DNA of 64,000 nt from Aotearoamyces nothofagi (Eukaryota; Ascomycota; Leotiomycetes; Leotiales; Tympanidaceae): assembly GCA_015345905.1 (NCBI GenBank), contig JADDTR010000008.1, positions 124,001 to 188,000 on the forward strand, read 5' to 3'. Within the stretch, counting starts at the first letter, position 1. Each line of letters begins with the position of its first letter. A program made the translations under genes and the position numbers. This document shows, piece by piece, positions 1 through 64,000 of the stretch. The notes under the pieces were generated by a model. The model searched no databases. It saw only the letters and a list, made by a program, of their open reading frames with translations, and had not been told where the DNA came from.

Positions 1-2342
1 ATTAACTTATGTAAGTTGACAGTTTCACTAGACCTACTCTCTTTCTCCATATCAACTCTCTTTAGCCCAGTCATCTCGTACATTGTATCATTGGCTTCAA
101 TTACCCTTCCATCAGTATCAAGATCAAACATTCCGACCGTAGCAGAGTCAGCCATACGTTTGAATCTTGCAAGCTGTTCAGACAACCGTTCGGCTTGTTG
201 CGCTCTGACGACAGCTTCTTCAGCAGAACGCTTCTGCATGGTAATATCAGTCAGGCATGTGGTTATGGTCTGAATAGCCCCGGTGTGTGCAATGTCAGTC
301 GACGAAGTAGCCAGAATCCACTTCATTGGCTTACTGCTGTCGTCAGTGTCGCCATTGGTCATGTGAGGTTTTATTCGAAACTCAAAATTTGACGGGAGAC
401 CCGATGTTGTTAACTGCTTCCAAGTCTCCTCCACAATTGGCAGATCCTCTTCAAAGATGCAGCTCATCCATGCCATTACATCAATAGGTCCTTTCGGGAT
501 CTCCGTAATCTTATGCCACATGTCGTTGGCGTATACTAGTGTACCGTCTGTCGGACCAAAACATAAACCAACGGGGACTACTTCAGCAACAGCCTTGAAC
601 CGCCGAGTTGACTCGTCGGCTTCTTTTGTACGTGCTGCAAGCTGCTCGGATAGCCTGGCTTGGTCAAAGGCAGCTTGTTCAGCAGCATTACGGCCCCTCC
701 GTGCCTCTTCCTCAAACAAGACACTAGATGCAAGTGCCGATGTTAATTTCTGACAGAGGAGAGAGATAAATTGCTGATAATCGTCATCATACGGCCTCCT
801 GGGATTAACTCCAATCATCAAGAGACCCATAACATTTTCGTCGGTAGTAGGACGCAGTGGGCATATGACCGCTTTTGTGCAAGCATCGCCAAATCCACGC
901 CACTGGGTTCCTTCTAGCAACTTCGCAGGTAGACTATCATCAGAAATCTGGAGAAGAACAGGGGTAGACGACTGCAGAGAGCTACGAAATTGTGATGTCA
1001 AGCCGCCATCATTTTTGCGAAGGTCAAGTTGAGACGGTGCCGCTGCATGGTTTTTAGGTACTCCGAGGGTTCCTTTCAGATCCAAAACTCGCGGGCCGTT
1101 AGAACCCAGCAAACCAGTCGATGAGACGTGAGTAGTATCTTCACCAACGGCATACAAAATGGCAAAAGGAATATCATTTGGATTCGACAACTCAAGCCAA
1201 TTAAGCGTCTGGCGCCAGAATGAGTTAACATCCTTTGTCGTTGCCAAAACCATTCCCAGGTCAATAAACATCTTGGTCCTCCGCTCTGCAATCCTGTGTC
1301 TTGTCGTGTCAAACACGGGGCCCAAAAAGCCAAGGCATTCATCTCCTTCGAATATCGGGACCAAAGACCATGAGAAGTATGATTCTTCGAGATTCCCGTC
1401 CAGCGTTTCCAGAAACAGCTGCCATTCATCGTCCAAACTTGATCTCCTATTTATTCGAGATTTCTCCATAGTAGCTATGAGTGCACCGCATGTCTCTGGC
1501 CAAGCGTCCGGAAATGTCATGCCCATCAATTTAGGGTGTTTGGAGCCAGTCAGCGGAACATATGCTTCGTTATATATGACGACATATTCGGGGCCCCAGT
1601 AGAGACAAACTGGCCGAGAATCAGCCAGGACTAGATCAGTCATGTCGCGCAGCCGCTTCGACCAGTTCTTTATAGGGCCCAGTGGTGTTGATCCCCAGTC
1701 TACACTATAAAAAAACTTCAAGTGTTCCGAGTTCTCCGGGGAAAGGTCAGGAGTTGTCCATCCTGGGCCGGTTTCAGAGATTGATCGTGGAAAGTTCCGA
1801 TTACTAGGACCAGATTTTGATCGTTGTAATTGCCTTATACTGTCGGAAGAAGTATGGAGTGGCCTTTTACGGTTGCCGTTCAATTCAACAGTTCGGTCGG
1901 CGCCGCCAGGTTGAGGCAATATAGGGTCGTTCTTAGTTGATGTATCCTCGGCTTGGTTAGCACAAACAACTCGCCATCTGTTGTCGATTGTGATCCTGCT
2001 CCATATTATGCCAGCAAATTGAAATGTATGCCGTCCATCCAGGGCAGAGTTCTTATATTTTACTGCCTGCAAAACCCACTCCCTGAAGAAGACCCATCCT
2101 TGGTTCGTGTCTGCGCCACCATTGACCGCCGAAAGTAGCTGAAGATTGTCGTGCAAAGAAGAATTAGAGAATACAATCGGTATTGATTCGAAATTCACCG
2201 TCTCCGAAGGGTATAGATCTACAATAAAGGCTGGCCGTCGGTCGTATTGGAGGAATTGCTCGAGGGCGAGATGCTTCCATCCATCATACCCCACATCGCC
2301 TATATTGATCAGCCTATGATTCTCGACCGCCTCGTCGTCCAT
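1..2342 (-). CDS. Hybrid-type histidine kinase, N-terminal ~780 residues (3' end off the window)
   Basis: A single uninterrupted frame runs from an ATG at 2342 (A at -3, G at +4) to the window edge, giving about 780 residues with no intron. The first ~200 residues are not recognised. From about residue 205 comes the fungal sensor block with FFYSVDWGSTPLGPIKNW and CLYWGPEYVVIYNEAY (PAS-like), then a GAF-like region at about 330-540 (FIDLGMVLATTKDVNSFW to LLMIGVNPRRPYDDDY), a short coiled-coil linker, a PAS domain near 580-700 (VPVGLCFGPTDGTLVYAND) and the start of another near 730 (VGMFDLDTDGRVIEAND). This order is typical of fungal hybrid histidine kinases, which sense a signal through PAS/GAF and pass phosphate by His-Asp relay. 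The HisKA, HATPase and receiver domains would lie beyond the left edge, so the kinase call is inferred from the N-terminal architecture. Confidence 0.85.
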   Translation of the reverse strand, partial: MDDEAVENHRLINIGDVGYDGWKHLALEQFLQYDRRPAFIVDLYPSETVNFESIPIVFSNSSLHDNLQLLSAVNGGADTNQGWVFFREWVLQAVKYKNSALDGRHTFQFAGIIWSRITIDNRWRVVCANQAEDTSTKNDPILPQPGGADRTVELNGNRKRPLHTSSDSIRQLQRSKSGPSNRNFPRSISETGPGWTTPDLSPENSEHLKFFYSVDWGSTPLGPIKNWSKRLRDMTDLVLADSRPVCLYWGPEYVVIYNEAYVPLTGSKHPKLMGMTFPDAWPETCGALIATMEKSRINRRSSLDDEWQLFLETLDGNLEESYFSWSLVPIFEGDECLGFLGPVFDTTRHRIAERRTKMFIDLGMVLATTKDVNSFWRQTLNWLELSNPNDIPFAILYAVGEDTTHVSSTGLLGSNGPRVLDLKGTLGVPKNHAAAPSQLDLRKNDGGLTSQFRSSLQSSTPVLLQISDDSLPAKLLEGTQWRGFGDACTKAVICPLRPTTDENVMGLLMIGVNPRRPYDDDYQQFISLLCQKLTSALASSVLFEEEARRGRNAAEQAAFDQARLSEQLAARTKEADESTRRFKAVAEVVPVGLCFGPTDGTLVYANDMWHKITEIPKGPIDVMAWMSCIFEEDLPIVEETWKQLTTSGLPSNFEFRIKPHMTNGDTDDSSKPMKWILATSSTDIAHTGAIQTITTCLTDITMQKRSAEEAVVRAQQAERLSEQLARFKRMADSATVGMFDLDTDGRVIEANDTMYEMTGLKRVDMEKESRSSETVNLHKL

Positions 2343-5300
2343 CGTTCCTCGCACACTGCGGCAGCCGCGTGTGCGGGCCTCGACCTCCTGCTATCCGGCA
2401 CTGCTGGCGAAGTGGCATGGGCGCCACAGTTGGGGAGGTTCGAGGAATGGCTCGTGCCGTCGGGCGACAGCGATAGCGATAGCGTCAACGAGATGTGCTC
2501 ATGCGGCTGAGAGCATACAGCGGGAAGCTTTCCCACTACGAATGTCGGCGTGTCCTTGAGATGCGGAGGAGAGCCGCAGTAGCAGCAGGAGAAGCAGCAG
2601 GAGACGTCGTCACTTGAAGCGAAAGGAATCTGAAGGCCATCTTGCGGTTCCGAAAGCCGTGGCGTCCGGGGCTCCTGGCCTCCTAGGAAATCACAAGCTA
2701 GCGTGCTCCTCTTGAAGATGGGGCGTATGTGCACTGCAAGGCAGGGACCGACCCCAGGCACTAGGCATCTAGGCAATATCTTAGCCGTCGCTGCTGGGCC
2801 GACATCAACCACCAAAATCCCCTCAACAGTTGCACGACTGTGTGTGCCTTTTATATTAGATATAGGTATATGTGTACATATGTATATACGTATTCTGGAT
2901 CTTCATCAGCTTCGTGCACGGCACATTCCAGCTCCGTTGGTAAAACCTTGCCCTCCAGGCATGTCGCACCTGCCTCCCTGTCACGGTTTTAAGCGCTGCT
3001 TTAGCGGCGCTGCTCCCCCGCAACATCCCACCCACGCTGCCTTAGTACAGCAGCCGCTCGACGCCGATCTTCGTGGGACGAATACCCGTCACGTGACTTG
3101 CTGCAGCGTCAACCCTCGCCCTTGTGGGTATGAGTAGATTGGGCCTGGAGTAAAGGGCTGCTGACATGCGTGTATCTAACGGCTGTTGTGTATCAGACAG
3201 GTTGAGGTCTATAGGAAAGTCGACAGGGGTCGGTTAGGGTTGCAAGGATGGAAAAGAAGGTTTGACGTCGGGAGGTAAATGATGGCATGATGATGGCAGT
3301 TGCGTACTGCTAACTGTCCTAATGGCAACTTCAGACTTCAATTGATTCCGAACATTAGGGAAAGCGAGGGAGAGCTTGCGATTCATAAGTGGCCAAGAGG
3401 TACTAGAGTACAGAGTTGTTAAATGCTCAATTAGATGAACTGTTTACACGCATCCTATTTATCTCGTGCTGTCGCCTCGGGCAACTTAGAGGGGGGGATG
3501 AAGGAAGGATAGGCATTGAGAAGTCGCAACGATGCCGCCTGTATACAGAAAACAACAGCATGTAACAGAGCCAACAACAGAGGCGGAGCCGATCGAGCTG
3601 GAAACCATGCACACCATGAAAGACTTCTCGCATGCGACGGCGACAGCGAATCGGCGTTGCGAGGTCCGCACGGTCAGATTGGTGGAGGATCAGAAGAATG
3701 CTGGGAATTGCGCCAGGCGGCTAGGGCCGACGGAGATGCATCTGCTGAGTGAGAAGATCTGGAGGAGGCCATGGGTGTGAGGATTTGAAGTGGGAGGAGA
3801 GTAGGAGAGGGACGGAGGGGCGCAGACGGATAGAAAACTGGACCTTGGCATACCACTGCATAATATGCAGGTCTGCAACATATCGGCATTGTTTCTGCGT
3901 TCTAATAACATAACTGGTGCTCATTTGTCCTCGACGAGACTTCAGGTCTTGTCAGCTAGCCGGCATGCTGCTGCATCAGAGGGGAGACTGACTCTCTGTT
4001 ATACGCATCGTGCTCCACGCAGGCCTTCCTACGATATCCGAACGGGCTTGTATCCGGCCTTGACAGGACGTAGGAAGGCGTTGTCCAAAGAGCAGAGCAC
4101 GCCACGAGACCGAGATAACCAAAAAGCGCAGCGCAAGCAAGGATACTCATGGCTGGTGCTCGCTGGTGTGGCGGCAAGTTTTTTTCTATTTTGGCCGTAT
4201 GTCGGCGGTATTTCAATGATTATGATAGCAGGAAATGTTTGAGAGGTTGATAACCTGCAGCATAGACCGAGAAAGATCTTGGTCGAGGCTGCAGGTACTG
4301 TACAATTATACACGGAATGAAAGCACCTCAAGAATCCTGTCCAGCAAATCCCTGGCCGGCAGAAACACGCATACTGCTGCACGGCCTCGGTGCATTGCGA
4401 GCAGTCACACAAACAGATCTGGTGATCCACAAAAATCTACCGTGGCGTCTGCGGTGCAAGTACAACGTCGACTAGGGCGCGGCCTGCGACATCCAGAGAA
4501 GCGGGATCCAGCAGTTTGTTTGTTCATCGATGCCCCGACAGCGCCTGCTACAGCCAGCATGATCATCCCAGCAAATGCTGGTTCTGTGCTACGAGGGCTG
4601 CAGAAGCACGGCTTTGCGTTGCAGTTTCGCCAATGGCAACGGTGGCAGCGAGTCATTGTTGTTTGCCTCGCGTTGAATCCGGCTTTGATAACATATTTGC
4701 GGTGAGAGGCTGTTGGAATCAAAGATATGGCTTACCTGTGCGGATGGCGTGGCATCTGTATCCGGGATTGCGTCTGGGTGCTGGCGTGTAGCGCTGTAGA
4801 ATTTTATAATATGCTAATAGATATCGGCACTTTGAAAGCTGATCTAGCAAAGATCTACAGAGGTCCAAACGCCCACATAGCCTCCTTTTCAGTTAGGTAT
4901 ACAAGCAACCAACATATCATTGTACAAGTGTCGCCTCCCAAAGACTCTTCATCAAGAACGACAAGAGCGAATCCAACGACAAACCTAGAATCAACAGCAA
5001 GTTTGCCAACAACAAGAAGGAATCTCGCCGTGAGAAAGAAAAAAATGTCTGCTTCCTGCTTCTCAGTAACCACATCTCTGTGCTAGACAGACTTCCTAGT
5101 AATGTTGTGGTCTGGTAACAAATGATATTCCAGACCGCACCTGCTTGTTGATAGTTGGGTGTTAAGCCACTTCGACTAGAGAGTAAGGCATATCAATGAA
5201 AGCTATTCGAATTCGGCGTTTCGGTATACGTGCTGTGATATATTGAAAGGAAAATGGACGACTATCGATGTAGTAGTTGTAAGGGAAGCACAGAGTCCGG

Positions 5301-5421
5301 GTATTTTCGCCATTTAAGAGACTTCGAAATCAGTCTTGGCAAGGGTACCTTGTATGACGGATTATCTCTCGGGACGTCAACTGTATCTCTAACAAGAATC
5401 AATGCATCTCTGATAAGTCAA
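2343..5421. other. Gene-poor stretch upstream of the histidine kinase
   Basis: About 3 kb with only short overlapping open frames of odd composition, none with a recognisable domain or convincing splice pattern. The first few hundred bases must hold the histidine kinase promoter and 5' UTR. A short TA/TG-rich run (about 2853-2893) and a CACGTG palindrome (near 3093) are visible. Nothing else can be supported. Confidence 0.5.
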
Positions 5422-5655
5422 ACCTCAAAAAAGAGATCATTGCGCGGTGATATCACAAAAATCTACAGACAGTATTTCTTTTAGTAAGTAAGCAGCACTC
5501 AGGTCAAGATAAGAAATAGTGACATCAAGATGTATTCCAAAAAAGAGATCAGTGCACACAGTAATATCATAAAAATCTACAGACCATACTTCATTTAGTA
5601 AGTAAGCAGCACCCAGGTCACGATAAGAAAGAGTGACAACCGAGTTGTATTTCAA
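5422..5655. repeat. Two-copy tandem duplication, period ~112 bp
   Basis: The block starting near 5427 (AAAAAAGAGATCA) recurs at 5539. Both copies carry the same order of words: AAAATCTACAGAC, TTAGTAAGTAAGCAGCAC, CAGGTCA, GATAAGAAA and AGTGACA. The offset is 112 bp at the start and about 115 bp at the end, so the copies have diverged by small indels as well as substitutions. No transposon ends or coding frame explain it. It looks like a local slippage or unequal-exchange duplication in non-coding DNA. Confidence 0.85.
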
Positions 5656-6089
5656 CCACGCTTAAAACGCGAGTCTACCCGCTGCATCGCACAAACGACG
5701 TGAAAGAGGAAGCGCTGTAATTGCAAAACAACGCAGAAGGGATGGCTTGAGTGAGTGGGCGGAGGAACGGACGGCCCAATTCATAGCTAGGAATGGCAAA
5801 GAGAGACAGGTGTGGTGGGAACCAGACACAGATGACCCTTCACGAATAGAGCATCGAGAGTCCAATCCTAAGCCGCGGGTGCTGTAGGAGGACTCGGCCA
5901 GTTCTTGAGCAGCTCCCTGACGGCGAGCTTCCATTCGCGGATCACACTTGCAGAGAGTAAGATGCAATCTGCGGGGCAAAAAGGACGGCCGCCCCAAGTC
6001 TCGGGCCGCGAGGCATAGTGCGTGGCGAAGAGCCGGATAGCGTTCCTTTTCTTCTGTCAGTCAGATGCCGCCCGGGTTGACGGGAGCCC

Positions 6090-6479
6090 CTACGTGACTT
6101 CCAGCTTGGTGAGAACAAGCCAGACGCGATTCCAGCTTCGAGCACTCGCCGGGTCTCTGTTGACAAGCGATTTTGCCAGATCCAAGCAGTCGGCATGGAA
6201 AGGATGGGCCGGAGACAAGCGGCGAAGTTCGTGGAGAAGGCCGTGCGAGTCGATGTAGTGTATCCAGGCGTCTGCTACGGCCGAGGGAAGCTTCCCTCTG
6301 TATTCTGTAGCCGCGGCTAGACGTTCGACGCAGCAGAGGTCGGCCACGCTGCTAATTCGACGCGCCCGGAGCATCTCGGTGATTTTCTAGATGAGTAGAT
6401 TAGAAAGATTATGTAGAGCTGGAATTGAAGACTTTACGTCGTAGTCTCCATTCGCTTTTGCTAATAGTTTCCAAGACAT
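6090..6479 (-). CDS. Small hypothetical protein, two exons, 112 aa
   Basis: Exon 1 is 6438-6479 (14 codons, MSWKLLAKANGDYD). A 51-bp intron at 6387-6437 has donor GTAAAG and acceptor CTAG. Exon 2 is 6090-6386. The spliced frame is in phase and ends after VWLVLTKLEVT. The product is charged and helical-looking with no signal peptide or membrane segment, and has an AWIHYIDSHGLLHELRRLSP stretch. I do not recognise a family. The evidence for a real gene is the clean in-phase intron joining a good ATG to the long frame; the short length and lack of homology recall keep confidence moderate. It could equally be the remnant of a longer gene, since the continuation downstream is out of frame. Confidence 0.4.
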
Positions 6480-8351
6480 GTTGCTGCGGGAATGTAATAT
6501 GTTGAGGTTGGCTGAGTGTGTGATAAGAATTGAACCCTCCCCGTCCAATACAGATGCGACTTCTAGATTAATTATACTTTGAGAAGGAGTGAATGGTGGC
6601 TTAAGACCTGTAGTTACGACATTGAAATTTCGAGTGATATATAAACTCTAAATCTTAGCATATATAGGTAGATCGAATAAAACAGCAGATACCCCCATTC
6701 AATGATAGAGGGCCCTCCTGATAATAAACTGTGAATTAAACAAAACAGACACCACCTCGGACTTTCTCTGGGATATATGCTATGAGGAGTCGAGTCTTTG
6801 GGGGTCAAAAGGGACAGAATCGAATCTGCACATCTATTTCGCAAAGCTTACCCGAAGAGCTCGCATACTGATCCATATAAGACTTTACGATTGAATCCAA
6901 TAAAAAAGGAGAAAATAATGTTGACGCTGTTTCTCAAGCCACACCATGATGAAAGTCCTACAACGCCACGTCGCTTTGCCGCTTAGCCACAACAGAATAC
7001 TTTCCAAGTTGAGCATGACATAAGGGGTACTCAAATAAAATATGCCGAAAAGAATCTAGTGTATATAGCCTTGTAAGATATAAAGGAAGTCTTCCGCCGA
7101 AGTAGGGGAATCTGACATTTGTGTACCGTAGATCAGGTGGAGCAATCTGCACCTGAGGAACCCGGCTAGGCACGGTAGTTGACGAGGAAACATTCGCGGT
7201 ACAGGTAAAGGTAAGACAGACGACAAGACGACGAAAGTGCGGTTGGCAAGTAACGAGGGGAGGGACAGTCTTTGGCTCTGAGCAGTTGGCAAAACAGTAG
7301 AATATAGAAGCTGAAGGGTTCTCGGAGTTTGTGCCAGGGCCACGAAAAGATGCTTAGGTCACTGCCAGATATAGCGACATCAAGCCCCCCGGACGCTCGA
7401 TAACCCATCTCCAAAAGCCTCAAATCACCATCACGAGCTCTTCAAAATTGGTCCGTTCTCAAACCATGACAACTCAATGCGACGAGTCCTGATGCTAAAG
7501 TATTTCCATTCAAAAAGATATCCTTATGCGGTGTCGGGGGGCAAGGCTATGTTCTATGATATAGCGGAGGGGCAAGGCTATGCTCTATGATATGGCGAAG
7601 CGATGAGCGCTGGTCCCGGCGGCAACAGAGCCATGCGAGACTCGTCCTCAAGTCTTATATACGGTTGCCAACTCCAGAGGGCAAGTTCGAAATTGAAGGC
7701 ACAAGCTTTCACTAGAGCAGGGATGGTATTGCAGCGATCGCATCACGACAACAGCCCTGCTTGAATTTCCTCAAATAAGCACAGAGATAGAACTGCATCT
7801 TCTGAATCTCTTGGGAAAGCTTCAGGGAATGATCGCGACATTTCTCAGTGATACTTTCCCATCACAAACATGCACAAGATGTATCAGACAGTCGGGGTAA
7901 TATTAGTACTACTGAGTGATCATCCTGACGATGTGAATCTTCTCGTGGCCGCGATATCTGAATCGCTCTTATCGGCACAATGCCTCGGCAGAGGAGCGCG
8001 ATAACAGACAGTGTAGAATTGGCTTATAGAATAATGACGTCAAGACGGCCGAGCATCTGAGCCTCCATTGTGAAGCGTTATCTCCTTCGAGCACTCTGAT
8101 CCTTTGATAACGTCCGCGCGCGTCCATACTCTTATGCCCTTGAAAGCGCCATATGACTGTGACGGAATCTCGAAATCCACTCTCCCAACTCAAGAAGTGG
8201 GTCCACCTTTATCGCGGGACATCTGTCTGTCGAATGGTCTATGCGCTCATATATGCTGACAGCCGTCCAGCCCGTCACTCTCCAACGCAGCGCCACAAGG
8301 TTCCGGCCATCCAGAATCTCCCCAGCTATCAGACGCGCTTACAGCCGCAAG
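6480..8351. other. Gene-poor stretch, moderately AT-rich
   Basis: About 1.9 kb between the small hypothetical gene and the dienelactone hydrolase gene. It holds short frames on both strands but none with recognisable motifs. A near-duplicate phrase (GGGGCAAGGCTATG, near 7538 and 7570) is a small local repeat. The last few hundred bases should include the hydrolase promoter. Nothing else can be supported. Confidence 0.45.
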
Positions 8352-9291
8352 ATGGAGTCCAAGAACGCAGGTGGTCACTCGGTTGCATGCTGTAACATCC
8401 CGCCGATTGTGGCAAAGGAGTACGCACCCAAGGGGAGGTACGAGACAATCGACGGAGTGAAGACGTGTACGAAACTCGAATATCTGGCTGTGGCTTAATA
8501 GCTTACTGATGAGTGCGTATAGATGTGACCGGGCCATCTGACGCCAGGAATGCGGTGCTCTACATCTATGACATCTTTGGCTATTTCCCACAGACGCTCC
8601 AGGGCGCGGACATAGTTGCCTGGGGCGATGAGAGCCAGCACTACCAGGTCTTCGTCCCCGATTTCTTCGAGGGCAAGTGTTGCGATATTGCTTGGTGCGT
8701 TGGTTCTCTCGATCCCCGCTCGCTCTTGTGCTGTTTGGGGAAGAAATCTGACAATCGGCTCGACGCAGGTACCCACCAGACAGCGAGGAGAAGCAGCAGA
8801 AACTCGGCGCGTGGTTCAAAAACCGAGGTCCGGATATGGGCGTCAAGAAAGTCCCGGGCTACCTAGAAGCGTTCAGCAAGTATAACCCGGGCATCAAAGC
8901 ATGGGGCGTTGCAGGCGTATGTTCCGTCCCTGCGACCCGCATTCTCTTAGCTGACATCATATAGTTCTGTTGGGGTGGTAAGGTCGTCGCAGTCACCTCC
9001 CAGCACGACACTCCCTTCTCCGCAGCTTTCGCTTCTAGCCCAGCATTTATTGATCCGGAGGACGCCAAGAAGATCACCATTCCGATTGCCATACTTGCGT
9101 CCAAAGACGAGCCAGCTGAAGACTTGAAGACGTTCGAGGGGAACCTCAAGGTCCCCCATCATGTCGAGACGTATTCGGACCAAATCCATGGCTGGATGAC
9201 TGCGAGAGGAAACTTGGAGGATGAGGATACTAAGGAGGCTTATGAGAAGGGGTATAAGACCTTGCTGGACTGGTTTGCAAAGAATCTCTGA
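8352..9291 (+). CDS. Dienelactone hydrolase family protein (alpha/beta hydrolase)
   Basis: Four exons: 8352-8466, 8523-8694, 8769-8916 and 8965-9291, joined by introns with GTACGA, GTGCGT and GTATGT donors and AG acceptors, all in phase. The protein has the dienelactone hydrolase features: IYDIFGYFPQTLQGAD near the start of the fold, the nucleophile Cys in AWGVAG-FCWGGK, whose codons are split by the third intron, the acid Asp in ILASKDEPAED, and the His in YSDQIHGWMTARG. The catalytic triad Cys-Asp-His is therefore complete. Length is about 253 aa, normal for the fungal cytosolic family that includes yeast AIM2. Likely role is hydrolysis of a lactone or ester; the substrate cannot be read from sequence. 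The downstream Dabb-domain gene is convergent, 176 bp away. Confidence 0.9.
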
Positions 9292-9467
9292 GGGTTTCAT
9301 TGGTTTGGACATCGACTTATAGCTAGGTGCAGGGCTGCGCCCGGTTAGAAGATCTAATGCGGGGTAGCAAGGTGAGATGGGTATAAATGCAGCGTCAAGT
9401 CGAAACAATACACCAATTTATGACTCTGTATCCTCTTTATAACAACACGGTCCTATCAACTACTCTT

Positions 9468-9929
9468 CTATGCATGCGCAACAATGCTAGGCGTATGATA
9501 CACGGTCATAACCCCATCAACCTTGACGCCCTGTGCGAAAAGGCTCTTCTTATACGCCGCATGCGCCTCGCACGTATGCTCGTAAAAGTCATGATCCTCC
9601 TTGTCCTTGAACACCGTCTTGGACATGAACGTGAAGCCGTTATCGCGCTCGTGCGGCTCGAGCGGACCTGCTTCGAGAGAGACGATGTACGGCTTGCCGT
9701 CCTGCACGTATGTCCATCAGCGTCCCGTCGTCGGAGCATGGAGGAGTCGTCCTGGAGGGGAGTTGCTGGGTTGGGATTGGGGGGCGGGAGAGGAAGAGAA
9801 GGAAGGGGTACATACCTTTGACTGCGTGGCGAAAAGCTCCCCGTAGCCCTTCGTCATGAGCGCGCGATGGTCCGGCGACGACACCTTGAAGAGCGTCACG
9901 CGCGTCACCTGGCCCTGCGCGTGTGCCAT
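9468..9929 (-). CDS. Dabb (stress-responsive A/B barrel) domain protein, 115 aa
   Basis: Exon 1 is 9816-9929 (MAHAQGQVTRVTLFKVSS...) and exon 2 is 9468-9701, joined in phase 0 across a 114-bp intron (donor GTATGT, acceptor GTGCAG). The 115-residue product begins with VTRVTLFKV, matching the first strand of the Dabb ferredoxin-like fold, followed by a helix (ALMTKGYGELFATQSKDG), a central strand (KPYIVSLEAGP) and GFTFMSKTVFKDKEDHDFYE. The closing VDGVMTVYHTP is also typical. Dabb proteins are small dimers seen in stress-responsive proteins and some cyclases. The specific role here is unknown. It is convergent with the dienelactone hydrolase gene. Confidence 0.8.
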
Positions 9930-10789
9930 ATCTGCGATCCCGTCTATATCTCTCGTCGCACTGTATTCCAGAAAACAGTTTTCTTGCCCTTCACTGATGG
10001 AGAAGGGGATGGATATGTAGCAGAGATCACAGAGCGGGAGAGCGTACGCAGGGAGAGCGGCGTGGCTGCGGGTGAGGAGGATTGGGCAGGAAGAGCAGGA
10101 AGAGCAGGAAGAGACATCCAGCTCGCTGGCCCGGACGGAGTTGTCCCGGACGGAGTCGCCGCGGAGGGGAGAGGGGCGGGGGTTGCCAAATGGCACCTAC
10201 CAGGCGTCGTGCTCGCTCGCTCGCTCGCTCCCCTCCGGTACGGAGTGCGGGCTGCGAAGTGGGGAAATGAATGGAGTCCGCCCCGCCCGCCAGGCCAGTC
10301 GCACGAGCGAGCAACCAATCATGGGAAAGGGGTTCTGCCGCTGCCGACCGCTTCTGGCGGGGTAGGCCAGGCTGGAGCACGTGATTTCGTCGATTGCGAA
10401 AGACGCGGAGGGATACATACATAGGAGAGCAATCATGTCGTGGCGGAGAGCAATAGGCGCGAGACTAGCAGTGAGGCGTTCCGCAGCGAGGCGGACTGAA
10501 GTGCGCGTGCTGGAGATTCGGGACCGAGGGAGCCAGCCGATGGATGGGGTTCGACGATTTAAGACCACAGTCACGGTTTAACGACCGCAATCCATCAAAC
10601 ATATATATATCTTAAATCCGATATCCCATCTAGCCCAGCTCCTGAATCAACTCCCCCCTCCTCTCTCCATCCCTCACCGAACCTGGCCAAGTCGAACCCA
10701 TCCATTCCCAACCAATCGATATATATCGTACCCCGAGGTCTACAAACCCCATCCATCGGCTCTCTCGGTCCCAGCGTGACAAAAAAAAA
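9930..10789. other. GC-rich non-coding DNA upstream of the Dabb gene
   Basis: The first part is GC-rich with repeated GGAAGAGCA words (about 10087-10113) and a (GCTC)n run at about 10211-10231. From 10600 the base composition shifts to C-rich and then AT-rich. The open frames here are compositional artefacts in several overlapping frames. It likely holds the Dabb gene promoter. No gene is supported. Confidence 0.45.
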
Positions 10790-11280
10790 ATCTTCGACTA
10801 GTATTCGAATAGAATTTGAACAGTGATATTTTGATTACAGAATAGAATAGAATAGAGCTAGTATTCTGAATAATATTCAACTATTCAACTGCAAGACTAG
10901 AAATATAACTAAATTTTTTAATTATTATATATATATATATTGATTATTCAAATATCAATTATTATTAATAAAGAGCTTAGCCATTAAGCTATGAACTGAA
11001 CAAAGAAAGCTCTCTAGTATTTGTTAAAGCAGCTTTATATAGTAATAGATTTTTATCTATTACTAGATCTGACTAAGTAAAGAGGATATATATATAGAGA
11101 TATATATATCTCTATAGCTAGACCTAATGAAAATTAAATATAGCAGGTCATGTGTTTCGACTATTCGAATATACTTGAGTAGAAGAGAAGAGGATTTGAA
11201 TAGTATATAAAAAAAAAATCGGTTGGGTGGAAGAGAGGAGAGTAGTAGGTATTTATTCTATTCTATATTCTATTCGATTA
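10790..11280. other. AT-rich island, possibly decayed repeat
   Basis: About 490 bp of strongly AT-rich sequence set in GC-rich surroundings. It contains TA runs (about 10928-10940 and 11088-11120), ATTCGAAT words, and a perfect short inverted repeat AGTAATAGAT...ATCTATTACT near 11039-11062 that could fold as a hairpin. TA-rich composition resembles the RIP-affected island at 17-21 kb, but no transposase frame or paired terminal repeats can be identified. Confidence 0.45.
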
Positions 11281-11379
11281 TTGCACTGTAGGCAAACATC
11301 ATAACTACATCTACAAAAAACACGGTCGCCATTAACAACCCCTCTAACATGGGCAAAACATCACAACCAACCAACTCCA

Positions 11380-11900
11380 TCCCCATCTCCCAAAAAAAAA
11401 AAAAAAACCCCCACACACACCATCGAATCCACAGATTTCTTTTTTTCCTTTTTTTCAATTCAATCATCAAAGGTTTTCAAAGCAAAGCAGCGCGACCACA
11501 CGGATCCAAACCCCACCCACCCAGCAGAAAACCACACACAACAAAAAAAAACCGCAGTCAGTCAGCCTTTCCTCTCTGTGCTCAGAATGACCTCTTCCAA
11601 CCCCTCCCCTCTTCCCATCCTAGCCCTTCCCTCTTCCCAGCCCTCCATCCCCTCTTCCAAGCCCCTCCCTCCATCCAGCCAGGAGAGAGAGAGAGAGGTC
11701 AAATTTGCCGCAGACAGACGAGATCGAGGGGCGGTGCCGATACCGAAGGAGAGACGGACAGACGGACGGACAGACAGACAGACGCCGCAGCGGAGAGGAT
11801 CGGAGAGAGAGAGAGAGCGAGACCGGGTTGGGATTGGGATTCCCCGTCTGGCTGGCTGACTGACTGACTGACTGACTGCCTGCCTGCCTGCCTGGGAGTG
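11380..11900. repeat. Low-complexity block with tetranucleotide repeats
   Basis: A dense run of simple sequence: poly-A of about 13 near 11393, C-rich/T-rich mixed tracts to 11680, GA dinucleotide runs at about 11684-11698 and 11804-11818, GACA/GACG runs near 11755-11785, and GACT then GCCT tetranucleotide tracts at about 11855-11895. Strand asymmetry (pyrimidine-rich then purine-rich) is marked. Open frames crossing it are compositional and are not genes. Confidence 0.7.
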
Positions 11901-12284
11901 TGGCGTCGGAAGAAGAAGGAAGAAGGACGACCCTCCGTCCGTCTGCAGGATAGGGTGAAAAAGGGGTGAAAAGGGGGATGGGGGGGGGGCTCAGATCAAC
12001 CAACAGCGTGGAAGAATGAGATGAAATGATTAAGGGCAGCGATTGTCTCGTTAACTTGCACGCAAGCACAGCACAGCACAGCACAGCACGCCCGGGAAAG
12101 ATGGCGTGGCACGCCGGCTGTGTAATCGGGTCTAGGCGAAGGAAGGGAGGGCTCTGATACAAGTTCACAATCGTAAAAAAAAAAAATAGCAGATGGAAGA
12201 ATGAATTTAGACCTCGTGGAACGGAGCAGCTTGTGATATTGCGAAATCGTCCTGTACAGTCCTAGTCTGCCCTTTCTCCGGCTG

Positions 12285-12735
12285 GACAAAGATACTGGAT
12301 TGCTCGCTGCCATTTAGAATTACCCGAGTCACAGGATGCGTTCTGTACACATTGATGGGAGGAGCGTTACTGTGCCATCCAAAAGTTTTCAAGGCCAGGC
12401 AGAGATCCCCGAAGAATGCTTCTCTTATAGACAAAGATACTAGATTGCTCTCTGCCATTTAGAATTACCCGAGTCGCAGGATGCGTTCTGTACACATTGA
12501 TAGGAGGAGCGTTACTGTGGAACAAGGAAGAGTAGCCATCCAAAGTTTTCAGGGCCAGGCAGAGATCCCCGAAGAATGCTTCTCTTATAGACAAAGATAC
12601 TGGATTGCTCTCTGCCATTTAGAATTACCCGAGTCACAGGATGCGTTCTGTACACATTGATGGGAGGAGCGTTACTGTGCCATCCAAAGTTTTCAAGGCC
12701 AGGCAGAGATCCCCGAAGAATGCTTCTCCCATGGG
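12285..12735. repeat. Three-copy tandem repeat, period ~145 bp
   Basis: The phrase AGAATTACCCGAGTC starts at 12316, 12461 and 12621, so the spacing is 145 and then 160 bp; the second unit carries an extra insert around 12520-12535. Each unit contains GGATGCGTTCTGTACACATT, GGGAGGAGCGTTACTGTG, AGGCCAGGCAGAGATCCCC and GAAGAATGCTTCTC. Copies are nearly identical, so the array is recent or homogenised. On the minus strand the units are open and give repeated peptides (for example SIREAFFGDLCLALKT), but 145 is not a multiple of three, so the frame shifts between units and a repeat protein is unlikely. Confidence 0.9.
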
Positions 12736-14100
12736 AAGCGGGTCTGTTGGGCAGGTCGCCTGTTGATTCTCAACGTCTATGCAATCATTGACATACGCAG
12801 ATTAGACTTGGCATTTGCAACATAAGCCCATCTCGTGGAGCTGGATGGGAACCCAGCCGTTGAGGCACCGGCTGCTGCACGAGCGGATGGACCTGATCAG
12901 ACAACGGATGTCTGCATTGACTACGTAGTCCAGAACTCTATCGAAGAGGTGAATTCTCTGCTATTCCTCAAGGCCCGTTTAACCGTGGCTGAAGAAACGC
13001 GGAGAATCCGAAACACCCAGAGAGAGAGGATCCGGCTGGCGGAGAAGTCAGTCCTGTCTCCCAGAGCGGAGCCTCATCCAGAGTGGATGCCGATGTAACC
13101 AGCTCACGCTCCGTGGCTCTTACAGACCCGACAGCGGCAGACTGGCGAACAAACGGGGCCTGGAACCTCTTCGCCAGCCAGCAGAGCCGCGTTGATATCC
13201 ATGCCCTCTTCGTGCGGCGATCCGACGATCCGACGATCAAGCAAGCGCCTGCGGTGATCTGGCGAGGGCGCGATGCGATTGCAAGGCGGCTGCAGGCATC
13301 ATCGCCCACGCCGCAGCTCTGAGGCAGAGAGAGCGGAGGCGTGTCCTGGCAGTGCTGTCGATACCGATTCGGCAGCAGATATCCGATCGGATTGTGCCTC
13401 TCCACCGCCGCCAGCAGCGGGTCGCGAGGGCCGCGACGCCCGCACATGCCAGGCAAAACACTCCACAAACCGAACTGCCGAGGCCAGGTGGGCTCACAAG
13501 CCAGCAGCCAGTCAGTCACCCTCCACCCCGCCAAGGCAGGCAGATTGCTGCGGTAGATTCACGCGTCGTCGTAGAGCCCGGGCAGCACGAGGACGCACGC
13601 GCGTCGGGCGGCTGCTCATTGGGCTTCGGGCGCAGGAGAGAAGAAGAAGAGAGGAAAGAGAACAAAGGGAACAAGGGAGGGAGCGAAAACTCTTCCGGCG
13701 GCGGCGATGGCATTGGATCGTCTCCAGAGGCGCCGCGGTGTCTGCGGCACTGGGCGGCAGAAGGACAGACAGGGAAGGGCAGGACAGGACAGGACGGGAC
13801 AGGACAGAGAGGACAGGAAAGGGCCGGAAAGGGCGGCAGGCGTCTTCCGAGGTGTGGGTGAAAACTCTTGGTCGTGGCCCTGCTGGACAGGCACATCGCT
13901 GTCCTTGCACTATTCGCACTATTCGCACTATTCGCACTATTCACACTCATCACACTATTCGCACCCTCTACACCATCCTTACCTAAGTGCTGTGCCCTAG
14001 GTGTCGGCAGCGTCACGTGACCGCGCCGTGATAGGCTGCGGCGGCGGGGCCAGGGCAATCTCAAATCAAATTCCCGGCGCTCTAGCGTTTCAAACAAGGA
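12736..14100. other. Gene-poor, GC-rich stretch with short tandem repeats
   Basis: Two micro/minisatellites are clear: AGGACA-type pentamer/hexamer repeats at about 13762-13819, and a 9-bp unit GCACTATTC repeated about six times at about 13907-13963. A 87-codon frame at 12835-13098 begins at GTG directly after an in-frame stop region and has no domain; frames at 13273-13986 are compositional. No gene is supported, although the 12835 frame has a fairly protein-like helical stretch. Confidence 0.45.
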
Positions 14101-14984
14101 AGCGTTCCTGGGGCTAGGGCTGCTAGCGCTGCTAGTACCTGCTCCGGCGTGACCCAGCCAGCGCGCAAGCCGCGTAGCCCCTGCCCGGCTAGCCCGAGTG
14201 CGGTAACGCGGCTGCGTGGGCCGGCGCGGGCGTGCGCTGGGCGGGCGCTGGGCGCTCGTCCGCGTGCCCTATTGGGCCAGCCCGGCGCTGCGCTGGCCAG
14301 GCGCCTGCCTCGCTCGCCGTGCCCGTCCTGCCTTGGCCATCAGGACCTGCGTCTGGCGCGCGCGCGGTGCGCTGTCCTGGCCAGCCCGGGCCTGCCCTGC
14401 GCCGCCCCGGGCTGTATCGCCCTTCGCCGCCCCTCGCTGCCCCGTCCGCTGCGCGAGATTGGGACTCCCCAGGGCCGATTCAGCGGCATTGGCCTGCGCT
14501 GCCAGCGTCAACAATGGCAGCAGAGCCGCCCGCCAATGGCAGTGCGGCGTCGGGCGCGTGGGGCCAGGCGTTGCCTGTTTCGGGCGGCGCGCCCCGCTCG
14601 CCCACGACGCAGCACATTGCGCACCAAGATTAGACGGCCCCAAGGGGCTAGCGCCCTGCCGTCCACGGCCGTCTCCCTTTTCCCACCGCCCCACTCTTCT
14701 GCCGGCGCGCGCCCCCTACTGGCCAGCGGCCGGGCAGCGGCTGGGCCGTGGGCTCTGCTGTCCTCTGCCCACTGGCCGCTGCCCACTGGCCGCTGCCCAC
14801 GGTCCGCTGTCGTCGTCTCCCAGCGCTCGCTCGCTCGCTACTTGTATTCACTGACTTCCTTCCGTGCTGTCAACCTCTCCAACCCTTTGCATCGTCCATC
14901 CTCTACAGAGATACTCGCGTTCATTCATTTCGCGGTATTCCTGTGCAGTCGCTCTCTACCACGATCCATTCACCCACTGTCCTC

Positions 14985-14994
14985 TCTATATATA
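14985..14994 (+). promoter_or_regulatory. Candidate TATA box of the Asp f 4-like gene
   Basis: TCTATATATA lies about 95 bp upstream of the ATG at 15089, in pyrimidine-rich DNA typical of strongly expressed fungal promoters. The 14.1-14.85 kb region upstream is extremely GC-rich and holds a CACGTG element near 14013. Assignment is by position and composition only. Confidence 0.45.
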
Positions 14995-15088
14995 CCGTCG
15001 CCCCCTTCGAACACGCCCCTGCTCCCGGCCTCTCGCCCATCGCACTTGCGCAGCCATCCGAGGACACGACATTGCGACGTACAACAAG

Positions 15089-16163
15089 ATGCGTTCCGCC
15101 TTCACTGCTCTGGTGCTGGCCACCACCACCATCACCCAGATCATTGCCGGTCCCGTTCGACCACACGCCCACGGCCACCTGCACGCCAAGAAGGATGGTG
15201 ATCTCGAGGTCGATGCGTGAGTTGGGAACGCGCAAACGGCGGGGATATTACGAGTGCTAATCTGGGTGTCACAGTGCCGTTGCAAAGAGAGACCTCGTTA
15301 TCGTGACGGTCTACAACACCATCACCGTTCCCTACGGCTACGAGCCCGAGACCGAGGCCGCAGTGGTCGCGACAACCTCGTCTGCAGCAACCACCACCTC
15401 GTCTGTCGTGGTCGTTCCAACCACCTCGTCAACCCCGGTTGCCTCGACTTCATCCGTCGCGGTCGTATCCACCGAGGCCGCAACTCCCGTGGAAGCCTCG
15501 TCTTCCGCAGTGGTTTCCTCTTCTGCCGCTGCCACGACTTCATCCGCATCGGTTGTCAGTGAGATCTTGTCAGCTGCCGACGAGCTTATCTTGGAGGTCT
15601 TGGGTTTCATCTCCGCCGGTCTGAACGCCATCACCGACAGTGAAGATGTCTGGATCGGCACTGACGGACCGTTCACCAACGAGTTCACCAACGATTCCGG
15701 CGAGGATATCATCCTTGTCATCTGGGGTCCTACGTCGTCTTGGGTCAACGTAGCCCAGCCTTACATCACCCACACCCTCACGGCCGGCTCAAGCACCACC
15801 ATCAGCTTTGCTTCTGGCGCGTCTGGAGCATGGTCTGCAGTCTACGGCGACACCACGCTCGTCAACGGCCAAGTCTCCAACACCTGGGGAGAGTTTACAC
15901 TCCCTGGCGCCTTTGATGTTTCCCGTGAGGTCAACATGGACGGCCACGAAATGAGCATTGTGACGGATGACTGTACCTCTGACTTTACGCAGTGTGTGTT
16001 CGTCTGCGATTCAGGAACTGTCTGCACCACCGGCTACTCGCTTCTCAACTGTGCAGCAGGATCCCAAACCACGGCGCAATACGGAACATACGATGGAGCT
16101 GACAGCGGCGGCTGCGGTCTCACCTCGAGCACCGGCAGTCTCAAGACGTCGCTGATGGCGTAA
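15089..16163 (+). CDS. Secreted Asp f 4-like protein (fungal allergen family), 338 aa
   Basis: Exon 1 is 15089-15216 and exon 2 is 15275-16163, joined by a 58-bp intron (GTGAGT...CACAG) that splits an Ala codon. The product starts with a clear signal peptide (MRSAFTALVLATTTITQIIAG), then a His-rich pro-like segment (HAHGHLHAKK) ending at KR, a possible kexin-type site. Next is VYNTITVPYGYEP, then a long Ser/Thr/Ala/Val linker suited to O-glycosylation (about residues 65-145), and a C-terminal domain with DEDVWIGTDG-like sequence, IILVIWG, WGEFTLPGAFDVSREVNM and several Cys. This layout matches the Asp f 4 family of secreted or wall-associated proteins, whose biochemical function is unknown. 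Neighbours do not suggest a pathway. Confidence 0.85.
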
Positions 16164-17073
16164 GGTAGTTTCATGAGGGGCGACTTTAAGCATTTAATGC
16201 GTCTTCTATTCGACATCTAAGCCTATTTAATAGGCGGATATTTTTGGTTCGACACGGAGGGTTAGAGAGGTTTCTCACATGGTCGATTTAGGGAAATCAG
16301 GATTTGAGGTAACATTTGGTACATATTACAGAGCGTTGGAAAAGGGCCTTTGAACAAAATGTTTAGTGATGATCTTCCCGATTGTTTCCGTTGGACTTGT
16401 GATTGTTGATTTGATTCGAGTAAACATCTCGCCATTGTATCGTGAGTGAGTGGCCCTGCCGTGGACTGTACGTACTACTGGCACCCTCGAACGGAGCATG
16501 TCTTTATCGTGCCCCCCCCCCCCCCTCTTTAGACTGGCCTTATCCTCCACACGTCCACGTAACGCCGCGCAGGTGCGAAGGCCCTCCCTCCCTCGACCCA
16601 CCAACACGGGCCCCTACGACCGTACCGTACCCGGCAGGGTCTCGAGTCCAGACCCCGGGGTGGAGATTTTCTTTTTTTTCTTCTTCTCTCTCTCTCTCTC
16701 TCTAGCCCCACCTCTCATCCACTAAGGGCAAAGAAGGAAAAGAGGGCAAGGAAAAGAGGGCAAGGAAAAGGATAGGTATCGATAACTCCCCGCCCCTGCC
16801 CCTGCACCAGACCAGGCAGGAACCAGGCAGGCAGGCGTGGATTTTCCGGCCGGGCTCGCCGGACTTGTTATGGTCGGGCGCGGCTGCGGTGCGGTGCACG
16901 TGGTCTGCCTGCCGGCCGGCCTACAAAACTCACGGTGAAGCTGTGAAGCTGTGAAGCTGCGCAGCCTGGGAGATTTATGTGTATGCTCTATGAGAGGCGG
17001 GCGATGGGATGGGAGGGCGATGGGATGGGAGGGGAGGGGAAAGTTCTTTTTGGAGGACTGGCACTGTATATAC
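16164..17073. other. Intergenic stretch with homopolymer and pyrimidine tracts
   Basis: Contains the 3' end of the Asp f 4-like transcript, a run of about 13 C near 16512-16526, a T/TC tract at about 16670-16703, short direct repeats AGAGGGCAAGGAAA (16741 and 16755) and GGCGATGGGATGGGA (about 17000 and 17016). No gene is visible. It ends at the terminal repeat of a transposon. Confidence 0.5.
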
Positions 17074-18445
17074 AGTACCCGTTTATAAGTTTCCGTCTAA
17101 GCGAAAATCAACGGTATTTGTAACCCTTCTCTACAGTAGTAATTATAGTATAATAGAATAACAGATTAATATAGTTGATTACAACTCTCTAAACTGCTCA
17201 ATTTGGTAGTTATAAAAACCAATTTCTAAAAAATCTAAGAAATCACTCTAATTTCAGTACTTTATATACCAACTCTTTGCTTTCTAGAACTGCCTCTACT
17301 CTCTGCTCTATTCCTTCTATTAGACTATTAAAATAACTCCTTTGTAAGAGTATTTTATACCTCTTTAAAGACAGGATTGTAACGTCTCTATATCCTTTTT
17401 TTTTTACCTCTTCTAGTACAATTTACTGGTTTAGAATATATATTTCTTGTACTTTTTCTTTTAGAAAGTGCTAGATATTTTCAATAGAATTTAGGTCTAG
17501 ACTGAAAGGTAGCCAAGGTAGAACTAGAATACTCTAATCTTCAAACTACTTCTATATAGTTCAAGCTGTATAAATTGGAGTATTATCCTATATAAATATC
17601 AGATCTAGAGTCTAGCAACTTGGAAGTTGGTCTTTAAGAACTTTAATATATAATACTATAGAGTATTCTATCTTCTTTAATGTAAAATTAAAGCCTATTA
17701 TATATAACTCTAACCTTCTACTACTCCAAAAGCAGCTCTAGACTATAGTAGATATATCTTTTCCTTTGGTATAGATAGTGATATATATAGCTTTCTATTT
17801 ATCTTTTATATATCCAAAAGTCTAAATCTGCTTTTTTCTCTTTTCTCTTTCTATAGAACACTTGTTACTCTATATTACTTTTCTCTAGTTGTCAATCTTC
17901 TAGTCTTTATATTCTTTATACTAGATATATCTTTTCTTAGCAATTGCTTTTATAAGAAATAGTCGCTTTTTTATATACTAAGAGTAGATATTATTATATT
18001 ATAGAATATACTTTATTATAAAGGTAGATAAATCAAAGTCTATTTTAAGTTTTACTTTTGTCTACTTATTAAGAGGATATTGAATAATATAATAAAGTAG
18101 AATCTGTTTATCTTGAACTATATAACTTAGAGGCCTTTCTTTATAAAGTAAAGATATCCCTTTATCTTATTATTTACTCTTCAAAAGAGTGTCTTAAATT
18201 GTTGAAATTAGACAGCTAAAGGCTCTTGCAATTTCAATATCTTTTATATCTACTTTTATAGCCCTATTGATCTCTACTCTTTTATAAGGCAAGAGCTTCT
18301 TTCAAAGGAGAATATTTATTATTCTTAGATCTAAAGGAGTCTATATAGAAGATATATTAGATAGATAGAAAAGAGAGTAGTTTTATATAATATATTTTTA
18401 TAGTATCTTTATATAAATTAGACAGAAACTTATAACTTAGTACTA
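17074..18445 (-). mobile_element. Decayed Tc1/mariner element, copy 1, with TIRs and TA target duplication
   Basis: The ends match as ~29-bp inverted repeats: 17074-17102 (CAGTACCCGTTTATAAG...) and, inverted, 18417-18445 (ending ACTTATAACTTAGTACTA). A TA dinucleotide flanks each end (17072-17073 and 18446-18447), the target duplication of this superfamily. Reading the minus strand gives transposase remnants: FWSSRRLELYIIGF, a DNTPIYTA second-Asp motif and LPWLPFSLDLNSIEN, the third catalytic Glu region. The frame is full of TAG/TAA stops and the DNA is extremely AT-rich, consistent with RIP. It is a dead element of about 1.37 kb, a different family from the two copies to its right. Confidence 0.85.
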
Positions 18446-18486
18446 TATATACAAATTGGATATAGAAAGTATTTATTACTTCTAAA

Positions 18487-19990
18487 CAACAACTCTCCAA
18501 CTTTGAAATAGAATAACTCAACAATACTATTATATAAATAAATAAAATAAGATATAGATAATTGATTGACTGTTTAAGTTTAATATTTAATAGACCTGTC
18601 TTTTGCTTTAATATATAGAACAATTCTTTTATATATACTCTAAGACAACTTTTCTAATATTTCCTCTTTAATCTTTAACTATTTATCTTTTAATATCTCT
18701 TCTATTTAAATAACATTTCTAATCTTATATNATAACTCAACAATACTATTATATAAATAAATAAAATAAGATATAGATAATTGATTGACTGTTTAAGTTT
18801 AATATTTAATAGACCTGTCTTTTGCTTTAATATATAGAACAATTCTTTTATATATACTCTAAGACAACTTTTCTAATATTTCCTCTTTAATCTTTAACTA
18901 TTTATCTTTTAATATCTCTTCTATTTAAATAACATTTCTAATCTTATATCTTTGCTCGACTATTGAATTCTTAGTCTACTTTTAAAGATTCTCAATAGAA
19001 GCTAAATCTAGAGATTGAATAGACTATTTAAGAAGATGAACCTTTTGAGACTTCTTATACTCAGTTGGGATTTTTACAAAGTAATACTTTACTCTATCTT
19101 CTTATAAGTAGATAGATAACTTTAGCTGTCTAAACTTTTTTTATATCTTCTTATAGAAGGGAATAAAGAATAGTTTAAATATCTCTTCAGTATAGTAAGT
19201 TTAGTTTATTCTAGTCCCCTTTTCTAAAATTACTAATAGATCTAATTCTACTTCTATAAAGCAATTCTAGACTAATACTAAAGTTCTATTACTCTTAAAA
19301 GTTGGCTTTAAGTTCTTTTTAAGATATTTCTCTCTTAGTACTCTTGTAATATAATAATTGTATCTATTATATCCAATCTTAAATATAGATTTATTTGACT
19401 AATAAACTTTTATCTAATTAAGTAATAAATTACTAGAGACAGCTTTATACTACTTCTATTACTATAACTTATATCTTAGTTTAAGGAATAGCTTGTATCT
19501 TAGCTTATATTATACTTTTCTATTATATTTTAATACTTTCTTTATAGTGTTCTAATAGAGCTGATTTCTAGAGGGTTAGAGTTACTAATATAGCTAATAG
19601 AGTACAAGTTTTATTCTAAACTGCTTTTATCAATTGATATTTACCTTTAGAAGTGACTTTTTTAAGAGTACTATATCTTAGAGTATTATAAAACTGTATT
19701 TTATTGGTCTTTTGCTTTATATACTAGATAATAGAGCTGATTGTTGATCTAGGAATATAAACCAAGCCTTTAATCTTCTTTAGCCTCTTTCTATCTTTAT
19801 AGTAAGCTTAAATTTATACTCTTACTACTAGTATAGTTTTATAATAAATAGTCTTTAGTTTAGAAGGCATTTGGTAGTATAGTAATATATTTTCATTTAG
19901 ATATATAGCTATATATTATATAGTAGACTGTTATTTCTTATTACTTGTATTATAATCCTAGCAATAATTACTTCTAGTATTCAATTTGTA
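18487..19990 (-). mobile_element. Decayed Tc1/mariner element, copy 2 (minus orientation, contains the N gap)
   Basis: The minus-strand start codon region is near 19869 (ATGCCTTCTAAACTAAAG) and the frame ends near 18578. The left end carries an inverted-repeat-like end (CTCCAACTTTGAAATAGAAT) matching the right end of copy 3 in inverted form. It aligns with copy 3 along its length (for example CTTCTAAAGGTAAA, TTCTATAAGAAGATATA, TTGAGAATCTTT) but has more C:G to T:A change and more stops. A one-base N at 18731 with duplicated 218-bp flanks interrupts its 3' part, so the real element is probably about 219 bp shorter than shown. The right boundary is approximate. Confidence 0.75.
18513..18949. 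other. Single-N gap between two identical 218-bp segments (probable assembly artefact)
   Basis: Bases 18513-18730 and 18732-18949 read the same from ATAACTCAACAATACTATTA to CATTTCTAATCTTATAT, with a lone N at 18731 between. Identical sequence on both sides of a minimal-length gap is what a scaffolder leaves when overlapping contig ends are not merged. A true recent tandem duplication cannot be excluded, but the N placed exactly at the junction argues against it. Confidence 0.85.
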
Positions 19991-21268
19991 TAGTTGGATA
20001 TAGAAAGTAATCGTTATAAAGATACTAAGAAGAAATAATAAAACATTGAATTACTACTCTCTTATATAGTAAATAGCTTAGTCAATTTAATACCAATCAA
20101 CAAAATGCCTTTAAAACTAAAAACCAGATACTATAAAACAACTATAGTTATCAGAGCTCAAATCTAGACTTACTATAGAGATAGTAAAGGGCCTAAGGAG
20201 ATTGAATACTTAGTACAAGTTTTAAGAACTACTAGTAGTTCAATTATCCAACAAATCAAACAGTAAAGTAGTAAAATCCAATTTATAAATACTCTACAGT
20301 TTAGAGCACTGTCTAAACTTACTTCTAAAGGTAAACAACAATTGATTCAAGTAGTATTAAATAATACCTGAGCTCTTTTAGTAGTATTAGCAACTCCAAG
20401 TAAATCTAGAGTTCAACTCTATTGAAATACTATTTGTAAAGTCTGAAAGCAAAATGGAAAAGGAAGATATAAACTATAGTACAAACTATTCCTTAAACCA
20501 GAGTATAAATTAGATTGTTTAAAGTGGTATAAAGAGGTATCCAATAATCTAGAGATTGATTGGATAAAGATTTGTTGGTTAGATAAATCTACCTTTGAGA
20601 TTAGATATAATAGCTGAAATTACTGGATTACAAGAGTACCAAGAGAGGAATATCTTGAGAAAAACCTTAAGCCAATCTTCAAAAGCAGCCGGATATCAGT
20701 TTCTATTTAGGGTTGTTTTATAGAAGTAGAATTGGATCTATTGGTAATTCTAGAGAAGAGGGAAAGAATAAATCAACTTTACTATACTAAGGAAGTATTA
20801 AAACCTTATTTTATACCCTTCTATAAGAAGATATAGCAGAAATTTAGTTGTCCTGAATCTCCTGTTTGGTTGTAAGAAGATAGTACAAGATATTACTATA
20901 CTAGAACTCCAATGGACTATAAGAAGTCTCAGAAAGTCCGACTACTTCAATGGCTACCTCAGTTACCAGATCTTACTCCAATTGAGAATCTTTGGAAGCA
21001 GACTAAAGATTCAATAGCTGCAAGACGTTATAGGATTAGAAGTATTGTACAAATGGAGGATGCATTGAGAAATAAGTAGTCTTTGGTTAAGAGAGAATTC
21101 CTAGCAACACTATTACAAAGTATGCTAAAAAGAGTTGATCTCTATATCAAAGCAAAGGGTGGATCAATTAAATATTAAGTCACTATTGCTCAAATAATCA
21201 TATAGATGTTATTTCATTCAATTCTAGCATTGCGTTGTTGAGTTATTCTAATTCAAAGTTGGGTGGTT
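19991..21268 (+). mobile_element. Decayed Tc1/mariner element, copy 3, DD34E-type transposase
   Basis: From ATG at 20104 to a stop near 21178 one plus-strand frame can be followed without any frameshift, interrupted only by about 13 TAG/TGA/TAA codons of the kind made from CAG, CGA, CAA or TGG by C-to-T change. Motifs include the N-terminal MPLKLKTRYYK, first Asp in ICWLDKSTFEI, second Asp in VWL*EDSTRYYYTRTP, and LPDLTPIENLWKQTKD with the third acidic residue 34 residues after the second (DD34E). The right end at about 21233-21268 (TTGTTGAGTTATTCTAATTC) matches the left end of copy 2 in inverted form. It is a pogo/Fot1-unlike, Tc1-type element inactivated by RIP. The 5' inverted repeat is not found, so the left boundary is uncertain. 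Confidence 0.8.
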
Positions 21269-21510
21269 GGCTTTCGGGTACGACGAACACTTCCGGTATC
21301 CAACTGTACATATCGTCGCAAGCGATAATCCATTATGCATGCCTCAGGCCGCAGCTATCCAAATCGATGCCGGCTCGAGTTTATGTGTTGCTATTCACTT
21401 TCTAAACCCCAGGATCTCTAGCTCGAGTTCAAACCCCCCCTTTGCCCATCCCCCGTCCCTTTTATATCTTCCCCGCCCAGCGAAAGCGGCTCGCAAACTG
21501 TATGCCCCCA

Positions 21511-23880
21511 TCATCGAATGCCCAGGTGCGTCCTGGGCGATCTCAGGCCCTCTTGCGAACTCGCTTCTGGCGGTCTGATTTCCAGAGGACTTATCTCCAC
21601 GGGACTCGGCAGCGTCCACCTGCTGCCCAGCTCCATGCAGGTAACGCCTTCGATGTTCTCTTCCGACCGCTCCTGTGTCTCGGCTGGTAGGGCGGCGGCT
21701 TTCTCATCACCAAACGCGCCGCCCTTTTCTAATTTGGGCCAGCTCAGGCTGCAGACGAACAAGACAGATACCGCGGCCCAGACTACGGCTGCGATAAATG
21801 GGCCGTGCAGTGCGCTTACTACAGCGGCGAGGACCTGGGGCTGCTGGGCTGGGGAGACAGAGGTGCTGATACTGCGTGTGTTCTTGAGGAGTGCGCCGAC
21901 TAGGTCTTTGGGGAGGCCGAGGGAGAGGAGATTGTGCTTGAGAACAGTGGTGAAGATTATAGTCGATATTTGAACAGAGAGTGCACTGGTAAGTGTCAGC
22001 ATGTCAGTAGTATTGGCCGGAGAGGAGGATAGGAGACTTACGGTCCTAAAACCTGACACATCTGGATCAGGCCCTGCGCTCTAACAAGCCCATCACGGCT
22101 CAAAACCGACCGTGGGAATATTAGCATTGATAACCAGACGAGACCAACACCTAACCCAACCAGCACTTGAAACCCAATTGTATTTCCGGTCGTTAAATGT
22201 TGCGGGAGTGTGGTAAAAAGGCCGGCACCAATAGTGAAGAGCGCCGCTCCGAGAAGAGCTATGGGGTTGAAATAAGAGATTTTGAAAGATACGACTGTCC
22301 CTATTACGGCGCCGACGCTCATTAGGCCTGGGAGTACGAGGGTTCGAATCCCGCTTTCCTGGGCTGTGAGGCCTTGCGCTGTCTGCTTATATCAGTACTC
22401 TGAAAATAGACCGTAGATCGATGATTGATTTGGAGGGAATACGAACTTGGAGGAGCAAGGGCATGAAGATGATTATACTCCCTACTCCGGCCATCTCGGA
22501 GAAGATGATCCCACATGTCGCCCAAACATTTCTCTCCGCAATAATGTCCTTTGGAAACAACGCCTCTTCTTTCTTAAACCTCTGCTGTATCAACAACGCG
22601 ACAGCCGCAGCACCTGATAAAACTAGTAGGACAACGACTTTCGCAGCTCCCCAGCCATCCGTTGGCGCAAACTGCAGCCCCAGCAGTAATGCCAGGAGCG
22701 TAATACAAAGCAGCGCCGTCCCGGCAAGATCCAGGCCTTTCACCTTTGCCAGAAAGGACTTCTCGTACTCGCCATGCAGAGGACGAGTCGCGAATCCGCC
22801 GAGACAGGCAAAGAAAACAAGACCGAGCATGGGGAGGTTGATCCAGAAGATCCAGCGCCATCCGATCGTGTCGGTGATGACGCCTCCTATGACAGGGCCG
22901 ATACAGGCGCTCACGCCCAAGACGACCGAGAACGCGCCCAACAGCACGTTCTGCTCCCGCGTCGTGGAGACGAGGGTCATGATTTTTATGCCCCCTAGAG
23001 TCAGGCCCACGGCGCCGATCCCCGACACTGTGCGGCCGGCTATCAGGGCGTCTGAGCTTTGCGATGTTGCTGCTACCAGGGATCCGGCTTGGGTTCTTGT
23101 TAATGGACTTTTCTTATAGCTCAAGATTTCGAGGGGTAGCGCTTACCGATGAAGACGACGACGGATGAGAGATATACAAAGCTGACGTTCCACACTGCGT
23201 AAACCTTACTGAATAGTGGATGGAAGACCGTCTGTGGGAGCAAATATGCCGACGAATACCATCCAATCTGCTGTAAGCTGTTGAAATCAGCTGCAATGGT
23301 GGGGAGGGCGGTGGCTGTTTGGCTAGTTAGCCATCTTTACTTCCTTGCCCAAAGAAGAATATGGATATTCAATACTTGCCAAGAATTGCTTGATCTAGAC
23401 CGACCTTATTAAAACCATAGAAGTCAGTTATATTCCTCTCTCTAACGCCCTCGCATGTTGCGGGTCTATATTCAGCAATCTACATACTGTAAAACACGCC
23501 AACCCAACACCCAGCATGACGAGCGATTTCCTCCAAGCTGGCAACTTTACAATAACATCATTTTCCGGATTCTCTTGCACCGTCAACGTCTGCGCTTCTT
23601 CATCTCCATGTTTCCGAGGTCCTGAGAGCTGGGAGACTGGGATCGGAACCGGGGCGATTCGCGATTGGGCTGCCTCGGCGATAGCTCCATTACGGAGATC
23701 TGGCGCGGTCGATATAGTCAAGAACGGTCTTTTCGGCAGCGAGTGTTCCTGCCACGCTTTCGAAGCCATCCTCTTCAGAAAAACCACACAGTCAGGAAAA
23801 TCATCGAGGAGGAGAGTTCCTCGAGACCGGGAAACGGTACCGCCAGCGCTCGTGCTGGCATCGAGATGCCCTCCAGCCAT
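21511..23880 (-). CDS. MFS transporter of the DHA2 (14-TM drug:H+ antiporter) type, 680 aa
   Basis: Six exons: 23488-23880, 23380-23404, 23147-23314, 22447-23087, 22042-22382 and 21511-21985, all in phase. Exon 2 is a 25-nt microexon and the intron after it (23315-23379) uses a GC donor (GCAAGT). Transporter motifs in order are FT-VGLDQAILATALPTI (first TM, split by introns), IGWYSSAYLLPQTVF, GRTVSGIGAVGL, the antiporter motif C region VLGVSACIGPVIGGVITD, GWRWIFWINLP and LLQTAQGLTAQESGIRTL. About 105-140 polar residues precede TM1; a second ATG at 23769 could be the true start and would give 643 aa. Such proteins export drugs and secondary metabolites at the plasma membrane. It is divergent from the acyltransferase gene 915 bp away, which supports a role in the neighbouring cluster. 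Confidence 0.9.
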
Positions 23881-24794
23881 GGCAGAAGAGACAGTGCCCG
23901 AATAGGTCTAACACGGCACCCAAGCCTGGCTCTCCTTCTCGATGTCTTGGATAGGTCCGCAGGTGGGAGCCGTGGTACGCGCCGCGCGAAGCCACACTGC
24001 GGACCGGGTCTCACTCCAGAATTACCTCAAACTCAAATGTCGGCGACGAAAACTGGGCTGCGGGACTGCTGCGGGGTGGCGCGGCAGGGATCAGAGGCCG
24101 GATTGCACGACGCACGACGATCGCTCGAGGAGGATGGTGATGATGTGTCTGTCTCAAACGCTCGATGTCCATGCCTGCTACACAATTCAGGAAACGGTCA
24201 GTGTCGGCAGCAAATGAGTAATGCTGCTTCAAATACCCACCTACGTCTGCCTCGGGGAATCTAGCCTAGCTTATGACTTACCTAGCTGCGCCGAAGGGGC
24301 TTATCACTTTCTTATAAACTGCGCCATTTTATAGCCTCGGCCTGCTGATCTGTAAGGGAAGAAGTGTTGTACAGAAGGGTCGGACAGGAGTAACGGAGTA
24401 CTGTCTGAGGTCTGAATGACTCGCTCTAAACCTTCCTGGCAGATGTCGGTGAAGGCTTTGAGATAAAAAAAATCGACTCATGTTAAATATACTAATATTA
24501 TAGGAACAGATGAAATCGTCTTGCCCGTTATGGGTGGCCTCTAAGTTTTCGGGTGGCCCGCTGATTACAAGGCTGACACGAGGGCTGTCGTCTTTGCCAA
24601 TGACCGTTAAAGAGCTGTCGCCCTTGATACCTAGTTATACGTTTGCCCTGTTTCGTATGATAACAGAAGAGGCATCACCAATTTGCACGTGGTATCGTAT
24701 CTATCATCCAACAGCACTCATTCTTATTGAGAACCAGAACTCAATCTAGAAGACCACAAAACTATCATTTTATTCCACAGCAGAAACCCTACCA
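23881..24794. promoter_or_regulatory. Shared intergenic region between divergent MFS and acyltransferase genes
   Basis: About 0.9 kb separates the two start codons, so both promoters must lie here. No TATA box or palindromic Zn-cluster site is obvious enough to name. Short frames near 23900-24260 on both strands have no recognisable domain. Confidence 0.45.
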
Positions 24795-26398
24795 ATGGAG
24801 AAAACGAGCAAACCTTATACGATCATCCGCAGAGCAGGTGAGCACATCCCACCGCTAGACTGGACAATAACTTACTTCGTCCAGGACCATTAGAAAGTCT
24901 CTACGGGTTTCAGCACGATGCGGGCTTGGAAGGCAACGTCTCCATAACAGCATCATATGCCCATTCCTCTGGCAAGAAGCTAGACATCGACACCGCCTAC
25001 GCCGCTCTCCACCACGTCGCCAAAGACCATCCCCATGTCGGGTTCATGCAGATCCGCAGAGATAACGGGTCTGGAAGCATTCTTCGCTGGACCGCGCGGC
25101 TGGACAACGTCGACTTCTCCGTCGCAGCGCGCTTCGTCGACGGCCCGGACGTGGACTTGGAGAGGGTCCATGAAGAGGAGGCCAACCACTGGTTTGACTC
25201 TTCAGCCGAAGAGCCGTTCTTCCGCGCTGCCATCGTCAACGGAGAGCATGTCATCCTCACCGGCCACGGGCACCTGGTCTGTGACGGCGTGTCGGCGAAG
25301 GCCTTCCACCAGTCCTTCCTCTCTGCTCTCAACGCCGGCGAGGAGCTGTGGCGGCCAAACGGCGTCCGGGTTTCCTCCAGAACACCGCTCGCTCCGGTCC
25401 CGCACGTGGCGCCGCGGGAGAATCGTGTTCTGGCAATGGCGCCGCGCATACCGACTCTCGTCCTCCTGCTGGTCGTCTTCCTGGATCTCCTCTGGACGGC
25501 GGCGATGAGGCTGATGTATCCGCGGCGGCGCCAGCTCTTCTCTGACGCCACTCACACATGGTACCAGCGACGGAAGGGCGACGAGCTGAAGCGGAAGCGC
25601 CTAAGAGAGTTCAAGAACGGCGAAACTATCCGCTTGCCGGTTACAAAATACAAGACGGTTTCGCTCTCCCCAGACGTCATGGCGGCGCTGCTGGCACTGT
25701 GCAAAGAGAACAAGGTATCATTCAACGCACTCCTTCACACCATCCTCGTCTCTGTTCTAGCTACAGACGTATATCCCAACGCCACGTTCGGCCGCACCAT
25801 GACAGCCGTGAGCTACCGCCGCTTCTCTACTACCTCTGAGAGCGAGCTGGCCGACGAAGCCGGAGTGGTCCAGTGGGCCCAGCGCCTGAAGAAGTTCCGC
25901 GCCATCTACGCGCCGCAAAACGCGCACCGGTCCGGCGCAATGATCTGGAGCGCGACGGCGGCGTACAGGAGATTCGTCGTCCGAGACCTCGGCAACGCGA
26001 GGAAGCACCTGACGTCGCTGAGCTGGCTGAAGCTCGTCGGCCGGACGGACTCGCAGCTCGCAGGGGGCCTCTGGGCGATCGGGTTCCAGCGCCACCACAC
26101 GGTCGACATCACCAATATCGGCGTGCTGGTCCCGGCGGCGACGCCCGTGCAGCAGAGGAGGGCGCAGACGGGGGCGTGGAGGATGACGCACGCGTCCTTC
26201 CACCCCACGGCGACGGAGGGCCAGATCGGGAGCTCGATGAAGATCGGGGCCGTCAGCCTGAAAGGAGGCGGCTCTACCATGGCGCTCGCCTTTGACCCCA
26301 GCGTCTTGCCGGAGGGGTCGGTGCAGGCTTTCAGAGATGCTCTCGAGAGGAGGATGCTTGACTTGTCCGGCATCAAAAACCCCCAGCAAGGAAGATAG
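24795..26398 (+). CDS. Alcohol O-acyltransferase (AATase/ATF family), 518 aa
   Basis: Exon 1 is 24795-24837 (MEKTSKPYTIIRRAG) and exon 2 is 24885-26398, joined across a 47-bp intron (GTGAGC...GTCCAG). The protein begins with the family's N-terminal GPLESLYGFQHDAGLEGNV pattern, has the HxxxDG active-site motif in GHGHLVCDGVSAKAFH at about residue 150, a hydrophobic segment (TLVLLLVVFLDLLW) near 210-225, and KVSFNALLHTILVSVLA, typical of the second domain. Enzymes of this family transfer acetyl or other acyl groups from CoA to alcohols, usually at lipid membranes. GC content is much higher than in flanking DNA. Next to five P450s and an exporter, a role in acylating a hydroxylated metabolite is the natural inference. 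Length is normal and all key residues are present. Confidence 0.85.
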
Positions 26399-27623
26399 AT
26401 AGATAGATGGATGGATTTATTCAAATAATCCTTCCTGGGCGTAGAGCGGTAGGGAAATCAGGAACACGTATTCTCACTATCCACACTACGAGACCCTACC
26501 CCGAGCAGCCCGCAGAGCACAGCACGCTGCCGTAGAGCGTCGCCGTGCCAGGCAACGAAAGTCCAGAAAAACCATTCCCCCCCCCCCCTCCCCCCCCTCC
26601 CACCGAACCCCCCCCTAGCCTCTAGCATACCTAAACACCGAGCGAAGCGCCAGGCCTCTTTCCCCGCAACAAGCCCGCGGAAGACGCCTCTGCCAGACCG
26701 CGCGCCGTCTCCCCCCCCCCCCCCTTCCCACCGCCACCCTCTGCAGGAAGTGACGAAGAAGAAAAAACGTGAGCCTGCTGATCCCCCGCGGTACGGCATG
26801 CGTAGCACGGCCACAGCCACGGCGGGGATGGGATGGGATGGGATGGGATGGGCGCTGTCACATCCCGTAACCTGAACAAGGCCGCGCGCACGCCCAGGGA
26901 GGGCAACCCCGTTTCCTCCCCTGCTGCTGCTGCTGCCGCCGCTCGCACGGCATAGCATGGCATAGCGAGACACCCCACCCCTCCTATCAGCGCCTCCAGC
27001 CCCCCCCCTTTCCGCCAATACCCACATCCATCTCGCCATCCCAGCTCCCAGCTCCTGTACAAGGGCCGGCTTCTGATTCTGATGTTTCTCGGCCTGCGGG
27101 GCTGGGCTGCTGATGGTTATTTGCGCAGTCGGTGGAGGTTTTTGGGTTGGGAAAGGTGGGCGGCGAGGGGTAAGAAGCGGGCGAGATTTCTCTCTCTCGG
27201 CGTGGAATATATAGATAGCGTTGAAGAGAGTATTCCTTCTAGCCTTGCTATAGATCGGACCATGGACTTTGAAAAGTTTATGGTATTCCGTCTGTCATTC
27301 GACGGCTTCGTCAATCACTTCGCTATTCATAGAATTTAGGTATAGACGGCAAACTTTATATTAAGGCCAGACTATAAGCATATCTTTCTGAATGAAGCAA
27401 AGAGCCATTATTCTTCGTACAAAGGTTTTGGATAGAGCAATTTCCGCAACACACTTTTCCACCCTATTATGTTTTCGGTTCAGCTCAAAAATACGCTGCA
27501 GGACGAAGATAACATCCCAAATCCCTGCTCGAGGAAAGTACAATACAGCAATAGCAACGCATAATCAGCCAGTAGTGAATTGCAAGCTACCTTCCGTGCA
27601 TTCTGCCAAACCGTGTCTTCCAT
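26399..27623. other. Intergenic stretch with C-homopolymers
   Basis: Contains C runs near 26578-26602 and 26713-26725, a GGGAT repeat (about 26825-26850) and a CTG/GCTGCC run near 26922-26940. Minus-strand frames of up to 193 codons cross this area but consist of Gly/Arg/Trp-rich compositional sequence. No gene is supported. The last 250 bp is the 3' flank of the RTA1 gene. Confidence 0.5.
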
Positions 27624-28580
27624 TCAAAGTTTCTTCGAAGTCTCTGGCAGACTGGACAGCGATGGTTCTGATCCCGCGGAATTCTTAACCCTCGGCAACA
27701 CGACGGCCGGATCGACAATGTTGTAAATCCCCACGGCAATAATCATCATCACGGCATCAAGAACAAGAAAGAACCTCTCGTGCGTAATCAGGAACCCAGA
27801 CCAGCCCTGCGCTAGTTCAATAGTGCGGTAAATGCTGCGGATATAGATTGTCGTTACCGAAACCGAGACAGTCGCAATAATCAAAAACGTCATCTTCGGC
27901 AGCCCCTCATTTCGTCTATTCCTCCGCAAGAAATCAAGCAGAAGAACTACAAATACCGTCATGGTGGCTAGTTGGAATACTATACCGGCCACCATTGTGA
28001 GTGTACCAGGTCTTGTGTTGCCGTCGACCTTGTTCGCGGCTTCGGATGCTAGGGCGCCGCCGACGGCTTGGACTACCAGAGAGCAGATGTCGCAGGTACA
28101 GAATATGTAGAGGTATTGTGCTGGCTTCAGAATGCTGGACTTCGGACCGGCAAGAGTGATTAGCTGGCCGAGGACAACGTAGGCACCTGCGATGATAAAG
28201 GTGGGAGCGAGAATGAGCGTGGTGATCTGCATCAGGAAGGCGTTTTGGTTGTAGGGACACTTGGAAGACCAGGTTCGGCCTGACCAGCCTATGACTTCGA
28301 CTTTGAGGAGAGTTAGATATGTGATCTGAGGTGGAGGATTGATATTTCAAGCAGGGAACTTACTGAGAGCTCCGAATGCGAAGAGGATGGAAGTTGAACG
28401 TCGTAGTCGGACTGCTTGGATGGTGTGGAGGAGCATGGAGATGAAGAAGAGGATGCAGAAGATCATTCCGGCTGCAAAGGTGGGCGTGTAGCCATAGTTG
28501 TTGCTGATGCCGGGAAGGAGATGTACGCAGCCGACACGGAACTCAAGGATCTCAGCGGGTGTGTATGTTACGTTTGACAT
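27624..28580 (-). CDS. RTA1-family multi-pass membrane protein, 297 aa
   Basis: Exon 1 is 28364-28580 and exon 2 is 27624-28300, joined by a 63-bp intron (GTAAGT...TCAAAG) in phase 1. The spliced junction gives FGALIEVIGWSGR, matching the conserved E-(V/I)-(I/L)-G-Y/W-x-GR of RTA1-like proteins. Further support is NQNAFLMQITTLILAPTF, GAYVVLGQLI, CDICSLVVQAVGG and IYIRSIYRTIELAQGW. Seven membrane segments are visible. RTA1-family proteins (yeast RTA1, RSB1) are linked to sterol-inhibitor resistance and sphingoid base export. Inside this cluster it could give self-protection or lipid handling; that role is inference. The N-terminus has an NVT glycosylation site. Confidence 0.9.
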
Positions 28581-28869
28581 TGTGGGTGACGTGACTGACG
28601 GCGATGTTGCTGTTGTTGTTGAGGGAAGCTTTGAGGAGAAGCGGCAGGAGTGAGGTGGGAGAAGAGAAAGTGGGAGAAGAGAAAGAGAAGGACGAGAACG
28701 AGAGCGAAAACAAAGTAAGCGAGTGTATCAGTAATGCCCACTGGCTTGGTTCTCGTTTTGTGTAACGTGAGGACGAGGACGTTCTCCCTAGAGGAGTGCG
28801 GTCGAAACTCTGGGCGGTGCTTCAGCAGTCGAACAAAGGCGCAGTGAGTAATTGGCGATTCACGGGGTG

Positions 28870-29095
28870 CTCTGCAGCGCTGCTCCCCTGAGAATAGGGA
28901 GTGCTCCCAGCAGCGCTCCCCTAAGCTCCCAAATTATAGTGAATATTCCTAGCACTGCTCCCCTAAGCTCCCCTAAGGTCAGTGAATCCCCCCAGCGCTT
29001 CTCCCCTAAGCTCCCAAATTATAGTGAATATTCCCAGCACAGCTACCCTAAGCACCCCTAAGCACCCCTAAGCACCCCAAGCTCAGTGAATCCTC
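28870..29095. repeat. Degenerate tandem repeats of a GCTCCCCTAAG-type unit
   Basis: GCTCCCCTAAGCTCCC followed by AAATTATAGTGAATATTCC occurs at about 28915 and 29000 with ~85-bp spacing, separated by shorter units ending in CAGTGAATCC. At 29051-29080 the word CCCCTAAGCA is repeated three times with 11-bp spacing. No coding frame is involved. Confidence 0.75.
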
Positions 29096-29443
29096 CTCGC
29101 TGGGCGACCCCCAGCTGCTCAGCATACCAGGCTGTCGTAATTCCAGGGTGCATCCGTACTCTGCATATGCTGCACGGCACACCGCCTGAGCCATTTTGCG
29201 CAATCATTCCTCGATAGTATTTACAAAGGTATATACAGTGTAAGATGCAGTATCTACTTGGGAATACGTGCGAGTCAGCACTTCTAGGCAATCCTATCCT
29301 GAGATGTCGAGATACGTAGAAGTTAGCACCCTATATCAGGCCGTATATCTGGCCTCGACATGATCGAAGCACGTGGATTTTGATAATGACTACGGTGGTG
29401 TAGCATGGATGCGTACGAGTCGGACTAAACAGATGAAATGAAG

Positions 29444-29540
29444 TAGATTGAATAGATCAAACAGATCAAACAGATTAAACAGATCAAATAGATCAAATAG
29501 ATCAAATAGATCAAATAGATCAAATAGATCAAATAGAATA
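29444..29540. repeat. 9-bp minisatellite (ATAGATCAA)n
   Basis: About ten head-to-tail copies of a 9-bp unit, grading from CAGATCAAA at the left to TAGATCAAA at the right. The minus strand gives an Ile-Tyr-Leu repeat in one frame because the unit is three codons, but the frame has no start context or flanking coding features and is taken as non-coding. Confidence 0.9.
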
Positions 29541-31044
29541 CCAGTTGTACCGGTAGAGGACCTGGCAGTTGTGCCTCCGAGTGGCGGCTCTGAGGCGCTG
29601 CCGTTGGAATAAGAAAAAACAGGGGATTAGCGGGATTGGGGTGGAGAAACCCCAGCCGCGACGGGGATCCTCGCTCCCTCACTCGCTCCCCGCTCAGCCG
29701 CTCAGCCGCTCGGCCACAACATTCAACATTCCCCTTGCCAGCGAGACGGCGCCAGCGATGTCTGTCCTGTCCTGTTCTGTTCTACAACTCCTCAGCCCTC
29801 GGCAACCATCCGTGCCAGACGGGCTTCTAAGTACGGACTGGCTGACTAGCCGTGACGATAACATGCGAATAGCACTACCATCGACTTCTCCAAGACCTTG
29901 CCGGCAGGAACATTGCTGCCAGGAGTTGGAGGCTGTAAGTTACCTCCCAGACATGTCCCAGGCGCCTTCAGTCACACATTGAGGTGCATTTACTGACAGA
30001 GCTAGTGTGGCCAGCAAGAACTCTCCGTCTTTTCACGGAATGTCAGGTATGTCGTGGAACTGAACAGTCCTAATGCGGTCTCCTACATCATATCTGTTGC
30101 ATGCACCTTATTACGGAAATACAAAGAATGTTCGAACCATGCTCAGACAGAGCTTAGAGTCAATAGCCTATCTCTAATCTCTATATCAGCCTTGCTTGCA
30201 GATACATGGTTCCAGCTATCAGCCTCGGTCCCTGATGATGGTATACTAGGACAACTCTCCCAAGGACAAGCGTGAACACCATCTTGGCCGAGAGGAGAGT
30301 GCCAGTACGCAGCAGTCTTTGTTTCTGCTATCTCTTATATTTTGGGCGCTTGCCATGCATGCTCTCCATACTCCTGTGCAACGAAGGGCTGTCTTACAAG
30401 TGTTGAGAGGTAGGGGATACAAACCAACCTAAATTACTGTTAAATATGCCGCGTTATAGCTGCAACCGATAACGCTTTTGAACTTCCGTGCATAACACGG
30501 TGTACGACGATCAGGCAATCCCTTGTCAGGATCGACGAAGCCATAAATGATACTACGAAATGCTAACCTCGAAATACATCGTGAACAACGACTAGAGTTG
30601 CTTCGCCTCAGTCCGGGATGTTTACCAGCTATTTAAGGGCGAGAAACAGAGGAAACATGGCTTCTTTAATCCACTGCCTAAATCTATGCTTATCAACAAA
30701 GCTAAATCAATGGCCATAGGAAAAACGCTACGAGGAGCAGAGGAATCTAAGCAAAGGGGGATCTTGCAACTTACAGGATGGGGATACTATACTTGAACAA
30801 GACTATCGCACTGTGGGAACCTCTAAGCCATCTGAGGCTGAGGTGGAACTTGAGATTGTCATACTTGCTACAGAAATGTACAGTACGGGCCCCTCATCGA
30901 GACCTGTCTCATACAGCCGTCTCAATCATGTGTATCATACTCAAAAGAAGGCCACATAATAAGATCAAATACAGCACCATTTCTTGAATCATTTTCACCC
31001 ATTTTTCTTCTTCTATATTTCCTCATTTTATTTTTACTACAACC

Positions 31045-32241
31045 ATGGTCTCTACCCCTTTTGATAACGTTGCGGTTGCTGCCGGCGCCTTTGTCGTCAC
31101 AGGCGTGTTTGACAGGATCGCAAAACATATGCTACAAGAGCGAGTCCTAGAATGGAACTCCAAACCCTTAGCTGTGCAGAGACGGCTGAGCGTAGAAACT
31201 GGCCTCATCCCTATGCGTTGTCTCCTCTTCTACATCACTGCACCACTCGTCTTGAATGCCTTTACATCGATGGAGAGATGGCGGCCTTCTGATACTGATT
31301 CGACCCTCTTGGCATGGTACGTATACATACATATATACCAATATACTATAGATGTACACACCTACATCCATGTACCTACCTATCTCCCCATGCAACCACT
31401 TCTACAGTATCCTAACAACCCGCACAGCTCTATCATGGCCGGCGCCTACCTCTACGACCTCACCGTCTCGCGTACCGACATCCTCTCTCTCATCCACCAC
31501 CTCATGGGTCCCATCCTCGTCATCTGGATCCGGCACAGCTATAGCACCTTCACAGCCACCGACGCTCCAATGCTCCGCCTCCTCTCCCACCTCGTTTTCT
31601 TTGGCGCCGCCATCAGCGGCTCCGCCACATCCGGTCTACTGCTCCACTTCAAGCTCCTCAAGTACGCGCTCCCACCGCCTCGCCTGCGCTCCCACATCAC
31701 CGCCCTCTGCGCCCTGCTCGCGGCCAGCTCCATCCTGTCGTGCTTCTTCGGTGTCGTCTATATCCACGCCTGGTTCGGTCCGCTGTACGCGCACTGGCGC
31801 GTCGCCAGCCTTGCTATCCTGTGCCTGCTTGGCTTCGAGTACTACCTACAGTGGCGCTGGCTATATCGCTTCGTATATCTCGTGCAGAACTTCCAGCCCG
31901 CACGCAAAGCCGCATCACCAAGCCTCAAACCTGACTTGGCCCATCCTCTCCCGCAAGACATGTCCTCGCGCTTCTCGAATCTCAACGCCGTCATGTTCGT
32001 CTGGTCGCTCTCCTTTGCCAGCTTATATGTTCGAGTCGTGTACTCCCTCGTCTTGGAGCTTTCTCTCAAAGCCGGCGAGTCTTTCACCGACGACCACGTG
32101 CCCGAACCCCTGACTAGCTTCGCCGTGCCGCTCGTTGTGCTGCTGGGTGTCGGTATGGAGACGGGGCGGCATGCTATTAGTGGCTTGGAGAGGAAGGCCG
32201 GTGTTGTGGCGCTGATGGGGCTTTGTGATGGGGCTTTGTAA
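31045..32241 (+). CDS. Multi-pass membrane protein, possibly TLC-domain-like, 361 aa
   Basis: Start at 31045 (ACCATGG context). Exon 1 is 31045-31316 and exon 2 is 31428-32241; the intron has donor GTACGT, a CTAAC branch-like element and acceptor CACAG. It is 111 bp and carries no stop, so an unspliced form stays open, but its low-complexity Tyr/His/Ile content argues for splicing. About eight hydrophobic segments are visible, including LIPMRCLLFYITAPLVL, TDILSLIHHLMGPILVIW and SSILSCFFGVVYIHAWFG. A His-His pair in the SLIHHL segment after YLYDLTVSR recalls TRAM/LAG1/CLN8 (TLC) proteins, but I cannot confirm the family. The place between the RTA1 and P450 genes suggests membership of the cluster. 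A lipid-modifying enzyme or an unrecognised membrane cyclase are possibilities only. Confidence 0.65.
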   Translation: MVSTPFDNVAVAAGAFVVTGVFDRIAKHMLQERVLEWNSKPLAVQRRLSVETGLIPMRCLLFYITAPLVLNAFTSMERWRPSDTDSTLLAWYVYIHIYQYTIDVHTYIHVPTYLPMQPLLQYPNNPHSSIMAGAYLYDLTVSRTDILSLIHHLMGPILVIWIRHSYSTFTATDAPMLRLLSHLVFFGAAISGSATSGLLLHFKLLKYALPPPRLRSHITALCALLAASSILSCFFGVVYIHAWFGPLYAHWRVASLAILCLLGFEYYLQWRWLYRFVYLVQNFQPARKAASPSLKPDLAHPLPQDMSSRFSNLNAVMFVWSLSFASLYVRVVYSLVLELSLKAGESFTDDHVPEPLTSFAVPLVVLLGVGMETGRHAISGLERKAGVVALMGLCDGAL

Positions 32242-32584
32242 TGCTTGTTTGGTTGTAGAGGCGGGCGAGGTTGGTATTAGAGTCGGTTGCCTCGACTTTG
32301 CAATTGGTCACCTTGGTATGCGTATGATAGCATGGTCTGAGACTCGGAGACGTGTTAGGCCCGGATCTGTGTCAGGCTTTCTTTTTTCCAGAGACGTATC
32401 TTATACGCGTCGAGAAATAAAAACATTCATTACGATATTTGCCTGTTCAGATCATTCAGACCTCGAGCAGCTCCGTAAACCAGCTTCGAATTCTAAGAAC
32501 TGACTCTTTCCAGAAACCAATCTATTCAGGGCTACACCTCTCTTCTCTAAAATGACACCCCTCCTTCTCCGCCTCCTCGCCATC
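32242..32584. other. Convergent 3' flanks of the membrane-protein and first P450 genes
   Basis: About 340 bp between two convergent stop codons. Both 3' UTRs and poly(A) sites should lie here. Nothing else is visible. Confidence 0.5.
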
Positions 32585-34654
32585 CTACGCCTCGCCATCC
32601 TCCGTCCCGCACCCCTCGCTCTCCCCACCCCAGCTCCTGACCTCCAGCATCATCCCGCTCGGCTGCAGCATCGGGCTCTTGCCCGGCCTGCTCTCCTCGA
32701 AGCCGTCGGCCAGAGCAAAGCTCAGATTGCCCACGAGAGCCACGAGCATGGCCTTCATGCTCCTGATTGCGAAATCGCGCCCGATGCAGATCCGCGGGCC
32801 CTGTGAGAAGGTCATGAAGGCGTAGGCTGTGTCTGGGCCGCTGGGGCTCCCGGCGGTGGCTGTATCTGCGCAGCTCCCAGATGTGCTTGGACCTGTGCCG
32901 CTCCCAGACGTCTCCACGCCAGCATCGCTCCCAGCCGTATCCGTACCAGTGCGTCTCTCCGCCGGCTCGAGCCAGCGTTCGGGCTTGAAGATCTCGGCGT
33001 CGCGGCCCCACAGCGACTGCGAGCGGTTGATGGCGTAGTAGCTGAGCATCAGGGGGGTGCCTGCCGCGAGGACGGTGGAGTCGACGGTTATGGGACTGGT
33101 CACGTCGCGTCGGGTGGAGGCAAAGACGGGGTAGAGACGCAGGGTCTCCATGACGACGCTGCGCAGGTAGGGCATGCTGTCCATGAGCGACGCGGTCAGA
33201 GGCGTAGTGCTGGAGAAGGCGGCCGTAGTGTGGATTTCGGAGCGGAGACGGGTTTGGGTGTGGGGGTTGCGCGCGAGGAGGTAGAGGGCCCACATTAGGG
33301 TTGTTGCAGTGGATTCGTGGCTAGGGGGGGTTGTTGGTGTTTTGTTTTGTTTGAGATGATATTGGAAAGGGGGCGGGGGCGGGGTAGGGAGGAACTTACC
33401 CGGCTCCAAGAAAGGTCATGAGGTGGTCTGTTAGTTGGCTTTCGTTTGTCAGGCCGCTGTCGATCATGAGTGCCAGTATATCTGCCAGCAGTAAGTCAGT
33501 CATACAGGCAGATAAAATACACGACAGGTTCATCAATCATACCCTTCCGCTCTCCCTCTCCCTCTTCCGCCATTTTCTCAACAATCTCCCCGCCACGCAG
33601 CTCCAACCGTTCCCTGATCTTCGCCCCACAGAATCGTCTCAACGCCGCTCTTCCCCTGAAGTAGCTCTGATTTCTGCCGAACGGCAACCATGCCACGACA
33701 AAGCGCCCGACAAACAACTCCAGCAAGCCAAAGAAGACATTTGCGAATTTCTGCTTGTCTTCGAGCGGGAACAGGGCCTCGTAAGATCTCAAGATATCCT
33801 GATCCGGGTGGTCGAGACTGTTGAGATCGTAGTTGAAGGTTGTTAATGTGATGATGTCGATTGTGGCTTGCATCGTCAGCGGGAACATGTCGAGTGTTGC
33901 TACACCAGACGGCGATTGGGAGATCAGGGCGCTGATTTTCTGCGTCAGCTTGCTGGCTTTGGACCAGAAGTTTGGTAGGAGGGCGCGGATGCTGCGGGCG
34001 TTGAAGGCAGGGTTCAAGAGACGTCTCTGATTCTGTGAATCCAGTTAGCGAATTTCCTCTCTTTCAAGGCTGTAATAGATAGCTCGGAGGATATTTTTAG
34101 CATTCGGGATCGGAGTTGGGACTTACGCGATGAAGATCTCCTTTAGAACTCACGAGGCCGTCTCCAAATGTCCGCTGCAGCATATGGCAGAACAGAGGCG
34201 GTTTCTCGAAAGAACCGATCTTCCCCAGGACGACGGAGAGAGAGGCCGGACTGGCGGGAACAATGTATTCGAGAGGACCGATGAAGACGCGATAGAGGCC
34301 TGTGTATGAGAGATTCTTATCCCATTCGACCTGTGGCTGGCCCCATGGTTCTCGAATAATCTGGCCGAAATGGCCCAAGAACCAGTTTTCTACCTAATTA
34401 CGAGGAAGCTGTTAATCTATACATCAGACAGTTTGTGGAAGGGGGTTCGGGGTAGTTACTTTGGGATGAGGGAGATGTTTCGTTGGACTCAAATACCATC
34501 GGTAGATGGTGATGGAGAAGGCGAAATAGAGGATGAATTCTATGAGGAAGATTAGGATGAATGCTGGGATGGAAAGGTAGAGGCGTTGGCCACTGTATAG
34601 TATAGCATAGACGGTGAATATGGCCGCGGATGTTACTAATTCTTTGAAAGCCAT
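32585..34654 (-). CDS. Cytochrome P450 monooxygenase A, 589 aa
   Basis: Five exons: 34460-34654, 34127-34393, 33543-34032, 33400-33481 and 32585-33320; intron phases are 0, 0, 1, 2. An N-terminal membrane anchor (AAIFTVYAILYSG and FILIFLIEFILYFAF) is followed by the basic-Pro hinge LSPTKHLPHPK. The I helix reads GAGHESTATTLMW, the K helix METLRLYP, then FKPERW and the haem-binding loop FSQGPRICIG with the proximal Cys. All catalytic elements are intact. A Gly/Ser/Thr-rich insert of about 45 residues between the PERW motif and the haem loop (around residues 440-490) is absent from the three paralogues. It is divergent from P450 B (951 bp apart). Hydroxylation or oxidation of a cluster intermediate at the ER is inferred. 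Confidence 0.9.
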
Positions 34655-35605
34655 GATTAGATTGATGGGAGGTTGCTCGAATCCCTAGAGCTGCCTCGTC
34701 TTGGTGTAGTGTTGAACAATTGACGGGATGGTACTTTGTCAAGCTGCAACACACTATCAACGAATAAAGTCTTCCTGTCAGTTATGGGTGAGAGATTTCA
34801 GGGTCCAAAAGCGACTCTTACAGAATGAAATTCAAAATTAGTAGAGATCTTCTGTCGATGGTTTGGTAACAGGTTGCTATTCAGTCAAGGCATATGTCTC
34901 GATGTCTTGTAATTTCTATCTTCCACCCTCCATCCATTCAACACAACATCAGCCTTGCCTCAAGCCTCTTCCACTGAATGTTCTACAGCCCAGCCTGACA
35001 GTGTTGAATCACTTAACGTGGCTTAACATAGTATTGGCCGAATAAAACGACATGTCAGCCAGTCGTCTATAACGGTACTCGGTACTACGGGATTCGAGGA
35101 TTTACATTCCTGCTTGACGATCACATCTATGTGAAGGTTCGGAGATATGCTGTGCTGCACGAAAGTTCCTGCAAGCAGTGCAATGCAGTGGATTCAGGAA
35201 TAGGATAGCGACACAAGGGCTTCTTTTGCGTCACGACAGTGAGGTGCGTACAGCTGGGTGAGCAGTCACAGTAACGGAGGTATCACGGTATGTATACCAC
35301 CACACCGTTTCTCAGCTGCTGTGTTTCTAAGCCACTGTGTTTCTCAGCAGCTGCAGTAAACCTAAAGAGGTGGGCTGTAAGGGATATGCGTGCTAGCGAA
35401 ACATTGCCATTATACTTGCGGCTTCGCAGGTACGACATGATTTCGACTGCAATTGACCTTGTGTAGGTGAAAGTTGTCTCGGAAGATCATCATCTTTTCG
35501 TTTCCGGCACTTAGTTTTGGACGCTGTATGGGGGGCATCTTAGAACCCTAAAGCTTCGTTTTTTAATCGATTCTTGGGATCTCAACTCTACCGAGTATTC
35601 GAGCC
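34655..35605. promoter_or_regulatory. Shared intergenic region between divergent P450 A and P450 B
   Basis: About 950 bp between two start codons; both promoters must lie here. A repeated phrase (TTTCTCAGCTGC / TTTCTAAGCCACTG / TTTCTCAGCAGCTG) occurs near 35308-35355. No named element is evident. Confidence 0.45.
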
Positions 35606-37534
35606 ATGGACAGCATCATCGTATACCAGAACATATTCGTCAACATCTTCGCCATCGCTCTAGCCTTGGGCAGTCTAGTATTATATGTTAACCACAAAAG
35701 AAGCCGATTCAGATCTCTAGTATGTCATGATGATCTCTTTCATCTTTCTATCCGTCCACTTATTCCCAATGCTAACTATCGGAAGCCAACTCCACCTCAT
35801 GGCTTCTTCTTCGGTAATCTTTCATCACTGATGAACATCAAGAAAAATCTCCCCTCCGACCTCCACCCTCTCGCCCTAGCAACCCTCCTCCATCGAAAAT
35901 ACAAACTTCCCGGCGTCTTCTACCTCGATAATTGGCCACTCACAACATCATGGTGCATTGTAATGGACCCAGCCCAAGCACGAGAGATCGTACAAAACCT
36001 CTCACTCCCCAAACACTGGCGGCTCAACCATTTCCTGAAATACATAGGTGGTAAGAAAAGCCTCTTCCTACTAGAAGGCGAAGAATGGAAAGCTGCGCGG
36101 GATCTCTTCAATCCCGGTTTTCGCATACCCAATCTCCTAGCCATGTCATCAGAAATGGTTGACGAGACGCTAATCTTCGTTGAAAAACTCGATAAGATTG
36201 CAGAAAGTGGAAAAGTGGTTCAGATGGGTGACCATTTGAGTCGTCTCACCATTGATATCATTGGGAGAGTGATCATGGATATACGGTTTAACTTCCAGAC
36301 TTCTGAACCGGATCTAATAACGACATTTCTTAAACAGGTCGAGTGGTGGTCGCCGGAACCTTTTTTTGTTGTCCATACAATTATGCAGTGGTGGTATGGA
36401 AGGAAGGTTAGTGCGGATATTTTGAAATTCTTAAGAACACAGTTTCAGAGAAGGGTTGGAGTTGGTCGCGGTGATAGGCCGGTCAACATTACGGATTTGG
36501 CTTTTGATAATTATCTGAAATTACAGAAAGAGAGTGGAAAAGACACAGGGGCTGTAATGGATCCTTGGTTTGAACAGGTTGCTGTGGACAAGTGAGTTCT
36601 GATGTCTCATTTCTTTTACCCAAATCTAACTCTGGCAGTCTTCGAACATTTCTGTTGGCCGGTTCGGATACTACGAGCAGCACTCTCTCTGTGGGTTTCC
36701 ATCACAGGCAAACGGAATTCAAACAATCCTCTAACGCTACTACAGTGTGCCTTTTATCTCTTAAGCCGGAATCCCGAAGCTCTTGAACGGGTTCGAGCAG
36801 AACATGACGAAGTGACAGCAAAAGATTTGAGTCGGATCTCGGAACTAATACTAGAATCTCCTCAGATATTGAACAAGCTTCCATATACGCAGGCTGTCAT
36901 CAAAGAGACGCTGAGGATGTATCCGCCAGCAAGTACAATAAGGGCAGGTGATAAAAGGTAAGGCCGTTCTCCCAATATCTACTATTATTGCATTATTTAT
37001 CCACCCAACACTGACATAAATATTCAAACAGCACCTTTTTAAAAACACCCTCCGGTTCCAAGCTCCCATTAAACGACGTCCTCGTAAGTCCCGCAACCCC
37101 CTTCTCCATCCTTCCTAACAGTCACCAGATCTGGATCGACCCCTTCGGCCTCCATCGCCGCGCCGATCTCTACCCCTCACCCGACACCTTCCACCCCGAA
37201 CGATTCCTCGAACACGGCTGGGACGGACACACCGTACCCAAGGACGCCTGGAGACCTTTTGAAAAGGGGCCGAGGAATTGTATCGGGCAGGAACTTGCAA
37301 TGTTAGAGATGAGACTTATTTTACTGCTTACTTTGAGGAGGTTTGATTTCGTGGCCGCATACGACGAGGCTGGGCAGGGCAAGGGAGAGGAGGTGTTTGG
37401 AGAGAGGGCGTATCAGGTTTTTCATTTCACTGCTAAGCCGTTTATGAAGTATGTATTTGTTCGGGGAATTCAAATAGTGAGGAAATTGCTAATGGTTTTT
37501 ATGTAGTATGCCTCTGAGAGTCAAGAGAAGGTAG
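35606..37534 (+). CDS. Cytochrome P450 monooxygenase B (different family from the other four), 564 aa
   Basis: Five exons: 35606-36591, 36639-36690, 36746-36957, 37032-37448 and 37507-37534; introns are 47-74 bp with GTGAGT, GTGGGT, GTAAGG and GTATGT donors. N-terminal anchor NIFAIALALGSLVLYV; substrate-recognition region follows KPTPPHGFFFGN. Catalytic motifs are the canonical I helix LLAGSDTTSSTL, K helix KETLRMYP, FHPERF and haem loop FEKGPRNCIGQEL. The C-terminus ends MPLRVKRR. Intron positions and sequence differ from P450s A, C, D and E, so it was recruited separately. It resembles fungal CYP52/CYP59-like long-chain or polyketide-pathway P450s, which I state from motif style only. Confidence 0.9.
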
Positions 37535-38506
37535 ATGCAGGATTTGAGGCATGAGTTGAATTGATGGGTGTTGGAGGATATAGTTATGTTATCACATCAT
37601 AGACTTCACGTTCCTTGGCCACTCTCGTCTGCGCGCTTCTAGGTATAAATCCAGTATGCTTCCCAAAAAGGCAGTTCCACGATTTGTAAACTAGAGTCGC
37701 ATTTATCGATGGAGATAATATTTACGGAAGAATGGCCCCGGTAAATGATGTTCTTCCGGTATAGGAACTAGTCCACCGCCTGCGCTTCGTATCCCGGACC
37801 CCTGTCTGGCTCCGGGAGGATCCGCATCTAAAGCAGCGCCGATCAGCTAGTGCCAGCCACAATATAGTGCCAGCCACAATATTCCAGGACGACAATCCGA
37901 CGATCTATCGGGACAAGAATGCATGCCTAGCGTGGCCTGGCAGGTTTCAGCCGCGAGGTCTGGTCGCACCGAACCGTGCCATAGTCCGAACTGTGAAACC
38001 CCCACGCAAACTCACGATAACGAATTACCGGGACATTGCTACCCTTGCCTGGTATCCCCGCACGCGGTGCACTAGTCGCAGATCGGTGACTCCACACTTC
38101 CACGCATGCAGGCCTTAGCCGACTTGCTAGCCTTGCTAGCCTCTCCAGGCCCTTGTAAGGCTGACGTGAGAGGCGATACGCGCATGGCGCTCTTGCCCAT
38201 TGCCGCGCGCCGTCGACTTCCTCTTGCGGCGGCCGACATGGAGGCGGCAGCCGGTGCGGGACAGCGGGTTCCAGGGCCTTTCAGAGAGCAGCTTCAGGGA
38301 GTCTCAGCGAGCTTCAGGGCATGCATGCCTGGGAGATTAGTGATGCTTAGTGGTTACGGTCGCTGAATGTGCTGCCAGGACCTGCTGGAAGCTGAGCGTT
38401 AGCGGACGGAACCCCCTAGAGGTCCGCAACTGTATGCTGAACGAGAAAGAGAAGACAAAAGGCTGCTGAAGCTGCTGGACGAATATTCCATATCACAGGC
38501 TTCATC
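37535..38506. other. Intergenic stretch with a 17-bp duplication
   Basis: About 970 bp between P450 B and P450 C. A 17-bp unit (TAGTGCCAGCCACAATA) is repeated twice at about 37849-37882. The region 37750-38400 is GC-richer than its surroundings and has frames without recognisable content. The last part must contain the P450 C promoter. Confidence 0.5.
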
Positions 38507-40363
38507 ATGGCGACAACGGTGATTCTAGTTTCTTCAGCAGCTATTGCTATTGCTGGGCGTATTCTTTTCCACGACTCGCTGTATCCCATCATTCTTCTCG
38601 TTTTCGTGAGCTCGGCACTTCTACAGTTGCTCCTCTATCTCGCTTTTCACAGCTTCATCTATCGATGGTTCCTCAGTCCTAGCAAGCATCTCCCCTATCC
38701 AAAGGTGCATCTCTCCAAACGAAACGCCATACTCCAAACTCCAAACTCCACAGCCAATACTGACAGTCTATACTCCAGGACACCAGTTTCTTTCTCGGGA
38801 ACCTCGTCCGTTGTCTGGGCGAGCCATGGGGTTTCCCCTTAGTATCATGGCAGAAATCCGTTCCGGCAACTCAGAGCGGCTTCTATCGAATCTTCATCGG
38901 CCCCTTTGAATACCTCGTTCCCAAAACAGCAAAAGCAGTAGCAGCAATCATGAACAACCATACCGTATACCAAAAACCGCCTGCCGTACGGGACGGGCTC
39001 ATTGCAACTCTAGGCACTGGTCTTGTCAGTTCTGAAGGCGAAACCCACCGCGTAAGTCCCCAATGAATCCATCTTTGACAGACAAATCTACTAAGGAGCC
39101 CATCAGAGACAGAAAAAGCTTCTTACGCCAATCTTCAGTCTCGAGCTCATCAAGCACCTCGTCCCGGAATTCCAGCTCAAGTCTGAAGCCCTGTGCAACA
39201 AGATCTCCCGGATCCTCAAGGAGTCCCCAGATAATTCTGCAATCATCAATATGCATCCCCTCTCTATGGAAGTAACCCTCGACATCATTGGTGTGACGGC
39301 ATTCGGGTTTGATTTCAACAGCCTCGAGAAGCCGGACCAGGAGATCTTGAGAGCCTATCAGGCCATTTTCCCAATCCATAATGATCAGGGCATTATGCAT
39401 GAGTTCTTTTATAACGTGTTGCCGCTATTTGTGTCCCCGCTTTGGTTGCAGGGGCTGCCGTTTGAGCAGAATAGGATGTTTAGGTGGGGAAGGGAGAGGG
39501 TCGAGCTGTTTTGTAGGACGCAGATTGAGAGGAAAAAGAGGGAGATCAGCTTGGATAAGGAAGAGGCCTTGGATTCAAAGGGTTGGTTTGGTAAATCCTA
39601 TGGAATGGAGAGCTACTAATAATTTTCCGAAGATATCCTATCTGCAATGCTCAGGAGTGGCTTGACAGACGAGATTCAACTGAGGGATCATCTCATGACA
39701 ATTCTGGCTGCTGGGTAGGTTTTCCTGCATCAAACCCCTTATCACATTTCTGACACTCCTACTGCCAGCCATGAATCCACGGCCGCCACACTCGTCTGGA
39801 CACTCTTCAAACTCTCCCAAAACCCCTCCAACCAAACCAAACTCCGACACGAAATCCGCACCACCCTCGCATCCTCTCCTTCCCCAATCCTGACCGTCGA
39901 AACCCTCAACTCCATGCGCTACCTCCGCTGCGTCCTCATGGAAGTCCTGCGCCTCTACCCCGCCTTCCCAGGCCTAATCCGCGCACCCACTACCACGAGC
40001 ACCATCTCCGACCTCGCCATCCACGCCTCCACACCCGTCATCGTAAGTCCGTACGCCATCAACCGCTCCCGCGATCTCTGGGGCGACGACGCCGACGAGT
40101 TCAGGGTGGAGAGGTGGGAGCGGGCGCATACGGGCGGTGCGGCGAGTCCGTATGCTTTCATGACGTTCTCGATGGGCCCGAGGATCTGTATCGGCAAGGA
40201 GTTTGCGGTGAATAGTCTGAAGGCTATGGTTGTGGCGTTGGTGGCGAGGTTTGGGTTTGCGGAGGAGAGGCAGGGCTGGGCTCCCGAGGTGCAGAAGGGG
40301 ACGTCGATGAAACCGAGGGGCGGGATGAGGCTGAGGGTTACGTTGTTGGACGATTTTGAATGA
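38507..40363 (+). CDS. Cytochrome P450 monooxygenase C, 540 aa
   Basis: Five exons: 38507-38704, 38779-39051, 39107-39581, 39633-39714 and 39769-40363, with intron phases 0, 0, 1, 2 at the same protein sites as P450 A and D. Membrane anchor followed by LSPSKHLPYPK. Motifs: I helix AAGHESTAATLVW, K helix MEVLRLYP, VERW in place of PERW, and haem loop FSMGPRICIG. The third intron uses a weak GTTGGT donor and a short acceptor (CCGAAG), chosen because the junction restores DILSAMLRSGLTDE, conserved among the paralogues. It appears complete. Convergent with the BAHD acyltransferase gene. Oxidation of the same pathway's intermediates is inferred. Confidence 0.9.
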
Positions 40364-40587
40364 GGTGCTGTTCTGTTACATTTTTGAATGGTCTTATTCT
40401 GTTTCATTCATTCATTAATACTTTAGGGTTAGGGTTATACTTTGTTCTATTTGATATTTGATATTATATTATGTTATAATTAGATTAGCTGCTGTGATTA
40501 TAGACGCCGAACGACCTTGATGAAAGACAGGAATGAGTCGAATGCATAGCTAGCTAGACACTACTATCCAATTTAGAAGAAAGCATA
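40364..40587. other. Convergent 3' flanks with a short telomere-like repeat
   Basis: A 224-bp gap between convergent stops. It includes TTAGGGTTAGGGTTA at 40423-40437, two and a half units of the usual fungal telomere repeat, followed by AT-rich sequence. It is too short to mean more than a chance or a small interstitial insertion. Confidence 0.5.
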
Positions 40588-42153
40588 TCACTCAAGACCT
40601 CTCTCGGGCCACGTAACATAGCGCAACCAAACCGGATCCCTCTTCAAAACCGCCATACTCTCCCCCGACAAATCCAGCAACACCTCCAGCCCACCCGGAT
40701 ACCCGCCCTCCTCAATCCCCTCCACATCCCTCCTCCCATACGCCGGCAACACGACGAAGATCCCGTCATAAGCGCTCCTCGCCGGCGTCCGGACGCGCCG
40801 AAACCGGCCCACGCCCAGCCCCAGCGGCTCTTCCGCCCCATACATGTTCTCCCAGCTCGAGCTGAAAAGATCCGGCCCGCAGAACGAGCGCAGCTTCACC
40901 CGCGCATCCGTAGCCCGCTTCTGCGACGCCACGAAGCGCACCGCGGTGCGGACGGTGGAGGCGGAGAAGGCGTTGACGGCGGTGCGGACCTGCAGCGCCG
41001 TGGGCGCGAGGGCGGCGGGGGAGAGGAGCGAGGCGGTTGGGGACGTAGGGAAGGCGTAGTACGTCGCGTTCCCGAAGTAATCAGCAGGAACCACGGGGTC
41101 AAGCTTGCGCCGGAAATCAACGGCCATCAGCAGCCGCGAGGACCCCTTGGGCGCGGCAGCGAGGAAGCGCGCGCGCGTCACGCTGCTCCAGAGCAGTGCC
41201 GTGACGGCGTCGTTGGTGGAGAAGGGCGCGGGTGTTTGGGCTGCGATGTCCTGCTTCAGCAGCGCGAGAGAGGCGGGGGAGAGGTGGAAGATCAGGCTCT
41301 GGTGCGGGGGGAGGGAGAGGAGGAGGCGGAGGAGGGCGGCCAGGTAGGTGAGCAGCGTTATGAGGAGGGGGTGGAAGTCCGGGACACCGATCATGATGCG
41401 GCGGCCGTTGGGGACGAGGTCGAAATCGGGATGGGACGGCGGCGCGGGTGCTGCATCAGGGTCGGCCTCTTGGAGAGCCAGGATCTGTTCCTTGCAGCCG
41501 CAGCTGTCTGGGTGCGGATCTCGAATCTTCTCGATCCTGTTCCCGGCTTCAGCTTTGACTCCTTCGCTGGCCAGGTCCCGCGCGCGCCGGAACCACTCCT
41601 CCACGAACCGCGCGAAGCCATTCCCATCGACCAAGAAATGGTGCTTGCTCGCCAGCACCACAAACCCGCCCTGCACAAACGTGATCTGCGCCCAGAACGC
41701 CCTCGCCCCCCTCGTCAAGTCCTCCGCGACGAGGTCGACGCCCGGCGCGAACACGTCTCTCGGCAGCGCGTAGGTTGGGAACTGGAGATCGGGGCGCAGG
41801 GATGCGAAGCTGACGTCTGGGCGGTGCGCGACGGTGAGTGCGACGGAGGAGGTCTTGGTGATGCGGGTGGAGAGGCGGCTGGTGTCGGGGTGGGACAGGA
41901 TGGTGCTGAGCAGCGAGGGCTGGGAGGAGCAAGGGGATTGGATGAATGTTGAGAGACTGGTCTTGAGGCGGTGCACGAGGTCGGCTTGGTAGATGGAGGG
42001 CTTGCAGGGCTCGGTGCTGGTGTCGTAGATGTAGAGGAAGGTACTGTTGATGGGGGGCATTAAACCGTCGACGATGGTGAGGGGAAGTTCTTGCTCGAAC
42101 GGGGTTTCGGGCTGCAGAAAATAGGTATGTGATGTCCTGGGCTTGGAATCCAT
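40588..42153 (-). CDS. BAHD-type acyltransferase (trichothecene 3-O-acetyltransferase-like), 521 aa
   Basis: A single-exon frame from ATG at 42153. N-terminal PLTIVDGLMPPINSTFLYIY fits the opening strand of the fungal transferase family. The catalytic HxxxD is present as KHHFLVDGNGFARFVEEW at about residue 175, the central region has FSTNDAVTALLWSSVTRAR, and MAVDFRRKLDPVVPADYFGNAT corresponds to the conserved D-x-R/F-G-N block. The C-terminal structural DFGWG motif is not seen; the corresponding stretch reads SSWENMYGAEEPLGLGVGRF. Such enzymes transfer acyl groups from CoA to hydroxyl or amine groups. With the AATase gene at 24.8 kb this gives two unrelated acyltransferases in one cluster. 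Gene GC is high. Confidence 0.85.
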   Translation of the reverse strand: MDSKPRTSHTYFLQPETPFEQELPLTIVDGLMPPINSTFLYIYDTSTEPCKPSIYQADLVHRLKTSLSTFIQSPCSSQPSLLSTILSHPDTSRLSTRITKTSSVALTVAHRPDVSFASLRPDLQFPTYALPRDVFAPGVDLVAEDLTRGARAFWAQITFVQGGFVVLASKHHFLVDGNGFARFVEEWFRRARDLASEGVKAEAGNRIEKIRDPHPDSCGCKEQILALQEADPDAAPAPPSHPDFDLVPNGRRIMIGVPDFHPLLITLLTYLAALLRLLLSLPPHQSLIFHLSPASLALLKQDIAAQTPAPFSTNDAVTALLWSSVTRARFLAAAPKGSSRLLMAVDFRRKLDPVVPADYFGNATYYAFPTSPTASLLSPAALAPTALQVRTAVNAFSASTVRTAVRFVASQKRATDARVKLRSFCGPDLFSSSWENMYGAEEPLGLGVGRFRRVRTPARSAYDGIFVVLPAYGRRDVEGIEEGGYPGGLEVLLDLSGESMAVLKRDPVWLRYVTWPERGLE

Positions 42154-42696
42154 TTTGAAATTATGTTAGGCCTGGGGTTAGGGAGGGACTGGAGGGTGGA
42201 GGGTGGTGGGGAGTGAGGCATTTATATAACACAGAGGTCATAGCTGCCAGATAGTGCAGTACATGTAGTTTATTTTGGCTACGTCTGGTAAGACACGGCC
42301 CAATTAAATATCTAGATCAAGATTTTCTATTATCTTGCTTGTGTAACTACATAACTGTACTTCTTAAAGTATAATTATCAACTCGTCATGAAATAAGAAA
42401 GTGATCCATCATCATCGAGAAAATTGCTATTCCATTTATCTAAAATCCTACTTCTATTTATATCTCAAATATTATTCTATGGAGATATACAAATGATAGG
42501 CAAATTTAGGTCGCTCCAAGAAACTAAAATATTCCCTACAAGTCAGTGAAAAGTGCCTGTTAATAATGGATAATAGTTCATGGTCGTATATTCTATTAAA
42601 CCAAATAAAGAAAGGGGAAAAAATGCTTCCATTTATCCGCGAGAGATCCCAAGATTATTACAATATAACCCTCCGAGTGTCCCATCACATCTCCCT
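42154..42696. other. AT-rich intergenic stretch between the BAHD and P450 D genes
   Basis: About 540 bp, AT-rich, holding the BAHD promoter and the 3' flank of P450 D. No repeat or gene is visible. Confidence 0.5.
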
Positions 42697-44495
42697 CTAC
42701 CGTACAACACGACTAACTCTCAGCTTCATCCCGCCAACCGGCGATAAAGTCGACAACTTATTCTTCTCAATCCTCTCATAGCCCTCCGCAACGGCAAAAT
42801 CAAACCTCTGTACCACCGCCACAAGCATAGCCTTAATACTTCTCAGCGCAAACTCCTTGCCAATACACGCCTTATAGCCATGCGAGAACGTCATGAAAGC
42901 ATAACTCGTATCGACATTCCGCGCCGCCTCCCATCGCTCGGGCCTGAACACATCCGCGTCTGCGCCCCAGAGTTTCTTGGAGCGATTGGCGGCGTAGAAG
43001 CTGATCATGAGCCGCGTTCCGGCTGCGATCGGCTGGTTGTGGAGGAGGGTTGGAGCGAGGGTGTTGCGTCGCGTGGAGGCGAAGACGGGGTAGAGACGGA
43101 GGGTTTCCATGACTACGGCGTGGAGGTATGGCATTGTGTCCATTAGTTCGGGGGTTAGATTGGGGGATGCATGTGTGGTTTTTCGGACTTCGTTGTTGAG
43201 TTGAGTTTGGATTTCGCGGTTGTGGGCAAGTTCGTAAAGGGTCCACATGAGCGTAAGTGCAGTCGATTCATGGCTATAGATGTGTCAGTAGAGGCTTCTC
43301 ACTATATATCTCACTTACTTGCCCTGCTGCAAGAAATGTCATTAGATGGTCCGTTAGCTCACTCTCGTCAGTCAAGCCGCCCTTGATCAAGGCAGCTAAG
43401 ATATCTGGAATTGCCGTGTTAGTAGCTTCCACGGAGGTGTTTGAGAATAGCACCTTTTCCATCGATAGCATTTTCAGCCGTCTTCTCACTAAGTATTCTC
43501 TCCCTTATCCTCTCCCTACAAAACGCTCTAGCATCTCTCCGCCCTTTCAAATACGTCCTATTCCTCTTAAAAGGCAGCTTATGGACAATGAACGGAGACA
43601 GGAAATACTCGAGTAAACCAAAAGAGATATTCGCAAGCTTCTGTCTATCCTCGAGAGGAAATAAGGCTTCGTAAGACTCGAGAAAGTCTTGGTGCGGGTT
43701 GTTGATACTGTCGAGGTCGTAGTTGAAAGTTGCGAGTGCTATCATGTCTATCGTTGCATGCATTGCCAAGGGAGCTATATCTAGAACCGTTGAGTCGTTC
43801 CCTGATTCGTCCAACATGCTGTTCATTTTCTCCTGGAGTATCTTCGCTTTTGCCCAGAAGATAGGAACCAGAGTCCGAATATGGCGAGAGCTGAACGTCG
43901 GGCCTATCAATAATCTCTGCCTCTGTAATCAAGCTCATCAGCTTTCCAATCCGTATCAGAATACAAAGATCGCTACCTTGTGCAGATCACCGTCTGATGC
44001 AAGAAGTCCAAACCCCACCGTTCTTGATGCCATGTGGTAAAAGTAATCAGGCATATTAAACCTCCCCGACTTTCCAAACACCGCTGATAGTGCCGCGGGG
44101 CTCGATGGGACTACATATTCGAACGGGCCGGCCGTGACGCGATAGATGTCTGGATAGTCCAGTTCTTCGTCCCAACCCACCTGCGGCGCACCCCATGGCG
44201 AGCCTAAGATTTGAAAAAGATGGCCCAGGAGAAGACTCCCACCCTGCTAACTAATCAGTCGGGATTACCAGAGCAAAGGTATGGCTGGAAGGTGACGTAC
44301 TTTCGGTGTGGGAAGGTGGCGTAGTGGGCTGAGATACGGACGGTAGATGAAGATCTGATACGCGCAATAGAGCAATATTTCAACGGCGAAGACTCCTACA
44401 GAGACATATGGCAACGACGACAGCGAAGAAATTTTCCAGAAATTCAGTGCAGTTGCACTCAAGATTGCAGTCAGCAACAAGACAGCAATCGCCAT
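42697..44495 (-). CDS. Cytochrome P450 monooxygenase D, 529 aa, with Lys in the haem loop
   Basis: Five exons: 44301-44495, 43977-44243, 43454-43922, 43323-43404 and 42697-43273; phases 0, 0, 1, 2 as in A and C. The last intron (43274-43322) must use a GC donor (GCAAGT), since the obvious GTAAGT four bases on gives a premature stop. Anchor then LSPLRHLPTPK. Motifs: I helix AAGHESTALTLMW, K helix METLRLYP, FRPERW, haem loop FSHGYKACIG. The proximal Cys is kept, but the Arg usually two residues before it (FxxGxRxC) is Lys. Closest in the window to P450 A (shared FPLEDRQKLAN / FPLEDKQKFAN and LRLYPVFASTRR). Probably ER-bound; substrate unknown. Confidence 0.9.
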
Positions 44496-45185
44496 AATCG
44501 CGACTTGTGCTCCCGTCTAGAAGAGCCGTCGTCTGCCAGCCCTGACAACACGGCGATTTAAGAATTGATAATTCTCCACCCACAACCCAGCAGCGCCCAT
44601 ATAACCAATATGAAAATTATATCCAGAATTTCCATTCGGGGGGTTCTTATTCAAGCTTTTCGCTAAATCCTTTTATGCAGCTTATATGCTGGAGGTGCGA
44701 CCCGACCCGGGCTTTAGTGCTGACTCGGGTTCAGATGACTTGCATGAAGCTGTGCGGCGGTAACGCAGTGTTTTCATTGCGTGATATTAGCCGCAGACGT
44801 ACATATTGGATGCTTCTCAGCTAGATGTCTTATATTTTGCTCGTTTGAGGTGTGACGGTCACCTCGGTGTTACAGTGGCTGTGCCGCTGCGACGTGTGAC
44901 GGTGTCGGCTGCGGATGGATGAGTGCTAACTCGGGTCTGGGACATGTGGGCGTCTTAGTATCTTATCCTGTTGTATTACGGTTTATCGGTCGTGGTGGTC
45001 TAGGGATATCTAAAAGAGTAGCTGAGGATGGGCTGGAGCTTTGTGGTTGGCGAAGTATCACACACAACCAATGTAGGCATTCCGTAAGTCTCGGGGGACT
45101 AGCTAAGCAGACATTCCGCGGCAAGACGCGGTTTGAAAATTAAACTGGTAATATCCTAGATTCTAAAAGCGTATGCCCATTCTTA
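44496..45185. other. Intergenic stretch between P450 D and P450 E
   Basis: About 690 bp containing the P450 D promoter and the 3' flank of P450 E. No gene, repeat or clear element is seen. Confidence 0.5.
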
Positions 45186-46944
45186 CTACCACTCACACTC
45201 CAGTGGTGTAATTCTCAACGACATCCCCCCCTGCGATTCATACCTCCCAGTCGTCTGCATCACAGGTTCCCTCCCCTCCTCGACCCTAAACTCAAACTTT
45301 GCTACCAGTAATATCAACAGCGGCTTAATGCTGTTCAATGCCAATTCTTTCCCAATGCAGATCCTGGGCCCTTGCGAAAAGCTAAGCATGTTGTAGGCGC
45401 TCGTAGCGCCTCCGTCATATTTTGCCTGCCAGCGCTCTGGTATGAATTCACTGGCATTAGATCCCCAATAAGCTGGTGAGCGGTTCACCGCTGGCGGGCT
45501 GAGAATCACGGTTGTGCCTTTGGGGATTGTGGTGCCTTCGATGATGGCGTCTTTGATTGGCTGGCGCATCATGGTGTCGATTGCTGGGTAGAGGCGGAGA
45601 GTTTCCATGACCACGCCGCGCAGGTAAGTCATTGATTCGAGGAGGGCGGATGTGGGTTTCCCAGAGACAGGGTCGAGAGTTTGGTGGATCTCGTCGCGGA
45701 GGCGTGCTTGCATGGCTGGTTCTTTAGCTAGAGTGTATAATGCCCATTCAATTGTGCTCGCGGATGGTGAAAAACTAAGAGATTGTCAGTCTTTGCCCCG
45801 ATATGGTGAACTCATTTTTGTCTTACCCTGCTGCTAGAAAGGTAATGAGATGATCTACTAGCTCTGATTCATCAGATATCCCACTTGCAATCAAGTATGA
45901 CATGATATTGTCTGTAGATAAAGTCAGATGATTATAGATGCGAGACAGAAATTCAGAATTACCCTGCTCAAGCGGCTCTGCTTCGACTTCCTCTTTCTCA
46001 AGAGTTGACTGTGCTTGAATCCTATCAGCGCAAGTCTTCCTTAGAAAAAGTCTAGCTTCAAAAACTTCTCTATTCTTCTTTATAGGAGCTCTCTGTAGTA
46101 ACTTTGGCGAGACAAACAGAGGAAGAATATCGAAATAGATGACCTCAAACAAATTATCGCGTTTTGAAACAGTTGGAAACATGACATGAATGGCGTTTAC
46201 AATAGGCTGGTCCGGATTGTTGACGCTATCCAGCTCAATTCCCATCACGGTGTTGCTGATGATATCAATCATCGTGTGCACCAGCAGTGGCCTAATATTT
46301 AATACAACGGGAGACTGGCTGCCAGTGACGCTTTGCAGCTTCTCTGTTAATGTCAGAGAAAGTGCCCAAGTACGCTGCAGCAGACTTCGAATCCGAGATG
46401 TCGTGAAAACCGGGTTGAGAAGCCTTCTTTGCCGGCGATGAACCTCATCGTGAGTTGTAACAAGCCCTTGACCAAGTCTCAAGGCCACAATTTGTTGAAG
46501 CTGCTCTGGCTTTTGAAAGAGAGCCGGATTGCTCAGCACTGCAGCGATAGCTTTGGGACTGGTTGGGATGATGTAGTCAAATGGTCCAACGAAGATTCGG
46601 TAGAAGTGCTCATGAACGACAGATTTTTGCCATCTGATTGGTGGCGCTCCTCGAACTTCTGTGAGAAGAGACCAAGCATGTCCAAATAATGGAGTCGTTT
46701 CCTGCGATGTTCAGCAACTTACGCTGCAGATATTTCTGCTTTCAAATACCTTTGGATACGGCACTCTCTTCAGGGGACCCAAAAGCCAACGCTGGACGTA
46801 AGCATAGAAGAAGAAATTAAGGGCCAACGAGATGATAGCAAGCGGGATGAATAATTGGTAGAAAGAAATGTATGATCGTTCGAAGTGTCTAGTGAGATAA
46901 AGTGAAGCTGCGAGCGACATCCAAAACAACGAATGGGCGCTCAT
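45186..46944 (-). CDS. Cytochrome P450 monooxygenase E, 535 aa, atypical I helix
   Basis: Four exons: 46750-46944, 45963-46701, 45827-45911 and 45186-45774, phases 0, 1, 2. The intron present in A, C and D after the (L/T)H(R/K) site is absent here. The 51-bp intron at 45912-45962 has no stop, but splicing it restores the paralogue alignment (DNIMSYLIASGISDESELVDH). Anchor is followed by LGPLKRVPYPK. K helix METLRLYP, FIPERW and haem loop FSQGPRICIG are normal. The I helix reads FLAAGFSPSASTIEW where the paralogues have AAGHESTALTLMW, so the acidic residue is Ser and the Thr is Ser. This is the pair that delivers protons to bound oxygen, so the enzyme may have unusual chemistry. Confidence 0.88.
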
Positions 46945-47529
46945 TTTGGAATTAGGAATTTGAAGGTAACCCCAGGCTTTCCGAGATATGTCAAGACCAA
47001 AGTGTAGGCGATATGGATATTTATGAAGAATACCTTATTTATAGGGTGCATAAGATGTAAGCTTACTACTCATTGCACCCTTTTAAAGCTGTTGTCTTCA
47101 ATTGGGCGGTTTCAGTCGTGGCTGTAGGACGACGCACCTCAATTAGCGACAGTCTTCCCGCGAGTATGTTGTAAATTCTTACAGCCTCATATCCAATTCA
47201 TATTTAGAGCCGTCTTATTTTTATATAGATTATGATAGGAAAGTAGAAATATAAATCAGACTTTTCTGTCATAAATCGGTGAGAGCTTTTGCGACGACAA
47301 CACTAATACCACCTGCTTAATTCTTTTCGTCAGTGATCGGTGACAACTTTATTTCTATGATCGAGTGAAACACTCCGTCGGTGATCGGCGAGAATTTTAG
47401 CAAAGCATGCAATATCACTTAATCAACCGTATGGATCGATGAAACCTTCTGACATTTCATGGTGGCAGCTAGTCGTTTAATGAGAACAAAACCCGCAAAA
47501 GTCCCCACAACACCACAAGCCACAAGCCA
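46945..47529. other. Intergenic stretch at the right edge of the P450 cluster
   Basis: About 585 bp between P450 E and the first RBR gene, holding the P450 E promoter. A phrase of the type GTC(A/G)GTGATCGG(T/C)GA recurs at about 47330-47343, 47379-47392 and in degenerate form near 47273, a weak direct repeat. No gene is seen. Confidence 0.5.
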
Positions 47530-48880
47530 CTACTCTTCCCATTCCATATCCTCCATCTCATCACTCTCACCACTCTCACCACTCCAACTCTGCTGGTCTT
47601 CCTGAGCCTGCTCTTCAGTTGCCTCAGTTGGTGCAGCCATAAGTGCCTCGGGTGCTCTTGAGCTCTCTGCCTCCTGTTGGCGTTGCTCAGCCACTCTTTT
47701 TGCCATCTTCTTGTCACGACGGTAAGAATCATCTACAAATTGAGGGTCTTCGTGACCCTCATAGTAATCAATCCATTCGCCACACTTCGTGCCTTTAGAA
47801 ACCGTCAGCTCACTTCTATAATCAAGCTTGGGGTGATAAGTAGGGAACTTACAAAAAATGCTGTCACAGCCACCGAGCTTCTGGATACGTGCGCCGCAGT
47901 TGGGTGTCGGGCAACGTTTGGAAATGCGTCCAACCTCGTGACGGGATAGGATTTCTGCTGCGAGGTGCTCGTCTTTTCCGAATTCACGGTCCTGATACTC
48001 TGCGCAAGTCTCTCCTTTGTGCCAGATCACATCGCATGAGGTACACGTATGCTCAAAGCAGAAACTGCATTTCATCTCCGGGCAGGGACCCCAATGAAAT
48101 TGGCCATTGGGACAGTTGGAGCACTTGCTGTACTCGTCCATAGCAGCCAGAGCATACTTCAGAGCTTTTTGGTCGTATCTATATTATATAAGCTAGTTGC
48201 CAAGAGAAATAGAGGCAGAGGATGGAGCGATGAGAATTAGGACTTACAGCTCGAACTCCTCGGGATCAGTAAAAGCCTTCACGTCGAAGTATGAGAGAGT
48301 TGCATTGCACAACGGGCATTCCGGTTCATCCCAATCTTGGGCGTGGTTTTGCTCTTTGATTCGATCTTGAAGGCAACTCGTGCAGACAGAGTTGGGGTGG
48401 TCACATTTCTCGGTGATCTTCCTCGCAGGAAAGTCATCTCTTGGAAGAACATTGATACACACGTCACAATTCCGCATGGGCAGAAGAGCATCATAGTATT
48501 TTAGATTTAGTTCTGTTTAGATACCAAACAGTCAGTCATACGCGTGTCTTTTAACAATCATGTTCATTCTAGAGTATGGGCTTACCTGTACGCTCATCTT
48601 CGGTGACACCATCTCTCTTAGCATTATTCTTCCAAAAAGCAGCCTTGAGGTTGGCTTGGTTTAAGTTCTGGTGTTCATAATATACTTGAACAGCATTAGT
48701 AAGCTCTGATCGAGCAATCGGATGAAGCTTCTTCTCATATGCAGCGAGAAGGGAGATTCGATGATCCTTCGTGGAGTAGGTGTTGCACTGAATGTCCGCT
48801 GCCTCAAAGATGATACGTAGCCCATCGATGGTATGCATATCTTCATGAACGCCGAAGACTTCTTTCTGAGAATGAGCCAT
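47530..48880 (-). CDS. RBR-type (RING-IBR-RING) protein with incomplete RING2, 382 aa
   Basis: Four exons: 48586-48880, 48248-48512, 47853-48178 and 47530-47792, all in phase. RING1 at about residues 113-168 (CDVCINVLPRDDFPAR, then CDHPNSVCTSCLQ and CPLC), IBR at about 205-247 (CSNCPNGQFHWGPCPEMKC, CTSCDVIWHKGETC), and a RING2 start CPTPNCGARIQKLGGCDSIFC followed by TKCGEW. The GGC Cys matches the catalytic cysteine of RBR ubiquitin ligases. After TKCGEWIDYYEG no further Cys/His pairs follow, whereas the usual FCWxC and later ligands are expected. The C-terminus is an acidic Glu/Ser/Gln-rich tail. Ubiquitin transfer is plausible but the broken RING2 makes activity doubtful. A second RBR gene lies 5 kb downstream. 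Confidence 0.85.
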
Positions 48881-50964
48881 GGTGGGTTATGCTGTTGCTA
48901 GAATTGCTTTTGTTGTTGTTCGTTGAATAGCAGCGAAGTGTTGTTGTGATGAAAGATCGTAGCCTAGGAAGAGAAAATATCTACAGAATTTTTGAGAGTT
49001 GTTTGTGGACCCTAATACACGTGTGCTTCTGAGGAGGGTGCGAGCACCAATAGGATTAAAGGAAAGCAATACCCTTACAGCCAGATGGGGGCTTGATATT
49101 GGAAAGGAACGCAGGCTAGCGTTGACATCCAAGTTAAGTAATTTAACATTCGAGTTATAGCCCTATAGGCCAAAATTGTTGAATCCTGTTGCCTTACCTA
49201 GACACTAGTATGCTTTACTATCATATCTGGTTGCCTATAGTGTTCAGGACATATTTCTCCCATTAGATGTTTACCCATCTCGTAATACTTTTCACCAGGT
49301 TGTCCTTCTAATCACGCAGATATAAGGGCTAACATTTGCTATTTCGTCCTTAATCCCACTGGAGATATGTAAGTTCTTGCTATCCTATAAACCACACGTC
49401 AATGTTTCAATGGAAAACCAAGTATAACGAAGGGGGGAATATGAATAAAGCACCTGCAATTCTTGACGGAACCTTTCTCAGCATTATCCAGCCTTTTCTG
49501 TTGAATTATAACATCTGTTGAACGAGAACCCTCTGCTGAACGGCATCCTTCTGGTGAACAACGCCCTTCTATTGAACAACACTCTCTTTTTCTGAACACC
49601 CTTCTGCTGAACAACAATCCCCTGATGAACCGCCATCCTCCACCTCCCAATAATATCCTGCTAGGCAGCGAGCGTCTGCCAGATCACAACTCTCCGAACC
49701 ACAACCTTCCATCGATAGCAGCCTTCTCTCAATTACCGGCGACAACCATCTTTCAAGTCCCAATGACTGCCCCCTATCAATCACAGCTCATATCTCCGAC
49801 TATTCTATACGCAATACCTACACCACACCCAGATCCATCAATCTCCATATACCATCCCCCGCACCATTCCAAGATCCACAAACCCTCCGAAAGAACCAAG
49901 TCTTCAAAGCAAAGCCGCCCCAACAAGAGCAACGAGATGTATCAAAAGAAACGAATACCAACACATAAACAAGAGAGGATATCGTCAACAAAAAATACGA
50001 TATTGCTCAATGCCCAACAACTCTGCATGCACATAAAGCATAAGCCGCCATCATGTACTTAAAACATGTTTGGAATATCCGAATCCCACCGAAGCATAAC
50101 GAGAGCGCCATCACGTCCATCTAACATCCACGCCCTATCTGTCTGTCGTCTCCAAATCTTCGATATCTGAGCCAAGCAGATCAGAAAGAAACTCATAATC
50201 TCATGATCCATCGGGCTATCTGAATCACTGAGGAAGACAATCTTCTATGTGTTTCCACGCTGTCGGGCTTCGATGTGATGCTGGCCATCTCTTGAAGAGC
50301 ACATGGCGTGCGGTCGACAGGTTATGCCTCCATGGATAATGATACCCGAGGCAAGGCGAAGCGCCGCGGATGGAGTCACCTCCCTAACTCGTCGCTTGCA
50401 GATGCGTAAAGGACAGATATAACAGAGTTAGATGTGTGGACTCGAGGCAGCGCGTTCTCGTGACCGGACTCGAGGCGGGCGAAATGTGTTGGTGTAGTCC
50501 TTCTTGGCTTTGTGGATTTTTAAGATCTTCATTATGGATATACGCGGTAATTGGAGTGTACTGCTGGTGGGTGTGCTGCTAATTAACGTTGTACATGAAC
50601 AGTTTCCAGCTGAAAGCTCCTTTTAACTAAAATGCAATATCACTTATATCATCTTACTGAATACCCTTCCATCGATAATATTGATCGGTGAGAGAATTCT
50701 AGTCGATTAGTACTCTCTCGGAACAAGCAGTAAGAAAGGCCATTAAATCACCTATCCCAGGTATTAGAATTTGTTTTAATTAATTCTACCAGCTATTGCC
50801 AAAATCTAGACTCTGCTACAGCTGACAAACCTCGTTATTTCTTGTAGAATTTGCGGGATAACCACGTTTTGATGCCTGATCATATCGCATCACGTATTTT
50901 ATCCCAATCCATACTAATTAATAATTACAGTTCTTATTCTTACATTGGAGAATCTCCACTCCCC
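48881..50964. other. Gene-poor stretch upstream of the first RBR gene
   Basis: About 2.1 kb. A Pro/Ser/Lys-rich frame at 49625-50062 is compositional and lacks any domain. A degenerate ~20-bp repeat lies at 49500-49625 and is listed separately. The first 250 bp should hold the RBR promoter. Nothing else is supported. Confidence 0.5.
49500..49628. repeat. Degenerate ~20-bp tandem repeat (CCTTCTGCTGAACAAC unit)
   Basis: The word TGAACAAC/TGAACGAG/TGAACGGC recurs at 17-24 bp spacing (about 49517, 49538, 49555, 49574, 49594, 49609), each preceded by CTTCT or similar. On the minus strand it gives a short imperfect peptide repeat. About six units, well diverged. Confidence 0.7.
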
Positions 50965-51991
50965 CTACGCCGGGCTCACTGCCGTTATGGTACGTCTTAG
51001 GCGATGCTTCCGGCTGTGTTCTGACCATGGGAAGTGGCAGACTGGGAGCGTGAAGAAGCTATAAATTACAAGTCGGCCACGCGTTAAAAAGAAATGTGAA
51101 TACTGGGGGAAGATGGACGTACGTATGGTTGCTTGCGGCGATACCAGCTAGAGCATTATACCATGCAGCAAATGCAGATAGCATTCCAAAAACACCTCCG
51201 GCATATGTCAGGTTCTGGTGCGGTACATAGGTGGTTCCACTGAGATGAGGATAACGGTGGCCAAGAGCTAAGGTCAAGAATGCCAAGTCGAGGGAAAAGA
51301 ATATCGTGAAATGTGCCACTGACGATGAAAGTGTGCAGACGAGAAGGATAGTCGTAAATATGAACCACCCCTAGAGGGACATTTAAGAGGCACAGTTAGC
51401 TATGGCCTCGCTAGTGGTTGATACCCATATTCCCAAGATATTTAAAAACAAATCAGAAGTCGGGGGTCGGAACGTACAAATAAGAAGAGTGAAAAGGCAT
51501 GTTGAAATTCCTGAGAATCGGAATATGAAGCCTCGATCTCAAAGCCTCCCGGCGTAAGAATAATGGCGATACTTATCCAAAAACCGCCAAACGACGACAG
51601 CGACGTGGCACCGAAAGTATTACCAATGGACATCTCCCTGCAAAGCACGAAAGTTGAGCATATATCCCATCACATCTCGCCGCAGAATCGCTCACCACAT
51701 GCCCGCGAGAAGTTGAACCAAGCCTCCATACGCAAACGCGGAGGAAACCACAATATTGGAATGCGTCACGGAAAGCGTATCCAAGTTGATGGCGGAGAGC
51801 AGAAACGTCGTCAGAGCAAAGCCACACAGGCCCAGAGGTGAAGGATTTGCAATATTCCTCTTGCTCATCAAGACTCGCTGGTAGTGCGAGTGCAAATTAC
51901 CGGGCTGGCCCGCCTGGGTGGGCATCTGGGAGAGGCTCTCATCCTCGACGTCCGTCTCGGTATCACTGCTGTCTACACTCCCCGGCGACAT
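50965..51991 (-). CDS. GPR1/FUN34/YaaH family transporter (acetate/ammonium type), 265 aa
   Basis: Four exons: 51696-51991, 51478-51637, 51123-51370 and 50965-51058, in phase throughout, with introns of 58, 107 and 64 bp. After an acidic N-terminus the family signature appears as IANPSPLGLCGFALTTFLLS, followed by six hydrophobic segments: FAYGGLVQLLAGMWEMSIGNTFGATSLSSFGGFW, GWFIFTTILLVCTLSSSVAH, DLAFLTLALGH and GGVFGMLSAFAAWYNALAG are typical. The C-terminus FTLPVCHFPWSEHSR matches the usual tail. Relatives (yeast Ady2, Aspergillus AcpA) import acetate or export ammonium at the plasma membrane. Complete and of normal length. The first in-frame ATG at 51991 is chosen; upstream extension lacks an ATG. 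Confidence 0.92.
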
Positions 51992-53994
51992 TGCGAATAC
52001 GTAGATAGATATATATGGCAGAGACAAGCAGATAGGCGCGGGAAAAAGAGCGAGGGACGATAGAAGCTGGATTTTGGCACTGCAAAACTTTTAAAGGGAT
52101 GTTGACGTCGTGCACGGCGCGGATGTATACAGCTCTTATACAGTCCGATATTGGGCCTGTCGAATCGGGTTAGTGCGCATCCGCGAGGGAACATTGGGGT
52201 TAGCGGCTAGGCGTTGGGGTAGCTCCGGGCGTTGGAGCTGAAAGTGCGGGGCGTGATTGGCTGGGGGCCGGGGTTGATATCAGCCCACATGCTACCTTGG
52301 AGAAGCTGGACGTCACGTGAGCGCGCTGTTCCCTCGGGGGGGTTTTGGCGGGTGTTCCAGGCAGATTAGGCGTTCTCCGACCGCTGTGGCATGCCTTTGG
52401 CACGCTGGAACTGCCTGCCAAGTCCGCCGTCCAGGGCCTCTAGCCTCCCCGGAACTGCTGACGATAGGGGGCCAGTGTGCCGACCATCAGCCTACACTGC
52501 TCAGACGCCGTCCACCGCGCGCCCGCCGTCTCTCGTCTCGCCCGCAGTCAATTGCCGCACGCCTCGTAATGCGCCCCTTTCGGCCCCTTTCGGCCCTACC
52601 TCCGCTCCGGGCTGTCTGTGTCCCCGTTGCTCTTGTGCGCTGGTATTTATCCGTCGGCCTTGCACAATAGTTATGCTCGGGGGGATGTATGTCCCCTTCC
52701 GACGTCGCCTTGATGACTCAGCCAGGCCAAGTCTCTTGTGAGTGCGTCGGTGTCTCCGTCTCCCACCTGAATAGCCTCATTGTTATTGTCATCGTGCCAC
52801 ATTCCCTCACCTCCAGGTATGTCCCGCGATGCCATCGTTGTTGACAGTGTGCTCTCGCTGGCTGGAATGGAGGCTTGTTCTGGATCAAGCACCGCCAGCT
52901 GAACGCAACAGCGCATTGGGATCTTATCGCCAGCATATTTGCTGTGACTACCATCTGTTATCTTTGCTAGTAGGGCTGTGCTTGGCAAGCCATGTCGCCA
53001 TAGCCGTTGGTCTGCTCGATGCTTACTTGCTCCACAGCTCTCTCCTAGACAGCCTGACGCAGACTTGGCAGCCCATAAAAGCCGCAATCCCTTCGCCGCC
53101 CTTCTTGCGCTGGATTTGGTCTGTTCGTCGTCGTGCTCAGTGTACGTCTGTTGCCCATGCCATGGAAGCTAGAGGACCGCACAGGAGTCGAATGGGCATC
53201 GAGGCAACTCTCGCATGTCGATCTAGGTGAGGTATCATCTTTTTTTCTGTTGGCCCATATCGCATCCTTGAGCAAGGCACGCCTGTAATCTAGGATGCTT
53301 GGGCAGATTGGGCAGAAGCATTTTGGTGATGAGACCGCCGTCTCTGCATCGTTTCGTCAGTGACAGTATATTTGAACTCTGATAACTACAAAGCTCGAAA
53401 ATGTCTCAAACGAAGGATAAGCTAGCCCGATTTGTCTGAGTATCAATACATACTCAAGTAAGTGATATAGCATCATACTTTCACTCCTATTATTAAACAG
53501 ATCATCCTACTATCATCACCTTATCATTAGTCAAGTTCAGACTATTCGATCTTATTATAAAATCTTAATACATGGATATCAGAGGGTATGATATATGAAA
53601 ACGTTTACATGGTGAACAATCAACGGATATCGAAATCACGAATCAGTGCCTGAAGACTTTATATTATTTCATTTTCTTTCCCAAATAATAGAAGGTCTAT
53701 CAAAAACGCCGCTATACCAGCCTCCTCTAGCCTAACCTACCAATCCACCAGAAGGTTCCCGCAACGCCGGGCAATTGCTTATTTTGTCAGGCAGCACGCC
53801 AGCTAACTACTTGATATGAAACACTGCAGCTCAAACCAGCATGAAAAGGAAACACGACTTCTCTCGCCCACAGTCAACATCGCCGGTTGAAATAAGCTTA
53901 CGCTTTTTACAAATCTTCATCGCCAGCGACTAGCCTTTAGAATCCAGCAGGAATTCTCAAGCGCCTGTAAATGGTTCAAGGCTCGAGAGAGCAA
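51992..53994. other. Intergenic stretch, GC-rich then AT-rich
   Basis: About 2 kb between the transporter start and the second RBR gene's 3' end. The 52.2-53.2 kb part is GC-rich with overlapping compositional frames (up to 138 codons) and a CACGTGA element near 52314. From 53.35 kb it is AT-richer. No gene is supported. Confidence 0.5.
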
Positions 53995-55248
53995 TCAGCG
54001 AGCAGGCCCATAGATGTTGTTAGTATGGTGTGGACAAGAGTCCCGATGTGCGATGTTTCCATGCACCCTGATCCGAGAATAGGGAGCAAAGCATTTCCAG
54101 CAGAATTCGTATCTGCATTTTCTGCCTGTGAAGCATATCAGTAACTAGCCATCGATAGAATCGGCGCTGTCAGAAAACGACGACAGCTTCTAATGATTTG
54201 TTGTTGCAAGATCGTGAGTGAAAAGGGAAAGAAATTCTTACAGGTGAAATGGTCGCACCCGCCCGTCTTCTCCAAGTTTGCCCCACACTCCTTATTAGGG
54301 CACTTCTTGCTAATCGCAGCAACAAGCGTGAGCGACTCTCTCTCCTGCTCAAGGCGAAGAGTCTGACTCGCGTCATACTCTTCACAGGTCTGTCCTGCGT
54401 GCCAGGGCACTTCGTGCGAGAAGCAGGATTTATAATCACAGACTTGGCAGGTCATGATCGGCTGGTCATTGCCAGAGCTGTGTATCTGGGCCGAATTGCA
54501 CTGGGGGTTGAGACAGATACGGAAATTCGGGTCATGTCTCATCGCGGATATCGTGACGAAACGGTCGTACCTATTGTGACAGTTTAGCATTCGATCCATT
54601 AAATATCTTTATGCTTCGGGGGGGTCCTTACCGCACAAACGTCTCTGGCGACCCGAATGCCCTGACGTCTTCGAAGGCGAGCTTTTCGTCACACGTAGTG
54701 CAGGAGAGATCTTCCCACTGCGCTTCGACTTGGCTTTCGATGCTCTCACGGATGCAGCTGTGGCAGGTCGTTGGCTCATGTGAGCAGCGGGCTGTGAGTC
54801 TGCGGGCTGGGAAGAAGTCTGGTCCTCCCGACTCTAAACAGACATCACACTCCTTGAGTGCTGCCGACGAGGTTTCCGCAGATGCTCCAGAGTTGGCGTT
54901 GAGGCTGGATGAGCTGACGGCATTATTTTCCTGTCCATCACGGAGCTCTGTTCTTCTTTCCACGGCAAAAGGAAGCAGCTGGCGTATTCTCGCCACCGGC
55001 AGATCAAATATCGCACGTAGTGGGTGCTCCAACGTCGCCGTGCCTCTCAAAAACGCTCTCACATTCTGTGCTTCTGCCTCGCTTCTCTGCCTCTCAACAC
55101 TCGCAAGCTTAAGCAGGAGTGCAGGTTTCCTATCTCTCGTCACCCATCCCCGGCTGAAATGTTCCAGGATCGTTCTAATCTGCGCAACCCTATATCTATC
55201 CAAGCGTTGTCCAAAGATGCGGCGAGGAAGCTGGTCTGTCGAAGACAT
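53995..55248 (-). CDS. RBR-type E3 ubiquitin ligase, complete RING-IBR-RING, 358 aa
   Basis: Three exons: 54632-55248, 54242-54570 and 53995-54125, with introns of 61 and 116 bp, in phase. An N-terminal ~125-residue region is not recognised. RING1 at about 132-195 (CDVCLESGGPDFFPARRLTARC, CHSCIRESI, CTTCDEKL), IBR at about 222-275 (CLNPQCNSAQIHSS, CQVCDYKSCFSHEVPWHAGQTC), RING2 at about 295-330 (CPNKECGANLEKTGGCDHF-TCRKC, YEFCWKCFAPY). The GGC Cys is the expected catalytic residue that carries ubiquitin, and unlike its neighbour at 47.5 kb the RING2 is intact. The last exon, coding RKCRYEFCWKC to the stop, is needed to complete the domain. Substrates are unknown. Confidence 0.9.
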
Positions 55249-56234
55249 TTTACTGGAAGCTTCCTATCGTCTTTTTTTCTTAACCTAGATGATGTAGGAT
55301 CTCATATCGTTGATGCAGAAATATTTGTCGTAGTTGATATAAAATCTGCTGCCTACAAGATCAAACTGATAAGTCTCGATACGATACGTTATCAGAAAAG
55401 ACTCAACCACACCCCTCCCCCCTCTGCCGAGAAATCCTTCTTCCCGCCACGCACAGTCATCACCGCAAACCCCCGCGACTCCCCAAGAAAAAGGAACTTG
55501 ACTAATAACATGATAGCAATCACGCCCACACAACCTGACTCGAGAGCGAACCGTTCAGTCAAGCTGGAATCCAGTCATCGGTTCTGTTCTCCCTACGGCA
55601 GGCCGGCTCTGGTGGTGGGAATCAGAGCCGACACGATGGCAGAAGACGTACAGCAGAGTCGGGCGTCTTGTTTGTTCTTGCCGGAACGCGGAAACGTCAT
55701 TGGTATTTCATATCGGATCGTAACCCGATTTGTATATTTTCTTCAGAGGACCGGAAACACGGAATGTGGCACGTAAATGTCACAGAAGCAATGCCCCTTT
55801 CCCTAGATCCTCTGCGATGGTATTGCGAGACGGCGTGATCGGATAGGTTTGCAAGAGTTTTGAGTCTTCAAAAGGCCATGCCAGGCTTTGATATTATCAC
55901 GGATGGGGGCTGTATTCCTAGATACTTCTCAGGTTATGGAAGTACCACCGCTCTCAATTTCAGTCTTTGCAATTATTGTAATGTTAATTTTATTGGGTTT
56001 GGATTTCGCTATATACAAATGTACCGCATCCCTTAATTTTGTATGTCATTTCCTGTTCCACTCGGTCGTATCTGATGGGTGAAAAAGAATATCCTTCTTA
56101 TTCAGTGTATAGTCTTCTCCACTCTATTCCATGAATTTAGAATGATGCTGCAATTGTGTTCCTTCTCCAAACGCCCTAAATATATTCCTTGATACCTTGT
56201 TTTTCTCGATATAATGAACCTTGTTCCACATTTT
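55249..56234. other. Intergenic stretch between the RBR and RRM genes
   Basis: About 990 bp with the RBR promoter and the 3' flank of the RRM gene. A plus-strand frame (55024-55776) overlaps the RBR coding exon and is a shadow. Nothing else is supported. Confidence 0.5.
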
Positions 56235-59200
56235 TCAGAAGCCCCTGCCCAGGATAGAGCCCTTAATGATCTCATCGATAGGTGTTCCGTTTATTGATGT
56301 GACAATCGGCCAGTCAGTTGATTCGCGACGTACGGGTACGCCTTCAAAAATGCTTCTGTGAGGGTTACTTTTGGTCAGGTACTATCAGGAATTCGTATGA
56401 AAAACTTACCTTGGACTTTGACCGGGGTACGCAGCTACCATTGAAGCCATTGACTCACGTTGTGATTGATCTAGCCCCGTACGTTCGCTCAAGGGGGTTG
56501 TTGCGAGTGGTTGGAATGATTGACTAGTTGACTTTGATTTGCCATCTCCTAGTGCTGGCCACTGCGAGGGGTCAGAGAAGATATTGACTCCCGCAGCTGC
56601 TGGCTGCTCATTTTCTTTCTGGTTGACTGCCTTGCTCTTCTTCTTCTTCTTTGACTTTGATTCAGATTTACCGTCGATTTGAGCGTCCTCGCCATCTTTA
56701 CCCGTGTCATCCTCGAGGGACATCCTAGCTGAAGATGCAGACTTCCCAGCAGAATTGTTGCTTGCAAAAGAGAAGTTGTTGATTCCTTTCTCATCGATTT
56801 GTAATTTTAACTTAGATGAAGCAGATACTATTGTATTCTCATCCGTAGTCTTTGCAAGATTGGCTTTAACTTTCACAGCTTGCTTCGTTAGGGTCGGGTT
56901 TACTCCCGGATCGGTCATCGAAGTTTGCTGATTGGATGTACTCTGCTTGATTACACAGTCGGACTGGGATGCCAGTATATTTGTGTCATTATTTGTCATC
57001 AGTAATGGTGCAGGGCTGTTCATAGTAGTCGATAATGTCACCATGTCATTATCCTCTAGTCCCTTTGTTTCAACGGTTGCAAGTGCATCCAAAGCATTGT
57101 GTTCTTCAGCCCTTTGTCCTTTATCGGTAGCATTGAGTGCTTGAGAGATAAACAGGTCAGAGGGGGTCGCAGAGTTGTGTTCATTCTTCAAGGCGCCACA
57201 TGCTTTCTTGTTGGTTCTCCTTCGGATACTGCTTGGAATTTTTGGCATCGATCGCTCGTTTGGGACAAATGGTTCAGGAGATGTGCGATGAGTGTCAGCC
57301 GAGTTTGGCGAGGTTGTAGTGGTAAGTACGGAGGCTTGTTTGACGGCCTCATCAAAACAAGCATTTTCAAGATCTTTATACGAAGCCTCTTCAATGTCTT
57401 CAAGGGCCTTCGCGAGTTTCCCATCTATGCTAGAGCCGTGGCTCTGAAAGGAAGTCGAATTACTGCTAAATGAACTACTCATGCAGCTTTGGTCACTGCT
57501 CGAGATAGTGTCAGGTGTGACAGTAATCTTTGTTGGGGTCAGCGGCTGTGTTTCATTACCAGAAGCGCTATTAATTTATTAGGAAACCTGAGTATTGAAT
57601 ATGAATTTTGCCCTCTTACCTCGTCTTATCAGCAGTCTTTTTCTGTTTGACGGAGGAGCCAGGTTTTGTGCCGCTGTTGCCTTTCTTTTCAGACCCATGA
57701 CTCCCACTCTTGCCCTTCTTTGGGGTTGTCACATCAGTGTAACGTTGAGATGACCGTCGACGACCTGCACGTCCTGTATCTCTAGCAAGAGATCCCTTGT
57801 GAACCGAATGCACCTTACTTCTTCTCTCATCTTGCATCGTATAGGTGGAAGCGTTCTTCCTCTCTAAATCCTGCCGCGCTGAAGAACATTTCTGATTGTT
57901 CAAATGCGGAGTGCGAAATTCAGAAATATGGTGTGGTGATATTCCTTTTGATAGATAACAAGATCTTTTGTTACTCTCGCTTTCGTTACGCCGATCGTCA
58001 ACTGGTCTGAATTTTGGGACCGAGTGCTGATGATTTGATTTTTGTGGGCTATTGTCAGAGTGTCCTGTTACTTGTTGATGAGACCGTGGGATGGAGACAT
58101 TCATGATTCTACCGCTTGCAAGAGGGAATCCATCGAATCGTCTGATAGCTTGATCTACGTTGTTTGGTGATTCGAACCTAACAAGTTTCGTTAGCAATTC
58201 TATTTACCACTTCAAAGCTAAAAGATCAGACAAAAGGTGCTGATGACTTACTTTACGAAAGCAATTCCCTTTTGGGGAATTGGAGAGTAAGCTACTACAC
58301 GCCCGCATTCTGATAACATATCAGGGATGAATGTAGTTTGAATCATCTCTTTGCTACAGCCACCGATATACACCGAAAGGCCACTGCCTGATGGCTTCGA
58401 ACCTGAATTGAGGCTATGTCGGCTTGTTCGGTCATATGACAGAGACGAAAGACCGGCACCTTGCATGACAGCATCATTAACATATAGTCTCGCATCATTC
58501 GAGGGGATTGTGCAGCCTCCGCGGCCTCTAGTTGAACCGGCAAATTGCTGAGGCTGTCGGGGTAGAGAAAGGGTAGAATTCGTTATTAGGAGTGGTGGGC
58601 ATGGGGCAGATGCCTGATCAGGATTTAGAGGAAACGGAAGTACGGAGTCGCTGTGAAAGCTCATCGCAGGAGCATTTGGTATGAGTGTATGGACTGGCCA
58701 GGTACCATGTGGTGGTAATTCAAATGCAGTGTCGTGGTGTCTGGTCGACGATGGATTTGGAAGACCACTTTGACGGCTCGTAAGAGAAGAATGTTCATCA
58801 TCTCTGCCACGCTCGTTCTTGAGAGTGTTGGTTCGTGTCTGGATGCTTCTTGGATTATTGTGGACTGCGCTGCCACGTTGTCTATCAAGATAGAATTGAG
58901 ATATCGTTGGTGAAGGGCCACCGCGGTGGTTACGTGGAGCTGACATAGAATTCTCCTGGTACTGCACTGTCGGACGTGTTATAGGGAGATTTGCTCTTGG
59001 GACGTGTTGGTAACCTTCGCCTTCAGGGCTCGCCCATCCGTGTAATTGTTTCTCGCAAGCTTCCAGCCGTCTCTGCTCTCTACCCACGGCTATGATCTGA
59101 GGATTCATTAAAGCTACCTGTTGATTTATAATATTCGTAAGCTGTTTCAATTCGGAAGCCTTCAGTCCCTGAACATCGAAGTACCGCCGATCCTCGTCGT

Positions 59201-59672
59201 CAATGATGATCATCGCGTTTGTACTCAGAGGGTTCCTGGCGAGTCTGGCTATGTTAGACTGGACCCACTGCGATGCAGTGAGCTCCATTTCCTTTATCTT
59301 GAGTACGTTTTGGTTTACGATAAGTCCGATGACGTTAAATAAAAACCCAGCACCCTCAACAAAGAGATCGATGGGGTCAAAGTAGGTGTACAGATCCTGC
59401 CAATACCTGGGGGGTGTGGATAGCGCATCCACAAAGTCTGGATAGTGTATACGCAATTCCAAAGCCTTATTCACAACGTCGTCGTCACAGTAAAGCCGGA
59501 TAATACACTGAGTGGTACGGCTCAGGGGTGGTGGTAACATTCGAACTGGAAGTTTGTTGAAATCGGTCGAGAAAACTGCCGGGTAATTATGCGTGAATTC
59601 GAAAAGGAACTCCTCTGGCAGAGGTTCTGGTGGAAGCTGATTGCAGTCACTATCGTCTACACGTCCTGCCAT
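56235..59672 (-). CDS. Large RRM-domain RNA-binding protein, 1085 aa
   Basis: Four exons: 58252-59672, 57620-58177, 56410-57567 and 56235-56355, introns of 74, 52 and 54 bp, in phase. Residues 1-200 form an unrecognised ordered region (PAVFSTDFNKLPVRMLPPP, RYWQDLYTYFDPIDLF, SQWVQSNIARLARNP). A long disordered Ser/Pro/Gln/Asn region follows. One RRM lies at about 450-520: LSVYIGGCSKEMIQTTFI, GIAFVKFESPNNVDQAI, ASGRIMNVSIPR, split by the first intron between the third and fourth strands. The remainder is low-complexity with a Lys run (SKSKKKKKSK), a FSDPSQWPALGDGKS motif near 1000, and a C-terminal RSIFEGVPVRRESTDWPI... block that looks conserved. It probably binds mRNA or structures RNP; the specific family is not recognised. 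Confidence 0.85.
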
Positions 59673-61085
59673 TTTTGTAGCCTGGTAGTAGCAAGTCAAC
59701 TTCACAAACACCGTCAGTTACTAAAACAGAGTAAAATACCGAAGCACTTACCTTAACAAGCCTTTATATACTATCAGAGCAATGATAAATTGAGTGTTCT
59801 CGTGAAATGATAAGGGTAACCTCAACGAAAGAGCGCATCCGTTTTGGCTAAGGTACACAGCAGCGAGACGTGAGAAGACTGTCCAATATAGCAATCTTGC
59901 AAGTGCAAATGGTATACAAAAGCCGCTCAGTGCATACCAAAGGACTCTTCCAAAGTCATCGATGTGCAACAAGAGATCCTTTTGTAGATTTTTTGGTTTG
60001 TAGGAAGGTTTCGATAGAACGCTAACGAAGCCAGAAGAGTCATCCCAAAAGAATGGCAAGGCCGCGGCGGACCAGGCAGATCAGGCAGACCAAGCAGACA
60101 GAACGGTGTAAGTGACCCTACGTCACCTAGGAAATATGTTCTCATTTTGGAGCATCGTCCTGAGCTCAATGCTCATGCAAAGAAAACCGCTCACTACCTC
60201 CATACTCATGCTCTAGTCTAAAGAAACCGCTCACTACCACCATAATCATGCTCTAGTCTAAAGAAACCGCTCACTACCACCATACTCATGCTCTAGTCTA
60301 AAGAAACCGCTCACTTCCACCATACTCATGCTCTAGTCTAAAGAAACCGCTCACTACCACCATGCTAGCCAACCATAACGCTTCCACTAGCAGACAACCA
60401 GAAGCTTCGCCCAGCGTACACCGGCCAAAGCCCTTGCATTATTACCAGCGTTTAAAAATTGAAAGCATCGATGCAAAACCAAAAAACTAGTCACCAAGTA
60501 CCGATAGTAGCAATAGAAACCTTCTCGCTCTAATTCTTACATTAATAAATATTTACTAACCTATGCCGACAGAGGGACAAACTGAGCACTCTGAGCAGTC
60601 ACCCAAGAGCTAAGAGATAAAGGTCAATGGACTTTATGCTGTCAAGTTAAAACTTTTTATCCTATAGTTGCAAAGGCATTTTGTCCTACTCCAATAGCTT
60701 CATGAACTAGAGCTAAAGCAGATTATCACCGACAGGCAGTGCAAGTTACTTGTTCATGCACAGAGTCTTGCAGAAGCCACCAAAGCTCTTGCTTAAGTGC
60801 TGTAACTTACTTCAGCCCTTCGGTGAAGGCAGACAAGAAACAACCGCGAACTCTATTGTTTCTACAATAATTGACATGTAAATTGCTGATACCCACAGAG
60901 GTTTGTTGAACCCATTGACGCCGAAGCTGTAAATGGTACTAGCAATTACAGGCTTTGGAGAGAAACGTCTAGAATTTTATTGATTCATTGATGCTTTACA
61001 AATATTTGCACCACATTCGTGCCCAAAAACTTGCCACTCTTGGCGTAATAGATCAGCGACTTGGACATTGTTCAGAAGGCTATTT
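59673..61085. other. Intergenic stretch holding a 40-bp minisatellite
   Basis: About 1.4 kb between the RRM gene start and the FMP46-like stop. A 103-codon minus-strand frame at 59748-60059 lies in the RRM 5' flank, with one hydrophobic segment but no homology I recognise; an upstream ORF or 5' UTR is more likely than a gene. The minisatellite is listed separately. Confidence 0.5.
60176..60362. repeat. 40-bp minisatellite, about 4.7 copies
   Basis: The unit begins AAGAAACCGCTCACTACCAC and continues with CATACTCATGCTCTAGTCTA. Starts at 60181, 60221, 60261, 60301 and 60341 give an exact 40-bp period. Copies differ by one or two bases only, so the array is young. There are no spacers, so it is not CRISPR-like. 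Confidence 0.93.
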
Positions 61086-61714
61086 CTACTTCTTTGGCAG
61101 CGTTGCCAGCAGCTTAAGGATCTCGGATTCATTATCGCCAGATACAGCCCTTCCATTATTCCAGTCAACTGTCTACGAAGTGTCAGCAATTGCCTTTGAT
61201 TATCTGACTTTATCGATCGCTATAGCTCACCAACGGTCTCTGGAAGTTTTCTGAGTTCTCCCTAAGCCTCTTCAAGGCATCCGCATCATCCTTAGCACCT
61301 CTAATAATAGTGCCGGCCTTCAGTGGACCAACATATTCGAGTATGGTTGTGAGTTGCTCCGGAGTTGGTGGCTCTTCGGTAATATCGAGATCAAATTCCT
61401 GTTGAAGAGGACTAGGTGTCTGATGTGAATGATCGCTAGCTTGGTCCTCTGTGGCAGTTTGGCTCGCTTTGGCAGAAGCTTGCTTGAGAAGACTGAGCAC
61501 TTTGATAGAGGCTGGTGAGGAGCTTTTATGAAAAAGGGTGACAACGTCAAGACCTTTATGCTATTATAATGTCAGTATCCTTGAGAAATCCGTCATATAT
61601 TTGCAGACATAGGACAGGAAGCTTCTCATCAAATTCTGGTGGATGCTTTTCCTTGCTGTGTCGCCTTTAAGTTAAATTAAATGGCAAGGTGAATTTGCTT
61701 ACGAATTTAAACAT
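61086..61714 (-). CDS. FMP46: FMP46-like mitochondrial redox protein (thioredoxin-like), 142 aa
   Basis: Three exons: a 12-nt first exon at 61703-61714 (MFKF), 61231-61560 and 61086-61172. The first intron (142 bp) ends TGACATTATAATAG and the spliced N-terminus reads MFKFHKGLDVVTLFHKSSSP, the expected start of the family; the second intron is 58 bp. Then SIKVLSLLKQASAKASQTAT, EFDLDITEEPPTPEQLTTIL, LKAGTIIRGAKDDADALK, NFQRPL-TVDWNNGRAV and SGDNESEILKLLATLP. These match the fungal FMP46 family of putative redox proteins with a thioredoxin-like fold. Yeast Fmp46 was found in mitochondrial proteome work. It shares a 374-bp divergent promoter with NUP53. Exon 1 is short, so the start relies on the family match. 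Confidence 0.88.
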
Positions 61715-62088
61715 CTTGGCTCGCTATTGTTTGAAGGCAACGATTGAGTGTTGACGATGTGTTGTCGGTAATTGTGAAACTGTATTGGTAAAGCCAATTC
61801 TTAAAGGTTCCCGAGCTTCAATTAGACAGAGTGACGTCGAAGCTTGCTCGGCCGGTACGGTCGGGAAATGCCGTTGCTAATCCCTGTACACCTCACGGAC
61901 AAAATTCAGGTCGCGTTTGTTAGTGGTTGCCTCAGTGATCACTGTAATCGTCAAATCATCGATAGGAAAACCTCAGATAGTCTGAGACAGATACCAAACG
62001 CATTCGCGGCGTCCTCTGAGACAAAGTCACTTTTGTAGAAGCTGCAAGGACAATCGCCCGCATTCCTAGGAACACAATAACATTGGTC
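61715..62088. promoter_or_regulatory. Bidirectional promoter between FMP46-like gene and NUP53
   Basis: The two divergent ATGs are 374 bp apart, so both transcripts must initiate here. No TATA box is evident, as usual for housekeeping genes. A TGACGTC palindrome-like CRE (GTGACGTCGA) lies at about 61831-61840, the one candidate factor site visible. Confidence 0.55.
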
Positions 62089-63512
62089 ATGCCTCCTTTA
62101 ATTTTGCACAATGTGCCAGACGAGGAGCTGTACGTAGGGGATGATGGAATTCAAAGACCTTACGCCATGGTCTTTCCTGGGTAAGCATGTATACTGTCAC
62201 AATGTTGGAAACATCTACTAATGATTATAGCTCTGAGGGTCATACTGGCGCATCAAGGCCTCGGAAAAATATGCCAGAGAGTGGGCCGTTTGGTAAATCC
62301 GTAAGGCGCTCAAGGTCAAAGACTGGAACACCTGCCAAACGTGAAGATCCTACAATACTCGCCGCGGATGCCATTTTCTCAACGTACCTCTCCAACCTCT
62401 CAAATCAACGATCTGAATCCCCACAACGCAAATCTTCCTTACCATCCTCGGCATCGCAGCCAAACCTCTCATCTCAGAGCACTTCGGCATTAGCACCAAT
62501 CGAAGGGAATTCCGCCCCTTCAAGTCGATATGTCCACAAAGAACCTACAGAAATAATACTACGGGGCTTTCAATCTGCACATCAGTATGCTGCCATCCGG
62601 ACGTATGAAGGTATCGCCGGACGAATCTGCGAAGATTACCCTCGCGATCCGCCCCTCGAGCAACGGCGCTACAAGTCTGATATAAGAGACCCAGCGTCTC
62701 TCCGCCCACGCGCGCTGACATCAGAAGAGAAAGCCAAGGCTCTCAGATTTGCTGGTGGAGAGAATTGGATCAAAGTAACCTTCGAATCTATGGAAGCTGC
62801 CGAATCTGCCATTTACGCATCCCCACAAACCGTCCTTGGATATCTTGTATTCGCAGAGTTCTACCGAGGAACTCCCCCAACAATCGATGGCGCTATACCT
62901 GCGAATAGTATAGACAGGAGCTCCTCCAGAAACGAGCGGTCAACGTTCTCCTCTCAGACTTTGGGCCCGTCTTCGTCCAGCTTCTCACAACGAAAAGAGC
63001 GAAAATCGTCTTCAACGCTTCCACGTTCCTTTACAACTCCCGCAATGAACCAAATCGGCCGTGGCATTAACCAGTCGCTCTCCCCACCCACATCCCACTC
63101 CTCCTCTTCCACGCTCGACACCGGTACTCTGTCCACTGCAACCGCATCTTCTGCAACCGTCACCTCCCCTCTCGCAATTCCTCAATCAACAATCGCAACA
63201 GCGACCGATACAGCCCAAGAGGACCCCACCTCTTTATACTGCCGTAAAATCCCCACTGCGCGGCGAATCCAGCTTCTCCCCGCATCTGACGCGCTCCTCC
63301 CGCAGCCCTCGTACTCCCAAAGACTACTTGCAACTATTCCCTTGATCAGCTGGCTCAGCGGTGATATCATAGGCAGTGAAGTCCCAAGGCTGGAGACTGG
63401 AGAGTTTGACTGGTCTAAAGCGAGCTTGTACTGGAAGATTATGTTCTGGCTAGATCTCTATTTTCGATTACTTGGTGGTGATGTGGCAGGTAACGGCTTA
63501 AAAGATGACTAA
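62089..63512 (+). CDS. NUP53: Nucleoporin NUP53/NUP35 family (MPPN/RRM_NUP35), 457 aa
   Basis: Exon 1 is 62089-62180 and exon 2 is 62231-63512, joined by a 50-bp intron (GTAAGC...TTATAG). The spliced N-terminus [20 protein letters not shown] and [10 protein letters not shown] is the family start. A Ser-rich region precedes the non-canonical RRM (MPPN) at about residues 130-250: [75 protein letters not shown]. The C-terminus has a second Ser/Thr-rich linker and ends in an amphipathic helix ([20 protein letters not shown]), known in this family to bind the inner nuclear membrane. It is a nuclear pore scaffold/linker component that pairs with NUP170. Complete; divergent from the FMP46-like gene. 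Confidence 0.93.
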
Positions 63513-63782
63513 GGTATTGATATTGGCACTTGTGACTGATAATTGGAGTTGGGGAGATGTATGGTTTATAGCATAGCGTCGGCGTAACGCTGCGGAAGAC
63601 TTGTATACAAATAGCAATCCTATCTCATTGGTCCCATGTTTGTCCGGAGCTAGGTTTCTCTTAATATTTATACATATATGGATATCCCCTTTGAACCCCC
63701 CAAGAACGCCTTCAATGCAGTGCAACACCATCCCCAATCGTACACACAGATACACATGCAACAGTAGTCTCAAATATCTCAA

Positions 63783-64000
63783 TCATAGGTCCCCGCCAGA
63801 AGGCAGACCCCCCGTCTCCTTTCTAATCTCCTCCTTTTGCCTCCTCGTCTCCTCCAGCTGTTTCGCCTGGTCGGCGATCCGTCCCGCCATCTTCCTCCTC
63901 TCATCCTGCGCCTGGACCTCCCAGACTAGGGCACGAAAAAAAGAGTCAGCCAAGGGTTCCCGCAGCCACACAGGGCTCCCCTCCACTCCGCAGCCGCAAC
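63783..64000 (-). CDS. C-terminal exon of an unidentified gene, 5' part off the window
   Basis: The frame ends at 63783 with a charged, coiled-coil-prone C-terminus: VWEVQAQDERRKMAGRIADQ then AKQLEETRRQKEEIRKETGG. A good intron acceptor (TTTTTTTCGTGCCCTAG) lies at about 63926, so the last exon is probably 63783-63925, and sequence above it to 64000 may be intron plus part of an upstream exon. The family is not recognised. The small basic helical tail resembles mitochondrial assembly-factor C-termini, which is only an impression. Confidence 0.4.
   Translation of the reverse strand, partial: CGCGVEGSPVWLREPLADSFFRALVWEVQAQDERRKMAGRIADQAKQLEETRRQKEEIRKETGGLPSGGDL

Follow-up and report, generated by a model that had tools for sequence, protein, structure and literature searches.

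Fungal glycolipid clusters, such as those for sophorolipid and mannosylerythritol lipid, use fatty acids from primary metabolism as their starting material and contain acyltransferase and exporter genes. We take PaxB to be a protein of the Pyr4-family kind. Clusters without a scaffold enzyme are already known, an example being that for demethoxyviridin, which originates from lanosterol. The demethoxyviridin (vid) cluster of Nodulisporium sp. comprises 19 genes, six of them for P450s; its gene table lists no cyclase, and the authors note that lanosterol-derived products are an exception to the rule that genes for a product cluster with its cyclase (PMC5943271). Among clusters that contain a Pyr4 homologue, single-gene ones included, 690 of 1050 have no further core gene (PMC11109268). 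PaxA is a 356-aa, two-exon membrane protein that has no domain hits; its deletion abolishes paxilline, which has also been made in A. oryzae from six pax genes other than that for PaxA (PMC3760044).

We analysed a 64,000-nt stretch of Aotearoamyces nothofagi DNA (the window), part of an 873-kb contig, C8. Positions 21,511-46,944 are filled by ten spliced gene models, predicted with a splice-aware finder and corrected by hand, each with start and stop codons and free of internal stops; the start codon of the MFS model, which includes one 25-nt microexon and one GC-AG intron, is uncertain. They encode an MFS exporter, two HxxxDG acyltransferases, an RTA1 protein, a membrane protein that belongs to no recognized family (TMP) and five P450s (Table 1). 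No further model lies among the ten, so both the gene count of the initial annotation and its claim that no unrelated housekeeping gene intervenes hold for these models. Three pairs are divergent: MFS/AcT1, RTA1/TMP and P450B/P450A. The G+C content of the genes is uneven (48-65%), suggesting that they may differ in age. Nine of the ten proteins were scanned against Pfam, with the MFS protein cut to 596 aa and P450A, P450C and P450E entered as earlier models; P450D was assigned by the genome-wide P450 family search.

Table 1. Predicted genes of the cluster and the assembly join to its left (window coordinates).
Feature	Positions	Strand	Description	Basis
Assembly join	18513..18949	.	Lies in AT-rich left flank	Two exact 218-bp copies, one N at 18731
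MFS exporter	21511..23880	-	Six exons	Pfam MFS_1 2.7e-31 (earlier model, 596 aa); refined model has no internal stop
AcT1	24795..26398	+	HxxxDG acyltransferase-like, 518 aa	HLVCDG motif; all Pfam matches below cut-off
RTA1-like membrane protein	27624..28580	-	293 aa	Pfam RTA1 2.4e-63
TMP	31045..32241	+	Multi-pass membrane protein, two exons, 361 aa	Nine hydrophobic stretches
P450B	32585..34654	-	Five exons, 589 aa	Pfam p450 1.5e-63
P450A	35606..37534	+	Five exons, 564 aa	Pfam p450 3.9e-46 (earlier model); one exon found by hand
P450C	38507..40363	+	Five exons, 540 aa	Pfam p450 3.5e-60 (earlier model)
BAHD acyltransferase	40588..42153	-	Single exon, 521 aa	Pfam Transferase 4.8e-21; HFLVDG
P450D	42697..44495	-	Five exons, 530 aa, last intron GC-AG	Genome P450 family search
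P450E	45186..46944	-	Three exons, 552 aa	Pfam p450 1.2e-69 (earlier model)

Six scaffold profiles (ketoacyl synthase, PF19086 terpene synthase, polyprenyl synthase, SHC/OSC, UbiA and NRPS condensation) found no match anywhere on contig C8, and by these six, to which DMATS (PF11991) and TRI5 (PF06330) do not belong, the locus does not qualify as a backbone-bearing cluster; families that lack a profile are invisible to such a search. For the enzymes covered, the initial annotation was right to report no PKS, NRPS, terpene synthase or UbiA protein, and right to describe genes for oxidation, acylation and export that lack a scaffold enzyme. Its statement that the cluster has no Zn-cluster regulator also agrees with our results: the closest scored Zn_clus match lies ~94 kb to the left (150 of 175 candidates scored), and a Zn2Cys6 pattern scan of frames longer than 60 aa across 204 kb was empty. 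When promoter stretches were compared, no CGG-type element stood out. The six-mer TTACAA occurs in seven of eight cluster stretches versus 5 of 48 others (p 2.5e-5 uncorrected), a borderline ~0.05 after allowing for the 1963 six-mers seen; the P450E stretch began ~40 bases upstream of the start codon assigned later. We regard TTACAA as a common promoter motif as a lead only.

All five P450s match PF00067 above its cut-off and align with the ExxR and FxxGxxxCxG heme motifs, in line with the number first proposed. Four of them are one local family of common origin that arose by duplication in place. In a tree of the cluster P450s and fragments from 36 of 54 other merged places, picked for coverage of the C-terminal half, P450B, C, D and E group in a single clade (ultrafast bootstrap 99, SH-aLRT 91) that branches as E,(C,(B,D)). 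They are 35-54% identical to one another, and P450B, C and D have a common five-exon plan that includes an 82-nt fourth exon. P450A falls outside the clade, at 23-24% identity to its members. The genome holds at least 59 merged P450 places, a lower bound from 92 of 94 candidates scored. Five of these lie within 15 kb, in this cluster; other groups (gaps <10 kb) have two members at most. The concentration of P450s at this locus exceeds chance, with a Poisson estimate for the grouping of ~3.5e-6, but tandem duplication accounts for four of the five genes.

The active sites of P450B, C, D and E have diverged, as judged from their aligned residues. The I-helix of P450E reads AGFSPS, with both members of the acid-alcohol pair missing in the alignment. 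Among 32 other readable genome P450s, counted by eye, the alcohol is missing in four, and the acid as well in three of those. P450E may thus not be an ordinary monooxygenase, and it may instead be an isomerase- or dehydratase-type P450, so that a simple chain of oxidations fits less well. A PDB search with its C-terminal exon returned a putative P450 and CYP3A and CYP4B types on top, which is uninformative on substrate.

The two acyltransferases are unequally placed in known families. The BAHD protein scores 75.4 bits against PF02458 (cut-off 22.7) and carries the HxxxDG motif; its DFGWG-type motif is not clear (GLGVG). AcT1 was initially labelled an AATase, a name that the profile score does not support, as PF07247 gives 12.8 bits against a cut-off of 22 (E-value 0.044). 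Condensation scores best (2.2e-05; 23.8 bits, cut-off 30.6) and PapA_C follows at 0.02, both also below cut-off. Because AcT1 falls below every Pfam cut-off, support extends only to an HxxxDG acyltransferase-like protein. It found no PDB match at E ≤ 1, and its relatives in its own genome are on contig C1 (30% identity) and, more weakly, on C13 (26% over 182 aa).

The initial annotation had offered three options: a scaffold enzyme encoded elsewhere, a cluster whose enzymes modify a lipid or sterol already present, or a membrane protein acting as an unrecognized core enzyme. These are the right alternatives, and we give roughly even odds (about 0.5) to a ten-gene specialized-metabolite cluster that starts from a lipid-like compound of primary metabolism. 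We favour it because the ten models have no other among them and include three divergent pairs, the P450s form the largest group in the genome and contain a clade, none of the six scaffold profiles matches on C8, and the vid cluster provides a precedent. Both loci are rich in P450s and show no cyclase, the vid cluster by its gene table and this one by the profiles searched; further likenesses are that three vid P450s have one closest homologue in common and that two vid genes are for transporters (PMC5943271). The vid cluster differs in having a Baeyer-Villiger enzyme, dehydrogenases, Bet v1-like proteins and an esterase, and its Table 1 lists no acyltransferase, whereas two are present here (PMC5943271). 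None of those four vid protein types was matched among the nine Pfam-scanned proteins (the tenth is P450D), and we rejected assignment to a furanosteroid, vid-type cluster because the Baeyer-Villiger monooxygenase, dehydrogenases and esterase were unmatched. The glycolipid clusters share acyltransferase and exporter genes with this locus and differ in that no glycosyltransferase appears among the Pfam matches of the same nine proteins.

The gene content, the open frames, the common origin of four P450s and the lack of matches to the six scaffold profiles on C8 are observed; for such a lipid-tailoring cluster we infer that the genes work jointly, in what sequence they act, which class of substrate they take and that the product is exported. 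The starting molecule would be a sterol or other isoprenoid, or else a fatty-acyl or sphingoid chain. Stepwise oxidation at several positions could be the task of P450A together with the duplicated P450B, C, D and E, and AcT1 and the BAHD enzyme might place acyl groups on hydroxyls. The MFS protein, and perhaps the RTA1 protein, would export the product or protect the cell; TMP would take part as a membrane enzyme or protein. Counting against this reading are the lack of a nearby Zn-cluster regulator, the borderline promoter six-mer, the uneven G+C content and a sequence that does not fix the substrate.

The MFS and RTA1 families are both associated with drug or lipid export, which would also suit a detoxification or xenobiotic-resistance cluster in which P450s oxidize, acyltransferases conjugate, and the MFS and RTA1 proteins export a foreign hydrophobic compound. 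The PDB matches of the BAHD protein are BAHD enzymes and include a trichothecene 3-O-acetyltransferase, below higher-scoring plant hydroxycinnamoyl transferases, and the missing scaffold and Zn-cluster matches are compatible with detoxification too. We nevertheless consider it unlikely, since four P450 paralogues whose active sites have diverged would better suit stepwise elaboration of a single scaffold, and two acyltransferases together with TMP would be unusual in such a setting.

TMP is the candidate for a hidden core enzyme. The initial annotation placed a multi-pass membrane protein at 31-32 kb; its multi-pass character stands, and its frame is revised to two exons and 361 aa by a 111-nt intron (31,317-31,427, GTACGT...CTAAC...CACAG). 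TMP found no match in Pfam or the PDB at E ≤ 10 and only itself in its own genome at E ≤ 1, and a pattern scan for bacterial or archaeal relatives found none. Its YLYD...LIHH pattern is, by eye, like that of TLC proteins. We rejected TMP as a TLC/TRAM-LAG1-CLN8 protein: PF03798 was unmatched at E ≤ 10, TMP is absent from the genome's nine TLC exon matches, and hhalign against two genome TLC proteins gave Prob 0.1, under the reversed control and the best of 40 shuffles.

A domainless protein within the cluster could belong to a profile-less family of membrane-bound cyclases or transferases and take a polyprenyl or acyl substrate that is ubiquitous, while the other genes tailor its product. By description, Pyr4-family clusters likewise set a membrane cyclase without a detectable domain beside tailoring genes, often as the sole core gene (PMC11109268). 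PaxA, also compared by description, is near TMP in size (356 versus 361 aa), has two exons, is multi-pass and domainless, and its loss by deletion abolishes paxilline (PMC3760044). The likenesses have limits: PaxA is itself not a demonstrated core enzyme, six TM helices are reported for it versus nine hydrophobic stretches in TMP, PaxB has 243 aa versus 361 in TMP, and the paxilline cluster includes genes for GGPP synthase and prenyl transferase (PMC3760044), whereas contig C8 has no polyprenyl-synthase match. An alignment-free AlphaFold2 model of the unspliced frame reached a pLDDT of only 43.8, and the TLC resemblance is unsupported. Overall, TMP as scaffold enzyme seems distinctly improbable. 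It would be a longer shot that TMP founds a new fungal family of membrane-bound scaffold enzymes, which would build a new skeleton from a ubiquitous lipid or polyprenyl precursor for elaboration by the duplicated P450s (P450E without oxygenating) and two acyltransferases.

The gene for a scaffold enzyme might also lie in another part of the genome, or in a segment that the assembly lacks at the join in the left flank, which lies outside the cluster and bears on its left linkage. The 'TE island' of the initial annotation is not established as a transposon; this AT-rich stretch shows a RIP-like dinucleotide bias and is divided by this join. Terpene synthase (PF19086) places occur on contigs C35 and C4 and SHC/OSC-type cyclases on C16 and C32, and a single N joins the flank. 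No gene links those enzymes to the cluster, however, and the 218-bp overlap is exact, so the gap may hold hardly any sequence or none, though the piece has seven diverged relatives elsewhere and belongs to a repeat family; we hold this explanation to be quite doubtful. Least credible is a locus that is no functional unit, in which P450s multiplied locally and the other genes are neighbours by chance; this would fit the four duplicates and the lack of a demonstrated common regulator motif, but not P450A, two acyltransferases, MFS, RTA1 and TMP sharing these 25 kb without any other model in between.

Genome miners that look for core genes first overlook clusters without a recognized scaffold enzyme. 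This cluster is compact, has open frames and contains the genome's largest P450 group, and it bears on whether such loci tailor primary lipids or conceal unrecognized core enzymes.

Contig C8, which holds the window at bases 124001-188000, is 873 kb of a 25.5-Mb genome in 55 contigs, and intron signals together with gene content suggest a fungal origin. We modelled genes across the window, 60 kb leftward and 80 kb rightward of it, with a splice-aware finder trained on the region's long frames, followed by local remodelling and manual correction. All ten cluster genes have a start and a stop in their spliced models and none contains an internal stop, although the start codon of the refined MFS model is uncertain; no N falls inside the cluster. 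The right end proposed in the initial annotation was borne out, coinciding with the P450E start codon. Divergent orientation is seen in three pairs of neighbours: MFS/AcT1, RTA1/TMP and P450B/P450A. Scanning nine of the ten proteins against Pfam, some as earlier models, returned MFS_1, RTA1, Transferase (BAHD) and p450; P450D was assigned by the genome P450 family search. The acyltransferase-like AcT1 gave Condensation, PapA_C and AATase matches, all below cut-off, carries its HxxxDG motif as HLVCDG, and has relatives on contigs C1 (30% identity) and C13 (26%, weaker). GC-AG introns with GCAAGT donors occur in P450D and the refined MFS model, adjoined in the latter by a 25-nt microexon. The six-mer TTACAA is present in 7/8 cluster promoter stretches versus 5/48 others, borderline after correction.

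Coordinates of features in and around the cluster (window positions)
Feature	Position	Detail
Tandem repeat	12374-12679	160-bp unit x1.9, 96%
Two exact 218-bp AT-rich copies	18513-18949	single N between them at 18,731
Ten-gene cluster	21,511-46,944	
MFS, refined model	21511-23880	
Cluster promoter stretches	23881-47785	
P450D	42697-44495	
P450E	45186-46944	
RBR-like gene region (by eye)	47530-48516	
Frame	47530-48183	Pfam IBR match
Frame	48244-48516	no Pfam match
RBR-like gene region (by eye)	54138-55263	
Frame	54628-55263	no Pfam match
Tandem repeat	60179-60363	40-bp unit x4.6, 95%

Pfam matches in 6/10 flank frames scanned place dienelactone hydrolase, Dabb and Asp f 4-like genes to the left, and to the right genes for an IBR protein and for a transporter of the Gpr1/Fun34 type; two RBR-like regions flank this Gpr1/Fun34/YaaH gene. 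Between the left flank genes and the cluster runs an AT-rich stretch with RIP-like bias. The 218-bp pair around its single N looks like overlapping contig ends joined by the assembler. Seven more copies of the piece occur elsewhere at 74-89% identity. Another such join, with a 236-bp overlap and one N, lies outside the window, ~34 kb to the left of where it begins.

P450s have duplicated within the cluster. The family search found at least 97 P450 exon matches genome-wide, merging into at least 59 places; among these, five lie within 15 kb in the cluster and other groups (gaps <10 kb) hold at most two each. In a 189-column tree of 41 rows (the five cluster P450s and 36 fragments from elsewhere), B, C, D and E group together as a clade (support 99/91), branching E,(C,(B,D)), with a single P450 on contig C3 nearest to it (97/97). 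P450A falls outside this clade, and a wider set (96/92) adds it and three P450 places, L057, L054 and L079. Identity is 54% for B-D, 43-44% for C versus B or D, 35-39% for E versus B, C or D, and 23-24% for A versus any other. The same five-exon layout recurs in B, C and D; its first exon is 195-198 nt long and its fourth is 82 nt in all three. The heme motif of L054 and L079 is of a form found in CYP52-type fatty-acid hydroxylases, a lead, not a test, for a lipid substrate.

ExxR and heme motifs are intact in all five cluster P450s. At the I-helix, P450E aligns AGFSPS, with neither acid nor alcohol, to the AGHEST of its sisters. P450s without this pair can be isomerases or dehydratases, such as thromboxane and prostacyclin synthases, and P450E may likewise be non-oxygenating. 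By eye, the alcohol is missing from 4 of 32 other readable P450s and the acid too from 3 of those 4, so the trait is uncommon, not unique.

Profiles for ketoacyl synthase, PF19086 terpene synthase, polyprenyl synthase, SHC/OSC, UbiA and NRPS condensation have no match on C8; all six match on other contigs. These searches read exons singly and address profile-bearing families, DMATS and TRI5 standing outside the six. The SHC/OSC match is on C32; a squalene-hopene-like cyclase with a DVDD motif, identified by eye, lies on C16, >300 kb from the closest P450 place found there. Of 175 Zn_clus candidates 150 were scored; the closest of these on C8 sit at 51.2 kb, ~94 kb leftward of the cluster, and at 622 kb. 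A Zn-cluster pattern scan over 204 kb agrees, finding none.

The chief rival with novelty, that the multi-pass membrane protein TMP is itself a domainless core enzyme like the Pyr4-family membrane cyclases, seems unlikely to us. Among Pyr4-family clusters, single-gene ones counted, 690/1050 are reported without a further core gene (PMC11109268). TMP (361 aa, two exons, canonical signals in its 111-nt intron, nine hydrophobic stretches) resembles paxilline-cluster PaxA in size and exon number; however, PaxA's own role is uncertain, and reconstitution of paxilline in A. oryzae did not need it (PMC3760044). Searches with TMP listed no Pfam family (HMMER's filters drop most weak matches) or PDB chain at E<=10, nothing but itself in its own genome at E<=1, and no relative by pattern scan of bacterial and archaeal genomes. 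An alignment-free AlphaFold2 model reached a pLDDT of 43.8, too low for a fold search. A TLC-like pattern noticed by eye found no support in hhalign, a weak test here with one query and two templates: Prob was 0.1, and both the reversed sequence and the best of 40 class-preserving shuffles scored higher. It is also possible that the cluster serves detoxification.

The demethoxyviridin (vid) cluster of Nodulisporium sp. uses six P450s and other genes to make a lanosterol-derived product, and its gene table includes no cyclase (PMC5943271). The likeness is in logic, not membership: Baeyer-Villiger, dehydrogenase and esterase genes are vid features unmatched here, whereas acyltransferases, a feature of our cluster, are not listed in that table (PMC5943271). 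We infer a joint function for the ten genes, their substrate and the part played by TMP. By analogy with this P450-rich precedent, the cluster most likely tailors a lipid-like precursor supplied by primary metabolism, which would be oxidised and acylated, and the product exported.
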